Below are positions 1 through 64,000 of a DNA stretch of 64,000 bases, one piece after another (the first letter of the stretch is position 1; every line of letters starts with the position of its first letter). Position numbers and translations under genes: made by a program. Location of the stretch: positions 1,798,001 through 1,862,000 of the forward strand of contig JAGUCH010000004.1 in NCBI GenBank assembly GCA_019096065.1, read 5' to 3'. This stretch comes from Paracyclopina nana. Taxonomy: Eukaryota > Arthropoda > Copepoda > Cyclopoida > Cyclopettidae. Under the pieces are notes generated by a model, which was not told where the DNA came from, ran no database searches, and saw only the letters and a program-made list of their open reading frames with translations.

Positions 1-290
1 GCAGCCCAAACTGGTGATAATGAAAACTTGTGAATTACATACATTATCAAAATGTACAGAAAATAAATATAGGGAAATTGGTATGTGTACAATTATCAAA
101 TTGGTGATCTTATATCTAATATTGCCGTATATTTTCTTGCATGCTTTTCTAAGTGGATCAATAAATACAATATGTTTTTAGCATCATTCCGGATTTGATG
201 ATGTATGGGGGCATGCATCAGTGAGACTGATAACGTAAACTTGTTTTCGTAGCTAGCCGCAGTCAGGGCTAATCTCTAATTGATGAAACC

Positions 291-1686
291 ATGAAAGTGC
301 TGCTGATAATTTGGGAACTCTTGTTATTGCTTTCCAAGCTTTCCAATGGATTTCTTTTTTGTGAGAAAGAAGCTTTCATTGCTGCTGTAGTGGAATACAA
401 ACCAGTGGAATTAAACATGTCCATTTCAGCTCATGCCAACATGATGAGAAATGTCAAGCAATTAGAGGCTTTTGTGCATCAAGCATCCTTGGCTGATGCT
501 GACATTCTTGTATTTCCAGAATATGGGTTAACAAGCACCAAAATACAGTCACTAAGCCTGCAAGAGTATGACTACTTTGCTCAAGAAATCCCCACTCATC
601 CTTTTGATCCTTGCTCAGGTCATGCTCTTTTTTGGAGTATTCTGGAGCACATCAGTTGCATGGCTTTCAAGTACAACATTCACCTTGTAGTGAACCTGAT
701 AACCAGGAGTAGCAAAGGACAATACTTCAACACTGCTTTAGCCTTTGATGTCAGGGGCCAGATTGCAGCTGAATATCAAAAGTTCAACATTTATGCAGAG
801 AAGTTCATTTCAAAGCCTGAAGAGCCCCAAGTTGTGATTTTTGAGACGAAAGCTGGAGTCAGAGTTGGATTAATGATCTGCTTTGACATCAACTACCCAG
901 ATCCAGCATTGTCATTGGCTGCTCAAGTTGATGTCATTGCTTATCCTACAGCTTGGACTGATGAGCTGCCATTTCTCACAGGTGAACTTTTGCATCCTTT
1001 CAATTTCTCATAGCATTGAAATTCAAATGAGGCTATAAATCCAGCCAATTTCAGCTCCTCAATACCACATGGGTTGGGCAATTGCTAATGGTGTCACAAT
1101 ATTGGCTGCTGGCTATCATGACTTGAGCTCGGGGTCATCTGGGTCTGGAATTTATCAATTGAATCATTTGACCTTGGCTTACAGAACTACTGAGAGCTCC
1201 CAGTTGTTGCTATCTAATCAACTGTTGTACTCCAGCAATTCAACTTTTCACCAGCCATTTTTCCTCTATGAAGATTTGGCCAAGTATACCAAGGTCCTCT
1301 TGCCTGAAGGCAAGCACCAAATAGACTTGAAATATGCGAATTTTGCTTGCCAAATAACATATGATGGTCAAATTACTGCTCACTTTCAAGCAGTGATTTA
1401 CAGTGGTGAGAGAACTTTTGCCAATGGGCAATTTTCTGCGCAAATCCAAGCATGTGGAATCATCCCAGAAAACTTGACAAATTCGGTCTCTGCCCAATTT
1501 GCCTCACTTCAAATCAAAGGCTATTTCAGCCCTTCAAGTGTACCAATGCCTGTAAGCCTGGATGCAAGCAAACTGCCCTTTTTTGGTTTCAGCTACTCAA
1601 GGGAGGAAAACGTTGCAACTATGGAATTGATAAAAGATGATGCACATTTATTCAGCTTTGCTCTGTATGCAAGAAAGATGATGTGA
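291..1686 (+). CDS. Secreted biotinidase/vanin-like carbon-nitrogen hydrolase, 2 exons
   Basis: Exons 291-981 and 1055-1686 join in phase to give about 440 aa. The intron is GT..AG, 73 nt, and the junction restores the family segment LPFLTAPQYHMGWA. A signal peptide of about 20 residues opens the protein. The nitrilase triad is visible: Glu in FPEYG, Lys in YQKFNIY and Cys in MICFDINYP. The region after residue 240 (GSGIY onward) matches the vanin/biotinidase C-terminal extension. Family knowledge: these secreted or GPI-anchored amidohydrolases release biotin from biocytin or pantothenate from pantetheine. Which substrate is used here cannot be read from the sequence. The length is slightly short of vertebrate vanins (about 500 aa), and I see no clear C-terminal GPI signal. 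The start is the first ATG, directly before the signal peptide. Confidence 0.9.
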
Positions 1687-1699
1687 GGTCAAATACATG

Positions 1700-3342
1700 C
1701 TAATTAACCTTAGATGTAGTCAGACACCTAATGTAAGCCACAAAGAAACCGTATGCTTCCTGGTCATTCCTGAACTTGGCATCTGCCACCAGATAGAGAG
1801 AAGGGAAGAAAAAGAAGGTGAAAAAGCTGTACTCTAAAGCAAACAGGAAGTCAAGTGTGCCCAGCTCCCCCAGGAAAAAAGTGAAGTACACCACGTAATT
1901 CACCAAGAAAAACAAAGCTTCGCAAAACCACTGCCAAAGTGTGATGGTAATGATCACTCCGTCAGACCTATCGGTAATATCAAGTGCACTATTAATGCTT
2001 GTTAAAAATATTCACTACAGAATGCGGCTCCGAAAATGCACGCATGCAGAGGGCTGCTCTGAAGAAATAAATAAATGGGCCGAATCGGCTGTAGCGCGGT
2101 AGCAATTTCCAAACCGTATCCTGTATGTGTAGCAATACAGAATGCGGCTCACAAACAACGCGCAGCGCTGAAAAATAAAATGGCCGAATCGGCTGTAGCG
2201 CGGTTGCAATTTCAGAGCCGTACCCTGTACGCGTATGCGTAGCAATGCAGAATACGGCTCTGAAACAGAATGCAGCGGGCTGCTCTGAAGAAATAAATTA
2301 GCCGAATCGGATGTCGTGCAAGTGCAATTTCCGAGCCGTACCCTGTATATGCGTACTCGCTATGTGAAGTAATACAGAATGCGGCTCTGAAACAGAACGC
2401 AGTGGGCTGCGCTAAATAAGTAGATAAATGGGCAGACTCGGCTGTAGCGCTGTTGCAATTTCGGAGCCGCACTTTGTACTATAATGTAGGACTTTTACCT
2501 TTTTCTCTGGGCTAATGCTCTTGCTGACAGCAAAGAAGCCACAGTTCGTGTTGAAGACCTCATTTTGTTCACGCAGCAAAGTAGAAAGTAGAAATCTACG
2601 ATATTTGATGAGATGAGAATGAACAACCAGCGTGAACATTGGCAGATGTAGAAGCCCCAAAAGGAGCTGTCTGCACTGCATAAGGTGAGAGCAACAAATC
2701 CACCTTTGGTGAAGTAATCAAAGTCATAGTGAACCTCCCAACGTCCCAAGCACCGATTCATGAACTTGGCATTACTGGGACGAGCTGGAATGTGCGTGGT
2801 GATCCACAGGTACAAAGGAACCAGGACAGAAGCCAGGGAGAGGATTTTTGACAGTTTCTGAAAAGAATCAGATTTTGCAATTTTCAAAAAATGGAATTTA
2901 TAGAGCTTACTTTGGCACTGATCATCCTCTGGTTGAGGAAGTCAGTGTGGACTATCAGCAAGTAGCGAAAGAGAGCCACAAAGAAGGATTGGCACTGCAT
3001 GAACATGCTCAAGTAGACAGAGATGAAAGATAGGGCATAGCAGCCCTCTTTGGTGATCAGCTCAGATGGATTCTGCAGGATGAACTTGAGGGCTGAAGAG
3101 CCCAAGAAAAAAGGGGCTGAAGTGAGGATCATCCATTGGTGCACATTGATGAGCCTGTTGATGGACCTCTCTTGGTCCTGGTGATTGGCAGTCATTTGCC
3201 TGATCCTGATGTTCACCAGAATGCAGCCTGCCAAAACTAGGGAGAACATGGACACCACAGTGAGTGGGTCCAGTCCATGCTCCTGAACTGACATGGCTTC
3301 CAAGAGAAGCACAGATGACAAGTTGGCTTCCACCATCTTCAA
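1700..3342 (-). CDS. Orphan rhodopsin-like 7TM receptor, 3 exons
   Basis: Exons 3342-2911, 2857-2499 and 1967-1700 (minus) join in consistent phase to about 352 aa. Hydrophobic segments fit seven helices: TM1 around LTVVSMFSLVLAGCILV, TM2 around LINVHQWMILTSAPFFLG, TM3 ending in FRY in the place of the DRY motif, TM4 around SKILSLASVLVPLYLW, then further segments after a loop. The last helix ends in PSLYLVADAKFR, a good match to the NPxxY(x5)F end of TM7 plus helix 8, although the Asn is not present. The second intron (531 nt) is long for this window because it holds a tandem repeat. No ligand class is recognisable. It could be a peptide or chemosensory-type receptor. Confidence 0.7.
2018..2480. 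repeat. Tandem repeat, about four degenerate 110-126 bp units
   Basis: Units begin at about 2018, 2138, 2248 and 2374 with AATGCGGCTC. They share GCCGAATCGGCTGTAGCG and a GCAATTTC(A/G)GAGCCGTA segment. The array fills most of the second intron of the 7TM receptor gene, and chance ORFs across it are artefacts. The core GCCGAATCGGC is nearly palindromic. Confidence 0.85.
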
Positions 3343-4286
3343 GGCTTGCTCTGTACATCACTTCAGGCAAGTGACTGCGAGTGAAAGCTGGCCTTAAAAA
3401 GCAATGTAGCTAATTCCCTAAGAGCAAGCGTATCCTGCCTAGCATAAATTTGGTTTAATAACTATTTTTGTAAATGGATAGAGCAAAAATGGGGCCTATT
3501 ATTAGGAAAAGCTGAGAGCTGGCCATGAATTAATTATTCACGTGGGCCTAAATAACTGTAAGTACGACCAGAGGAGTCATTTGCAATTCCGACAAGAAAT
3601 TCCAAGTTTACTTAACTTTAATATTCAAACATACTATTTAAAAGCATTAGCAATGCTGCATTTATGTTGGTGAACTCAATTTTTATCTTCAAACTGAGTT
3701 TTCACACGTGGAAATTGTTTTTTAGTTCATAAATTGCGTTTCATCTTTCTACAAAGCTTTAATGGAGAGCTTTGAATACTCCACCCAAAGTATTTAAAAG
3801 CCAAGATCTCAAAAAGCAAGATTATGCTTTCCTGTTAAATGGTCCGCATTTGAGTGCTTGCTTTACCTGGATAAAAATGGCATGCTCACCTTTTTTCGTC
3901 GTAAATGTTGAACAAAAATGTTTATTGATTGCTTTGTATTATAAGCGTATTTTTTTTCAATTATTCTCATCTAGTGCAATCGTACCTAAGTAATTGGAGA
4001 GTACAGGGTGCCGAAAAATTGCTCTAGTAATTTTTTAGGTCCCAGTTTTCCTTAATTAACATGCTTGTATTTGTCACTTTTTTTTGTTTGCTTCAGCTAC
4101 TAATTCGTAACATCTGCTTGTGTAACGTACTATAAACACTTGAGAGGCGCTCAAATGACACTGAAACACTTGCCAACGAGCACAAAATGTTGAACAAAAC
4201 GATAAAAAGGTCAAGAATGTCGTAATTCAAGATTTCCTTATCTGAGTTCTCATTCAAAGTTGCGAGAATAATTAATTCATCTCAAG
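3343..4286. other. Intergenic, no gene seen
   Basis: AT-rich DNA between the 7TM receptor start and the first phospholipase gene. It should hold the promoters of both. I found no coding exon with a supporting motif and no RNA gene. Confidence 0.5.
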
Positions 4287-5706
4287 ATGTCGGTCAAATT
4301 GTTTCTCCTTATTTGGGCAGCTTCTCAAGTCTCAGCAGAGCCAACTCAGCAGATAAGGTGTAAGTAAAATTCCATAAAATCGATGCAATTGAGGACTTTT
4401 GTTGCATTAGCCTTGGCAAACCTTGCTCAAATGGTCGCTGAATACATTCCATGTCCATTCCCGTATTTTCCAATTCCCTATGGATGCTGGTGTGGAATAA
4501 CTATTCCATTTCCTCCTGTCCATGACGAGCCAATTGATGCATTTGATGAGCAATGCAAAGTTCATGACTATTGCTATGAAGAGATCAACAGTGTTGAGGT
4601 TTCTTTTCAAATTATTCTATAGGTCACCAGCAATTGCTTGTTATTCAGCCTTTCTTTGTTGTTGTTGTAGGGATGCAGCCTTATGGACAATTACTTTTGG
4701 AATTATGAATGGGATCTAATTGATGGCCAAGTAATATTTACGTTTTTACTATGAATCAGCGGCTGCAGTATTTTACCCACCTTGCAAACTTACCGAAAAA
4801 CAAAAACAAAATTGATCCAACATTACAATCAGCCAATCTAATATCCCGTTCATGTGTCCCCAAATTCCTTACGATAATGCACGTTGAACGCCATATGGAA
4901 AGGAGAAAAATTGTCTTATGACAAACACAAAAGTAAACTTCAGCTGATGCTAATAATAAGGAAAGAAGCAGGTCAATTTTAAGACTATTGAAAAGTGAAA
5001 ACTCAAAGTTCGTTTCAATTTCAGAGCCAAACTGCATGGCTAATTTTCAATCAATATGTTTCTCACAAATTCACTTGAACTAACTCAATTGCAGTGTTAC
5101 TACATGTAAGAAACAGGGGAAATAATCAATGTTTATCGGAACATTGCCATAAATTTGTTAACTCGATTCCTGGTTCAACTAGTTTAGAAGCCCTTCTTAA
5201 GTGGTTTAATAGCAAAACTCTGTTGCATTATGACAATTTTTTACTTTCCGAAAAGCAACTTTGCACATGAAGGGGATATAAAACTTTCCCATTGGTACTA
5301 TTGTAACTTTACTTGTTTGTGGGGCGATCAAATAATGTTAAAAATACCTATAATTTTATTTGACGTTTCTTGAAATGTTTTCAAGGAGCCTAAAATTATT
5401 ATTTTAATGCAATATTTACTTTCATTGCACGAGTATGGCAACTGATATAGGAAAAATTCCCTCTCACTCAGGGGCCTTTTGAATTTTGTATTTTTGCTGG
5501 GTAGATATATTATTGTTACCCGTGATGTTCTAAAATTACTCTTCTAAAACTGTTTTGCCATAATGTTCCAGATTGTTTGCTCTGATGATCAGAAGTTGTG
5601 CCAGAAAGCAGTTTGTGAATGTGACAAGAAAGTGGCTGAAGGCTTAGCCTTCCAAACAACAATTTCAGGATGCCCAGCAAAAAATCCTGGATGTCCTGAC
5701 GAATAA
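4287..5706 (+). CDS. Secreted phospholipase A2-like protein, copy 1, 4 exons
   Basis: Exons 4287-4359, 4411-4598, 4671-4730 and 5572-5706 join to about 151 aa. A signal peptide (MSVKLFLLIWAASQVSA) is followed by the calcium-loop motif YGCWCG, the catalytic CKVHDYCY (His-Asp pair) and the later CECD carrying the second catalytic Asp, all in secreted PLA2 order. The glycine that normally ends the loop (CGxG) is replaced (CGIT), so calcium binding or activity may be altered. The third intron is 841 nt; the second has a weak donor (GAG|GTTTCT), placed by comparison with the neighbouring copy. Likely role is extracellular glycerophospholipid hydrolysis or a non-catalytic derivative. A tandem paralogue follows at 6052. 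Confidence 0.8.
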
Positions 5707-6051
5707 ACGAGATTGGTTCAGAACTATAAAAAAGTGAATCACTTACTCTCAAATCAATCAATTTCATTTATTTGGAATAAATAGCTCAACAAATAATTGT
5801 ATTTTTGATGCATTGATATATGCTATAACAAGAAAAGCTTTACTTGCCAGAGCTTGCGAGATTTGATATCACGTATGCAATGCATTAACTTTCAACTGAA
5901 GCATTTAAGTATGTGTACTGTAAATTGTCAACAGAAAAAGATTCGAGGTTCCTAGTTGTTGTATTTGAAAACAAGAATTAATTTCTCGTAGTGATTTATG
6001 ATTAATGTGCAGCTTATTTCAAGTTTAAGAAGAAGTGCAGTTTTAAAGGCA

Positions 6052-6671
6052 ATGCTTTCAAAATTAGTGTTCGCCGCCATTTTGGCCTTTTACCATGCTT
6101 CTTCAGCTCAGGAGAAGGGCAAGTGGTGTTTTCATTTCAATGGACTTCTTCTGAAATTAATACCTTTTTACAGGCGTTCCTAATCTTATTCTCATGGTTA
6201 GGGGTTACATGCCATGCCCGTTCCCTTATTTTCCTTTGCCTTATGGATGTTGGTGTGGAATTACCTTCAATCCACCTTCACAAGGTCAAACAGCCGACGA
6301 ATTCGACAAGTTGTGCAAAATCCATGACTATTGCTATGATTCAGCCACCAGGCAGGTAATTTAATTAAAGCTGCTTTTTCAATAGATGCAACCTTAAGGC
6401 GAAAATTATTATTGAAGGGATGCAGTCGATGGGACATGTATTTTTGGCTGTACAAGTGGGACATTGTAGAGGGGCAAGTAAGAGCATTATTTCTTTTTTG
6501 CTCAACTTTCAAGCAACATAATTACTACTATTTCAGATTGTCTGTCGCGAAAACCAGCCCAAGTGTCAAAAGTTGATTTGTGACTGTGATAAACGAGTTG
6601 TGGAAGGCCTGGCTTTCCAATCAACAATTTCAGGATGCCCAAGACGATCTCCAGGATGCCCTAATAGATAA
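6052..6671 (+). CDS. Secreted phospholipase A2-like protein, copy 2, 4 exons
   Basis: Exons 6052-6118, 6174-6355, 6418-6477 and 6537-6671 give about 147 aa with the same intron phases and the same lengths for exons 3 and 4 (60 and 135 nt) as copy 1. Motifs: YGCWCG, CKIHDYCY and CDCD. The first intron appears to be GC..AG (donor AAGG|GCAAGT). An in-frame ATG at 5998 is upstream, but the ATG at 6052 lies directly before a good signal peptide (MLSKLVFAAILAFYHASSA) and is preferred. The loop residue after CG is again not glycine (CGITF), so the substitution predates the duplication. The C-terminal exons of the two copies are very similar. Confidence 0.8.
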
Positions 6672-6755
6672 CTCTGGCAATTTAAGTTAAAATAACCAGT
6701 CAATTTCCGCGCTCTTTCTGCTCTGTATTCAGTATATCTAGTTCAACTGAATATC

Positions 6756-8308
6756 AGAGAGAGCGACAATCTTGGCTAACTGAGATCAACGCGAGACCTA
6801 CAATATTTGCAAAGGTCGAACTTATTTACTTGGCGAGGTGGAGTGACAGATTTCCTAAAAAAAATTGAGCCACCTATGACTTCGACCAGTGCCGTAAATA
6901 AAGAGGGTTTCGTGAACAGCTTACTCAGCTTTTGCTGAATGTAAGGTTTTGCCGAAATATCAGTGCATTGCTGCCATTAGGTGTTTGGCCGGCCTATGCT
7001 AGCAGGCAAGCTGCCAAGTACACTAGAAATTGCCAAAAACAAGCCCTTTAACTGAACTATGTTGCTATTTTTGACTGGGGATTGCATTTTTTCACTAATG
7101 CCTTCCTACAACTACCTTCCAAACAGTGAAAAAGGCTAGAAATTATAAATAAAATCATTGCTGGTTTTCATCCCACCCTCACCAATTCCTCACCCCCCTC
7201 TCAATTGCTTCAGTGTGACATGAGTCTCAAAAAAAGTTTCAAAATGTGCCAATTCTTAGGCTTGATTTTTTACAGAAATTGAGCTTCCCTGCATTACTTA
7301 AAGTAGCATTTTATTCACTTTGTGATGACACTCTTTAAAGACATTTCAAGCCTGTAATTTCTCTGTTTCAATCCAATTTTGCTAGAACTATTTGCAGAAA
7401 ACCAAGACAGCTAGCCTGCATTCCATGCCATGCCAGTACAAAAACTGTAGCATGAGCAACAGCATTTCTTGACTGCAATGTTTCAGGGAAATATCTTAAT
7501 ATATGGCTTTTTTATCAAAAAAGTGGCCAATTTAGATCCATAGTGTCCAAAGCTACAAGTTTGTTGTGAACCCTTGAGCTATCTGATCAACTAAATGTAA
7601 GGCAATTTTCATCATTATTCGATCTGTCATGCCAAAGACAGGTTTCTGGATATGAAGTGACTGAATGAAGCAAATTGCCTTAACTTTCATGAAAATTGAC
7701 CAAAAGTATACCAAATGAATCCTAAAACAATTAGAAAAGCTACAAGCTTAGTCACAGCTCTTTTCTTGGCCAGTTGAATGAGGAAATAGGCAAAAAACAT
7801 TTGTTTACATTTCAAAAATGATGTGATGACATCACGAATGGGTGGGCCAATGGTGCAAGAATTTGCCCTACTTTCATAATGGCTGCTGTGGTATGGGATG
7901 GCAGTGTTTTAGACACATCCTTTTAGAGACAAATTTTACGGCAATTTTGGCACTTCTTGGAACAAAATAAGAATTTGTCACTTATAGCTCTTAGCTCCAC
8001 TTCATGCTAATTTGGCGGAAATTTTAAAAATCAAAGCAAATGCAAAAATGCAAATATTTCCTTGAGATTCAATCAGAACTCGACTTTAGTTAAGTATTTA
8101 GGTACTTATTTCACAATTACTTAATTCCTTGACAATTTTTTCTTCATCAAAGTTGATTTTTGCCTTCTGTTGTAGCATTTTATTTTTCCATCACTGACTT
8201 TTAGCTGCTCGGTTTGTTATACTCTTTCTGTACAGCTCTGACTTCGACCAGAGTTTCGACCTTTGCAATCTGCTCAGCAATGTGCGTTGGATGATCGCCA
8301 CTCTCTCT
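6756..8308. repeat. Candidate repeat with imperfect inverted ends, no gene seen
   Basis: TTGCAAAGGTCGAA at 6807-6820 is matched in inverse orientation at 8255-8268, and AGAGAGAG near 6756 is matched by CTCTCTCT at 8301-8308. This suggests the ends of a non-autonomous DNA element of about 1.55 kb. No ORF of note lies inside. Internal segments (7381-7460, 7630-7760) resemble DNA on the far side of the retroelement (32090-32455), so this is a dispersed family. The exact ends and any target duplication were not resolved. Confidence 0.4.
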
Positions 8309-8330
8309 AATAATAAAGTTGAACTAAATT

Positions 8331-8334
8331 TGTC
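8331..8334. repeat. Target-site duplication, left copy (TGTC)
   Basis: Four bases directly before the TG of the 5' LTR. The same four follow the CA of the 3' LTR. Confidence 0.9.
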
Positions 8335-9258
8335 TGATGGGCAATAAGTACATCATGTCTCTGGTGCACGTTACGACCAGAATAGGACTTGATTGGACCC
8401 CTCCAGTGGAACCTGTGGAAACCGTGGAGCCCGTGGAGCCGCCAGAAGTCCGGAAGGTTGCCCATTCACCGCTACATCACCACCTCAAAATCACAAAACC
8501 TCCTTTCTTAAAAACACCTTTTTCATCTCCTCCAACTCTCTGATTGCTGCTGCTGCTGCTACTACTTATATGAGTGAGTCTAACCTATGGCAATTCACCT
8601 GACCTTGAGTGGAGAAGCTGCTAGCCATTGTGTGGAGGAGTTGCTGGCTGCTACATAGAGAGGACCTGCAGCGGCATGATAACGGAGAGAAGCAGATGGA
8701 AGCTGATGGAACTTGCTGCAATGCATTGAGTGGAGAAGAAGGAGAAGACTCGGGGAGTTCGATGGGGGACTTCAGAGAAACAAGACATGGACCAAGTGCA
8801 CATGGCCCATTGAGTGAGCTCTGCCCTGCTATTGTCCCACCAAAGTTCTCCAAAGAGTGCTGAGGCATGAAGAAGATGGCCACAAGAATATTTACTGCAG
8901 TACTTATTTCTTTGTATTTGCTGCCATTAATTTGTGTGGTGTTAAAAGCTGAGTGAATAAGACAACCCTGTTTGACTTTGTTTGACCATAACTTGTATAG
9001 AGGTTTCCTGGGCAGTTATGCATCCTCGTCTGAGGCTGTTGAGGCCGTTGAGGACGTGGGTAGGAGGCCCAATCACTGGTCTACAGCACTGAAGCTTGCC
9101 ATGTGATGTATCTCGCCAGAGTTGGAGCACCGAGGCTGCGGCTTTGGGTCCAAGGCGGGTAGACATCCGGCCAGCACCCGGAGGCTGCGAACGGTACCGC
9201 GACCATGAAGCCGATGCTAACCATCCTAGGCTTCAGAGGGTGTGACCGTCGCACACCA
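8335..9258 (+). repeat. 5' long terminal repeat
   Basis: 924 bp, TG...CA, offset 22494 from the 3' copy with no difference seen on reading. It contains a (CTG)n tract near 8543-8560. I see no canonical AATAAA; AATAAG occurs twice, so polyadenylation may use a variant signal. ORFs of 69-105 codons inside it recur in both copies only because the DNA does. Confidence 0.95.
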
Positions 9259-10504
9259 TTTTGGAGGCCCCGGAGGGATTGAAGGCCACTCTCTCTCCTA
9301 AAGGTTTGATGACCAAAATACAATGAAGTCCCGGAAAATGTCTTGGTGTGGATCAGGATTCCTGCTCTGCGGCGCAGGTTGGGCCACACGCTGATTGCGA
9401 TCAGGGTGTGTCTAATACAGTACAAAATCCCGAAGGCTGACGAGCCGATGGGGGTCACTCCGATGGCATTTGGGCCTATGTGGTGCGTAGGCTTTAGATT
9501 CCCTTAGACCCAAATTGCGCATTGATGCCGTTGGCGGGTTGGAACTGGCGCGCGGGGAGTGCAAGAAGGTACAGGCCGTGACGTACCACCAGCCCGTTGA
9601 TGATGTCTTCCATGGACCATTGTTATGATGATGGGCCTACACAAAGTAACAATGACACTGTCTTTCCCGGAGGTGAATGCATGCGTGCAGGCTCCGCATG
9701 GCATAGCTTGGAGTATGGGTGCCATGGCAGCCGGAAAGCCAGCCAAGGTGCAGGTTGCGACCTGAGCCTCTGTTGCCTATCCACTAAGGGGCGAGTGAGC
9801 GCAAGAGTGTTGCGACACTAGTGGGTCTCGTCCGTGGGTTTGGCCACACAGATGGAAGAAGATGATGTAATTCATGGCCCCGCTGTGGGTAAACAAACCC
9901 CAAATAGGCCACGCGTGGAGCCAGCGTGGGAGCCACAAAGGAATATGCGTGTTTGGGGACCCAAAAAACTGGCTAACCTTGGACAAGATGCCGAGGGCAC
10001 AGGGAAGGTTGGCCGGCCCGCAACTCGAGGAGGAGTGGGCAACCTAAAAAATTCTTCATTCACTGAGTCGACACTGGTTGGCGAAGTGGCATACCTTTTT
10101 TGCGTAAAAAGTTGATGCACCTTTGTTTCAGAGACTTAGAAGAAAAACCCTACCACCTGTAGCACCAGTAGTGCTAAACCTTAAACCTTTCTTCATAATA
10201 CCATAAGTGAGTGTACCTGTGCGTGTGTGTGTGTGTGTTTTGTCTAGGCCGCTCATAGCCTTGACAAAAAATAAATAAACGAGCTTAGCAATTGCAACCT
10301 TTTTTCTCTGTGTCACTTGACGCGGCGTAGTAATTAGGACAAGCTTCCCTGTGCTTTGAACAGCGTATAGCTTTTAATTCGGTACTGCCGAATTTAGTAC
10401 ACACAGTAGTGTACTAAGACTAGAATATTGCGTGTGACTCCGTTGCACCTCTAAGAGATAAGAAATACTCCGTGTGACTCCGTCACTCTATTACAAGATA
10501 AGAA
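9259..10504 (+). other. Untranslated leader of the retroelement
   Basis: About 1.25 kb between the 5' LTR and gag. It holds the primer-binding site, a (GT)n run at about 10222-10238, a perfect 9-bp stem (10394-10402 with 10409-10417, six-base loop) and a duplicated 36-nt segment before the gag ATG. Short ORFs on both strands show no recognisable domain. A GTGAGT near 10207 could be a splice donor for subgenomic messages. Confidence 0.6.
9262..9280 (+). promoter_or_regulatory. Primer-binding site, tRNA-Thr-like
   Basis: Three bases after the LTR comes TGGAGGCCCCGGAGGGATT. Its complement has the layout of a tRNA 3' end: CCA, discriminator U, seven acceptor bases (CGGGGCC) and five T-stem bases. 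The acceptor and U73 fit animal tRNA-Thr; two T-stem positions differ from the vertebrate version I remember, so the amino acid is an inference. Confidence 0.7.
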
Positions 10505-10506
10505 AT
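10431..10506 (+). repeat. Two 36-nt direct repeats ending at the gag start
   Basis: Both copies begin CGTGTGACTCCGT and end AGATAAGAAAT (10431-10466 and 10471-10506). The second copy runs into the ATG of gag at 10505. This may be a translation or packaging signal, or simply a slippage duplication. Confidence 0.75.
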
Positions 10507-12715
10507 GGCTAATCAGGATTCTAGGATCGCTGGACCTACTCTGGCTGAGGAAGTTACGAAAGTAAAGGACCGATTGTTGAACCATCTTGGGATTAATGAG
10601 GACACTTTTCAAGGGTACTTATCCCAATGTAACCCGAATGGGAACAGCAGGACTGTCTTGCAAAGTTTTATGCCACACGTTGCCTACCCTGAAGCACTAG
10701 AGTTTGTCACAGTAAATCAAGCACAAATAGCAGCTGTATGGGATAGGACCCAAATAGTAATTGTCCCCAGGGAGCCAATTAGACCGTTGGATGACCATAT
10801 TAAAACAATCATCAGGACTATGCCTCTTAAAGATCCAGTAGGCCAAGTTGTAAATGTGGTTAAATATATTGATGCACTTGATCCTATTTCCTTGACAAGC
10901 ACGACATGTGCCTTATTATGCATTTGTTTTGGTCTGGATGAGTTCCTAACTCGTATTGAGGAAAAGAAAACTATGCAGCGTATCCATGAGGCCGATGGTA
11001 GTTTCCTGACTAACCAAATGCCAGGGACCCATGAAATGGTTGCGACACTGATATCCAAGAATTGGCAAAAGATACGGACCTTTGGAGATGGATTTTCTAT
11101 TGTAGCGAGGCTTTATGGCCTACAAAGCGATTATTTCCTAAATGAACCGCTTAACCTGAAGCCACAGAAAACCCCAGGCCAGAGTGTGCATTTTCCAAAC
11201 AATGAGGCGAGTAATGCTGTTCCAGATATGTCTTCGATAGCAAGTCCACCTGGGACTAACCATCACGAGTTCACTACAGGAGCTGACTTAGATGGCCAAA
11301 ATAAGTCAGTCCTAACCTCGACTAAAATGAATCCTCGTGACTTGCATAACTTGACTAATTCTATCACGCTTCCTCCAATGGAAGTTGTACATAGGATGGT
11401 ACAAAAGATGTTGTCAGGAGGCCATTTGAATATTCAGGAATTGAACACGGTAAAAGCTTACTACACAAAAATGCATGATGCGAGCACGGCAAATAAAATT
11501 ATTGCCTCTGCACAAATCACGGCTAAGCACATGGTTGGGGCAAAAGTAGAGTCTATTTTCAGTAAGAATTTAGAGAGAACCTTAAGCATAGTAGATGCTG
11601 CAACGAAGGAAAGAATGGTGCCGGAAACTGACGTCATCTATGATGAGTCTGCTCCAATTGCAGAGAGGCTTAAGTTAATTAACACTGATGAGATTAAGGA
11701 TGTGGAATCAGCCCGACGAGTAATCCTTCAGATGGTTGACCCAAACTTATCCTCAGGAAAGAAAATGATTGAGATGCAGAAGCTCTTTAGTGTACTTAGC
11801 ACAAGGGACGAGTTTACTTCTCTCCAAAAGCAAATATTGGCAGAGGGCTACTTAAAGACTCCTGAGATAAGTGTAGCCGCTGGAGTATCAGCTGACACTT
11901 CTAGGAGCATTTATGATCCGACCACCATGAGAGGTTACATTGCTGTACCTACGAATGGTCATGTTAAGTATGCAAGCTCACAGTCAATGAAGGAGATTAG
12001 GCACAAATACACTAAAAAGTTTGACCTACATAGTTCCTCATTAACTGCTGAGAATATAATAAATTTTTTGGACTATTTGGCAAACGAGGCTGGCAGACAG
12101 CATTGGTCTCATGCAGCCTTGTTAACAGCTATGTGTGAGGCTTCATCCCAGAATACTAGTGAGTATTTTAAGGGGATGGCTGGAGAAGGAAAAGATGGTA
12201 TGGAATTGCTATGGCAAGATATCTTTAATTACACGCAGTTTGTACGTAAAGAGGACCCATACTTCCTCATTCAGGAGATGATCCGGAAGCCTACTGAGTG
12301 CTTCACTGCCACACTTAAGTCAATCCTTCGACTACGAATGAAGATACATAGCACAACCATTGGTGATGGCGGAGATGCTCATGCAGTTTCTGAAGCCATC
12401 TCTGATGGTTTTGCACTCCTAGGACGTCATTGGCCTCAGAATTACCAGTCGTTAGTAAACAAATACAACGACTATCTGCTGAGAGCAAATATACCTGCTA
12501 GGAGTTTGCACGCCTACAACATCATGATGAACCTAATTGGTAGTGACCTAGGTACTTATGTGCCAAGGGACCTGGATAGGGCTTATAAAGAGGAGAGGCT
12601 GCCAATGGTACCCAATATGCGTGCCAAACCTAGAATTGCTATGGTTGAAGCTACTGAAGAAGAGGTGTTAGAAAGTGCTAGCACTATGTCGGCAGCCTCT
12701 GGCCGTAGTCAATGA
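10505..12715 (+). CDS. gag: Gag (matrix/capsid part) of the retroelement
   Basis: 736 codons from an ATG that overlaps the end of a duplicated leader motif. No enzyme motif is present. The position directly after the leader, the size, and a helical, tryptophan-containing region at about residues 500-700 (FNYTQF, MIRKP, LGRHWPQNYQ) fit a capsid. The N-terminal 200 residues could be matrix-like. It ends in CAA UGA, and the same frame then stays open for 117 more codons that encode zinc knuckles. A readthrough product would therefore be a normal Gag with nucleocapsid. The protein should assemble the particle and bind genomic RNA only when the extension is made. No nucleotide sign of decay. Confidence 0.85.
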   Translation: MANQDSRIAGPTLAEEVTKVKDRLLNHLGINEDTFQGYLSQCNPNGNSRTVLQSFMPHVAYPEALEFVTVNQAQIAAVWDRTQIVIVPREPIRPLDDHIKTIIRTMPLKDPVGQVVNVVKYIDALDPISLTSTTCALLCICFGLDEFLTRIEEKKTMQRIHEADGSFLTNQMPGTHEMVATLISKNWQKIRTFGDGFSIVARLYGLQSDYFLNEPLNLKPQKTPGQSVHFPNNEASNAVPDMSSIASPPGTNHHEFTTGADLDGQNKSVLTSTKMNPRDLHNLTNSITLPPMEVVHRMVQKMLSGGHLNIQELNTVKAYYTKMHDASTANKIIASAQITAKHMVGAKVESIFSKNLERTLSIVDAATKERMVPETDVIYDESAPIAERLKLINTDEIKDVESARRVILQMVDPNLSSGKKMIEMQKLFSVLSTRDEFTSLQKQILAEGYLKTPEISVAAGVSADTSRSIYDPTTMRGYIAVPTNGHVKYASSQSMKEIRHKYTKKFDLHSSSLTAENIINFLDYLANEAGRQHWSHAALLTAMCEASSQNTSEYFKGMAGEGKDGMELLWQDIFNYTQFVRKEDPYFLIQEMIRKPTECFTATLKSILRLRMKIHSTTIGDGGDAHAVSEAISDGFALLGRHWPQNYQSLVNKYNDYLLRANIPARSLHAYNIMMNLIGSDLGTYVPRDLDRAYKEERLPMVPNMRAKPRIAMVEATEEEVLESASTMSAASGRSQ

Positions 12716-13069
12716 AGTGCTAAAATAATAAATGAGCTACAAAGCGAGTTGGCTCGAGCAAATTTTGAATTGAGTAGGCAAGCTGTTGAAGTAGCTATGA
12801 TGAAAGCTGAATCTCCATCCGAGAAAATAAACAGGCTGGGAAAAACTTTTAACATAGATACGTCTAAGTTACCTGAAGGAAACCCTCTTCAGACTGGTGG
12901 GTGCTTGTTCTGCAACCAATTGCATTACGCTACACAGTGTACGAATTATCCGAACACAAATTTGACCTCGATTAGAAACGATGGTACATTGTGCCCATTG
13001 TGTAAAGGATTGCACCTTGAGTTTAGGGGAGAACAGTGTTGGAAGACACGACCTGCTCGTAAACAATAA
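12716..13069 (+). CDS. Nucleocapsid-like zinc-knuckle ORF, in frame with gag after a UGA
   Basis: The reading frame of gag continues without another stop from the codon after UGA to 13069. The region is basic and carries CLFCNQLHYATQC (CX2CX3HX4C) and CPLCKGLH...C (CX2CX3HX7C), spaced like BEL/Pao zinc knuckles rather than the retroviral CX2CX4HX4C. The likely function is nucleic-acid binding in the particle. It could be made by UGA readthrough or from the in-frame ATG at 12797, which still covers both knuckles. Its stop overlaps the next ORF's start as TAATG. Confidence 0.75.
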   Translation, partial: SAKIINELQSELARANFELSRQAVEVAMMKAESPSEKINRLGKTFNIDTSKLPEGNPLQTGGCLFCNQLHYATQCTNYPNTNLTSIRNDGTLCPLCKGLHLEFRGEQCWKTRPARKQ

Positions 13070-15003
13070 TGGGACCAAGTACAAAAAATCCCAATAAGAA
13101 TGATAAAGACAGTTACATCTTGCCTTCATTTATGAGGGGAGAATGTAACAAAGAAGTAGGACGAGCTTACTTTGATTATTTAAAGGAGCAATCTGTAAAA
13201 AATGCTGAAATTATGACTCGTGGAAGTGAGGACGAAAAGGCTCTGGTCCTTGCAATAAGGGGTAGAAAAAGTCTGTTTGTTCCTCAGCATACTATGACTG
13301 TGATTGAGATTAGCATAATACTGATTGCAATAACGATATGTCAATATTGCTTATTTGGATGGAATTATTGGCCAATTACAGTAATCTGTAGTGGAGCAAT
13401 AATAGCTTTATGGTACTACTTTGTAAAAGGTAGCACGAATGATGAGCAAAAAACTTGTAGTAATGATGGTATCGTTACACATCTGGCCTCAGTAAATGCT
13501 AATGAGGCAGAGCCAGTAACACATTTTGAACCTTTACCGAATCCGGAACTTGAAGATGACATGCTGAGTATATACTCATTAAAACTACATAATGTTTGTG
13601 AAAGATATTTTATACCAGTGGAGATAACTGGAAAAATACGTTTGCATGCTTTATTTGACAGTGGAGCAATGGTGCAGATAATATCACGCACCCTTGTAAA
13701 ACTGATCGAAGACAAAATTGGTTACACTCTGCCTCGGGTCGAAACTAATTATGTAATAAAGAACTTTAATGGGGAAGAATTCCCAGGGAATGAAGCTGTC
13801 TCTATTCAAGTTGCATTTGGAAATCGTGTTTTAATCAGACAGGCTGTTTTCCTTGTATCTGATTGCGATACACTATTAATGATAGGAAACTCGTTATTAG
13901 TGGACAATAATGTCCGGATGACTAGTAAAGATGGAAAGCACTTTATGGATTTCCCTGGAAAATCTAAACATAAGAAAATTCCACTCTTACTATCAAAAGA
14001 GGCTTTCTACCCAGTGGCAATAAATGAAGGGATCACTCTGCTCCCTGGAGAAGAAGTGACCACCATGGCTAGTTTACCTCATGATTTACCTGTCATCAGT
14101 AATGACATTCAAATAGATACTGACTCTGACGAAGATGACGAACTTGGTCGTACTCATCACCAGAAAAATGTTTATTCTGGATTGGTGGATAAGTACTTAA
14201 ACTTTATGCCTAGTAACGAGTACCGCGGAGTGACCTCTGAGGGGGCACTTACTGCAGTCACTCGTAAAGGTACATTCCCAGTAAATATTGGGAATAATAC
14301 TGAGGATCCCATCTACTTAAATGCACATGCAGTGATTGGGCGAGCCAGGATTGTCAAGAAACAGAAATTTAAGAGTACGGTTGCAGCCCATGTGGCTAAC
14401 ATTAGTTTAAAAGCCCTGGAGCATGAAATGGAGTCATGTTATTGCAATTATTTAGATTCGCACGTAATCGTGCAGTTTACTGATATAAATGGTCTTTCCT
14501 TTACTGATATGCATGTTTTCAATGCCTATGAGCCACTAAGGGGAAGTCACAAGCCTTTGATTAGTAGAAAAGGAAATTACGTCTTTATCTCATCTAACCA
14601 AAGTGATGGTTACGAGGAGATAACTGATGTAATAATTAGCAAGTTTATGAAACGAGAAAAATGGGATGAATTACCGTGGGCTGTTATTGTTCCAGGACAT
14701 AAACTTTTGTCTGGTGAACAAAAGCGCATTGTAATAAAGATGAATATGATGGTGGATAAACTTAAAGTAGTATGGCTAAAATATAAGTATATTTGCCCAC
14801 CATGTATGACCATTGCTTTGTGCCCTATTGAATCCTACCTCACTGGGATGGATAGGGTCATAATAACTATGATGATACATGAGTATGAGAATTACCCACT
14901 TGCTTATCAAAGAAATGAACTAGATAAGTATTTTGAACTAAATGTCTTTGGAGCTCATGGTATCATGTCCCTAGCGAACATGCAGAGAATGTTGGCTACT
15001 TAA
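13069..15003 (+). CDS. Protease ORF with N-terminal membrane segments
   Basis: 644 codons, starting at an ATG that overlaps the upstream stop (TAATG) in a different frame. Residues about 75-120 form two hydrophobic stretches (around EISIILIAITICQYCLF and VICSGAIIALWYYFV). An aspartic protease core follows: FDSGA at about residue 196-200, with LLMIGNSLL later as the flap-distal ILG-like element. The remaining 350 residues have no motif I recognise. A retroelement protease tethered to membrane is unusual. The stop is eight bases before the pol ATG; the pol frame is also open upstream from 14937, so a -1 shift is possible as well as reinitiation. Confidence 0.75.
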   Translation: MGPSTKNPNKNDKDSYILPSFMRGECNKEVGRAYFDYLKEQSVKNAEIMTRGSEDEKALVLAIRGRKSLFVPQHTMTVIEISIILIAITICQYCLFGWNYWPITVICSGAIIALWYYFVKGSTNDEQKTCSNDGIVTHLASVNANEAEPVTHFEPLPNPELEDDMLSIYSLKLHNVCERYFIPVEITGKIRLHALFDSGAMVQIISRTLVKLIEDKIGYTLPRVETNYVIKNFNGEEFPGNEAVSIQVAFGNRVLIRQAVFLVSDCDTLLMIGNSLLVDNNVRMTSKDGKHFMDFPGKSKHKKIPLLLSKEAFYPVAINEGITLLPGEEVTTMASLPHDLPVISNDIQIDTDSDEDDELGRTHHQKNVYSGLVDKYLNFMPSNEYRGVTSEGALTAVTRKGTFPVNIGNNTEDPIYLNAHAVIGRARIVKKQKFKSTVAAHVANISLKALEHEMESCYCNYLDSHVIVQFTDINGLSFTDMHVFNAYEPLRGSHKPLISRKGNYVFISSNQSDGYEEITDVIISKFMKREKWDELPWAVIVPGHKLLSGEQKRIVIKMNMMVDKLKVVWLKYKYICPPCMTIALCPIESYLTGMDRVIITMMIHEYENYPLAYQRNELDKYFELNVFGAHGIMSLANMQRMLAT

Positions 15004-15011
15004 CCACGCTT

Positions 15012-18000
15012 ATGTACATAATGATTGGTCAATTACGGTACCAAAATGTGGCTGACGATGTGTGGATTAGAACACTTATGGATGGTGACGTACATGTAGG
15101 TGACCCACTATGTATGGCAACCACTGCTGCATTGCTAGTGTTATCTGGGTTACAAATGTACCCTGATGACCTTACCAAAGAGGATATAAAGACAAAATTT
15201 GGTAAATTTATACCATTTGTACTTGAACCACCGGGTTGCTCATGCAAACCTTGCTTGGCAAAGAACATGGGCATCAAAGTGCCACTTAAAAGCTTCACTA
15301 CTATTTATGAAGGTCCTATTGTTGATACCAGTGTCAGACAAACAGTTCTAAAAAGTCCTTCTGAACTGGACCTTGTATCAGCTAGCCTGGAGCTTTCTAA
15401 GGATGAGAGAAATAACCAAAAACTATATGATGAGGTTTATAATCTCCTTTTGAAATTTCCAAGTGAATTTGACCCTCTCCGTGTTTTGAATGGAGTGGCA
15501 GGTTATACATTTCCATTAAAACCGGAAACGATCTTGAACATGGATTTGGAACACATTCCGGATGAAGTTAGGGAGGACTTTAGGGACCTCTTATTGGAAT
15601 ATAAGACTATCTTCTCTGAAGATCCTAGATCTTATAGGCTATGGAATGTCGAACCGATGAAGTTCCAGCTAAAGGATGATAAGCCCTTGGTGCCAAAAGT
15701 ATTCAACATGTCAGAGTATGAAACTACCCAGGTTGACCGTAAAATAGCTTTAATGCTGTCATCTGGATTAATTGAGATTGTGGATAAGTCACTTAATAGG
15801 TACTCGGCCTGCCCTTGTTTCTTGACTTCAAGGCCAAATGATGAAAAGCTGCCTATGAAGCAACGCAAGCCTCGGCTATTAGTTGACTTAACATCTTTTA
15901 ATAAAAATCTGATATTTACGACTTCGGAGCACATAGTGCCGCCTATCCCTACCTTGCTAGGGATGTTATCTAATTCATGTTTGATGTCATCTTTCGATGT
16001 AACATCCGGATACGATAACTTACCTGTGGACTCTGATAGTGCTGATATGTGCTGCTTTGCAGTAACGTCCCCTCGCAGTATATATAGATCAGTCTTTTTA
16101 AAAAGTAAGTCATGCCTACAAGGGATCGCCATTGCTCCGAGAATGTTCGCAGAGCTCCTCCAACAGGCCCTTAACCCTGAGATATTGCCCTTTACATGTG
16201 TATATGTAGACGATTTGGTCGTGGCCTGTAAGAACCCTGGCAAGCCTAGGCCTGCTACATTGGATGATTACATACGACATTTAGGTGATTTGAGGAAGTT
16301 GTTTCAAAGCCTCAAGGACTTAAATGCCCTATTACAAATTAAAAAGACCCAATTAGGTGTTAAAGAAGCTACAGTCTTAGGGCACCTAATATCTATTGAT
16401 GAAAATGGGATTATGACTATGCGAATGCCCGATAAATTCAGGTCTGCATTTGATGATTTCCCTATTCCTACAACCAAGAAACAGCTGCAAAAGTTTATTG
16501 GGATGACAAACTGGTTAAGCCAGTATTGCCCTAATATGGCTACATACACAGCTCCACTGCTAGATGTATTACAAACAGCACAAGGAAAAACAGGAAAGTT
16601 CACCTTCACTGCTTTCCAAGAAAAATGTTTCTATAAAGTAATAGACGAGATTAAAACAGGTATGTCGCTGGCATTGCCACGTTTTAAAGAAGGTTATCTA
16701 GTGGTTGATTCTGGGGTAATAAGTACCTCGGCATTATTAATGGAGGTAAATGAGGATGGTAAAGCTGTGTGTGTTGGTGCACACAGCGCACGCTTTCCTC
16801 TATCGGTTTGCCTCTCATACCACTCATTTCAACGTGAAGCATTAGGAGTTTTAACAATGATAAACCATTTTAAAAGCATACTATTCGCCTATGAGCGGTT
16901 GGTAATAGTTACTGATTGCTTATCTATCGCTAGCGTACTTGCTAGTTCTTTTACTGGTAAAGATGCGTTTACCCATAGACTAGCAGCCCGTATATATTCC
17001 TTGCCAGTTGCATGGAAACTGAGAGCGGTACCTCGCACAGAGGTAGAAGTAGTAGATGTATTACTAAATAAATACCATCAAACACCAGAAGGTGAAACTG
17101 TATTTTATGCGCCCTACTCTATTGCGGGACAGATTACGAAGGATATTTATTCAAATAAATACCCTCTGCCTGATGCGATCAAAGATAAGGTACTTACGAC
17201 ACAGGAATTACTTACACACGTGTATGATACACTTGTGAATTCTGGGACTATGAGAAAGACTCTACTCCAGAAAAGGTTGCATTGCTTGAATGATAAATGG
17301 GTAGATATGATCGGCACGAAACCTCCATTTATACATGACGACACGTCAACCTTACTCCATGCGAAACATGATGATGAGGAATTCCTTGAGGAAGAGATAC
17401 TTTCAAAAATATCTCACTCATTTCATGGTGAAGCTGATTTTGATTCACCAGTAAATCATATAGAAAATAACTTAAGAGTAGATACAGTAACTGTTAAACG
17501 GCGAATATCGCCACATTTACCAGGAATTACACGCAACCTACTCATTAAGTTGCAACAGAATTGTGAAGAGACACAAAAAATAATAAATCTAATTATGCTT
17601 TCGCCTCCGGAGAAAGTACCACTAGATGTTGCAGTAAAGTACCGTGTCCTTGACGGTGCCTTGTTGGTCATTCGCAAGAATGTAAAGTTACCTTTTAGTG
17701 TTGCGACCAATACGAAAGTATATATGAGTATGCCCAACTGTGTGTACCTTATGGCATGTATACATTTGTTGCATAACCATTTGGGGAGTAAAAAGACCAA
17801 CACTCTTTTTACCCAATCCATGTATTCGACTTACTCAGCCAGGATCAGTCGTATTATTATTGGTGCGTGCATGCATTGTGCTCTATACCGCCAAGCTAAT
17901 ACTAGGTTTGTTGGGAAGGGGCGTTTCCGCATCCCGACTCAACCATGGGAATTGGTAATGATTGATTTGGCCAAGTTCGATGAAACTTTAGTCAAAGGGT

Positions 18001-21000
18001 CTTCCGCAAAAGACCTGTTAGTATTTGTCGATGTTTATTCTAAGATGATAATTGCTAAGCCACTATTGGATGCTAAATATAAGCAGGTAGCGAATGCTAT
18101 GGAAGAAGTAATTTCCTTGTTTGGGGTGCCAAAAACATTACTTGCAGATAATGGTGCCCAGTTAACGACTAATAAGGCCCTCCAACGCCTTGTTGACCGT
18201 TATAAAATTAAGGAGTTATGTCATTATCGAACTTTATCGCCATACAAGCATTCGAACGCTTACGCTGAAAATGCTATACGAATAATAAGGAGTGCATTAG
18301 TCCTAAACTCTAACTCATACAATATGAAGTTATGTGATGTGTTTAAGACTTCTATTTACGCAATAAATAACCGCCCTCTCACTTATTTGGCATATACTGA
18401 TGATAAAGGGGTGAAGATTACTCCCACACCTTTTTCATTATTCTTTGATAAAATGCCGACCTATCATTTAGGACGGGATGTATTTGAAATACTTAGTGAA
18501 AGCGAGGACAAAATTCATAAAGCTGAATGGCGTCAACGCATGCGTGAATATGATCTCGAAGAACAGTTCCACTTAGAAAAAATGAAGGCTACAGAAAGGC
18601 CTTCCTTTAAACCAGAGATTGGTTCATTAGTGTTAGTTATAAAACACCCCATAAATAAACAACGGTATAAATTTATGGATGATTTATTTGAAGTTATTGA
18701 CATTGGTCAGCATTCGACTGTGACTGTAAAGCCATACCTTTATGATGGGCTTACTCGCGAAGTAAGCCTAGATCATGTTAAGCTTTATAGATTCCACGAA
18801 TTGTATAGATTCCTTCCGGAGAAATTGTCCAACCTCCTGAAACGACCTTACACTCCGGAAGAAATATTGCGTAAGAAAGCTAGAAATGAGGTTATTGAAT
18901 TTCTTGAAGGGGCAGCCCCTGAAAGTCATGAATATAGTCTGCGGAACCGCACTAAGGCCTCCAGTATAGTGGCCTCGCAAAGTTCATTAATATCACAGTC
19001 ATCAGCAACGGACACTGAGCCAAGTGCAATTCACCAAACCTATAAGCGCTCTGGCTCTATTCTCATGCAAAAGGCTGCGAGCTTGTTTAAGCCCTCGGAT
19101 ATTTTGCGAATACAAGAGGAAAACAAGCAACTCGTACACAAGCAATGGGAACAATATGATCGTAAGAAGTTAGAGGAAAAATACCTAGCTGACAATGCTG
19201 ATAATAACATTGTTCGCAAAGAAGCAAGTGAATCTTTGTCAGACACTGATACAGATGATTTTATTGAACGAGCAATTGCACTAAGTGCACATACAGGGCC
19301 TGATGAGGCATTTTATGAGGACATGCTGGTCTTAAGCCAACGTGGCCCTCCTACTTTTGCTGAAATGGCCCAACAAGAACGACTATACCCAAATTTGCCA
19401 AGTGTTAAACCTGAGCACATTAGTACTCCTGATCACTCAAACGTCAGTGAAGGTACTCTTGCTGGGGTCAGCCCTGTAAAGTGGGCCTTTCAAGGCCAAT
19501 ATCGTGACCAACGTGTGGCAGATATACCTGAAAGTCCAGAGAAATTTCACACTCCTGACCAAAGTATGTCCGCAACTCCTAACAAGGACAATGATAATAT
19601 AGAAGAGGTAGTTGAAAAAGCAGCCTCTTTCATTGCACCTTCCAAATTCGATACTGACCTAGAATCTCTATCTGCCGGACTGGAAAGTATGCAACTAGCA
19701 CTGCCTACTGATCCTTTCGGTGGAAATACACAAGATGATGAAAATGAAAGTAGTGATAGTGATGACACGACTACAATTTATTATACAGCACGTCGTAATC
19801 TGCGGCGTACACCGCTGACAAAAAGCATTAAACAGAATGTTCAACGGGCAATCGATATTGTACGACGTCAGTTAGAACTCTCACCACGTAAACGGCCTCC
19901 CTCTCCACCAATCGATAATCCTATGGAAGGGCCCAGTGCCCCGAAACCAGAGATTTATGGAGCTGAAGGAGGAGAGCCACAAGTTCGTTACACTGTAATG
20001 AAAAGTCCAGTAAGAAAACCTGACTTGCAACCACGTAATAGTGAGTTACCTAGTGCGGGAGTAACGCAAATTGTGCCAAACACTGACGTGCTTGAGCACT
20101 CCTCGGCAGGAGATACACCTGTAGGTGTCCCGTATACGCCCGAAAAGGTGCAGTTTGCTCATCCAGCTACCCCTGAGGTTACACACCCCACTGTCAGGCA
20201 AGTCAGCCCAGTGGTTCCACAACCTGGTACTCAGGATCCACCTGAGGTCGCTGTACGAGCTCCGTATGAACCAGAAAAGTTGTCTCCACTACGTTTTCTC
20301 CCTCATAACCTAAGGAGGAGAAAAAACGTTAACTACCGCGCCATGGCAGGGTTTCGGGAGTATAATAAAAACAACGTACCTGCGAGTTCTCCTGCGATTG
20401 CTCAGCCTGTTCCTCTGGAAGCATTGACTCGTCCAGAAGCAGCATTGACAGTTGAACAGGATACAAGTCCTCCACAGAATGGTCAACAGCTCTCTGACAC
20501 GAACCCTGCGGCGTCCTCGGACCAACCGAGTAGTCCTGCAACCACACCAGTTGTTGAATCAAATGAACCAGGAGCTGCGGCCGCTGCTCAACCAACAGTC
20601 GAGCCCGAAATTAGTGAGCCCACTCCAATACGGATCCTTCCCAGACGACAACTGCGGGAGAGAAAGGGAACTGTAGATTATAGGGAGTTGGCGGGCATAA
20701 GAAAGTATGGGAAAGAGAAAAGCAAAGCTGGTAAAGAACAAAAATACTTTCCTAATATTCCACGAATAGCTCCTTTAGATCGGGAGGACAAGGAATTCGC
20801 CCGTGTTAGATTTACAAATACGAAAGAAAGGCCTGACCAAAAAGAGAGAGAGTTACTAGAAGAGGTAATTCCTAATTGGAAACTGAATAAAAACATGGCT
20901 GCAGTCCCTGATTATATTCAGTTTCTTAAAGCGACTGGCATGGATCACCAAGATGATAGCAACATAAATGAAATGAAGCGGCTGCGTCTCACCTATGATG

Positions 21001-21035
21001 AACTATACAAGCTAGCTTTTAAGAAGTTTAAATAG
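15012..21035 (+). CDS. pol: Pol polyprotein: reverse transcriptase, RNase H, integrase, long disordered tail
   Basis: 2007 codons. Residues about 230-480 are RT, with FDVTSGYDNLPV and the catalytic YVDD at about 398-401. RNase H acidic residues are in VVDSG (about 564), FQREALGV (about 606) and VTDC (about 633). Integrase has an HLLHNH...CMHC zinc site (about 918-955) and a D,D,E core in MIDLAKFD, LADNGAQ and NAYAENA, with about 39 residues between the last two acids, slightly more than the usual 35. The final 700 residues are Pro/Ser/acid-rich and look disordered. They contain repeated basic patches (LPHNLRRRKNVNYRAMAG, LPRRQLRERKGTVDYRELAG) and PYxPEK repeats. No protease is encoded here; it is in the upstream ORF. 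No frameshift is seen. Confidence 0.92.
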   Translation: MYIMIGQLRYQNVADDVWIRTLMDGDVHVGDPLCMATTAALLVLSGLQMYPDDLTKEDIKTKFGKFIPFVLEPPGCSCKPCLAKNMGIKVPLKSFTTIYEGPIVDTSVRQTVLKSPSELDLVSASLELSKDERNNQKLYDEVYNLLLKFPSEFDPLRVLNGVAGYTFPLKPETILNMDLEHIPDEVREDFRDLLLEYKTIFSEDPRSYRLWNVEPMKFQLKDDKPLVPKVFNMSEYETTQVDRKIALMLSSGLIEIVDKSLNRYSACPCFLTSRPNDEKLPMKQRKPRLLVDLTSFNKNLIFTTSEHIVPPIPTLLGMLSNSCLMSSFDVTSGYDNLPVDSDSADMCCFAVTSPRSIYRSVFLKSKSCLQGIAIAPRMFAELLQQALNPEILPFTCVYVDDLVVACKNPGKPRPATLDDYIRHLGDLRKLFQSLKDLNALLQIKKTQLGVKEATVLGHLISIDENGIMTMRMPDKFRSAFDDFPIPTTKKQLQKFIGMTNWLSQYCPNMATYTAPLLDVLQTAQGKTGKFTFTAFQEKCFYKVIDEIKTGMSLALPRFKEGYLVVDSGVISTSALLMEVNEDGKAVCVGAHSARFPLSVCLSYHSFQREALGVLTMINHFKSILFAYERLVIVTDCLSIASVLASSFTGKDAFTHRLAARIYSLPVAWKLRAVPRTEVEVVDVLLNKYHQTPEGETVFYAPYSIAGQITKDIYSNKYPLPDAIKDKVLTTQELLTHVYDTLVNSGTMRKTLLQKRLHCLNDKWVDMIGTKPPFIHDDTSTLLHAKHDDEEFLEEEILSKISHSFHGEADFDSPVNHIENNLRVDTVTVKRRISPHLPGITRNLLIKLQQNCEETQKIINLIMLSPPEKVPLDVAVKYRVLDGALLVIRKNVKLPFSVATNTKVYMSMPNCVYLMACIHLLHNHLGSKKTNTLFTQSMYSTYSARISRIIIGACMHCALYRQANTRFVGKGRFRIPTQPWELVMIDLAKFDETLVKGSSAKDLLVFVDVYSKMIIAKPLLDAKYKQVANAMEEVISLFGVPKTLLADNGAQLTTNKALQRLVDRYKIKELCHYRTLSPYKHSNAYAENAIRIIRSALVLNSNSYNMKLCDVFKTSIYAINNRPLTYLAYTDDKGVKITPTPFSLFFDKMPTYHLGRDVFEILSESEDKIHKAEWRQRMREYDLEEQFHLEKMKATERPSFKPEIGSLVLVIKHPINKQRYKFMDDLFEVIDIGQHSTVTVKPYLYDGLTREVSLDHVKLYRFHELYRFLPEKLSNLLKRPYTPEEILRKKARNEVIEFLEGAAPESHEYSLRNRTKASSIVASQSSLISQSSATDTEPSAIHQTYKRSGSILMQKAASLFKPSDILRIQEENKQLVHKQWEQYDRKKLEEKYLADNADNNIVRKEASESLSDTDTDDFIERAIALSAHTGPDEAFYEDMLVLSQRGPPTFAEMAQQERLYPNLPSVKPEHISTPDHSNVSEGTLAGVSPVKWAFQGQYRDQRVADIPESPEKFHTPDQSMSATPNKDNDNIEEVVEKAASFIAPSKFDTDLESLSAGLESMQLALPTDPFGGNTQDDENESSDSDDTTTIYYTARRNLRRTPLTKSIKQNVQRAIDIVRRQLELSPRKRPPSPPIDNPMEGPSAPKPEIYGAEGGEPQVRYTVMKSPVRKPDLQPRNSELPSAGVTQIVPNTDVLEHSSAGDTPVGVPYTPEKVQFAHPATPEVTHPTVRQVSPVVPQPGTQDPPEVAVRAPYEPEKLSPLRFLPHNLRRRKNVNYRAMAGFREYNKNNVPASSPAIAQPVPLEALTRPEAALTVEQDTSPPQNGQQLSDTNPAASSDQPSSPATTPVVESNEPGAAAAAQPTVEPEISEPTPIRILPRRQLRERKGTVDYRELAGIRKYGKEKSKAGKEQKYFPNIPRIAPLDREDKEFARVRFTNTKERPDQKERELLEEVIPNWKLNKNMAAVPDYIQFLKATGMDHQDDSNINEMKRLRLTYDELYKLAFKKFK

Positions 21036-21068
21036 AGATTCGTAAGAAAGGACGTGATGACGGTAATC

Positions 21069-22204
21069 GTAGTGCCCATATTTTATGGGGTCACTACCTT
21101 TACTTTGTCAGTCCAATATGGGCGCACCGTTTTACCAATCAGGCGCACCCAAAAGTATGTTAATGCAAAATGTCAATTGCGGACTTGAATTTGTCCGCTT
21201 GCCAAAAAGATCATAGAAATGGATACTAACGGGCAATGTCTCTTCGCATGCCCGCCAGTAATGTACGATATTCATAAAGGTAATGATAGGATGCGGAACA
21301 ATGCATTGACAGCAACAAAAACCTTTACACTATACTTGGTCCAGAATGATCACAAGTCGTGTAAAGGTATCGGTTTCACTCCTAATGGTTTGAAAACCAA
21401 AAGCAATAAACTAACGAGACATGCACCTTTTGCAGTTCGTTAGCAATGCTAAGAATATGTATAAAAAAAGAAAAGGTTAGATGCTACTAAAGCATTGAAC
21501 TTGACCTTCCTCGAGGGCTTGTTCAATCCAACAACAATACAAACCTCGCTTGCTTTGACAAAATAAAACGAAGTTTGTATAAGTAACTCGTACAATATTG
21601 ATGGGACAAATACATTTGTCCTGTTTCCTGACAAATACCGATACAAATTGAGCTTTGCTCGGTACTTAAGTACTTAAGCGTGCCTGCCCCATACTACTAT
21701 AGTAGGGGGTTAAGCTTACGATAGTTTTTAATAAAATTAATGCTTTATACGAAAGCAAGGAACATGGATAAAACTCTATGCATCATATTACCCCAGCATA
21801 GAGGACAAGATTGTATTACTTCAATCTTAGGGCTTCTCAATAATACTGCACTTAGCCCTACTGAGGTGTCAATGGGCCGATTGGCCTGGATAAAGTGTGA
21901 CTGTTATTTAAAGTAAAGTACTATAAACACGCCATGCAAGAGGGAAGTTGCAGATGGGCGTAATACCAGAGGGGCAAATGCCCCATCTGAATAGTTATGT
22001 TTTAAAAACTATGGTTAAAGCTCCACTGAGCTATGTCCAAATGGAACCACTATCCACTCCACGCCTCGCGTGAGTTGATAGTTACTAGGACACTCGTACT
22101 TTAAGTACAGCAATAGTTGGCACAAGGCACTGTGCAAGTGGGACACAATAAAACCTCACAATACGTGAGGAGACTTGTGTTGGCACATTTTATATATATA
22201 AAAT
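21069..22204. repeat. Array of perfect hairpins and palindromes
   Basis: Examples: 21069-21097 (GTAGTG/CACTAC plus CCCATA/TATGGG), 21179-21198 (GCGGAC/GTCCGC), 21230-21254 (CGGGCA/TGCCCG), 21321-21330 with 21359-21368 (ACCTTTACAC/GTGTAAAGGT), 21494-21527 (ATTGAAC/GTTCAAT), 21537-21580 (ATACAAAC/GTTTGTAT), 21604-21621 (GGACAAA/TTTGTCC), 21662-21673, 21694-21705, 21828-21860 (TAGGGCT/AGCCCTA), 21971-21984 (GGGGC/GCCCC), 22154-22170 (CCTCAC/GTGAGG) and an 18-bp AT palindrome at 22187-22204. They differ in sequence, so this is repeated structure, not repeated sequence. Confidence 0.75.
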
Positions 22205-23264
22205 CTTGGAAAGATCTTGAAAAAATCTCAGAAGAACTTAGGAAAAATGCCCACCCTCCGACATGAGGAATGAGCATTAATAAAAAATGACTATGAAGTA
22301 AAACTGTTCAGTCATGGAAATGATAGCAATATCATAGTAGTACATGCCACGAAATAAAAACTCGGGTGCAGCGACTACTGTGCCTATAATATCAGAGTGT
22401 CTCGACCATGACCTGGTTCGAACAGCAGGCCTGGTCGTGGCGCCTCCGGACTTTGAGTAGGATGGAACATGGAAATCTGTACAAAAATGGGATTCATCTC
22501 CCTAAGAAGGGATCTTGAAATACTAAGTACAGCTTTGTGCCTGGGCGAATAATCAGCCCAAACTATGGTCTTCTTGCCTCAACAAAATGTGGGGACCCAC
22601 TCTCTATTGGAATGGGCCGCTCCCTTGTGGCTACTAAAGACAACAAAAAACCTATATGCTGGTGAACTCATCAGCTTTGGATACAACTGGGGTATCTTGG
22701 AGGTGAACAAGTGTTTCCCCATAAAATACCATTTTACATTTCATTTGCCCAACAGTCTATTGTGAAAATAAAGTTCAATATGTGCCGCGTTTCTCTTCTT
22801 ACTATGGCACGATTTAGTTTATTGATATCATGGATGGTGCCCACGGGCGCCATCGTTTAAATAAAATTGAATAAAATTAGCCTAGCCGCTAAGATCTTTT
22901 ATAGTTTAAGATTCGAAAACATACTTACCTGAATTTTGTGTGACTGCTCACTGCAGTTCCCACAAAATGCAGAAAATTGTGGAGGGGGGGAGTATATATA
23001 CGTAGCCGCAGGAAATGCAGCCTGCGCCCCAAAAAAATTTCACAAAATTTGAGCGCCCTCGTGCTCTGAGAAAGTATTGTAAACAAAATTTCTAGATAAA
23101 ACTGGAAATGGCAAACTGCCGTGAACCTATAAATCTGAATGCTAGCACATAAATGTCGCAAAATCTGCTTCATATATTATTATTAGTGCTAACCGAAATT
23201 AGCTGAAAAGATCGGTGCTGATAACCTCAATCTTTTAAATCAATTTCGGTTAAGAGCACCCGAA

Positions 23265-24415
23265 CTTGATGCACGCATCAAGACCGAGCTGGAATGCAGA
23301 GCTATAATAGCTATGCAAGTCAGTGATAACAGATAAAACATAATCTATGAGTCTGTTCAAAATGGCTAGACAAAAAACATTTGAGCAAGATAGACTGAAA
23401 TGTGAGTTGCATTGCGCAAAGACGCTGAGCCAGCTTTTGTCGAACAGATACCCGACTCCAAGGGGGGCAAAAAGTTGTTATGGAACAAAAATCCAGAGAC
23501 GCTCCCACACTAGAAAAATCCAGTTTGAGCGGCTTCGCTTGGAGATGGAGAATGGTGGCGCCACCATGCGCCTAACCACGAACCAAAAACGTTTTGCCCA
23601 AGGCTAAAACGAACAATGAAGATTGGAACCGCCGGTGCACCTACAATTCACCTGGGAAGGTTTTTGAACCTAACTAAACTCAAAAATGGCCATACTCGGC
23701 TCGAGTGGTGACTCAAATTCCGGGATTTATTATGCGGGTACAAGGAATAAAATAAAACGTTGCATAAAAGTCAAGAGAATGAAAATGACTAATGTTATAA
23801 TGATACCGCTAATGATCGCCAGATGGACCAACAGATGAAAAGGTTCAAAGTGCACAAAGATTAGGCATATTGTTAAATAAAATAAGTGCTGAAATATGGC
23901 TGTCTTGCAGCAGCCACATGACTCCCCTCTTTTTTAGTGGAGAATTTGAGTTACGCTAAACACAGCACTAGCAAAACAAGCTAGGTCAGCACAAAATGTA
24001 GACTGACATGTGAGAAAATGAAAAATACACGTTTTCTAGCCTGATATGGAAAAGAATATTGTGCCATTGCCTAGTGCTTGAGCTTGCTTTTGCTATGTGC
24101 AATGACATACGGCCGGTTTTCCAGTCCTGTAGGGATGATACGAATCCCAAGCCACCTTCAAGGCCTAGCTGGAATGCGGGACAATTTCCCTTGCATCAAG
24201 GCTGAGCCGGAATGTCAAAGGAAAAAATGCTGCAAATTAGCATTGGTAGCCCATAAGCACCAACGCTCAGCCGGTAGTAATCGCAGACACTCAAATAATG
24301 GTGATGCACCAAGCCCGAGCTGGAATGCAGGGCTATAGTAAACGCTGTTCTTGAACATTGAAGCATCGTTTGCAGTGTCAAGACCGTCAAGGCCGAGCTG
24401 GAATGCTAGCTTATT
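23265..24415. repeat. Dispersed motif CAAGnCCGAGCTGGAATGC, five copies
   Basis: Copies lie at about 23278-23311, 24157-24180, 24194-24219, 24307-24340 and 24386-24415, all in the same orientation, sharing (G)AGC(T/C)GGAATG. The first follows an 8-bp inverted repeat (23265-23272 with 23275-23282). The fourth can fold AGCCC with GGGCT across the motif. Spacing is irregular, so these are not a simple tandem array. They could be protein- or RNA-binding sites. Confidence 0.65.
23347..23607 (+). CDS. Possible small basic protein
   Basis: 86 codons, rich in Lys and Arg (KMARQKTF, KIQRRSHTRKIQFERLRLE), between the hairpin array and the repeated motif. No family is recognised and no promoter or splice support was seen. 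It could be a chance ORF. A small basic nuclear protein would be typical of complex retroviruses, but that is speculation. Confidence 0.2.
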   Translation: MSLFKMARQKTFEQDRLKCELHCAKTLSQLLSNRYPTPRGAKSCYGTKIQRRSHTRKIQFERLRLEMENGGATMRLTTNQKRFAQG

Positions 24416-24702
24416 TACAGGCCCGAATCTGTGGATTTGGGCCGCTAATGATTCGCTAATGATTAATTATGCAATTAAAATGCAATTCTTGACACCTGAG
24501 ATATGGTCTATGGTCCTTTTGGCCATGTAATGTAAACAATTGGATTCGAAATGTACTTGGCTATGATAATGAACTGCTGAACTCGACTAAAATGGTTCTG
24601 ATCTTCCTACTGAGTTGGATAAGGCTGAGCTATCTACTGAGGTAAACGCGAAATGAGTTGCGGCAAACACAGTAGACACAAAAAGTACTATGTACGTGGA
24701 CT

Positions 24703-24708
24703 TTTATT
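24703..24708 (-). terminator. AATAAA poly(A) signal, antisense
   Basis: TTTATT on the plus strand, downstream of the antisense 128-aa gene and its probable 3' noncoding exon (starting 24809). Confidence 0.5.
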
Positions 24709-24871
24709 CCCGTTTGGGAGGCCTCCTGGCTGGTGGGGGCGGGCTGGCCTTGGGCCACGTTGGGGCCAGCCCTGGCCGGTGCGGTGGCCTACCGGGAACA
24801 CGACGATTTCTGCAAAAGATAAGATGAATATAGTGAAGCTGTGATGGCTTAAGTGAATAAGTTAGACTTAC

Positions 24872-25410
24872 TAGACGACCCCCTCCATGGGGTCCTCCTC
24901 CGCCACGAATAGGCGGAGGACCCACGCTGACACGCAGGGGAGGTCCTGGGGCTCATCCCAGAGCCGGCTCACGAGCCGGTAGAGGCCCCGGGGCCTCGCC
25001 TGGTGGACCCAGGCCAGAGCAGGCAGGGCCACCAAGTAATAGGTGGCCGCCCCTGCCACGTTCAGGGCCACGCCCTAGAGGATCTCTTCGGCTTGCAATA
25101 CGAGAAAAAGTCGAGCTCTCGAGCTTTGACCAAATAGATAACGAATAATGCACTTACGAAGCCCTGAACGGGGCAGGGAGGGCACTCCTCGTTGCCCAAA
25201 GGGGCTGCGGGCGGGGCCGCAGGTGGCTGGGGCCACCCGGCCGCGGACTCGGCCGCGGGGGGCGCCCCTACGGGAGCCTCGGTGGCTGGCGCCACCGTTG
25301 TGGTAGTAGGATTCTACATTCCCAATGAAAAGATACAGTTTTACGAAAGGATTCAACGGATTTTATTCGAAATAAAAACTTACGAACAAGCCGTGAAGGA
25401 AGCCCGCCAT
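24872..25410 (-). CDS. Antisense spliced gene inside the retroelement, 128-aa protein
   Basis: Minus-strand exons 25410-25384, 25313-25158 and 25074-24872 join in phase 0 at both introns (donors GTAAGT, acceptors TAG). The start has a good context (AACATGG). The last exon ends in a further GTAAGT donor with a plausible acceptor before 24809. Whether or not that intron is removed, the next codon is a stop (TAG unspliced, TAA spliced). The protein has a Pro/Ala-rich middle (APVGAPPAAESAAGW), a CPPC motif and a hydrophobic stretch (VAGAATYYLVALPALAWV). The region is far richer in G and C than the rest of the element. No homology is recognised. Gene reality rests on splice-phase consistency only. 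Confidence 0.5.
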
Positions 25411-25585
25411 GTTTTGGACTTTTTAGTAAACAAGGCGCGCTACCAGAAAAATCCGGTCTGAAATCGGCCGAATTTCGCGTAAAAAAGCCTCTTTTTATTA
25501 CGCGCCTCTACGTAAAGTCTGGGAGCGCTGTCTGATGAAGGTAACGGCTTCGCTAATACCTGCTACCCCACTTGAATTCGAATTC

Positions 25586-25591
25586 TTTATT
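25586..25591 (-). terminator. AATAAA poly(A) signal, antisense
   Basis: TTTATT on the plus strand, about 300 nt beyond the stop of the antisense 304-aa gene. Confidence 0.5.
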
Positions 25592-25887
25592 ACATATATA
25601 TAGAATACAAGTACTATAGTATATACTCGAGTATATTGGAAGCTTTGAGATCAAAATAAAAACAAGACGAGTGCAAATGCAAAAAGCCGGCTTTAAAAAG
25701 TATGCGAGGCCTCGAAAAGTCTGCGAGTCCTTGGAAAAGTGGAAAAGTCCGCGAAGACTGCGGAAAGTGTGAGTTTAAAAGTGATAAGCTGCACGCGATG
25801 GACAAAGTGCGAAAAGTTACAGAAAACGCGCTTAAATACGTGCGAAAAGAGAGCGTTCTTCGTCTTGCAATAAGTTTGTGGCGATCC

Positions 25888-26937
25888 TTAGTTGGCATCG
25901 CTGTTGACGTCTTGGGAAGCCTTTGATCCAGCTGAATCCTGGTCCTCATCTGCGATTGAGAGAGGTTCAGCCTCATTGACTTCGTCTTTGTCCGGAATGG
26001 ACTCTGCTGCCGAATCCAAGCGACGGTTATCTCGGGCTCGAGCCCGGCGAGATCGTCTCTTCAAAGTCCGCGGCCCGCACCCTTCAGTAACAGGTACCTG
26101 AAAAGGTGCATGAAAAAGAGTACATGAGTAGCCTGCTTACAGTTCATAAATTGATAGGTCCTTACCCAGCCCTTGGGATTAGGGACGTCATAGATGTGGG
26201 CCAGCCCTGACATGATGCTGGGGTTCCGGCGTAGTGTCCCATAGGGGTCCATGGCAGCCATTGCCATTTGGAGCGAATGGACATCAGGGTCACGCATAGT
26301 CGGGGCTGGTGGCAAAGCTCGGACCTCTGGTGTACAGCAGTGAAATACCGCTGCATGCTCAGATGGGGCCTTTGTTGGAAGCATTTGCATGGCTCCACTG
26401 GCAGCCGCTGACTCCGTACGAATAGCTCGAAACGTGGCCACGAACCTATGGCACCATCGTGATGTCCACATGCAGAAGTACACCAACATGCCAAGCAAAA
26501 TCTGTAAGGAAGAGGTGGTAAATAAAATTTGGCCATAGTTGCAAAACTAGCCATAAGGTTGAACTTACCAAAGCCATCCCAATGGAGGCTCCAAGACCGA
26601 TCCATCCCATTACACCGTATCGGTGATAATTGAAAACCTCATCGATCCAGTCCCTCTGAGGGGCAATGGGATGATAACCATTTGGTACCGCTGGCATTAA
26701 ATCTCGGGGGTCAAACACCTCCACTTCAAAGGGATCGACAGGAGCTGGGTCAAATCCAGGTCCACCCTCAGCTTCAGAAATGCCACTCTCAGGAATAGCA
26801 ACATTAGGACCTACTGGGCCCGTGGTTTGAGAATCCACAAGCGCAGGATCCACTGTTGATGACTGGATTGGAACCTCCGTGGGAGCCTCTGCAGAGCTGC
26901 CCTCTGGAGTTAGAGAAATCCAGGCTAAAGTGACCAT
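25888..26937 (-). CDS. Antisense spliced gene inside the retroelement, 304-aa single-pass membrane protein
   Basis: Minus-strand exons 26937-26569, 26501-26166 and 26097-25888 join in phase 0 (introns of 67 and 68 nt, GTAAG donors, pyrimidine-rich acceptors). The ATG at 26937 has a strong context; the same frame is open further upstream to 27066 without another ATG. The first 100 residues are acidic and Pro-rich. A membrane segment spans the first splice junction (VMGWIGLGASIGMAL then ILLGMLVYFCMW). About 150 cytoplasmic or luminal residues follow, ending with a basic patch (LKRRSRRARARDNRR) and an acidic tail. No family is recognised. Splicing that exactly preserves a membrane helix argues that this is a real gene. 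It may be an accessory or receptor-like protein of the element. Confidence 0.65.
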
Positions 26938-27066
26938 CGCGAGTTGATTGGGATTGGAATATCTCGAGAAAAGTGACCAGCTTGGACGAAGTCCGATGGG
27001 AGAATGATTAACAATAAGTGAAAGCTGAGAGTTGCAACTGCCTGTTGCACCCTCGCTACGTCTCAC

Positions 27067-27301
27067 GACCTAGGAAGTCAAAAATGTCCGTGCAACTCGA
27101 CGATGAGCGTGCGCGCACGCGCCCATCTTATAAAGAAGTGGTATAAGTCCTGTTAACTTGTTCTTTTTTACCTAGACAAAAAATGACCTTGGGTTTTTTA
27201 AAAGGGACAACCCACGCATTTAAATGCCCGAGAGTGTGGGGCATACCTGTAAAGATGCGTATAAAAAGGGCAGTTTACGGCCTTACAGCAACAGTCTGGA
27301 A
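27067..27301. promoter_or_regulatory. Probable divergent promoter region
   Basis: Lies between the antisense 304-aa gene and the 458-aa gene. TATAAAG at 27129-27135 reads as TATA on both strands; TATAAAAA at 27260-27267 lies about 40 nt before the in-frame ATG at 27302. These would drive transcription independently of the LTR. Inferred from motifs only. Confidence 0.45.
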
Positions 27302-28600
27302 ATGAGCGATAGCTTGAATAGCCTCGATAACCTAAGGATGTCTCTGATCACCGAATCCATGGAAGGAGAATCTGCATTGGTCTCTATGATGGAGACTGAT
27401 AAGACTGGAGAGTTCAACGAGCAAGAGGTTAGTGAGCTCCTAAAGGATGATGAGCCAGTTATGGATCGCAACATGCCTGCTGTCAATATTGAGAACCAAG
27501 CCCAGAATCAGACGACTAGGCACCAGGACCAAGAGGAACCCCTCGAGGTCCCATTGGAAAGGGTATCCTCCAGTTTGGGGTACCCATTGCCATTTGAGGA
27601 TTTGATCAGGCCTCCCCACATGGAGGGGCTACAGGCCTATGCGAGGGAGGCGAGCCGGACCAGAGCTACTTTACAACAGCATTATGATGCAAGCCTGTTG
27701 AAGATAGCCACGAAGGAGGTCATGACCGTTGGAAAGGAGGTGCCCTTCGACCTGACGATTCGGATAAATGGAGAACCCTATGAACGGACTGAGGCCCGTA
27801 GGCCATTGAAGGTGAAAAACTTCGATTGCATTGAATTGATTATCGAGCCAGTGAGTAAAGGTGGGGAGATTCCCGATTTCCTTGTTATATTTCCGATGCT
27901 AGACAATCTACCAGTCTACAATTTGCCTGACAAGATGGAATATGACGAGAATGTCCATAAGTTGGCCAATGTCAGAAGTTGGTCTGCCGTCCAGAGCCCA
28001 ACAGCTGTTGGGTATTATGTTCATGGAATCCGTGGACAGGGTGGAGCTCAACTCCCTGTAGTAGTCTCCAAACATTATACCAAGCGAGGCTGCATTCAGA
28101 TCATGCCAACATTGGACTCATCATTTTGGGATCCACGGATGTTCCATGATTTGACGTCACCTTACTTGCAACTGTATGTGGGACCGCCGTCCTGCCTTAA
28201 CAATGGTGTGGCTCAAGCCCCACGAAAATTGGACGTGAAGATCGATATGACCGCACTCCTGCCTACCATGGTAGCCCAGTTTGTTGATCGAGCCATTGGA
28301 ACGTATCCGCAATGCGTGAGGTACACCGCCGGGGCCAGGCCCCAAAAACTAGCCGCGTTTGTGGAGAAGTCTTGGCAACAAAAACCAAGGCGAGGACCTA
28401 GATTGTACGCCGATGTAGCGCGCGGGCGCCCTTTTGGCGCAGGAACGAATGGACCAGACATATTGCACGCTAAGCGCTCCAAAGTCGATAAGAATAAGGA
28501 GCGTGTGAACTATCTCCTCCAGACTAAAATGGAGGAAATGACCCCCAGCGACATCAAGGTATTCACTGAGGCGATTAATGGATTTGTCGGGCAGTTCTGA
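27224..28600 (+). CDS. Unknown 458-aa protein of the retroelement
   Basis: Open from ATG 27224 (an alternative start at 27302, giving 432 aa, fits the closer TATA box). There is no signal peptide or membrane segment. The first 130 residues are acidic and probably disordered. Residues about 150-380 look like a folded domain rich in beta-type patterns (VPFDLTIRINGEPYERTEAR, GEIPDFLVIFPML). The C-terminus is basic (RSKVDKNKERVNYLL) then helical. An AATAAA lies 103 nt after the stop, so this may be a self-contained transcription unit. I do not recognise the family. By position (between pol and env) it could be a regulatory or structural accessory protein. Confidence 0.7.
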   Translation: MPESVGHTCKDAYKKGSLRPYSNSLEMSDSLNSLDNLRMSLITESMEGESALVSMMETDKTGEFNEQEVSELLKDDEPVMDRNMPAVNIENQAQNQTTRHQDQEEPLEVPLERVSSSLGYPLPFEDLIRPPHMEGLQAYAREASRTRATLQQHYDASLLKIATKEVMTVGKEVPFDLTIRINGEPYERTEARRPLKVKNFDCIELIIEPVSKGGEIPDFLVIFPMLDNLPVYNLPDKMEYDENVHKLANVRSWSAVQSPTAVGYYVHGIRGQGGAQLPVVVSKHYTKRGCIQIMPTLDSSFWDPRMFHDLTSPYLQLYVGPPSCLNNGVAQAPRKLDVKIDMTALLPTMVAQFVDRAIGTYPQCVRYTAGARPQKLAAFVEKSWQQKPRRGPRLYADVARGRPFGAGTNGPDILHAKRSKVDKNKERVNYLLQTKMEEMTPSDIKVFTEAINGFVGQF

Positions 28601-28702
28601 AAAATGAAATTACCCTTCAAAATCGAATTGTACATATTGATAAAATACTTGGTTGTGGGCCAATACTCTTAATTTTTACCATACATGTCGACATGCTATG
28701 AT

Positions 28703-28708
28703 AATAAA
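28703..28708 (+). terminator. AATAAA poly(A) signal after the 458-aa ORF
   Basis: Located 103 nt past the stop codon and 120 nt before the envelope-like ORF. Confidence 0.5.
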
Positions 28709-28825
28709 AACCAATGGCAAAAAGCAAAGAGTGTCTAGACATAGCAAGGTGGCGTGCCCACACTTGTCTGGGCTTATAAGGAAAGTTAGCGGTCTTGGGG
28801 CCCATATAGTTTCTGATCAGAAGTT

Positions 28826-30724
28826 GTGCTGGTAAGATGTCGTGTGAATTGGTCTTTATTCTCACCCTTTTTGGGATCTGGCACTTGGGGCCTGTCCAAC
28901 TACCCAAATACTCAGTTCGTACTGGATGAGGCACTTTGCCATTCCGGACATGCCCTAGTTCCAGTTAGAGTGGTCCACCACCCTAAAATGGTAAAAAAGG
29001 CTATGGTGTTAGACACGAAGGATTACAGTGGCCTTTTGCAATCAACGATTGGCGTCCTGAATAATATTGACACTGTGGTACAAGAAGTTAAGGACACTGT
29101 GGACTTGGTCCATATTGGGAATATGTTGGCAGTTGGCGAAGAAAGTACTCCTAACGCCATCGACAAAGCTTGTTCCAAACGCCAAGGGTTTGTACCACTT
29201 GAACTTAAAACCAAAGAAGACATGGACGTTTTTCTAGAATTATTACGTTATACTGCCAAGGAAAGCCCCCTCGCTACTAAGGTAACTCTATGTGTGAAAT
29301 TTCGACTTGTCAATGAGGTACCTATGTCCTTGGATGGAAAAATCACATTTCCCCAAGTTGGGTATGAGAAAAAACCGGACGATCAGATTATTGCAGGTTA
29401 CCCGTGTATCACGGGGTATTTCACTGTGGGACAAGGGCAAAAGACTATGACTTCAGTTAAAGCCCATGCGCCACACAGTGATGGGAAGGCGACGATGTGT
29501 GTCCAAAACGACTTTGTCATCACCCATAAGGACTTTGTCAAATCTGAATTGTCTGGAAGGAAAAGCTTCCTTGAAAAGGCCTACAACGCCGTGATGGCCT
29601 TAGCAGAATCAGGTAAATCGACAAAATTCACTGACGGTATGGTAGCAAATACCACCCCACTGAAAGTTCCACCGAAAGTTTCTTTGGCCTTCCGACTACT
29701 AAAAGGTTTTAGCAAGGTCTTTTTGAAGTCTGGGTTAATACCGAATGATCTGCAGCAAGTATTATCATATGCTGACACAGTTGTGCAATTTGCCAGAAAG
29801 TTTGGACAGGCAGGCGCACGGTTCAGCATACCTACTCTGGCGCATAATAGTGACAGGAATGCGGCCACCATTACAAATGTTTATGAACCTTTGGCGAACA
29901 CTGAGCAGAGTGGAGATTTTGTCACTCAGGGAATAGTTGGGTATAAGGAAATGGACCCTACCCCTGAGGTCACATATCATATTGTGTCACGAAGCAAAAA
30001 CGGATTCTTGTTGCATGATAGGTATTTGACCCGCCGAAGTGATCTAGTGTTTGTGTCTCGGGAAATACCCACCTATAGTGATTGCTTCGTTCATGACCAT
30101 AATTTAACCGTGTGTGAAAACAAGGACTTTGACTTGACAGAAGGAGTCCAACACTGTGCTAAAGTACTTTTAGGGCTAGCGCTGGGTGACCCATTTGACG
30201 CCTGTGAATTGGAGCCACTTAAAACTAACACGCTCACTGATGTGGGATGTGCAAATTATAAAGGGTTCTTAAATTTGGTCTCAAGTGCAATGATTAATAG
30301 GACTTGTTTAAATGACTTCAAGAACTCGATGGTATTGGAACCAGGGTCCTACCAGATCCTTAGCAATTGTAAGGTTTCCCTTGGAACTCAAAGTACTGGA
30401 TACGAGGACTCTCCTTGGGAAAGTGATATGGTGAAGTTCTTTACAAAATTCCCTGAAGATGAACTTGGAGGTTTATTCAATAATTGGGAAATAATCCTGA
30501 CGGTGAGCCTATTGTCTGCAGCACTGGGATTCACGTGTATGGGCATATTGATTTGGAAAAGGCGGCGAGTATGCAGCCGATGTTATGATGATGGAGGCTA
30601 TGTGAGACCTAATACGTCCCGCTCACGGCTTCGCTACAATAGAGGAGATCGCAAGAAAGATGCTGACCAAAATCAGCGCCTTACTGTGCGAATGAGTGGC
30701 CTGGGAGGCGCGACGTTAGTATAA
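28826..30724 (+). CDS. env: Envelope-like glycoprotein ORF of the retroelement
   Basis: Up to 633 codons open. The sole strong membrane segment is near the C-terminus (EIILTVSLLSAALGFTCMGILIW, about residues 555-577), followed by a basic cytoplasmic tail of about 60 residues. Many cysteines and NxT/S sites lie in the ectodomain. It is the last ORF before the purine tract, the usual place of env. No ATG opens the frame before 28988; the upstream part starts at GTG. A hydrophobic signal-like reading begins at an ATG at 28837 in a different frame, and a GTAAGA donor (28832) and a TACTCAG acceptor (about 28914) flank it. The true 5' end is therefore unresolved: spliced leader, short intron, or a one-base lesion. 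I could not assign it to a known fusion-protein class. Confidence 0.65.
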   Translation: MLVRCRVNWSLFSPFLGSGTWGLSNYPNTQFVLDEALCHSGHALVPVRVVHHPKMVKKAMVLDTKDYSGLLQSTIGVLNNIDTVVQEVKDTVDLVHIGNMLAVGEESTPNAIDKACSKRQGFVPLELKTKEDMDVFLELLRYTAKESPLATKVTLCVKFRLVNEVPMSLDGKITFPQVGYEKKPDDQIIAGYPCITGYFTVGQGQKTMTSVKAHAPHSDGKATMCVQNDFVITHKDFVKSELSGRKSFLEKAYNAVMALAESGKSTKFTDGMVANTTPLKVPPKVSLAFRLLKGFSKVFLKSGLIPNDLQQVLSYADTVVQFARKFGQAGARFSIPTLAHNSDRNAATITNVYEPLANTEQSGDFVTQGIVGYKEMDPTPEVTYHIVSRSKNGFLLHDRYLTRRSDLVFVSREIPTYSDCFVHDHNLTVCENKDFDLTEGVQHCAKVLLGLALGDPFDACELEPLKTNTLTDVGCANYKGFLNLVSSAMINRTCLNDFKNSMVLEPGSYQILSNCKVSLGTQSTGYEDSPWESDMVKFFTKFPEDELGGLFNNWEIILTVSLLSAALGFTCMGILIWKRRRVCSRCYDDGGYVRPNTSRSRLRYNRGDRKKDADQNQRLTVRMSGLGGATLV

Positions 30725-30816
30725 TAACTGTATCAACCTTAATGTGATGTAAGCGATCAATGACACCTTTTTTATATTTTTAGAGCTTAAAAAATATTTC
30801 AAAAGCTGAAAAAGTT

Positions 30817-30828
30817 AGGGCCGGGGAA
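30817..30828 (+). promoter_or_regulatory. Polypurine tract
   Basis: AGGGCCGGGGAA immediately before the 3' LTR, the usual primer for plus-strand DNA synthesis. It is interrupted by two cytosines. Confidence 0.75.
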
Positions 30829-31752
30829 TGATGGGCAATAAGTACATCATGTCTCTGGTGCACGTTACGACCAGAATAGGACTTGATTGGACCCCTCCAG
30901 TGGAACCTGTGGAAACCGTGGAGCCCGTGGAGCCGCCAGAAGTCCGGAAGGTTGCCCATTCACCGCTACATCACCACCTCAAAATCACAAAACCTCCTTT
31001 CTTAAAAACACCTTTTTCATCTCCTCCAACTCTCTGATTGCTGCTGCTGCTGCTACTACTTATATGAGTGAGTCTAACCTATGGCAATTCACCTGACCTT
31101 GAGTGGAGAAGCTGCTAGCCATTGTGTGGAGGAGTTGCTGGCTGCTACATAGAGAGGACCTGCAGCGGCATGATAACGGAGAGAAGCAGATGGAAGCTGA
31201 TGGAACTTGCTGCAATGCATTGAGTGGAGAAGAAGGAGAAGACTCGGGGAGTTCGATGGGGGACTTCAGAGAAACAAGACATGGACCAAGTGCACATGGC
31301 CCATTGAGTGAGCTCTGCCCTGCTATTGTCCCACCAAAGTTCTCCAAAGAGTGCTGAGGCATGAAGAAGATGGCCACAAGAATATTTACTGCAGTACTTA
31401 TTTCTTTGTATTTGCTGCCATTAATTTGTGTGGTGTTAAAAGCTGAGTGAATAAGACAACCCTGTTTGACTTTGTTTGACCATAACTTGTATAGAGGTTT
31501 CCTGGGCAGTTATGCATCCTCGTCTGAGGCTGTTGAGGCCGTTGAGGACGTGGGTAGGAGGCCCAATCACTGGTCTACAGCACTGAAGCTTGCCATGTGA
31601 TGTATCTCGCCAGAGTTGGAGCACCGAGGCTGCGGCTTTGGGTCCAAGGCGGGTAGACATCCGGCCAGCACCCGGAGGCTGCGAACGGTACCGCGACCAT
31701 GAAGCCGATGCTAACCATCCTAGGCTTCAGAGGGTGTGACCGTCGCACACCA
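30829..31752 (+). repeat. 3' long terminal repeat
   Basis: 924 bp, matches 8335-9258 base for base as far as I could read, and ends CA before the TGTC duplication. Confidence 0.95.
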
Positions 31753-31756
31753 TGTC
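31753..31756. repeat. Target-site duplication, right copy (TGTC)
   Basis: Same four bases as 8331-8334. Confidence 0.9.
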
Positions 31757-33479
31757 GCATAGTTATGAGCAGAGCTGCCAGATTATTTTCATCAAAAGAC
31801 GACTCACTTTTGTCAAAAATAGCCGGGATCAGCGTAAGTCGAAAATTTGTCCTAAATTAGCCGGGTTATGGCAAAACTAAAAAAAACCGCTTAGTTTATC
31901 AATTAAATGTTATAAATATGAAAAAACGCCGCAAATTCGTCGAAAAATCGCCGATTCTTAGCTTTTTTTATAACATCTTCAAAAATAGCCGCATCTGGCA
32001 GCACTGGTTAACTGAGCGCACGAAATATCAGATCGTGTAACAAGTCAAGCTGAGTCCGGCGGGCTTAATCAGTACGTTGGCTGAATTTTTGCAAGAACTA
32101 TTTGCAAAATTGCTACTTTAAGGCTCGCGTTTTCCCAGTTTTTCCGTGCCAGTACAACAACTATAGCATGGCAATCATGATTACCAGAAAATTTTGTTTC
32201 CTCAACTTATTACAAGTAATGGCTAATTTGCTGAAAAATTGGCCATTTTTATTGAATCCACACCAGATAAACTTTTTTGTTTTGAACTCACACAGAGCAG
32301 AGCTACAAAAAGTAAGGCTGTTTCTTCTGATTTGATCCATCATGCTCAGGTCTGGATATGATGTGACTCATGATCCAAAATTCCTTGACTTTCATGAATC
32401 TTACTCAAAATGGTACCAATCTAATCCTTGAATCAATTGTGCTGTTACAAGCTCAAAATGAGCACTTTCTTTGCCATTTTGTTCCCAACAATTCCAAAAA
32501 ACGTTTTGTTTACTTTTAGTCAGAAGCGCTATTTTTTCGCAATTGCTACGCGCGCTTACACGCACGCCAAAGGAACCAAAAATTCCCCGCCCCATCTATT
32601 GCATTTTGTTTGTCTTTTGTTCCCTATAGTAAAAGTACGATTAACCAGTACAGTTATGCGAAGGTGAGCCAAAGAGTAGTAGCGCGCAAAAAGTAAACAA
32701 AAACGTAAATAAACAACGAAAGCGGTCTTGCAAAAAGGGTTTTGTGTCGCACATTTTTTGTACCTTAAAGTCATAAGCGAGCACATGGAAGGGTTGCTAT
32801 TTTGATTGTTGGACCCGGGCTATAGGCTAGCTCAAAACTCGTTCGGAACTATTCCGCTAGAAGGTGCTAAGATTTGTTGTTGGTGGAGCGTGAGCGACCA
32901 TCCGCTCTAAATATATTTTAGCCATTCGCTCATTCAAAGCGCCAAAATGTAAACATAATAAAAATATCCACGCTTGGATACACCTTCCCGCTACGCTAGC
33001 GCCATCAAATTGTGTAGCGGCAAAACGCCTGAACTAAATCTTTTTGCCTAGGCTATAGGCTCGGTGGTCTGAAACGACCAATGTGGTCATTTTTGGGTCG
33101 TTTTCATAAGTGCAAAAAAAGCCACCTTGGCCAAAAATGTCCCTTTTTTGCTGTTTTTTTTGGGCTGCTACTTTTCGCAAAATTGGTCTTTTTGGATTTC
33201 TTGAAACATTGTGGTCGCAAAAGTGGTCGGAAGTCCCAAAATCCGCAGGCAACTCTGCAATTCATCTGAATGCTTAATTCCTGCGAAAAAGGTGGGACAA
33301 TCCGTATGTTTATCAGATGAAGAAAAATGTAATATCAGGTTGTTGTATATTGATTACTCAAGCTATACATACTATATAGTTGTAAACAAAATTAAGGGGG
33401 TTATCATTATGTCTGAACGAATCTCTTCTCTCACAGGGGGGCATCACAAAAGTGTTATAAATTGGTAATTGAGCGGCGT
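31757..33479. other. Intergenic, repeat-like, no gene seen
   Basis: The DNA between the element and the noggin 3' end. The segment 32090-32455 is a diverged copy of DNA at 7381-7760 on the other side of the insertion (shared GCCAGTACAA, GGATATGA(T/A)GTGACT and ACTTTCATGAA). No coding exon is supported. Confidence 0.55.
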
Positions 33480-35736
33480 TTAAACCGTGCAGGCGCATTT
33501 GCAGCTCGTTGTCACTGGATATGGCACCTTGTACCATTTGCACTTTCGTTTCTTGATGCTCTTCGACTTGTTCTGACGCGTTTTGCAGTGCCACCGCAGA
33601 ATCTGCAGCACCTCAGTTTCGCTTTGCACGCATTGCATTCCCTGAGGCCACGAGCAGCCTCGTTGCTTGGACGAGCTGCCATTGGTGCCACAAGAGCCTT
33701 GGCGGATCCAACGGGGCCAAAAAAATTCACCCACATCTTGCCATTGGTAAATCACTGGACACGAGGACTTGCGAACCAGCCATTGCTGGAAAATGGCCAC
33801 TGATTGAGGGTCCACATTAATCGATCCACTCACTTCTTTCAGCTCCTCCCGCAACTCTAGCTCGTCAACTTGCTCCAGCAACTTGGACACTTGATCCTCG
33901 CCCATTTCCGCCTGAAAAGATGTTCATTTATAATCACTGGCCACGTTGGTTCAAAAAGTAGTTTTCACGCGCGTAAGAAATTCCGCCAAATCGCCAAAAT
34001 CTCATTTTGTCACCAACTTTCAGCTTCGTTTGGGGAGAACTGTAGCCATGAAAAAAAGCTCAAATTAGTGAGAATTCGTAGAAAAAGGTTGAAATTCATC
34101 TTTAAAATGAAAATTTGTCTGAAACACTTTTCCATGAGGGAAAGCAGTAGAACAGCCAATTTTGCCTTCTTTCAGGATTCTATCACTTTTGTTTGACATC
34201 GAAAGACATTTGGCTATTATGGCTATGGTGATAATCAGACCCCATTTGTAATGATTATTCAGCAAAATTGGCTGCGAAAATGAACGGAATTGGGAGCTCT
34301 GAAAGTCAATTTTTAGCTTAGAGCCCTATGAAAATTGACTCCGACGATTTCGCGAGTTTTTCCCCGCGCGTGTCAAGAAGGGATTTTGAACCACTCTGCA
34401 GGCCTTTAAAAAACTCTCCAAAAAATTGCTAAAAAGTCGGCTCAAAGCAGGATAATTACTTTTTGGTCAAAATAGGCCATGGAACAATGTAGGCAGGTTG
34501 TAATATGGTACACAGCTTGCTAGTACGGGAAAATAGCCAGGTAATGCCTGAGGCCAAGGTTGTGTCCTTTTCCAGCAAGCTGGACCAGCAGCGCGAGGGG
34601 TCGGGAGCAGAAAAATGCCTGGCGCGAGCCGTGGGGATTGGGTATATACATGCAGGAGATAATTTGAGTCTGATCCTTGAGAAACCACTTTCTCAAGCTG
34701 CAGTTGCACTACTGCATATTAGCACAAACCAAAAAACAAAATCATTGAACAGCATGTAAGTTACCATATTATGCTACTGTTGTAGTAAGCCTAGACAGCA
34801 AAATTAACTTTTTCCCCCTCAGGATTTCCAAGCATTTCTTGGTAGCCCTAATTTTTAATTTCGTTTCCAAGTCGCTCAGCTTGGAAACCTTTGAGCAAGG
34901 TACGTTTAAAATCCTTAAAAGAATTTCTTAATGACCATTTCTTCTTTATTCAGCCCCTGTTGAAGCTCTGCAAGATCGATTCGGGCTAGCGAGTGAACGC
35001 CAAGGAGGCTCTGAAGGAATTGGGGTGGGATGAAGAAAAAAAACTCTTTTCAATTGGCTAAAACTAATGAGGCATCCATATCATTTTCAGTCTGCTGTTG
35101 CCATTGGAGTGGCCAATTTGGCCCTGACAGCCTCATTGTATGCGGATAATGACAGCAGATTCAGGGAGTTGAACAACAAAATCGACTCTCTGCATTTTCG
35201 CACCAAGGATTTGGAGGACTTTTTGCCCTTTTACTCCGGCCTCGCCACAGCTGATACCACAAGCTACTGCAAAGCCGTAAGAGCCAAAGGCTGCATATAA
35301 TTCAAAGCTAGCTCAAAATCACTTGATTCTCTTGCAGATCAATTTTTTCAAGGATGGAGTCGCGGCCTCAACGCAATTCCTCCAAATTAGAACGGTCCTC
35401 ATGAACGCCATGTTCATCCCAACAGTTTGTTAAAAAATCAAAGAATAGCAATAAAAAAGGTCTCACCGCCATCAGATCATTGTTCCCCGGCTTTTCAATG
35501 GCCATCCACTCGGCTTTGAAATCCGCGCCCATTTTCCGGAGCAGCCTGGATTTCTTCAGGTTCTTCTTGGAGGGCCTTTTCTTCAGGCTGCTCCTGAATT
35601 GGAGCGGCTCGGTGGGCTCAGTGAGGGTGACAGCCCTTTGTAGGCTGTTGGCGGAAGCCTCCTCGATGGAGGGCACAGCCAAGAGCAGGAATGTGACACA
35701 TAAATGCATCATGTTCATTGCTGGGGCGTTCGTCAT
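33480..35736 (-). CDS. nog: Noggin-like secreted BMP antagonist, 2 exons
   Basis: Exons 35736-35467 and 33911-33480 (minus) join in phase 0 to about 233 aa, the usual noggin size. Exon 1 has a signal peptide (MNMMHLCVTFLLLAV) and a noggin-like KMGADFKAEWMAIEKP segment. Exon 2 has the conserved CPVIYQWQDVGEFFWPRW, GSC, CSWPQGMQC, LRWHC and the terminal YPVTTSCKCAC cystine-knot end. Family role: binds BMP ligands outside the cell and blocks receptor access. The 1555-nt intron carries another gene on the opposite strand. The family overlaps with trunk-like proteins, but the FWPR and CSWP segments favour noggin. Confidence 0.9.
34643..34648 (+). promoter_or_regulatory. TATA box of the nested secreted-protein gene
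   Basis: TATATA about 110 nt before the split start codon, within the noggin intron. Confidence 0.4.
34754..35433 (+). CDS. Small secreted protein nested in the noggin intron, 5 exons
   Basis: Coding exons: 34754-34755 (the A and T of the start codon), 34823-34899, 34954-35024, 35091-35276 and 35338-35433, about 143 aa. Donors GTAAGT, GTACGT, GTGGGA and GTAAGA, each with a matching AG acceptor; phases agree throughout. The start ATG is split by the first intron. The protein opens with a signal peptide (ISKHFLVALIFNFVSKSLS). No known domain; a hydrophobic stretch (SAVAIGVANLALTASLYA) precedes a charged helical region (RELNNKIDSLHFRTKDLEDF). It ends 33 nt before noggin exon 1. Function unknown. 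Confidence 0.6.
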
Positions 35737-36796
35737 GATCTGGAGGAGACTTTTGGTTGTTGCAGCAGCAGCAGCAGCTAGGGGAGGCGCAGCAGCATTA
35801 GCAAAAGTCTTGTAGACAGGACACCTGACGGTGCAGGGGCGCCATCATCCTGGAGCTCGACAACTTGGAGCCCATCTCCATCCACTGTAACAAAAGCTAC
35901 TTCTTCTTCTTCACCTCTAGCTTCTGATTCGCCTTCATGATGCATCATCACACATAGGGGGCCGCGGCACAATTAACCTCCAGCACACTGGGAACGACAA
36001 ACCTAGGTGAAAATTGCCAGGAAGTGGCTTTCATACATACATCATATGTGAACAGCTGATTTTAATTAGGTTTAATTTGGGAGGTTTGCGCAGCATTCGT
36101 TTGACCACGTGGGCTTGTTGACATTTTTTGGCCTGTGAAAAAAGCACTTATATTCAGCCACCCCCTGGGAAGTAGACGTCGCCAACCTGATGCTCGCGTA
36201 TAAGATAAAACACGACATCTACACGCACACTGTGGAAAACGAGAAAATAAAATACCCCACGGATAGTGAAGTCTGCTAAGCAGATTTGGGATTTTGCGGC
36301 CAATTCCATCGTGGATCATGGAGAAAAGGCGGAAAAAATGGGAGTCACACATCATCGTTCTGGAGCCATGAATACAATTATCTCACCCATTTTGGAAGGC
36401 GCCACCGCTTCATCTTGTGAATATGACGCCATGGAGACGATGTTACTGCTTAATTTATGCTGCTGCTGCTCATAAATGACGCATTATTTACTGTGCGCGC
36501 CGCGAGATTTTCCGTTAGATGGCGCCACCCTCGTTCAAAATTAATGCAAACAAAAACAATCAGTGTTTTCCTTCAACGCACACCAATATTTCACGTACTC
36601 TCATTTTTATAATTTCACGCTAACAGCTTTATTTCCTTGGAAAGTTCGGTTAATATCAAAATAGAGCATTAACGCATCATCTTCATGATATTCTTTTGGT
36701 ACATGAAAACCCAACAAGTGTGAAAAGATTTGCCTAATTAGGGCAATTTCAAGGTTATGCTCATTAAGGATGTAAATTGAAGAATACCCAAAATAG
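35737..36796. other. Intergenic, no gene seen
   Basis: Upstream of noggin and downstream of the first MATH-BTB gene. It contains a short (GCA)n run near 35763 that may lie in the noggin 5' UTR. Short ORFs here lack domains. Confidence 0.5.
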
Positions 36797-37735
36797 TTAG
36801 TATTTGGAGCTGTGCAAGCTCAATTTGAGCAAATCCCAATCATCAGTGAGCTTGACAGTATGTCGATTTTGATGGAGCACTTTGGAGGCTGCTTTTATCA
36901 GATCTGTGCAGTTGACAAGGTAGGCAGCCGTCAGAATGTGCACCGCATTGTCACAGCTCAAGCTCGAGGCCAAATGCTGAGAGCAGAGGTCAAACAAGGG
37001 CTGCAAATTGTACTTGTCAGCAGCCATCAACAGGTTGCCATCAATGTCCTCATAATCCACCTCATCCATATACAACCACTTGATCATGGCTTTCACTGTG
37101 GACTCGCTCAAATCCGCTATGGTGATGCTACCCAATTCGTTGTCATACTTGAAGGTGGTCTTGAACACATCACTCCTGACTGCCAATACGAATTTGTGGC
37201 AAGGAAATTCTTGGCTGTCGCAGATAATTTTGAAGTCACTCAATTCCTGGCTCAAGTGGAGATTCCTTAAGGAGCTTTGCAGTGAAGGCGTTGATGAGAT
37301 CAATTTGGGCTTGTCAGCTTGAACGGCCTCAATGGCAATGCGAATCTGGACTGAAACTGCAGCGTTGATGTCTTTCTTGCTAAAGTTGCCAATCGCAAAT
37401 GAGCAGCTCCTGTACAAGTCTCGAGAAGAGGTCATTTGATGGCTAGCGTTCAAACAAAGGGAGAAATTTGAGTCTGTGCTGATAATAATGGCCTTCTTCT
37501 TGCCACTCTTGCTCACTTGCAAGTCAGCCAGTTTTGCCCTCAAAACTGGAGCCTCGAAAAAGACCAAAAGGGTGGCTGCCCTACAATCAATTGGCAAGTA
37601 GTGCTTGCAAATGAGCAAAACGTTGTACTTGCTTCCATTGTCTGCTTGCAGAGTTAAATATTTGTGGAAGATTAGGTCATGTGTGACCACTTGAGACCAC
37701 TGAAACTCGGCTACAGCAAAGAAAGCCTTTTCCAT
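36797..37735 (-). CDS. MATH-BTB protein, copy A
   Basis: Single exon, about 312 aa from the ATG that aligns with the starts of copies B and C (the frame is open upstream to 37915). A divergent N-terminal MATH domain (FAVAEFQW onward) is followed by a BTB domain at about residues 170-275 (SDFKIICDSQEFPCHKFVLAVRS) and a BACK-like helix region. Family role: substrate adaptor for Cullin-3 ubiquitin ligases, with MATH binding the substrate and BTB binding Cul3. One of three tandem copies on the same strand. Confidence 0.85.
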   Translation of the reverse strand: MEKAFFAVAEFQWSQVVTHDLIFHKYLTLQADNGSKYNVLLICKHYLPIDCRAATLLVFFEAPVLRAKLADLQVSKSGKKKAIIISTDSNFSLCLNASHQMTSSRDLYRSCSFAIGNFSKKDINAAVSVQIRIAIEAVQADKPKLISSTPSLQSSLRNLHLSQELSDFKIICDSQEFPCHKFVLAVRSDVFKTTFKYDNELGSITIADLSESTVKAMIKWLYMDEVDYEDIDGNLLMAADKYNLQPLFDLCSQHLASSLSCDNAVHILTAAYLVNCTDLIKAASKVLHQNRHTVKLTDDWDLLKLSLHSSKY

Positions 37736-38062
37736 TTTGGCAACACTTTTGGATTGATGTGAATGCCTTGAATGAGTTAGAGCCACTAATTCGCCTTCGC
37801 TGGTTTCCCAATTTATATACAATACTTGCATGCTAGTTATATCTGCGCCTGTCACATAGAGAACTATGCAGCCCAAAACTGGATTTCTTTCAGCAATATA
37901 AAGAAGCAATATCAATCAGTATATGCATTCTTTTTTTTGCTTCATTATTTTGCTAGATTTGAACAGACATTCATTTCTTCAGCTGATGGGTCCAATTTAT
38001 TAGAAAGTACTGCATGCAGCAATTAGCAAAAGTTATTCACAATAACTGAGATAGAATTTTAT

Positions 38063-39070
38063 TTAAAAGCTAGTGATTGTCCTTTCATCAATGCCTGAGT
38101 CATCCGTATCCACAGTTGTATCATCACCCGAGTGGAAAACGGTCAATTCTAGAATTTTGCAGGCAATTCCAGGGTAGCTGGTCTTGATTTGCGCCCAATT
38201 ATCGGGCATCTCAATTTGGCCTCGGTTGTTCATGACAAAGTGGGCAGCCTTTGCAAACAATTCGTCGTTGTTGACCAGAAAAGCCGCAACAATGATGGTC
38301 ATGACGCTCGCGGAATCTATGCTTGTCAACAAATGCTGAAGGCAATGCACAAACAGACGCTTAACGTTGTACTTGTCAGCGGCTATTAAAAGATTAGCAT
38401 CGATGGTGCCGGCATTTATGACATCTTTGTACATGAACGTCAGCAATGCTCTCATCGTATCAGCTGAGATGTCGTTGATGTACGTCAATCCTTCATGATT
38501 TTCAATTGTATCATTTGCTTCAAACATGGCCTCAAAGACAGTGCTGCGAGCGGACAAGACAAACTTGTGGCAAGGAAACTCCTGGCCGTCACAAATTATC
38601 TTGAAGTCGCTCTTGTCACTGCTCAAGCACAGATCCTTGACGAGCTTCTCCAGAGTTGGCTCATCGCAACGCATCTTGAAAGGCATCAGCTGAAGCTCCA
38701 TGCTGAATTGAATTCTGCCAAAGAACTCCTCAAGCCGACTCACAGACACTGAGCCCACACAACTAGATGAAAACTCGAGTAATCCGCATGGCGGCTTGAT
38801 TTGAAAGGGTTTGCACATGAACAGGCTTTTCTGAGCTTTCTCCATTTTCATGGTACAAAAGGCCACACAAATTGAGGGGAACTTGCAAGTGAAGAAGCTG
38901 TAGATTTTTCTGGCTGCATGGTCGAGTTTGATGCGGACTCTCAGCTCAAATATGACATCATTCGGGCAATGCAGTTGCAAAACTTGATTGCACAGTTTCC
39001 CATTCGATGACACATTTTCTTCCCACTCAAAGTTAGCCTGCGCTATGGGACAGCTACGAACTAAAGCCAT
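38063..39070 (-). CDS. MATH-BTB protein, copy B
   Basis: Single exon, about 335 aa; an ATG at 39085 would add five residues. MATH-like N-terminal half (ANFEWEENVSSNGK), then BTB (SDFKIICDGQEFPCHKFVLS) and helical C-terminus ending in an acidic Asp/Glu tail. Closest in the window to copy C by the BTB core and tail. Predicted Cul3 adaptor; substrate unknown. Confidence 0.85.
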   Translation of the reverse strand: MALVRSCPIAQANFEWEENVSSNGKLCNQVLQLHCPNDVIFELRVRIKLDHAARKIYSFFTCKFPSICVAFCTMKMEKAQKSLFMCKPFQIKPPCGLLEFSSSCVGSVSVSRLEEFFGRIQFSMELQLMPFKMRCDEPTLEKLVKDLCLSSDKSDFKIICDGQEFPCHKFVLSARSTVFEAMFEANDTIENHEGLTYINDISADTMRALLTFMYKDVINAGTIDANLLIAADKYNVKRLFVHCLQHLLTSIDSASVMTIIVAAFLVNNDELFAKAAHFVMNNRGQIEMPDNWAQIKTSYPGIACKILELTVFHSGDDTTVDTDDSGIDERTITSF

Positions 39071-39547
39071 TGTACAACTGATCATCGGTAATTCTCTGTT
39101 TGCTGCAATGCATGCTTAACTAAGCGGAACGATGTGGTTTACATGGCGCTTGTTTGACTATAATCCAAAAAGTCAATTTGTTAATTCAGCAGATTTTCAA
39201 TAGTACGTGATTGGTCTAGATAGTAAATGAGATAATTTTTTGAGCAGTCATTGTTCACATAGTGTTCAAATTTTTAGTTTAAGTAGGTGCTTGCATCAAA
39301 AGTGCGTACTTTAAGCTTGGTCAAGCTTCAATGGCTCCTTGAGTTTGAAACGTAGTACAACGCAATGCATGCTTGACGATCACCTTCTAAATTCACAATC
39401 TGGGCCTCTAACATAAAACCACTAATGACAATTGTATGGCTTCTGCAAGCAGGAAAATCAGAGAGAAATCCTGATATTAGTACTAACATTGTTTTGATGT
39501 GTTTTATTTGATGCCCATTCCATTTTAGCTCGGAATCTTAATTACTG

Positions 39548-40627
39548 TTATTTGAGTTTGGCACTTTTGAGGAGCTTTTTGGAAATGAAAAACTGTATGG
39601 TCCTCTCAATGTCATCATCCTCCGACTCTTCCGAGGCTTCATTGTCGCACTCAAAAATGGCCAGTTCGATCACTTTGGTGAATATTTCCGGATGCATGAC
39701 TTTGATTTGATCCCAATTATCGCACTTTTTAATTTTCCCCCGGTTGTTCAGAATGAATTTGGAGGCCTTCCGCAACAATTCATCTGAATTGACCAGATAA
39801 GCTGCCACCAGGATGGACATGACATTCTCTCGATCAATGTTTCCTGTCAAATGATGCAGGCAAATGTTGAACAGCCTCTTGACGTTGTACTTGTCCGCAA
39901 GTATGAGCAGATTTGCGTCAATATGCGAGCTTTGCACGACATCTCGGTACATGAACTTGAGAAATGTCCTCATGGTTTTGGCAGCTACGTCCTCTATATT
40001 CACGCATCCCTGGTTATTTTCAGCAGTCTCATTCGACTCGAGCATGGCTTGGAAGACATCGCTGCGAGTCGACAGGACAAACTTGTGGCAAGGAAACTCC
40101 TCCTTCTCACAAATTATCTTGAAGTCACTCTTGTCAGGGTTCAAGTAGAGCGCCTTGACCACCTGCTCCAGAGTTGGCTCCTCGGAACAGCCCACTCCAG
40201 GGCTGTGCTTGTCGTGGACAAACACTTGCATCTTCACCCTAATTTTAGGGCTCAAATTGCCGTCGCTCAAAATAGCCTCTTTGGTGGCAAACAATGATGT
40301 AAACACTCCATTATCCTCGTCGCCACTGCTACTGCTATTTGCAATTTTCTTTATGGTTGTGGAGAAGACTTTGGTGGATTTTTTGTCCGTTTTGAAGATT
40401 TCTAGCGAGCAGTTGGCATAGGTGTCACCATTGGGGAATTTGCAGTTGAACTGGATTTCAATGTTGCTAGGAGGGCAGTTCCACTTGCCAATGGCTTCAA
40501 TTTCGAAGGCATCGCCATTGGAGCACTCTAATCTGAGCTCTCGTCTAAACAGCTGATCGGAGTACACTTTATCTTCCCACTCAAAGCAGCCAGAAGCCTT
40601 TGGACTTGACAGCACTAAAGGAGCCAT
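39548..40627 (-). CDS. MATH-BTB protein, copy C
   Basis: Single exon, 359 aa. MATH-like region from GCFEWEDKVYSD, a serine/acid linker (NSSSSGDEDNG), BTB at about residues 165-270 (SDFKIICEKEEFPCHKFVLS) and a C-terminal acidic segment (EASEESEDDDIE) followed by a basic end (ISKKLLKSAKLK). Predicted Cul3 adaptor. The absence of introns in all three copies suggests duplication from an intronless ancestor. Confidence 0.87.
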   Translation of the reverse strand: MAPLVLSSPKASGCFEWEDKVYSDQLFRRELRLECSNGDAFEIEAIGKWNCPPSNIEIQFNCKFPNGDTYANCSLEIFKTDKKSTKVFSTTIKKIANSSSSGDEDNGVFTSLFATKEAILSDGNLSPKIRVKMQVFVHDKHSPGVGCSEEPTLEQVVKALYLNPDKSDFKIICEKEEFPCHKFVLSTRSDVFQAMLESNETAENNQGCVNIEDVAAKTMRTFLKFMYRDVVQSSHIDANLLILADKYNVKRLFNICLHHLTGNIDRENVMSILVAAYLVNSDELLRKASKFILNNRGKIKKCDNWDQIKVMHPEIFTKVIELAIFECDNEASEESEDDDIERTIQFFISKKLLKSAKLK

Positions 40628-42373
40628 ATTTTTCTCTTTTCATCAGCTGATTTAATGCCAGCGTCGCATAAAGCCATAGCATAGGAGGCTTGCTGCCTAT
40701 AGTACCTGCCAACTTATCTACAGGCCTACAGCTATGCTAAGTATAGAACAAAGGATTGCAAAAAATGAAGCATTGATCAAAAAAAAAAATATATATATAA
40801 GAAGATTTGCAGACATTTGCGCAATTCGCGGATTTTTACGCAAAAAACGGTGTTTTTACTCATTAGCAATATCTATTGAAGCTTGTCTCCTTTTTCCCCG
40901 CTCGAAATGATAAAGACATAAAAACACAGTTGAAGGAGCATGATGTAACTACGGCAGAAGTGGTCATTTTCCTCCTCGTTTTTGGGCAAGAGTGGTTTTT
41001 GTCTACTGCTTCTACTACCATTACTAAATGGTGGACATTAAGATGGCGACAGCCAAGCTTTTATGTCTATAAGGTAGGAAGCGGTAATAATAATGCACCC
41101 TATTTGCGTTTCGTCGCGACTCTGTAGTAGCAGCTAGGAGTGTATATTTTTTAGGCGGCGGTGGCGGCGGCGGCGCCGGTGGCAAAATCACCCGAAATTC
41201 ACCCATTTTAATTTCTATGCCATATAAATTTGTGTCTAGATCTGCTGTCAGAAAATGGCTTGAACAACTACATTGTTGGCGCCAGGATCCTCGACGTCGT
41301 GGACAACGACGACAATCATCATTATTACTTATTAGACCCACCCCAAAAAAGTCTAAAGATGCCCTTTTTGGCCAGACTAAAATTCACGGCTCACTTTTAT
41401 CTAACTTCTTGATCATCATAATCATAATTGACGAGTAATTACTCCTCGTGATTTAGCAGCGCGTCTCTCGAGCGCACACTGGGGGAAAAGGAGTGAAAAA
41501 AGACGGCGATGAAGTTATCCCAGATAATTTACGTAATTGTGCTCGCAGCCCACAGGTGGAGTCAAATGAGGTTGTCAATAGGTCAAATTGGTGCCAACGA
41601 AGATTATTCAATTAACTATGCTGTTTGAGCTCCTGGAGAGCTGATAAATACGAGGCGCGACAAAGTGCAAATAAATCCACAATTTCACGTCAATCTCCCA
41701 TCGTACGTAATTTACTGCTACTGCTGCTGGGAAGTGACGTGAAACTGTCAACAATTTACATTTCAGCTAAAAAGCACTTTTCACAATTGGGAGAGTTGAA
41801 AAGAGGGGATTTTTACGAAACATGCATGCTATTTTTTGAGAATTTGAACGTACTATCATCATATTTGCACTAGACATACTCGATCTCCCTCATCGCAAAA
41901 TTGTTTGATAAATAATGCACAAGGTTCAGGCCCAAATTGCAATAATCGATGCAGGTTCACATGGATAAAAGAGCGAATGCATCAGTAATGTTTGATTTGT
42001 GGCCAAAATTCTCAGTCCATATGAGATAGCAAATGATTTTTAAAATTAGAGCATGGCAACAAAAGGCCTCAGAAAACCACATAAAATATTTATCAGGTAA
42101 TGCATCTTAAACTAATAAAATATTGAGCTCTTTTATGGTATCAAATGTAGCATTCATAAAGCAGCCAAAGAGTTTTTTTCCTCAATTTCAGCCACAAAAG
42201 GAAAATAAAAGGCTGCTTCAATTAACGTTACGAGAAAGGATGTAGGGAATCATTTTTACTTACCCCTATAAGCTTTCCTCCTTTCCCATAGCTTGAGATA
42301 TTTGTTAGAAGTCCATTTCCAACTGTCAAGATTCTTCTTAATTTGATTTATTGACGCTTAGCAAAATGCAACT
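40628..42373. other. Intergenic, no gene seen
   Basis: 1.7 kb of AT-rich sequence with a (GGC)n tract at about 41153-41180. ORFs of 60-105 codons overlap on several frames and show no domain. Confidence 0.5.
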
Positions 42374-43505
42374 TCATTGCTTCGAACTTCTTTCAATGGC
42401 AATATTCGAAATCAGCGCTAAGTTAGCTTTTAGCAAAGAATGGCAAGCAGATATTTTAAATTCATCCTCTGGATTGTCCAGGTTCTCCTTCAGAAATCTG
42501 GACACACCAGCTAAAACAATATTTGCAGCCTCATAACCAGCTTGCAGCTCTTCGGGGCTTTGAATGTCCGATGAAATGTTGAACAGAGACGGAGTTCTTT
42601 TGGTTGCACTTGAGGCTGCAGAAGATAATTGCTTTTCTGGCTTTATGACCACACTGTCTCTACTATTGGTAGGTGGAATGCCAGTTCCTCCCAATTCCTT
42701 GGACCAAGGTGCTTTTCCTGACGACCATGGATACAGCTCGTCACTGTAAATGGTCCGGATCAATTCAAACTCTTTGCCATTCTCCTTCATATGGACTACT
42801 TTGCTCCGGATGTTGCCGCTGCTACCTATTTCCCAATCGGGTCTGACAGCCTTCAAAAAGTTTTCGCGGTGGCCTTTGCCGAACACATGATTGTACATGC
42901 AATTGGCCTCGCCTTGCGTATTGCACAAGGAGCATTGATAGTATGGCTCCATTTCCACGTTCGAACACGCTATAATTTCAGTGATGAACCTAAAGTGACA
43001 GAAAATGGTGAATACAACTTATGAGCATTTTTAAATTGAGAATATTCTACCTTAAGCCGACAACGGGATCTGTTGATTCTTGGAGCTTTTTCTGCAACCT
43101 AATCGGAATCTTCTTCGCGGCCGTTTTCAAAGGCTTGACTTCGCGGATATAGGACATCTCATGACTGGCAGCATTGGCACCATTTTTGCCCTCATAGACG
43201 AGTATTTTCTTTCGATGTTTGGTCCCGTTTTTGTGAGACTCCATAGTTTCTTTGGACGAGAGATCAACGAGGCAAATGTCACAATAGTAGGAGACTTTTT
43301 TGCCACCATCTTCAGGCTTTGACCGATGCATTTGTAAATCATGCAAGTATTGAAGCTCAGCCCAATTGTCAGGATGGCTTTCGACTTTGCTTTCAACTGA
43401 GTTGAACACATTTTCTTCGTCTGGAACAGCCGCAAACTTCTTAATGTTCAGCGACATTTTCCACACTCGCGAATTCCCGTCTTTTTTAATTTTCGCTATC
43501 ATCAA
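42374..43505 (-). CDS. U1/matrin-type zinc-finger protein, 2 exons
   Basis: Exons 43505-43051 and 42989-42374 (minus) join across a 61-nt intron to about 356 aa. The first U1-type C2H2 finger is YYCDICLVDLSSKETMESHK...TKHRKK. The second (YQCSLCNTQGEANCMYNH...GKGH) lies just after the splice junction. The C-terminal 80 residues are helical. Such fingers bind structured RNA in splicing-related and other RNA-binding proteins. Start is uncertain: ATGs at 43505, 43502 and 43457 are all in frame. No closer orthologue is recognised. Confidence 0.7.
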
Positions 43506-43884
43506 ATAAGTGGACCACTTTCAAAGTCAAGCCAGTTTTACTTTTGTGAATCGACAAGATATAGAGAAATTATGGACTATAAATTAAATTGATTGACGAA
43601 TAAATTAATTATTTTTGATAGTAAAATTAAATTTATCTGCAATTCAGTCAGCTTTTGAGGTAGAATCAGTTGCAGTTGTTTTGATCTGTGCGCCTCAAAA
43701 TTAGTGCATCAAGTTGAAAGCTTTGTTTTGGTTCAAAGGTTGCGAAATGGAAGGGAGTAAAAATTCCGCGTTTATGCTGACGTCAGCTGAGCTTTGATAT
43801 TTACATAGCTCAATGCAAGAAGTGTCAACATAAGCAATTTCGATGTCGGCTGTATTGATTTTCTCCCTTCATTAACGAAAAACC
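43506..43884. promoter_or_regulatory. Divergent intergenic region
   Basis: 379 nt between the starts of the zinc-finger gene and the OS-9 gene, presumably a shared promoter. It contains TGACGTCA-like TGACGTCAGCTGA at about 43779, a possible CRE/ATF or unfolded-protein-response type site, which would suit OS-9. Motif only. Confidence 0.4.
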
Positions 43885-46206
43885 ATGGAGTTATTCAACG
43901 TGCTGTTATTCCTGTGTGGATTTTCAACGTCCTCTGCGCTCTTTTCGGATCCTGTCTACATGGACTTGGATGAGATTAACTTGGTGCAGTATGACATCAA
44001 AATTGGCGACTCCCCAATTGTTGTGGAGAAGCCTGGTCAGCTAAATAGTCCTCAGGTAAAAATTCCGGAGCAAATCAAAGATTTTGTTCATATTGGTCAT
44101 TTTCAGGCTGACATACTAGTCATTCCAATGACAAACAAAAAAGGCCAAAAGTACCAGTGCTCGGTGCCCAATCATGGTGAACGCGACAAAGCTAACATCG
44201 AGGCAAAAAATAGTGAGTTGGACAAGGATGATGGTGGGGAACAAGCCGATGAGGAGAAAGTTGAAATTACTGGCTCGGCTAAAGCACGTAAACTTCTTGA
44301 GCCAATGACAAGCCAGCCCTGCCTTCTCAGGACCAAGGATTGGTGGACCTATGAATTTTGCTATGGCAGGACCATCAAACAGTTCCACTTGGAAGGTTTG
44401 TTTTCTGACATGCTCGATTTCTCATTGGTAAGGCTTACTTTCTTCAGATGGAAAACCATCAGGTCCTGTTATGGTGCTAGGATTTTATGACCATGATGAG
44501 AACTTGGATGATGATGACTATTCCAACAAAAATACTGAAAATATGGGCAGGTTGAGAAGACACCATGCTCAAATTTACACAAATGGTAGCAAATGTGACC
44601 TGACAGGCCAATTGAGGAGAACAGAAGTGCGAGTAAGTTAACAAAGATTATTGAAATAGACTTTGAAATCACTCGAGGATTTTTGACTAGTTTGAGTGTG
44701 ACCCCACTTCAGTGGTTGATGTTTTGAGCCAAGTTGATGAGCCTCAATCTTGCGAGTACATCATTACAATTAAGACTTCGAAAATATGTGCCATTCCCCA
44801 ATTGAGGCCTCCACCAGTCAAGAAGCCGTTGAAAATCGAGTGTCAGCCAGTTCTCACTGTGGAAGAACACGAAAAGTACCAAAAGTATTTGAAAAACAAG
44901 GAGAAAAGTGCCCATAAGAAGGCTGAAGAAATGCAGAGTCAGCAAAAAATCAACTTACTCAAAGCTTTAGAGGACGAAGACATTTCTCACATTGATGTTG
45001 ACTCTGAAGAAGGTCTCAGTCTCATTGAGGGCATGGTTGGTGAGAAATTAGCTGACAAGCTCGTGGGAGAACTGGGTGCTTTTTTGGGCACCAAAATTCC
45101 CCACAAGAAATGGATGACCAATTCGGGAGTTGTAGGCAAGCCTATTGAGGTTCAAGAGCACAAAATGGCCAATGGTGAAATGCAGTCTCACATTGTCAGC
45201 ACTAAAAATCAAGAGTTTAACACAATGCTCAAGGATCTGTCAAAAGCCCAGAAGAGGAGGACGACAGTCAACACTGATCCTAGGAGTGAATTGTCTGATG
45301 AAACAGAAATGATGGATGACCTTGTCGAGTCAGTGAAGCAGCTAGGCAAAGATGAAATGGCCAAGTTGAAAGATTTGAAAAAATCCCTTGTGGAAACAGC
45401 AGAAGAATCCCTTGAGGAGATAGTCGCTGAGACAGAGGGAGAAATGAATGTCAAACTTGATGGACTAGAGAGGCACCAAGCTATTGAAGAGCTACACAAT
45501 ACTCTTCAAGAATTGATGTCAAAGTTGGATAAAGCAGAGGCTGACATCAGCAAAGTCAACGAGGAAATTGAGCATCTGCATGGCACAATTGATGACAAAG
45601 AAGAAGCTTTGCATTCCCTCAAAAAGGAATTGCTTGACAACCAGGGTGAAATTGGGAAAGAAGAGGAAGAAGGAGAAGAAGATCAGGATGCTGATCAATC
45701 AAAAGTAAACATTAAAGTGACCAACTACACTCCATCCTCCGGTTTGACTGACTCTCCGTCTGACAAGAGAGTTATTAAGCACTTGGAGAGAGCTATCAAG
45801 AAACGCTTAAACAAGGCTGGTCTGGATACAGGAGGCAGGCAAATTGAAGTTAAGTTCATTTCAACCTCCATTCCTACTGATGTCTTTGGCAAGGCATCAG
45901 TTGACACTAATTCTGCATTTGGGGATGAATCCATGACTCCAGAGGAAGCTAAACAATTCCAGGGCATGATTTATAATCTAATGGTGAGATTTTCAAGTGA
46001 ATCCATTACTTTTTTATTTAAACATTCATTTTTTCAAGATTGGCAACCAAGAGGCCTATGATGACATTGACACTCAAAGAAAGGCTGAAAAGAGTTACCA
46101 ATTTGCTGTTGATGACTTTGACACCGATGAAGAATCAAGAGAGGAGAATTTGCCTGACCAAGACAACACTAAAGATGATTTTGTTGAGGAGGAAGCATTG
46201 GGCTAA
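43885..46206 (+). CDS. OS9: OS-9-like ER lectin, 5 exons
   Basis: Exons 43885-44055, 44107-44395, 44448-44632, 44691-45983 and 46039-46206, about 701 aa. Signal peptide, then an MRH lectin domain at about residues 90-240 with the family segments DWWTYEFCYGRTIKQFHLE, GPVMVLGFYDHDENL, SKCDLTGQLRRTEV and FECDP...EPQSCEY. The rest is a long acidic coiled-coil region. Family role: recognises trimmed N-glycans on misfolded glycoproteins and hands them to the HRD1 ubiquitin ligase in ER-associated degradation. Overall length matches vertebrate OS-9. Confidence 0.9.
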
Positions 46207-46342
46207 GTCAACTTTAAGTTTGTTTTTATCTTCCTGTGATCACTTTTATTTTTCATTCTTCCATTATTTCCACAAATAGTTTTTTGGCTGTGATAAATTA
46301 AAAATGTTGCTTGATTATTTTAAAAATGAAGGGAAAGGGTAA

Positions 46343-47613
46343 TTAATCAATGAAGGCAGATTCGTCCAACTTAATCTTGCCTAAAAAGCCCTCATAGTTA
46401 CTCAAGCTTTTCATTGTTATGTTATGAATGCTTTCATCTGTGTAAAATGCAACATGACTTGACATGATCACATTGTCCATGTGAGCCAGCTCTTGTAGGT
46501 CAGGATAATTTTTAAAGCCATTCCTTGTCATGTCTCTCCAAATAAAATTGCTTTCATTCTCAAACACATCCAGTGCTGCTCCATAGATTTTGCCACTTTT
46601 GAGGCCTTTCACCAAAGCGCCAGTGTCAATAACTTCACCCCTTGAGGTATTGACAACTATGGCATCTTGCTTCAATTTTTCAATTGTATCACTGTTGATC
46701 AAATGGCGAGTTTCAGGTAGCAAGGGACAATGTATGGAAATGAAATTGGAGCAAGTCAAAAGATCATCCATGGTCACATATTCAGCATTTGGAACTGAGC
46801 TGATCCAATCGTATGAGGGGAAGGCATCATAGCAAAGAACTTTATCCACAAGCCCAGACAACTTTTCTACGGTCTTCTTTCCTAGATTTGCAACTGACGG
46901 TCAAGAGTTTCCTCCCAAAAAATAAAGTATATTTTTACCTATTATTCCAGTTCCAATGATTCCTGCCGTTTTGTCTTCCAAAAGAAATGAGCTTAATCCG
47001 CAGACAGTAAAATTTGCAATTTTTGTCATTTCATATGACTTTTGGATGTTTTTTGCTAAGGCCATTATTGATGACACTGCATATTCAGCAATAGATGAAG
47101 GAGAGTAGGATGGTACTCTACCAACTCTGATACCAGCTGTTTTCAGCTCATCAAGTGGCACATTGTCAAAACCAGCACTGAAGCAGAGAATCAACTTGTT
47201 GCCATTCTCTTTAAGGATTTCAACCTATTATGCATAGCTCATATCATTTTAACCCTTAAAATTTGAATGCAGGGCATACTTGATCTGCTGTTATCTTTCT
47301 GTTAGGACACATCCCAATTGCTGTAAATCCGCTTGCTTCTTTCAAGACTTCATGAGGTAGATCAACAAATCCAGATGCAACCTGCAGAGTTATATTCCAC
47401 TTACTGATCAGTTCCTTCTCTTTCCTCAATGTTTACCTTGACAGTATATCCTTTTTCCCTGAATGCTCTGGCCATTGATTTGTTGACTACATTTCTTGTG
47501 TCAATAATGAACAAATCTTTAGCTGGCTCTGGCCTCTTCCAGGCAAAGCCCCGAGCCATCAATGTTTGAAAGGCTGGATTTGATAGACACAGCCTAGGAA
47601 ATGCCACACTCAT
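46343..47613 (-). CDS. LdhA-type D-lactate dehydrogenase, copy A (4 exons), with N-terminal extension
   Basis: Exons 47613-47437, 47381-47280, 47224-46939 and 46881-46343 give about 367 aa. NAD-binding GTGIIG, catalytic Arg in NTSRGEV, Glu in VFENE and His in SSHVAFYT are all present. The overall pattern (CFSAGFDNV, RVPSYSPSSIAEYA, ISIHCPLLPETRHLIN) fits NAD-dependent D-lactate dehydrogenases of the bacterial LdhA type rather than GRHPR or CtBP. The first 30 residues (MSVAFPRLCLSNPAF...RGFAWKR) are basic and could be a mitochondrial presequence. Reaction: pyruvate plus NADH to D-lactate. The paralogue at 47928 has identical exon 2-4 lengths. Confidence 0.82.
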
Positions 47614-47927
47614 TGTACTAGGATGTTTTAGTGTTGTGGTGCTTTGAAATACTGATCTATTTTGTTGTGACCTTCACTTGCCCCTTGGTGTGGAAGCAAC
47701 TTGTTTTACTTTCTCTGGAGCACAAATTAGACTGCAGCTAGGGCTTTCTCTTTAAAGCTCCCACAACAATTTTCATCCAACCTGAAATGTTCCACTTTTT
47801 CACAAAAAATAATGATGAGTCAGTGCAGTTATATTTTTCCACATGTTTTATTTTTATTTTTTGTTAACCCTCATGAATGTTTAGTGCATAAGGAAGAACT
47901 CAGCAATGTATCCTGTACAGGCTACAA

Positions 47928-49132
47928 TTATGCAACAAAAGAAGATTCATCCAGTTGTTTCTTCCCAATGAAGCCCTCAAAGTTAGCAAGGCTCTTCTCT
48001 GTGATTTTCTTGATGCTTTCATCAGTATAAAATGCAATGTGGCTGGAAATGATGACATTATGCATTGAAGCCAGTTCCTCTAAATCTGGGTAATTTTTAA
48101 AGCCATTTGCTCTCATATCACGCCAAATGAAGTTGTTTTCATTTTCAAAAACATCTAAGGCTGCACCAAAAATTTTGCCACTTTTCAGGCCTGCTATAAG
48201 AGCACGGGTATCAACAACTTCTCCTCTGGAAGTGTTAACAATGATGACATCATTCCTCATTTTTTCAATTGTTTCAATATTTATCAAATGGCGAGTATCA
48301 GGCAGAAGTGGGCAATGGATGGAGATAACATTTGCATTCTTCAGCAGCTCTTCCATTGAAACATACTCAGCATTTGGGATGGTCTTTATCCAATCTTTTG
48401 ATGGAAAAGTATCATAACATAGCACTTTTTTGAAAAGCCCAGAGAACTTCTCGGCTGCTTTCTTTCCTTCATTGACAAAATGTGACATTACAAAAATGAA
48501 AGGCAATATAATAATAGGTTGGCATACCTATGACACCAGTTCCAATGACTCCAACTGTCTTATCTTCTAAAAGAAAACAATGCAAAGCTGACACTGAAAA
48601 ATCAGCAATTTTTGTCATTTCATATGACTTTTGGATATTTTTAGCCAAAGCCATTGTTGAAGAGACAGCATACTCAGCAATAGATGCTGGAGAGTAGGAT
48701 GGTACACGACCTACTCGAATTCCAGACTTTCTCACATCATCAATGGGTACATTGTCAAATCCAGCACTGAAGCACAAGATGAGCTTGTTGCCATTTTCCT
48801 TGAGTATATCAACCTTATGAAAAGATATTTTTAAAGCAAAGCTTAGATTTACCAGAAAATACTTTGAAATGCTGAATGCAAATCACCTGTTGTCTTGAGA
48901 CATGCCTATTGGAACACATTCCTATTGCTGTGAACCCATGAGCCTGCTTAAGAATTTCATCTGGCAAGTCTTCAAACCCAGTTGCAACCTTAAATGTTAT
49001 CTAAAATGTGTTCTTATTAAGATAACATGAAAGAGATATTACCTTAACTTCATAACCTTGAGCTTCAAAAGCTTCAGTCATTGACTGATTAACAATAGTC
49101 CTGGTGTCAATAATAAACAAATCTTTAACCAT
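47928..49132 (-). CDS. LdhA-type D-lactate dehydrogenase, copy B (4 exons)
   Basis: Exons 49132-49043, 48988-48887, 48813-48528 and 48466-47928 give about 338 aa. Exons 2-4 are exactly 102, 286 and 539 nt, as in copy A, showing a recent tandem duplication. Same catalytic set (NTSRGEV, VFENE, SSHIAFYT). It lacks copy A's N-terminal extension, so it is probably cytosolic. The two copies could split D-lactate metabolism between compartments. Confidence 0.83.
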
Positions 49133-49449
49133 GATGTTTCCTTTTTTCTACTTAGGGAAGAGCAAAGTTCTTTTGTTGACTGAGCATTAAAGGAGAGAAA
49201 TGCAATTCTAAAATAGCACACAGTGTAAAACCTGTTTCATGTGTTTCCTCTCAACCCAGAGCACTAAAATTTCCAGCCAGTGTTCTCTTTAAAGTACGTT
49301 GGAAATAATACTTTACTTGGGCATGCCTGATTATGATTAAAATCTCTTGCTGTGATTAGATTTGATAGGAATTTATTCATTAAAGGTTAATCTTTGACTT
49401 CATTGAAGTTATGTAGAAAAATTGATCTAATAAACCATTTCTATATAAT

Positions 49450-52400
49450 TCAATTTACATTTGTCATTTCCTGCTCAACCAGGACTTCTTCAACGTCTTT
49501 ATCACACATTGTTACATCATTGCACTTCATTTGGCAGCATTTATCTCTGGAGCAAACTGAACAGATTAAGAACTGCTCAGTTCCACAGAGTTGGAGGTTG
49601 AAACGCAGTTCATTTTTGTGAATCCTGGGTCCATTGATTTCAGTCCAAGGATGGCCCATGTACTTGTAGTATAAAATGTGAAAAATCCAGCTTGCCACAC
49701 AAAGACCACATATTAAGGCCAAGTTCTGATGCAAAAGATCATGACCTAAGCAAGCCATTGCCCTGTTTGAATGTTCTTTGATGAGTGGCCATGATGCAAG
49801 TAGGATATTTTCAATAAAAACTAGTACAAAGAATAGTGATTGCATAAAAAATGTTGAGTGCTGGTTCAAATGTGTGTTCAGTATGTCATTGCCTTGAAGA
49901 GCTGATCTTTTAGACTTGTGAACTTGTTTGTCAATGGGCACAATCCTCACATACACAAGGCTGCTAGCAAAGACATTCAATACTGCAACCAAAAGTGCCA
50001 TCATTCCATGTGAATGTCTACTTCTCTCAAATGTCCACTTCAGTATGAAAACTAGCACAAAGTGAATGCATAGTAAAATTGGCACTGTGGGCATGAAATT
50101 TCTCACAGAGAAGAAAAAAAGGCCAAATGAAAGCATCCTTGCCATTATCTGCAACAAGAGTTACTATTCAAAAATTAGGTACTAACAATCAAATATAGGC
50201 CACTTACCTGAGTTGTGAGAGAGCAATATATGAAAATAGTATTTGATAACTTAACAGCTCCTCTCTTAAGGGTTCTGTAGCTGGCAGCCACTCCACATAC
50301 TAGGGCAATGAAAGACATAAAAGTTTTGCCCAGACTTTTCTCAATGTCAGAAGCTTCTTTGATGCTAAATGACAGAAAGAAGATTACTCCATTATAAACC
50401 TTGTCCACTAGCTCTGCAAATGAATGCTCCGATAAACTGTTGAAGTCTGAAGATAGCAGCCATATTTGTAGCACCAATTGTCCACATGATTCCAAAGCTG
50501 CCTCAGCAGTTCTAGATATGCCCCACAAGTACTCACTCTTCTGAAGTTGAGTTCTGTATTTGTTTTTTCTTTTAGCTCTCCTATGCTGGAACTTGAAGAT
50601 GACTTGCTTGGCTGCAACAAACAATATAAAAAGAGGGGCACACAGCAAGGCAATTGGCCAAATGAGTATCCTCATGGATATTTTTGTCAATTTCAGGAAC
50701 CTGGTAGACAGCACCTTGTGTTCTAGGACTCTATGCTCAAAGCTAGTGAGTTTGTCCCACAATTCTCTTGAGCACATGATGTAGAAAACAATTATGGGAA
50801 AACTGATGCAAATGATATTGACAAAGAATGCTGTTCTGTACTCTTCAGGTGTTCTTTGGATATCAGTGCAGAAAGCATTGCTAGCTTGAGTATTTGAGAA
50901 AATAGAAGAGGTGTCATGAGGCTTCAATGTTTTCCAGTACTCAGCACAACTTATAATCATGTCTTTTTGCACCAGATAATGGCTTGCATTGCCTTCTTCA
51001 CAAATAGCTTGCAGTCCATTGAGTTTTCCCACAAAATAGTCCTGTTTGTTAGCAGAATAACTGGAATTTGGATGAGAGTCAAAGCCATTGATGTAGTATT
51101 CATAAGACAGCTCAAAATCTGAGTAGTAGTCATAGACAAAAGTTGATATTGAGAAAAAGAGAGGAATAAGGCCAAGAAATGGGAAGACCACACTTTGGGC
51201 CCATGTTTTACTATAAAACATGGTAAAAGTTTCAATCGTCCAACTGAGTAATTCATCTCCAGTCAGTTGTCTTCTCAAGCAATTTAATCCCTCCTTTCTG
51301 TCCCTCTGATGGCAAGCATATTCTTGATGCAGAATTTCAGTGGTACAAAGCCTGTCATTATTTTCCACAGCCCATTCCAAAGCTGTTTTGCTAAACGTTT
51401 CATCATCATTGTTCTCATCCTTATACAGCAAAATTTGATGCAACTCCTCCAGATTTTTAGAGAGCTGACTGTTGAACAATAACCTGACCATGTCTGGCCT
51501 TACTTCTCTTGTGGCAGCAACAACATGCATGCATATAAACTTGATGGCAACCTTGTATTCCATTTTGGCCAAGATGTCTTTCAAATTCAGCCTCAATAGA
51601 GCATTGAAGTAACTATGACTATTTCCATTCTTCATAGATTCTTGTAAAGGAATCCTCTTGATGGTAATTGACTTGTGCATGTGAAAGTTTCTTCCACAAT
51701 TGATTCCTGGAAAATGAAATCCTTTGACTAATTGTTCAGCTCCAAATCCATATTCTTTTTGATCAACAATAACTTCGGTACAATTTTCAACCATCAAGTC
51801 AGCACCTTTAAGCATGAGGTTATGGATGGAGTTTTCATCAAGATAGCCAACTGCATAGTGGAATAAAGTATTGCCAGTTTCATCCCTTATGTTCAGTACT
51901 TCCTCTGGTGAGTCAAAAAACTCAATGAACTTTGACATCACTCTGAAGTCTAGAGTGCCAATAGACAAATGTGGAGCTGACTCCCCTGGTTTGTCCATAA
52001 TCAAAGGATCAGCCCCATGGTCTAGGAGCTTGTCAATGAAATCACAAGTTTGATCCACTCTACTGATATGATAGCCAAGGATGGCACAGTGTAAAGGAGT
52101 GTATCCTATTTGACAGTCTTGCACATTTGGATCAGCTCCTTGCTCCAGTAGAAGAATTCCAAGAGGGATCATGTTATGCCAGGCTGCAATCCACAGTGGT
52201 GTCAAATGGTTCTTGTTCACAGAATTGGGATTAATAAGGAAAGGCTCTTGCAACAATTTTTTCACACCCTGTGCAAAGTTCAAGCACACAAAATAGTGTA
52301 TAATTTGGCCAGGAGAGGTTGGAAGTTTGTCTTCCATGTCAAGACAATCTGGGTTCCTCTTGAACAAATCTAAAGCATAGTTGAGACATGGTTCAATTTC

Positions 52401-53275
52401 TTGAAGCAATTTAGCTTCCTGCTTCTTAATTTGCTCCTCAATTTGTCTGACATTTGAGTCATCATCAACAGGCTCACTGTAAAGGTATGATGTCAACCCA
52501 TCCCTTACCATCAAGACCTAAATCAAGCTCTCTGTATGAATGATCTCAAAAAAAAAATATTTTCATTTTTGCTTACCTTTGATAAAGCTCCTTTACATAC
52601 CAAGTGTAGTAAGGTTTCATTGTCTTCTGTTAAAATGAGATGATCTGTCAAACTGTCCTGCTTTAAAAAAGCCTCCAGACTCTCCACATGGCACATTAGT
52701 GCAGCAACTTGCACAGGAGTGAGGCCAACTGTATTCTTCACTGAAGCAGCCTTTGATCCTCTTTTGATGAGAGTTTCAATCAAGTGAAAGTTATTTGCCT
52801 CAGCACAAAAGTGCAAAGCTGTATTTCCCCCAATGTCATCTTTCACATCAAGGTCCACTTGATCAAAAGTGGCCAAGGTTGATACCAGTTTGTTTTCTCC
52901 AAGTTTAGCACCTGCAAGTAGCAGGGTAAATCCTGAGCACTCTGCATTGGGCTCAGACTTGATCCAAGATAGGTTCAACACTTCTCTCAAGTTGTTGCTC
53001 TTCTTGAAGTTTTCTCCCAGATCTTTGGCATACTTGAACAAATCCTCCAAGCACTCTGGAATTTCAGGAAGTTGCAATTCTAGCCTTGATTTGATGATGC
53101 TAGAATCCACACTTGAAAGAGACCTTAGGGAGCCTCTCCTGGATGAGGATCTCTTAAGGTAGAAAAAGTCTTGATCCAGTAAGCTTCCTCTCTTGCAAGG
53201 ATTGGTGGGAGCATCATTGTCATCCTCAACAAGGTCAATATTGATGGTAACCTTATCATGATTATTATTATCCAT
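49450..53275 (-). CDS. Ankyrin-repeat multi-pass membrane protein with XK-related-like region, 3 exons
   Basis: Exons 53275-52577, 52517-50208 and 50148-49450 join in phase 0 to about 1235 aa. The frame is open upstream of the ATG at 53275 to 53314 without another ATG. The N-terminal 230 residues are charged, then several ankyrin repeats follow (GNTALHFCAEANNFHLIETL, TPLWIAAWHNMIPLGILLLEQGADPN, GYTPLHCAILGYH). From about residue 690 there are many hydrophobic helices. The segment ALESCGQLVLQIWLLS with FMSFIALVCGVAASYRTLKR resembles the XK-related core (family: lipid scramblases and relatives). A cysteine-rich tail (CSVCSRDKCCQMKC) ends it. It is not a TRP channel as far as I can see: no TRP box and no clear pore. 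Confidence 0.7.
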
Positions 53276-53297
53276 TTTTTGGATGGTCTTCTTCTGC

Positions 53298-53540
53298 TCA
53301 AATCTTGCTTCCACACCAGCTTTCCATATTATGATCCAAATCAGCTGACATCATGACTACACTTGCAATGCACACAGCTTTCACTTGGTCACCACAACTG
53401 CACAGTTGCCCCTTTTTGTAATGTGTAGCAGTGTACTTCAAACATTCTTTGTTGAGCTTTGTCTCTATATGACATGATTTGCAGAGCAATGAGTCATTGT
53501 TGCAACACTGTTCAATGTCTCCTTTGTGAAAGGAAAACTA
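53298..53540 (-). CDS. Cysteine-rich ORF, possible upstream exon or gene remnant
   Basis: A minus-strand reading frame just upstream of the ankyrin gene's start encodes a Cys-rich segment (CKSCHIETKLNKEC, CSCGDQ). This is reminiscent of the tail of the ankyrin protein itself. It could be the end of a lost duplicate. No complete gene can be built. Confidence 0.25.
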
Positions 53541-53695
53541 TAAGCAGCTATGACCTTATTTACATGAAATACCTGTTCTCTAATCAAAATGAAAACGCGC
53601 TCTGCTAAGTGTGCTCATATGTTGATAATGATCATATCCGCGAGCCAAAAGTGAAGAAGCCTAATAAATTAGCCTTGCAGAACATCAAAGAAGCA

Positions 53696-54938
53696 ATGCA
53701 AACACAAAATATGCAAACTTTGTGCTTCATTTTAACTTTATCGATATTCATTGATGGCATTAAAATTCAAAATGAACACAGAATTGGAGGTGGTCAATTT
53801 GTCATCAATAGGGGTGAGTGGCCTTTATGAATGGCTTATTTTAATATCCAAGAGATCTTTTTGATTTAGATCAAGCTCCATTTGTTGCATGTTTCACGAA
53901 AAATCGCTGGTCTTCTCAACCCATTCCCACTTGCACAGGAACTGTTATAAGTGTCTATCATATTTTAACTGCTGCTCATTGCTTAAAAGGAAATTCGACT
54001 GATAGGAGAAGAGAATATTATCAGACCCTGCTAGTATTATATCTTTGAAAAAACCGACAAAGCAGCAATGTCACGCCATTTTTAGGTGTACACGGCTGCA
54101 TTATCAACTCCTAATTTTTATAACCCGCTTCACATTGAGTCAATCAGCATTCATCCTCAATATGCCCCTTACAATGCAGATCCATACAAAAGATTTGAGT
54201 TCGACTTGGGAATTGCCAAATTGCGAGAAAATTTGTCTTCCAGAAGACCTTTCACGAATTTCATCTAGCTTGCATGGACTATTCGAAGTAATCTAATACA
54301 TAAAGCATTACATATTGTTGATCGAGTTTGCCTTCAAAAAGATGAGATGGAGCCAATTTTTTATGGATGGGGGGAAGAAAGCGATGGCGAGCCAACTGTG
54401 AGACTGAAAAGGTTCGTTTCGCAAATCGCAGTCTCGGAAAATTGCTATCTCAATGACTCGTCACCTGACAAGTTTGGAATAAGTGAAAGGGTTTTCTGTA
54501 CTTCATCATTCAGTGGCATGACATGTGAGGTACAATCACTCTTTTTCAGTTATTCAGTGGTTGCTTTTGTTTAATATTGTAGGGAGATGATGGCGGCCCC
54601 TTGATAGAATCTCGTGGACCATCAAGGTATGACATTAAAGGAAAAATTAATGGATTTCAACTTATAACTGTTACACTGAAAGGGATGAGTTCTTTTTGAT
54701 TGGGATCAATGTTGGACGAACTGCACCTGATGGGAAGAGCCCAAATTGCGCTCCCTTCATTCCCATTTTTTCTTTTTCTTTGTTTATAAACGTTGCAGTT
54801 CATAGTGATTGGATTAAGAGAACTGCAAGAATACGCGATACTAGGTCATCAATCGCAAGCAACGCAAATCCGGTTGAAATCAACATTTTCTTGATGCACG
54901 CCCTTTTAGTCATTTTTAAGAAATGGTTCATTTGGTAA
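53696..54938 (+). CDS. Serine-protease homologue, catalytic Ser replaced; one exon border unresolved
   Basis: Exons 53696-53814, 53871-54033, 54086-about 54265, about 54327-54529, 54593-54626 and 54683-54938. Signal peptide, RIGGGQF activation-like start, catalytic His in TAAHC and Asp in FDLGIAKL. The serine motif reads GDDGGP instead of GDSGGP, so the protein should be catalytically dead, like clip-type serine-protease homologues. After NFI the frame hits a TAG at 54266 and I see no clean GT donor before the next exon (VCLQKDEMEP). Either a non-canonical intron or a disabling mutation lies there. The rest matches a trypsin-like fold (PIFYGWG, NVAVHSDWIK). Confidence 0.6.
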
Positions 54939-54981
54939 AGTCCCGAATACACATACTAAATAAGAATAGAAAAATCACTTG

Positions 54982-56538
54982 TTACTGTACGGCCTTTTTC
55001 CCTCTCCCGGCACGCTCAAGGCTGCCATCCGTAAGTTCATAGGCCGGCTTGAACTTGCCCGAATCTTCAATGGCCAAGCTTGGGTTGGGAACAGTGTTTG
55101 TCCTGGACCCTAACGAAGTGTACCCTTGGTCGTACAAAATTGGATAAGGCAAAGTCAAGCCACGCAGGAACGTCCAGACTTGCTGGTAGTCCCATTCCAT
55201 GATGGGGTTGACCCTCATGACGGATGGCCAGTCGCCATCCGTGGGGGAGAAATGACCCTGGCCTTTGCTGCCAGGATCACCTCTTCTGGTTCCCATTAAA
55301 ATTGCTTTGATTTGAGGCCGCATTTGCAGTAGCTTTGCTAGAGCCTCTTTCATAGGCATGGGTATGGTGACGAGGTCCAAGCTGTACATTTTCGAAGTCT
55401 CTTCGATAAACTCCTTCACAATTGTGAAAGGCTCCTTTTCTTGGATGTAAAGAGCTTGCAGACGGACATCTTTGTTGCTCAGCTGCCATAACGAGCAAAC
55501 CAAGTGGAGCATGACCATACAATCCTTGCCACCGTTGAAAGCTATGGCGATTTCCTCAGCCCTGTATTTGGCAAAGCACTCTTTTATCACTTCTTGAGAC
55601 TGCTTCACAGATCGTGATAGATTTTTGTCCTTCAATCAAAATGAGAAGACTGAACAAAGATGCTAACATAGAAATATTGCAAGTACCTTTTTTGTGTCTA
55701 GTAGATTGTCAATTTTTCTAAGAGAATCCTTGAGATGGTCACTGTCATAAACAATGACCTCCATGCATTCCTCAATTTCTTGCACCACTTTGTTCACAAT
55801 CACCTCATCGAGCGATTCTATGGTCAGTTTTGTTTCGTAGTAATTATGAGTCCATTGTGGGTAGGAACCAAATGTCACCGAGTCTTTGTATTTGTCAACC
55901 AAATTATTGAGAAGGTCAGTGATTTGAAATTCTGACGAAGCTATGAAGCATTCTCTGACTGTCGTCTTGAACGAGCAACTTTCCTGAAGGTCCAATTTTA
56001 AGACGGAAAAAGTAGCCTTTAAAAGACTGGGCACACCGGGCAAAATGTAGAGATTTTTAACCTTGATCACAGGAAAAGAGTTTTGGCCAGTCTTCTCATA
56101 GCTGACATGAGCATTTTTAGGCACCTGGAATTAAAATTCATCATCTAACAGAGAGCTGGAAAACCCTCTGACTTCACTGACCTTGGCCATTTTAAGCATG
56201 GATTCGTTCAGGTCACCATTGAAATGTTGATCAAGGACTTTTCGTATCTCTTCGTTAATGACAAGGTCTTGGCCAAAGGCGTCAGCGATGGCTTCAAAAG
56301 TGACATCGTCGTGGGTAGGTCCAACCCCACCACAAGTAAAAACAAACGTAAATTTTTCACAGAACTCTTTGACAGCATCAGATATGTCCTTGATGTCATC
56401 CAGGAGAATGAGAATTTTTTGAAGCTGAATGCCACATTTATGCAGCTCTTCGGCCATAAACTTGGTGTTGGTGTCTTGAATTTGACCTTTCAGGATTTCA
56501 TCACCGATCACAATTATTCCAGCAGAAGGCCTCGACAT
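54982..56538 (-). CDS. FLAD1: FAD synthase, bifunctional FLAD1-like, 3 exons
   Basis: Exons 56538-56182, 56124-55687 and 55629-54982 give about 480 aa. The N-terminal MoCF-biosynthesis-like domain (GDEILKGQIQDTNTKF, GGVGPTHDDVT) is followed by a C-terminal PAPS-reductase-like FAD synthetase domain (IAFNGGKDCMVMLHL P-loop, MGTRRGDP, RVNPIMEWDYQQVW). Reaction: ATP + FMN to FAD + pyrophosphate. Length and domain order match the animal enzyme. The gene starts 348 nt from a divergent gene. Confidence 0.93.
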
Positions 56539-56886
56539 TTTCGCGAATTTTAGCTTTTACTGAGAAATTATAACATCAAACGGCAGATCGTAAAGAGTAC
56601 AACTTCATCAATAATCTCTGAAAAAAGTTAAAATCCACCTCAAATTGTAAACTCGAGTCTTTGACAAATCAAAAAGCCTTCTAATCAAACTGACCAGCAT
56701 TGTATTGTTATTTTTATCCCTGAAAACCAATGATTTTGGCAAGTCATTTTATAATTGAGCCCAAAGAAATGACGCTCGCTACCTTCTCAACATCATCGTT
56801 CGGAAAACATAAACAAACTTCAACGAATGATTCAAAAGCAATCAACTGTGACTACTACTACAACTGTCAAGGTAAAAACCTGAAAA
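56539..56886. promoter_or_regulatory. Divergent promoter region
   Basis: 348 nt between the FLAD1 start and the coiled-coil gene start. No clear TATA was seen; it is typical housekeeping head-to-head spacing. Confidence 0.4.
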
Positions 56887-58662
56887 ATGGAACCTGAGCT
56901 AAGTAACGGCGAGCGAGTGCTAAACAAGTTAGAGGAATTCCGCCAAAAACAAAGACAACTTGAGTGGGAGCAGAGAAAACAGCGAAATGCCGAAGTTGAT
57001 CAACTCATTTCCAAACTGGGTGATCCCAAAGTGGCAGAGAAGCTTCGGATTTACCGACTCGTGGAAGAGCAATTTTGCCACATCGAATCTGAAGTTGAGC
57101 GGGAAGTCAAAGCTGAACTAGAAGCCAAAAAAGCCACTAGGAAAGTTGACGCTAAAATTCCTATTAATAAGATGGATCTCAAAAAAGCAGGAAATTTACT
57201 ACACAAAGCTCGGAGCCTTCGCGTGGAATTAGCAAAGGAAATTGAGGAGAAAAATGCTCCTGCTTTTATCAAGGATAATCTTTTGAAAGTCAAAGCTGAG
57301 CGTGAATTTGCAGCTAAACAAAAACTCTTGGGGCCAAGATTTCGAAAAACGCCAGTTGAACAAACTTTTTACAAACCTGCCCCAATCAAAACCATTCCAA
57401 AAGTAACCTACATCACGAAGAAACCCACCAAAAGTATTCCCAAGGGCGATAATAATAATGATGGCATTGTTATGCTGTCGAAGCCGGTCATCAGGGACAG
57501 GCATCGTGGCCATTCTCGCAACGTTGGATACGTGGCTTACAGCCAAGTAGATGAAGTTGATGGCGTGGAAGAAGAGAGGCAAAGGACAAAGTCGCTTTCT
57601 GCTCATATTCTAACTGGGATTAATATATCACCCAAACCACAAGACATTCTAATGAAGATTGAACCTGTTTCCACAATAGACGTTGTGAAAGAGCTAGCAT
57701 CATTTAGTAACAAAGATGAACCAACATTACCTGTAATCGAAGATAAAGCAAGCAAATCTAGTTCAGAACCAGAAGTGCTCTCAAAATTAGATCCCGTATC
57801 AATTGAAGAGGAGCAAGAGAATGTAAATCAAGAAACTAGGCATGCGGCAGTGGTCGAAAGCTCAGAGCCAGAAGTAGTGGAGAATGAGGGCAAAACTGAG
57901 GAATTCTATTCAGACTCGTTTGAAGAAGAAGACGATGAAAACCCCGACGACCTTTTGCAAGAATTTATCCCTAAAATTATGGCTATGCGTGAGTTCGCTG
58001 AAGAAGACTCGTTAACAGGAAGGTTGTCCACCATACCCGAAGTACCTTCCCAAGCAACTTCGATTGATGACTCTAACAAGCTTTTCCTCGAAGGCTCATT
58101 AGATTCTTCGTCATCTTCTCTGATCACTTCACCAATAAGAATTCCAACCAAAAAGGATACCTTAGAAGCATTGTCTCTAAGTGAGGGGCCAATGGTAGTG
58201 TCTGAGGAATCATCAAGCTTGCAACTGTCAAAACATATGGATGAAGAGGTCAGTTTAGTGTTGAGTGAAGGACCCATTGAAAAGCCAATGCCGGTGATAC
58301 CCATCACCAAAATTGATCAAGCTGTCATGACAACTACTTTGTGCGAGCTAGATCTAACTCCTTCTGAGAGAAAAGATGCAGACAGCTCGCAGCAATCCGA
58401 AAAGAAGGAATCCTTCGTTTCCTTACCTTGTAATTCGACAAGTTCATCCTCTGTTGTGGCGTCCTCCACCTCAACAAATGCCTCTTTCACGACAAATTCA
58501 GAGAAGACTGAAGATAAAAGTGACCTTGGTCTTTCAGAAGGACAAGTAGTTGTGCCTCATTCCCTTCTCCTGTCCGAAGGAGAGCTACCTCTGGATTCCA
58601 AATGCATAGAAACAAATTCTGATTCCAGCCTGAAAGATAGCCTTGAAGAAGGTGAAGCCTAG
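56887..58662 (+). CDS. Acidic protein with N-terminal coiled coil and SEG repeats
   Basis: Single exon, 591 aa. Residues 1-145 are charged helical (RVLNKLEEFRQKQRQLEWEQ), followed by a basic linker (LGPRFRKTPVEQTFYKPAP) and then a long Ser/Glu-rich disordered part. LSEG recurs at least five times in the last 220 residues (LSEGPMVV, LSEGPIEK, LSEGQVVV, LSEGELPL). Similar short acidic repeats occur in some centrosomal and ciliary proteins, but I cannot assign a family. Gene reality is supported by size, clean context and low overlap with other ORFs. Confidence 0.65.
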   Translation: MEPELSNGERVLNKLEEFRQKQRQLEWEQRKQRNAEVDQLISKLGDPKVAEKLRIYRLVEEQFCHIESEVEREVKAELEAKKATRKVDAKIPINKMDLKKAGNLLHKARSLRVELAKEIEEKNAPAFIKDNLLKVKAEREFAAKQKLLGPRFRKTPVEQTFYKPAPIKTIPKVTYITKKPTKSIPKGDNNNDGIVMLSKPVIRDRHRGHSRNVGYVAYSQVDEVDGVEEERQRTKSLSAHILTGINISPKPQDILMKIEPVSTIDVVKELASFSNKDEPTLPVIEDKASKSSSEPEVLSKLDPVSIEEEQENVNQETRHAAVVESSEPEVVENEGKTEEFYSDSFEEEDDENPDDLLQEFIPKIMAMREFAEEDSLTGRLSTIPEVPSQATSIDDSNKLFLEGSLDSSSSSLITSPIRIPTKKDTLEALSLSEGPMVVSEESSSLQLSKHMDEEVSLVLSEGPIEKPMPVIPITKIDQAVMTTTLCELDLTPSERKDADSSQQSEKKESFVSLPCNSTSSSSVVASSTSTNASFTTNSEKTEDKSDLGLSEGQVVVPHSLLLSEGELPLDSKCIETNSDSSLKDSLEEGEA

Positions 58663-58830
58663 TTTTAATATGAAAAATAAATTTGGCGTTTTTGTCGACC
58701 ACGTAAAAAATTGCGTCAAATCGTCGTGCTACACTTTTTCAGTTTCTCTTGGAAATCAGCTGACGTCAGTTTGTAAACATAGCCGCCGGAGAAGAAGTGC
58801 GAAAATCATCTGAGTTATATAAATATCAGA

Positions 58831-59712
58831 ATGATCTGGAGGCAATTGCAACAGCGCTTATGGATCCCCTTGAGCAGGGCGACGCGTACAAATCTGACAT
58901 TTTCCCGGTTTATGAGCGGGGAAGAGAAGAAAATTCCCCGGCCAGAAAATATGGGGATGCGAAGCAAAAGAGACGATGTTGTGAAAAATAAAGGCCCAGT
59001 TTCATGGATCAACTTGGTCGTGTCCGGAGTGGCCGTTTCCGCCGTCATTGCCACCTACTTGTACGTCAAAAGTGTGAAAACTGCCGAACTGGAGAAGGAG
59101 AGAAAACGAGAAATCGGCAAGTCCAAAATTGGCGGGCCCTTCAATCTAATTGACCACGAGGGCAAGCCTCGGTCCAACAAAGACTTTTTCGGCAAATGGG
59201 TCCTGCTTTACTTTGGCTTCACTCACTGTCCAGACATTTGCCCAGACGAAATGGAGAAAATGGCTCTTGCCTACAACACCATCATGAATGACAGGAAGAA
59301 GGATAGCAAATCTATTGATGAAATCGTGCCTCTGTTCATCACTGTCGATCCCGAGCGGGACTCGGTGAGCTTATTTTACGCTTTCGCTGGCATGATATAA
59401 CTCATGGATTTTTTCCAGACTCAAGTTGTCAAGGAGTACATTCAAGAATTTGATCCTAACATAATTGGCCTAACTGGAACGGAGGAGCAAATTAAGGAGG
59501 CTTGCAAGTCTTACAGGGTGTACTACAGTGCTGGTCCTCGTGATGATGATGATGACTACATTGTCGACCACACAATCATTATCTATCTGATCGATCCGGA
59601 GGGCAACTTTGTCGACTACTACGGACAAAGGAAGACTGGCAAGGACATTGCTGAAAGCGCTAAATTGCATATGATGAAATTCAAGAGTTCACAGAAAAAG
59701 TCATGGCTCTAA
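58831..59712 (+). CDS. SCO1: SCO1/2-like mitochondrial copper chaperone, 2 exons
   Basis: Exons 58831-59364 and 59419-59712 give 275 aa. The N-terminal part is basic (presequence), then comes one membrane helix (NLVVSGVAVSAVIATYLYV) and a thioredoxin-like domain with the copper ligands CPDIC and the later His in IVDHTIII. Family role: metallates the CuA site of cytochrome c oxidase subunit 2 in the intermembrane space. An acidic DDDDD insertion is seen before the His. The start lies 168 nt after the previous gene's stop. Confidence 0.93.
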
Positions 59713-59790
59713 AATAGACGCAATGTTTATTCATAAATGCCATACTCTACTTTATCCGCTGCAACGAGGTTAGCTTAAGAAAAACACGAC

Positions 59791-60506
59791 TTAAACCACA
59801 GAAGGAGCCCACTGGCCATCATTGAGAGCGCTGTAGAATCCGGTGATCTTTGCAGGCTGAGCATTGACGACTTCGTAGAAGGTGCAAGCATTTCCTTTGC
59901 CATCAGTATCGTGGTCATCATTGTGGAACACAAATGCAGGTGCATTTTTTAGATCTGCCATCATGAAGCATTCTTGTGGGCTACGAATTTCATTTTGTCC
60001 AGGCGAATATTCAAAAATGACACCAGGCAAAAAGAGCTTGTTAGACTTGAAGTCACACGTGAATGCCTATTTGAGCCCTTATATAATGGGAGAAACTATG
60101 TTTGATCACATATATCTAGCTTACATCGCACACTCCTCCCTTGACGCCCAGGGCAAGGTCAGGGTTGATCCTCCTGACTTTTTTAGAGTTTGCCGAGATC
60201 AAGCAAAGCTTCGATGCCGTGATGTAGTTGGCAATTGCACATTGAGCATTGGTGCATTGGGTAATGCAAGCAGCAGCAGAAGCAACATTGGGAATCACTT
60301 GGCCATCCCACATTAGGGTGTCGGGCATTACCACTGGATTCAAAACTGATCAACGAAAATTGTGTGGTGTAAATCAGCTTCCACTTTAGCCTAAAATACT
60401 TACAGTCTTCAGTTGGCAACCTGGCCCTGGTGCCTATGTTGAAGCCACCAAGGGCATTTGCAGAGGCCACAAGAAGTGCAACAAAAAGACTTGCACTGGT
60501 AGTCAT
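59791..60506 (-). CDS. Small secreted cysteine-rich protein (apple/PAN-like), 3 exons
   Basis: Exons 60506-60404, 60345-60125 and 60066-59791 join to about 199 aa. A signal peptide (SASLFVALLVASANA) is followed by two similar cysteine modules: ACITQCTNAQCAIANY..KLC in exon 2 and ECFMMADLKNAPAFVFHN..ACTFYEV in exon 3. The spacing resembles PAN/apple domains. Such domains bind proteins or sugars outside the cell. No known orthologue is recognised. Confidence 0.7.
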
Positions 60507-60727
60507 GTTCTTGGATGGGCAATGATTGGCAACTGTCTACGATTCAAAGTGGCCTTATATACTAAATTCTTGAAAAGAGCTTAGGGAAAAGCTGTTTTGA
60601 TTTCTGAAAAGCAGCAGCAGCTTTAAAAAGAAGTGAATGCAGGGAGTTGTGCATTGCTAGTGAAAAGACATCGAGACAAAAGTTCATTTATTGAAATTTT
60701 AAAATCAGCAATACATACGAGATGGTA

Positions 60728-61901
60728 CTAATCCTTGTCAATCCGTATGGAAAATCTAACTAAGCCTTGCAAAGTCTTGCGATCGTGGACAACATTTTTA
60801 TAGAATGGGAAGCATTCAATGCCAACTTCTTCATTGTAGGGGAAATACTTGGCATCAATTTGGAGTGCGACCAAAGGACTTGGTTGCCTCGCAGTCGAAT
60901 TGAGCCCACCTCTGACAAAAGGGAAGTATTTGAAGGGAATGCCCCCATCGGAAGGGAAGAACTGAAGGCTGTCTTCAATGAGAGCTTGAACAGTTTCATT
61001 GTGCTTGGCATGGCACTCAAGGTAGACCTTATTCGGCTCACTTCTGATCGCTTCCTCAAGACTAGAAGTATTGACCCATGGCAGAGGGTGGGAGACTTTT
61101 CCTTGATCGTCCAGCTCATAAGGCTCTGGCTTGAACTTGAGAATCCTGTTGATCTTTAAGTAAACGCAGGGCTTGATGTTGGGCTCATTATCCAAGGCGT
61201 AGCCAAAAGGATAGGAAGCACATGGCCCCAAAGTTGTATAGTCAAAAGCGCAAACTCGATTGGCAGAATCATCAGCGCAAAAAGTATCACTTTCCGAGCC
61301 ATTTTTGTGGTCATCAAAGAAGGCTTGAATGGCATGGGCATAGGGCAAATTGTTGACGGAGCCATTCAAATCGTCCGAATTGTTCCACTTTTCATTCAAG
61401 TGAAAAATGAGCTTATGACCATCATGAGTGAGGAAGTCTCTGGGAGCAATCGAAACTCCAGGCTTCACATGGTTAGTTCCAAAACCTAAAGTCGAATGTA
61501 AACTTGAGCTTAATAACGATCATAAAAAGGATTTTACCAGAGATCAGGCTTTCTTCGAGAATATATGACGGCTGGTCAGGCTTGATAAATAGCTCGACAA
61601 GGCAGTAGTAGCAAGCTGCCCAATAACCGGCCAAGAAGGCATAGAAGCAGGTGTAGAAGAGGATGATTTGAAACCAGGACAGAGGCGTCCTTCCCATGAT
61701 GGCATTGGTCTTGTCATTGTAGAAAAACTTGCCTATCTTCACCCATTTGGAGACTTTCGGTGGTGGTCTACTGCGAAGGTCTGGTTTGGCAGGCTTGGGC
61801 ACGGGCTTCACATTGTTGTTGACGTTCGGCGCAACTGGTTTGCTTTTGACCCGGCGAACGACCTTCTTGCCGGATTGAGGCTCCTCGGGTTTGATCGCCA
61901 T
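60728..61901 (-). CDS. Na+/K+-ATPase beta subunit, 2 exons
   Basis: Exons 61901-61538 and 61485-60728 give about 373 aa. A proline-rich cytoplasmic N-terminus (about 70 residues, longer than most) precedes the single membrane helix (SWFQIILFYTCFYAFLAGYWAAC). The ectodomain has paired cysteines, several NxS/T sites, the conserved KPGVSIAPR and a C-terminal VRFSIRI strand. Family role: folding and surface delivery of the alpha subunit. Ordinary single gene. Confidence 0.92.
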
Positions 61902-62631
61902 TATTCCAAATGACGCTCAATGCTGCCAATCTTGGAAATAGCGCTTAAAAAACTAGTTTAATTATCCAGTTAATTTGGTTTGAGTTGGAGAGCGTCAGCT
62001 GATTTAACTTAACTTGCTTACCGCAATTTGACGGAAAATTTAGGGCACAAGCAATTTTATTATTAAAAAGTATTGACTTGAATTGCATGACATAACTGAT
62101 GAAGAATTACTTTCAAGATTTTTTTCATAATTTTGGGCGTTGGTGAACTTTTATGGCTCATTCTTGATCACATGAGTGTTTAGACATTTTGGCGCATTGA
62201 CCATTAATTATCACCAATCATTTCTCATTACTCAACGCTCATTAGTCACCTATGAAAAACAGAAAGCAAAAACTGAAGGAGCATGAAATAATTGGCAAAT
62301 GCAGTTGAGCAACCTGATTAGCTTTTGCGATGTTGTGTCCTGTTAGCAACACATGTTTTTTGTCCTTTTACGTACGTATCCGAGTGCGAAATTCCGTGTA
62401 CGTATCATGATAAAAATCTGATCAATGAAGCTGGGCCTGAGGCCTCAAAGCTTGCACCAGTTCCCATATGCGTTGTGCAGTGCAACGCGCAGTAGTTTCC
62501 TATTTTGTGTATTACACAGATACATTTTTCATTCATTGAAAAACTTGCTTGCACACTTGTATTGTTGCTTAAATAATATCTCCTTCCCTCTTTGACATCC
62601 TCATGAGTTGCAAGATCAAGCTTGTAGCATC
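61902..62631. other. Intergenic, no gene seen
   Basis: Separates the ATPase beta start from the PGRP start. AT-rich, no coding exon or RNA gene recognised. Confidence 0.5.
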
Positions 62632-63842
62632 ATGACATTCACCAGGCTTGTCATTGCTTCAGCCTTTATTGGAATTTTTTCTGCTCCCTGCAGTAAGATA
62701 CACTGATGCAAGGTTATTCTAATCTAATCACTGTATTCAGGCGCTTACAATGAAAGCCCTTGCAGAGCCATAGGCGGTTATTGCCTTCAGCAATATTCAT
62801 CTCCTGCTTGCCCCAATAATGCTTTTGTCTCTGGTTATTGCCCAACTCAAGCCAACAATATCAAATGCTGCACCACCTATCCCTACCAGGCATTTCTATA
62901 GATGCTCAGTTGCATTGAATATTTCTTTTAAGCTTTCCTTCAAATACAGGAAAGTGCTTGTTCTGCAATTGGGGGCACTTGCAAGGAAATCAGTACTTGC
63001 AGTGGGCAAAGTTATTCAGGAAAGTGCCCTACGCAAGGAAATGACATCAAATGTTGCGTGTCAACTCCTACTTCCACTGGTAAATTTCCATACTACATCA
63101 CAAACAACCATTTTCTTTTTTAATACATATAGGATCTGGATCTTGTGCTAATGTCCAATTTGTGTCCAGAAGTGCATGGGGAGCCAGGGCTCCAAGGAGC
63201 AAATCCTACGTATCAGGGAATGTGAGTAATGCTGCAGATTTAGTGATTTCACAATTTTTTGTTTAATGAGATATACTATATTCAATAGAGAGAGTTTCTG
63301 TTTGTTCACCATACTGAGGGAGGCGGTTGCTCATCATTGTCCACTTGCTCCAGCAAAGTTCGAGGACATCAAAACTACCACATGGATACCAACGGTTGGA
63401 GTGACATTGGCTACAACTTTCTGATTGGCGGTGACGGCAAAGTTTATGAGGGACGAGGTTATGATGTCATTGGCGCTCACACGGAAAATTACAACACGAG
63501 AGGATATGGAGTGGCCTTTATTGGCAGCTTTATGACAATCAATCCCAATGCTGCTGCCATCCAAGCATTTAGGGACTTGACTAATGTAATTATTACGAAA
63601 ATATTCAGGTTTCTCATTTGATGAATGTATGGGTATTTTAGTGCTTGGTTACCAAGGGCAAGATTAGGTCTACTTATGGATTATACGGACACAGGCAAAC
63701 TAAGGCAACTTCTTGCCCAGGAAATACGCTTTATGCCACCATCCAGAGCTGGCCCAATTGGGTAAGCACTTAATTCAATAACAGTCTGAAAATTACTACC
63801 CTCGAAATGAATATTCATTTATAGAGAGCTGGATCTCCTTGA
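62632..63842 (+). CDS. Peptidoglycan recognition protein with two N-terminal cysteine modules, 7 exons
   Basis: Exons 62632-62692, 62741-62889, 62950-63079, 63133-63221, 63289-63585, 63642-63761 and 63825-63842 give about 287 aa. After the signal peptide are two repeats of a six-cysteine module (CRAIGGYC...SGYCPTQANNIKCC and CSAIGGTC...SGKCPTQGNDIKCC), each on its own exon. The PGRP domain starts at VRSAWGARAP. Zinc ligands HH(T), the His in GAHTENYN and the Cys in ATSCPGNTLYA are all kept, so amidase activity is likely. The second intron appears to be GC..AG (CAG|GCATTT). Role: secreted sensor or hydrolase of bacterial cell-wall peptidoglycan. Confidence 0.9.
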
Positions 63843-64000
63843 GCAATCGGCACAGGATAACAGGATAACTGCAAAATTGATTTCATTTTTGGAGTGATCA
63901 ACTGCTAGCTGTGTAAAAAAATTGGAATAATTGGAATTCAAAATGATTGGACATTAAAAATCAAGTTCACCGCAACTAATTTAATTTTTATTTAATTTTT

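What the first reader, a model, noticed from the sequence alone, without database searches (positions are those of the whole stretch)
8335..31752. A 23.4 kb, apparently intact and recent endogenous-retrovirus-like element
Identical 924-bp LTRs, a perfect 4-bp target duplication, an intact primer-binding site and purine tract, and long open gag, pro, pol and env-like frames. It is over twice the size of usual Ty3/Gypsy or BEL/Pao elements because of about 10 kb of extra sequence with its own genes. Known giant LTR elements (e.g. Ogre in plants, Burro in planarians) exist, but I know of no description of one with this gene plan.
Basis: partly seen in the sequence, partly recalled or inferred. 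Interest (0 to 1): 0.92.

Follow-up and report, generated by a model that had tools for sequence, protein, structure and literature searches.

The report
Giant retrovirus-like element with antisense genes
This is one recent but damaged copy of a 23-kb retrovirus-like element present in dozens of copies in an animal genome, and besides gag, pol and an envelope-like gene its family keeps an orphan gene and two apparently spliced genes on the opposite strand, an unusual gene plan for such an element.

Summary
The element is real. LTRs of 924 bp are identical, with a 4-bp target duplication TGTC. It is not an assembly join: 10 of 10 other LTR pairs fetched from the same 92-Mb genome have 4-bp duplications, 9 with no mismatch, one with one. 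It is not intact: against the relatives sampled, this copy has a gag stop, a ~37-bp deletion splitting pro-pol, and an env start out of frame. The extra ~10 kb is family-wide and holds ORF458 and an env-like gene, both under purifying selection. AS1 has three exons, with GT-AG introns in 18 of 18 elements checked and the same plan in one copy of a second family. AS2 recurs in the second family and weakly in a third set of places. Both look like membrane proteins. No RNA data were available. Domain order is Ty3/gypsy-like, but the reverse transcriptase is too divergent to place. Env and ORF458 found no relatives; a p53-like fold for ORF458 is only a lead from a poor model. Best label: new variant of giant env-bearing LTR element.

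The parts
8331..8334 (.). 4-bp target-site duplication TGTC, left copy
8335..9258 (+). 5' LTR, 924 bp, identical to the 3' LTR
9259..9278 (+). conserved stretch after the LTR, presumed primer-binding site; tRNA not identified
   Evidence: same 20 bases in 11 of 11 elements
10505..13069 (+). gag frame; in this copy interrupted by TGA at 12713-12715
   Evidence: two A copies and one B copy are open through that place
12902..13039 (+). two Cys/His zinc-finger-like motifs of gag (C-x2-C-x3-H-x4-C and C-x2-C-x3-H-x6-C)
   Evidence: sequence
13067..13071 (+). TAATG: gag stop overlapping the pro-pol ATG
   Evidence: same in the window, two A copies and one B copy
13069..21035 (+). pro-pol; in this copy split by a ~37-bp deletion near 14.99 kb into frames 13063-15003 and 14937-21035
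13297..13422 (+). hydrophobic hairpin (two putative membrane segments) ahead of the protease
   Evidence: hydropathy, coordinates; a B copy has a hydrophobic stretch at the same place with little sequence identity (by eye)
13645..13668 (+). protease active-site motif region (DSG)
16203..16214 (+). reverse-transcriptase YVDD
17955..18278 (+). integrase catalytic core, D-D(39)-E
20286..20660 (+). C-terminal pol extension with two similar arginine-rich motifs, function unknown
   Evidence: no Pfam match for 18801-21032 at E <= 0.5
21036..24860 (.). spacer present across the A family, no homology to the part of B compared
24871..25074 (-). AS2 exon 2 with its stop: 67 codons, hydrophobic segment then basic tail
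   Evidence: 61% identity to B over 69 aa, E 2.2e-28; N/S 0.14; 80 matches, 78 without a stop
25075..25157 (-). AS2 proposed intron (GTAAGT...CTCTAG); acceptor choice uncertain
25158..25313 (-). AS2 upstream exon, Ala/Pro/Thr-rich; 5' limit unknown
   Evidence: N/S 0.17 against 1.4 and 5.1 in the other two frames
25888..26097 (-). AS1 exon 3, arginine-rich then acidic, with stop
26098..26165 (-). AS1 intron 2, 68 nt, GT-AG
26166..26501 (-). AS1 exon 2, membrane segment and basic stop-transfer then tail
   Evidence: N/S 0.14; 59 matched places, none with a stop
26502..26568 (-). AS1 intron 1, 67 nt, GT-AG, splits the membrane segment
26569..26937 (-). AS1 exon 1, Ser/Thr/Pro/acidic ectodomain-like; the ATG is tentative
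   Evidence: 29.7% identity to B over 111 aa, E 3e-6
27224..28600 (+). ORF458: acidic N-terminus, beta-rich core, basic C-terminus; orphan
   Evidence: pN/pS 0.056 over 10 copies
28837..30724 (+). env-like gene; signal-peptide ATG out of frame with the body in this copy
30485..30556 (+). env transmembrane segment
30817..30828 (+). purine-rich tract AGGGCCGGGGAA
   Evidence: same in 11 of 11 elements
30829..31752 (+). 3' LTR
31753..31756 (.). TGTC target-site duplication, right copy

Best explanation
A recently inserted, now defective copy of a large endogenous-retrovirus-like LTR element with Ty3-type enzymes. Shown by sequence: matching LTRs and target duplication; gag; protease, reverse transcriptase, RNase H and integrase in that order; two further sense genes (ORF458, env-like) under purifying selection; and two antisense gene candidates whose reading frames and splice signals are kept. 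Inferred: the sense genomic RNA runs from LTR to LTR and makes Gag; Pro-Pol follows by stop-start reinitiation at TAATG or by a -1 frameshift, and is tethered to membrane by its N-terminal hairpin; ORF458 is a nuclear regulator of the element's own RNA or transcription; Env and the two antisense products go to the membrane, Env for transfer between cells and the antisense products as accessory surface proteins. The antisense introns can persist through reverse transcription because the genomic RNA carries their complement, which is not a splice substrate; sense introns would be lost from copies made from spliced RNA.
For: LTRs and duplications; domain order; best PDB sequence match Ty3 RT, E 1.5e-21; env pN/pS 0.098 over 30 copies, ORF458 0.056 over 10; AS1 GT-AG in 18 of 18 distinct elements (19 rows, L040 and L058 being the same element), frames open in 14 of 18, N/S 0.34, 0.14 and 0.26 in the three exons against 1.0-3.8 in the other antisense frames, binomial p 1e-13 over the three exons; the same three-exon, two-intron plan read in one B copy; AS1 exon 2 without a stop at 59 of 59 matched places; AS2 exon 2 61% identical between A and B, N/S 0.14, p 3e-10 with its upstream exon, open at 78 of 80 matched places; AATAAA 84 and 92 nt after the B AS1 stop, and 163 (A) and 141 nt (B) after AS2; TAATG in 4 of 4 junctions.
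Against: No RNA or protein evidence. Nucleotide divergence in AS1 exon 1 (0.035) and exon 3 (0.050) is no lower than in the introns (0.030, 0.043); the case rests on the silent-to-replacement pattern. AS1 exon 1 aligns weakly between families and its start codon and signal peptide are unclear. In A the first AATAAA after AS1 is 297 nt away. AS2's acceptor is uncertain: an earlier AG would give a short, stopped product, and other frames of the same stretch also match B, at lower scores (60-70 against 88 bits). The RT could not be placed. Env found no known fusion protein.
Confidence: 0.72

Rival explanations
1. The antisense frames are by-products of a constrained sense-strand or RNA feature and make no protein.
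For: The AS2 stretch is conserved at DNA level (76% over 240 bp) and several frames match between families. No transcripts are known.
Against: Replacement changes are depleted in one antisense frame of five exons and not in the other two antisense frames of those exons; stops are absent from 59 of 59 AS1 exon 2 places and 78 of 80 AS2 places; the plan recurs in B with a TM and a basic tail despite low identity.
Confidence: 0.12
2. A plain env-bearing Ty3/gypsy retrotransposon that carries captured host genes as passengers.
For: LTR elements elsewhere capture ORFs (passages of PMC6431247, PMC5408684).
Against: ORF458, env and AS2 are shared by two families whose pol is 81% identical and are under purifying selection; the scored matches of AS1 and AS2 fall in clusters that I take to be elements, but not every place was checked.
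Confidence: 0.1
3. A BEL/Pao element, or an independent retrovirus-like lineage between known groups.
For: Gag zinc-finger spacing resembles what I recall of BEL/Pao; RT branch length 3.06 and identity of 26% at most; integrase D-D(39)-E.
Against: No BEL/Pao-specific Pfam family in the pol frames at E <= 0.1; best sequence match Ty3.
Confidence: 0.2

Closest known systems
Burro giant gypsy-like elements of planarians (passages of PMC6431247)
   Same: Over 20 kb, Ty3-like enzymes, env-like region, extra coding capacity, invertebrate host
   Different: Burro puts extra domains in one huge polyprotein with env between gag and pol; here ORF458 and env are separate frames downstream of pol and two genes are antisense
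Plant Retand/Grande/RIRE2 elements with antisense ORFs between pol and 3' LTR (passages of PMC11963269 and PMC7264820)
   Same: Long pol-to-3'LTR region with conserved antisense ORFs
   Different: Those mostly encode a TRP28 domain thought to bind DNA; here the products look like membrane proteins, carry introns, and an env-like gene is present
HTLV-1 HBZ and HIV-1 ASP (passages of PMC10186651)
   Same: Antisense genes in a retrovirus; HBZ has a spliced form; ASP is hydrophobic and membrane-associated
   Different: HBZ is a bZIP nuclear protein; ASP lies inside env; here two separate multi-exon genes lie upstream of ORF458 and env
Bdelloid rotifer LTR elements with diverse ORF3 (passages of PMC5408684)
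   Same: Retrovirus-like LTR elements with varied extra ORFs, some with membrane segments
   Different: The passages seen describe ORF3 downstream of pol and no antisense gene
Cer1 of C. elegans with CERV (abstract and outline of PMC10309623)
   Same: Ty3-related animal element with an extra nuclear protein; CERV exports genomic RNA, a possible model for ORF458
   Different: No sequence relation was tested

Membership tests
LTR retroelement | Matching LTRs and short target duplication | tested here: met
Ty3/gypsy (Metaviridae) | Order protease-RT-RNase H-integrase | tested here: met
   protease, RNase H and integrase below Pfam cut-offs
Ty3/gypsy (Metaviridae) | RT inside the Ty3/gypsy clade | tested here: inconclusive
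   six-sequence tree, window branch 3.06, no supported position; best PDB match Ty3
Ty3/gypsy (Metaviridae) | tRNA primer complementary to the primer-binding site | not tested
   search not answered five times
BEL/Pao | BEL/Pao-specific pol families | tested here: not met
   none listed at E <= 0.1 for the pol frames
Endogenous retrovirus with envelope | Env with signal peptide and C-terminal membrane anchor | tested here: met
   signal peptide in frame in other copies, not in this one
Endogenous retrovirus with envelope | Homology to a known fusion protein | tested here: inconclusive
   no Pfam, PDB-sequence or database relative (one chance-like PDB match at E 0.019, DUF1265 at E 0.14 in 3 of 8 members); model pLDDT 39, viral fold search without a match at E <= 0.001
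p53 family (ORF458) | p53 DNA-binding-domain fold | tested here: inconclusive
p53 family (ORF458) | Sequence homology to p53 | tested here: not met
   no Pfam match; profile comparison with a host p53 piece, probability 0.1%
Giant LTR element | Total length over 20 kb | tested here: met
   23,418 bp, 8335-31752

The most novel reading that the evidence does not exclude
An animal retrovirus-like lineage with a two-strand gene plan: the genomic strand makes Gag, a membrane-tethered Pro-Pol, a p53-fold DNA-binding regulator and Env, while the opposite strand carries a module of intron-bearing surface-protein genes kept through reverse transcription because their introns are invisible in genomic RNA.
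Probability: 0.2. Interest if true: 0.9.

Novelty: new variant of a known kind. Interest (0 to 1): 0.74.

Why it matters
It would show that an animal LTR element can keep spliced genes on its antisense strand, with a simple reason why their introns survive. A recently active family in a compact chromosome-scale genome would make antisense gene expression, membrane-anchored Pol and stop-start translation testable. It also warns that identical LTRs and long frames do not mean an intact element.

Tried and rejected
Rejected: assembly join; intact copy; the antisense ORF 26449-27069 as a single continuous gene. Most copies have a TAG in that frame, which I first took as evidence against coding; it lies upstream of the ATG or inside the intron. 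My first join of AS1 exon 1 to the 24.9-25.1 kb exon was wrong and was replaced by the three-exon model.

Led nowhere: homologues of env in the large protein database (7993 scored, none); five distant pol relatives of 22-26% identity (7992 scored); host identity (Na/K-ATPase piece: two unnamed proteins, 63% and 43%; COX1 not found); Rfam (no match at E <= 0.5); structure of env (pLDDT 39) and ORF458 (pLDDT 45). Nothing was detected between A and B in the upstream spacer at the thresholds used, apart from DNA matches at the AS2 stretch. Primer tRNA search did not complete.

Literature: ten searches; their listings showed no animal LTR element with spliced antisense membrane-protein genes, but the library lacks most subscription journals.

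Full report
The observation. The two LTRs are identical over 924 bp and flanked by TGTC. Ten further LTR pairs were fetched out of the pairs visible (40 matches, 127 candidates): 10 of 10 have a 4-bp duplication, 9 pairs have no mismatch and one has one, while each differs from the window LTR at 19-23 positions. So the family has moved recently in several lineages, and the element is not an assembly join.

The window copy is damaged. Gag stops at 12713-12715, pro-pol lacks about 37 bp near 14.99 kb, and the env signal peptide is out of frame, while the relatives sampled are continuous there. Copies open at these places exist.

Family. The env frame has 71 matches (69 of 125 candidates scored): 40 near-full-length places at 87-100% identity, 37 without a stop, and 12 at 43-45%, 10 without a stop, called family B. 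Two further places are intermediate (66-67%). ORF458 has 96 matches (92 of 111 candidates scored), B at 46-49%. The RT-integrase piece has 41 matches (40 of 547 candidates scored): 34 A-type at 96-100%, five B at 81%, one intermediate copy in two pieces. Counts are lower bounds. Pol is thus much better conserved between A and B than env and ORF458, whether from faster evolution or exchange.

Sense genes. Env pN/pS is 0.098 (30 copies, 435 pairs) and ORF458 0.056 (10 copies, 45 pairs); between A and B silent sites are saturated (pS 0.79-0.80, pN 0.38-0.39). Env has a membrane anchor near its C-terminus and, in the other copies printed, a signal peptide. Env and ORF458 found no relatives by sequence. 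The gag stop overlaps the pro-pol ATG as TAATG in the window, two A copies and one B copy. Pro-pol has a hydrophobic hairpin ahead of the protease, and the B copy has a hydrophobic stretch at the same place (by eye).

Antisense genes. The most conserved part of the compared spacer is 26.2-26.9 kb. On the minus strand it fits a three-exon gene, AS1: 26937-26569, 26501-26166, 26097-25888, with introns of 67 and 68 nt. All 19 rows (18 distinct elements) keep GT-AG; frames are open in 14 of 18. Replacement-to-silent ratios are 0.34, 0.14 and 0.26 in this frame against 1.0-3.8 in the other antisense frames. The B copy shows, read, the same plan: ectodomain-like exon, intron in the membrane segment, a second intron, a basic third exon. 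Exon 2 matches 59 places, none with a stop. Against this, exons 1 and 3 are no less divergent than the introns at nucleotide level, and the start codon is tentative. AS2 (25313-25158 and 25074-24871) has ratios 0.17 and 0.14 (ten copies), is 61% identical to B over 69 aa, and is open at 78 of 80 matched places, including 15 at 57-67% and 7 at 41-43%, the last perhaps a third family. Its acceptor is uncertain. Polyadenylation signals follow AS2 in A and B and AS1 in B at 84-163 nt; in A the nearest after AS1 is 297 nt away.

Placement. Domain order and the best PDB match are Ty3-like, but a six-sequence RT tree left the window on a branch of 3.06 without a supported position. The zinc-finger spacing reminds me of BEL/Pao from memory, yet no BEL/Pao Pfam family was found.

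How it most likely works is given under Best explanation; transcription, translation, membrane location and function are inferred. The point about antisense introns follows from the replication cycle of LTR elements.

Known relatives. Plant Retand-type elements carry antisense ORFs between pol and the 3' LTR (passages of PMC11963269 and PMC7264820); HTLV-1 HBZ and HIV-1 ASP are antisense retroviral genes (passages of PMC10186651); Burro elements are giant and env-bearing (passages of PMC6431247). None of the passages seen combines giant size, env and spliced antisense membrane-protein genes.

Noticed in passing
window 36797-40639: Cluster of three BTB/POZ genes on the minus strand; a nearby Na/K-ATPase beta exon at 60731-61519 points to an animal host.
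   Followed up: partly
window 50178-52517: Ankyrin-repeat protein with a hydrophobic C-terminal half.
   Followed up: no
G000 C1, C2, C4, C6: The host has p53-family matches at four loci (nine matches).
   Followed up: partly
G000:C1:2620487-2649499: One LTR pair about 28 kb apart holds two copies of the spacer, suggesting an internal duplication.
   Followed up: no
window 20286-20660: The C-terminal extension of pol has two similar arginine-rich motifs.
   Followed up: no
window 30700-30721: Env ends in ATLV in both A and B sequences aligned, which resembles a PDZ-binding end (PDZ motif recalled).
   Followed up: no
G000: seven places listed: AS2-like frames at 41-43% identity suggest a third, more distant family.
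   Followed up: no
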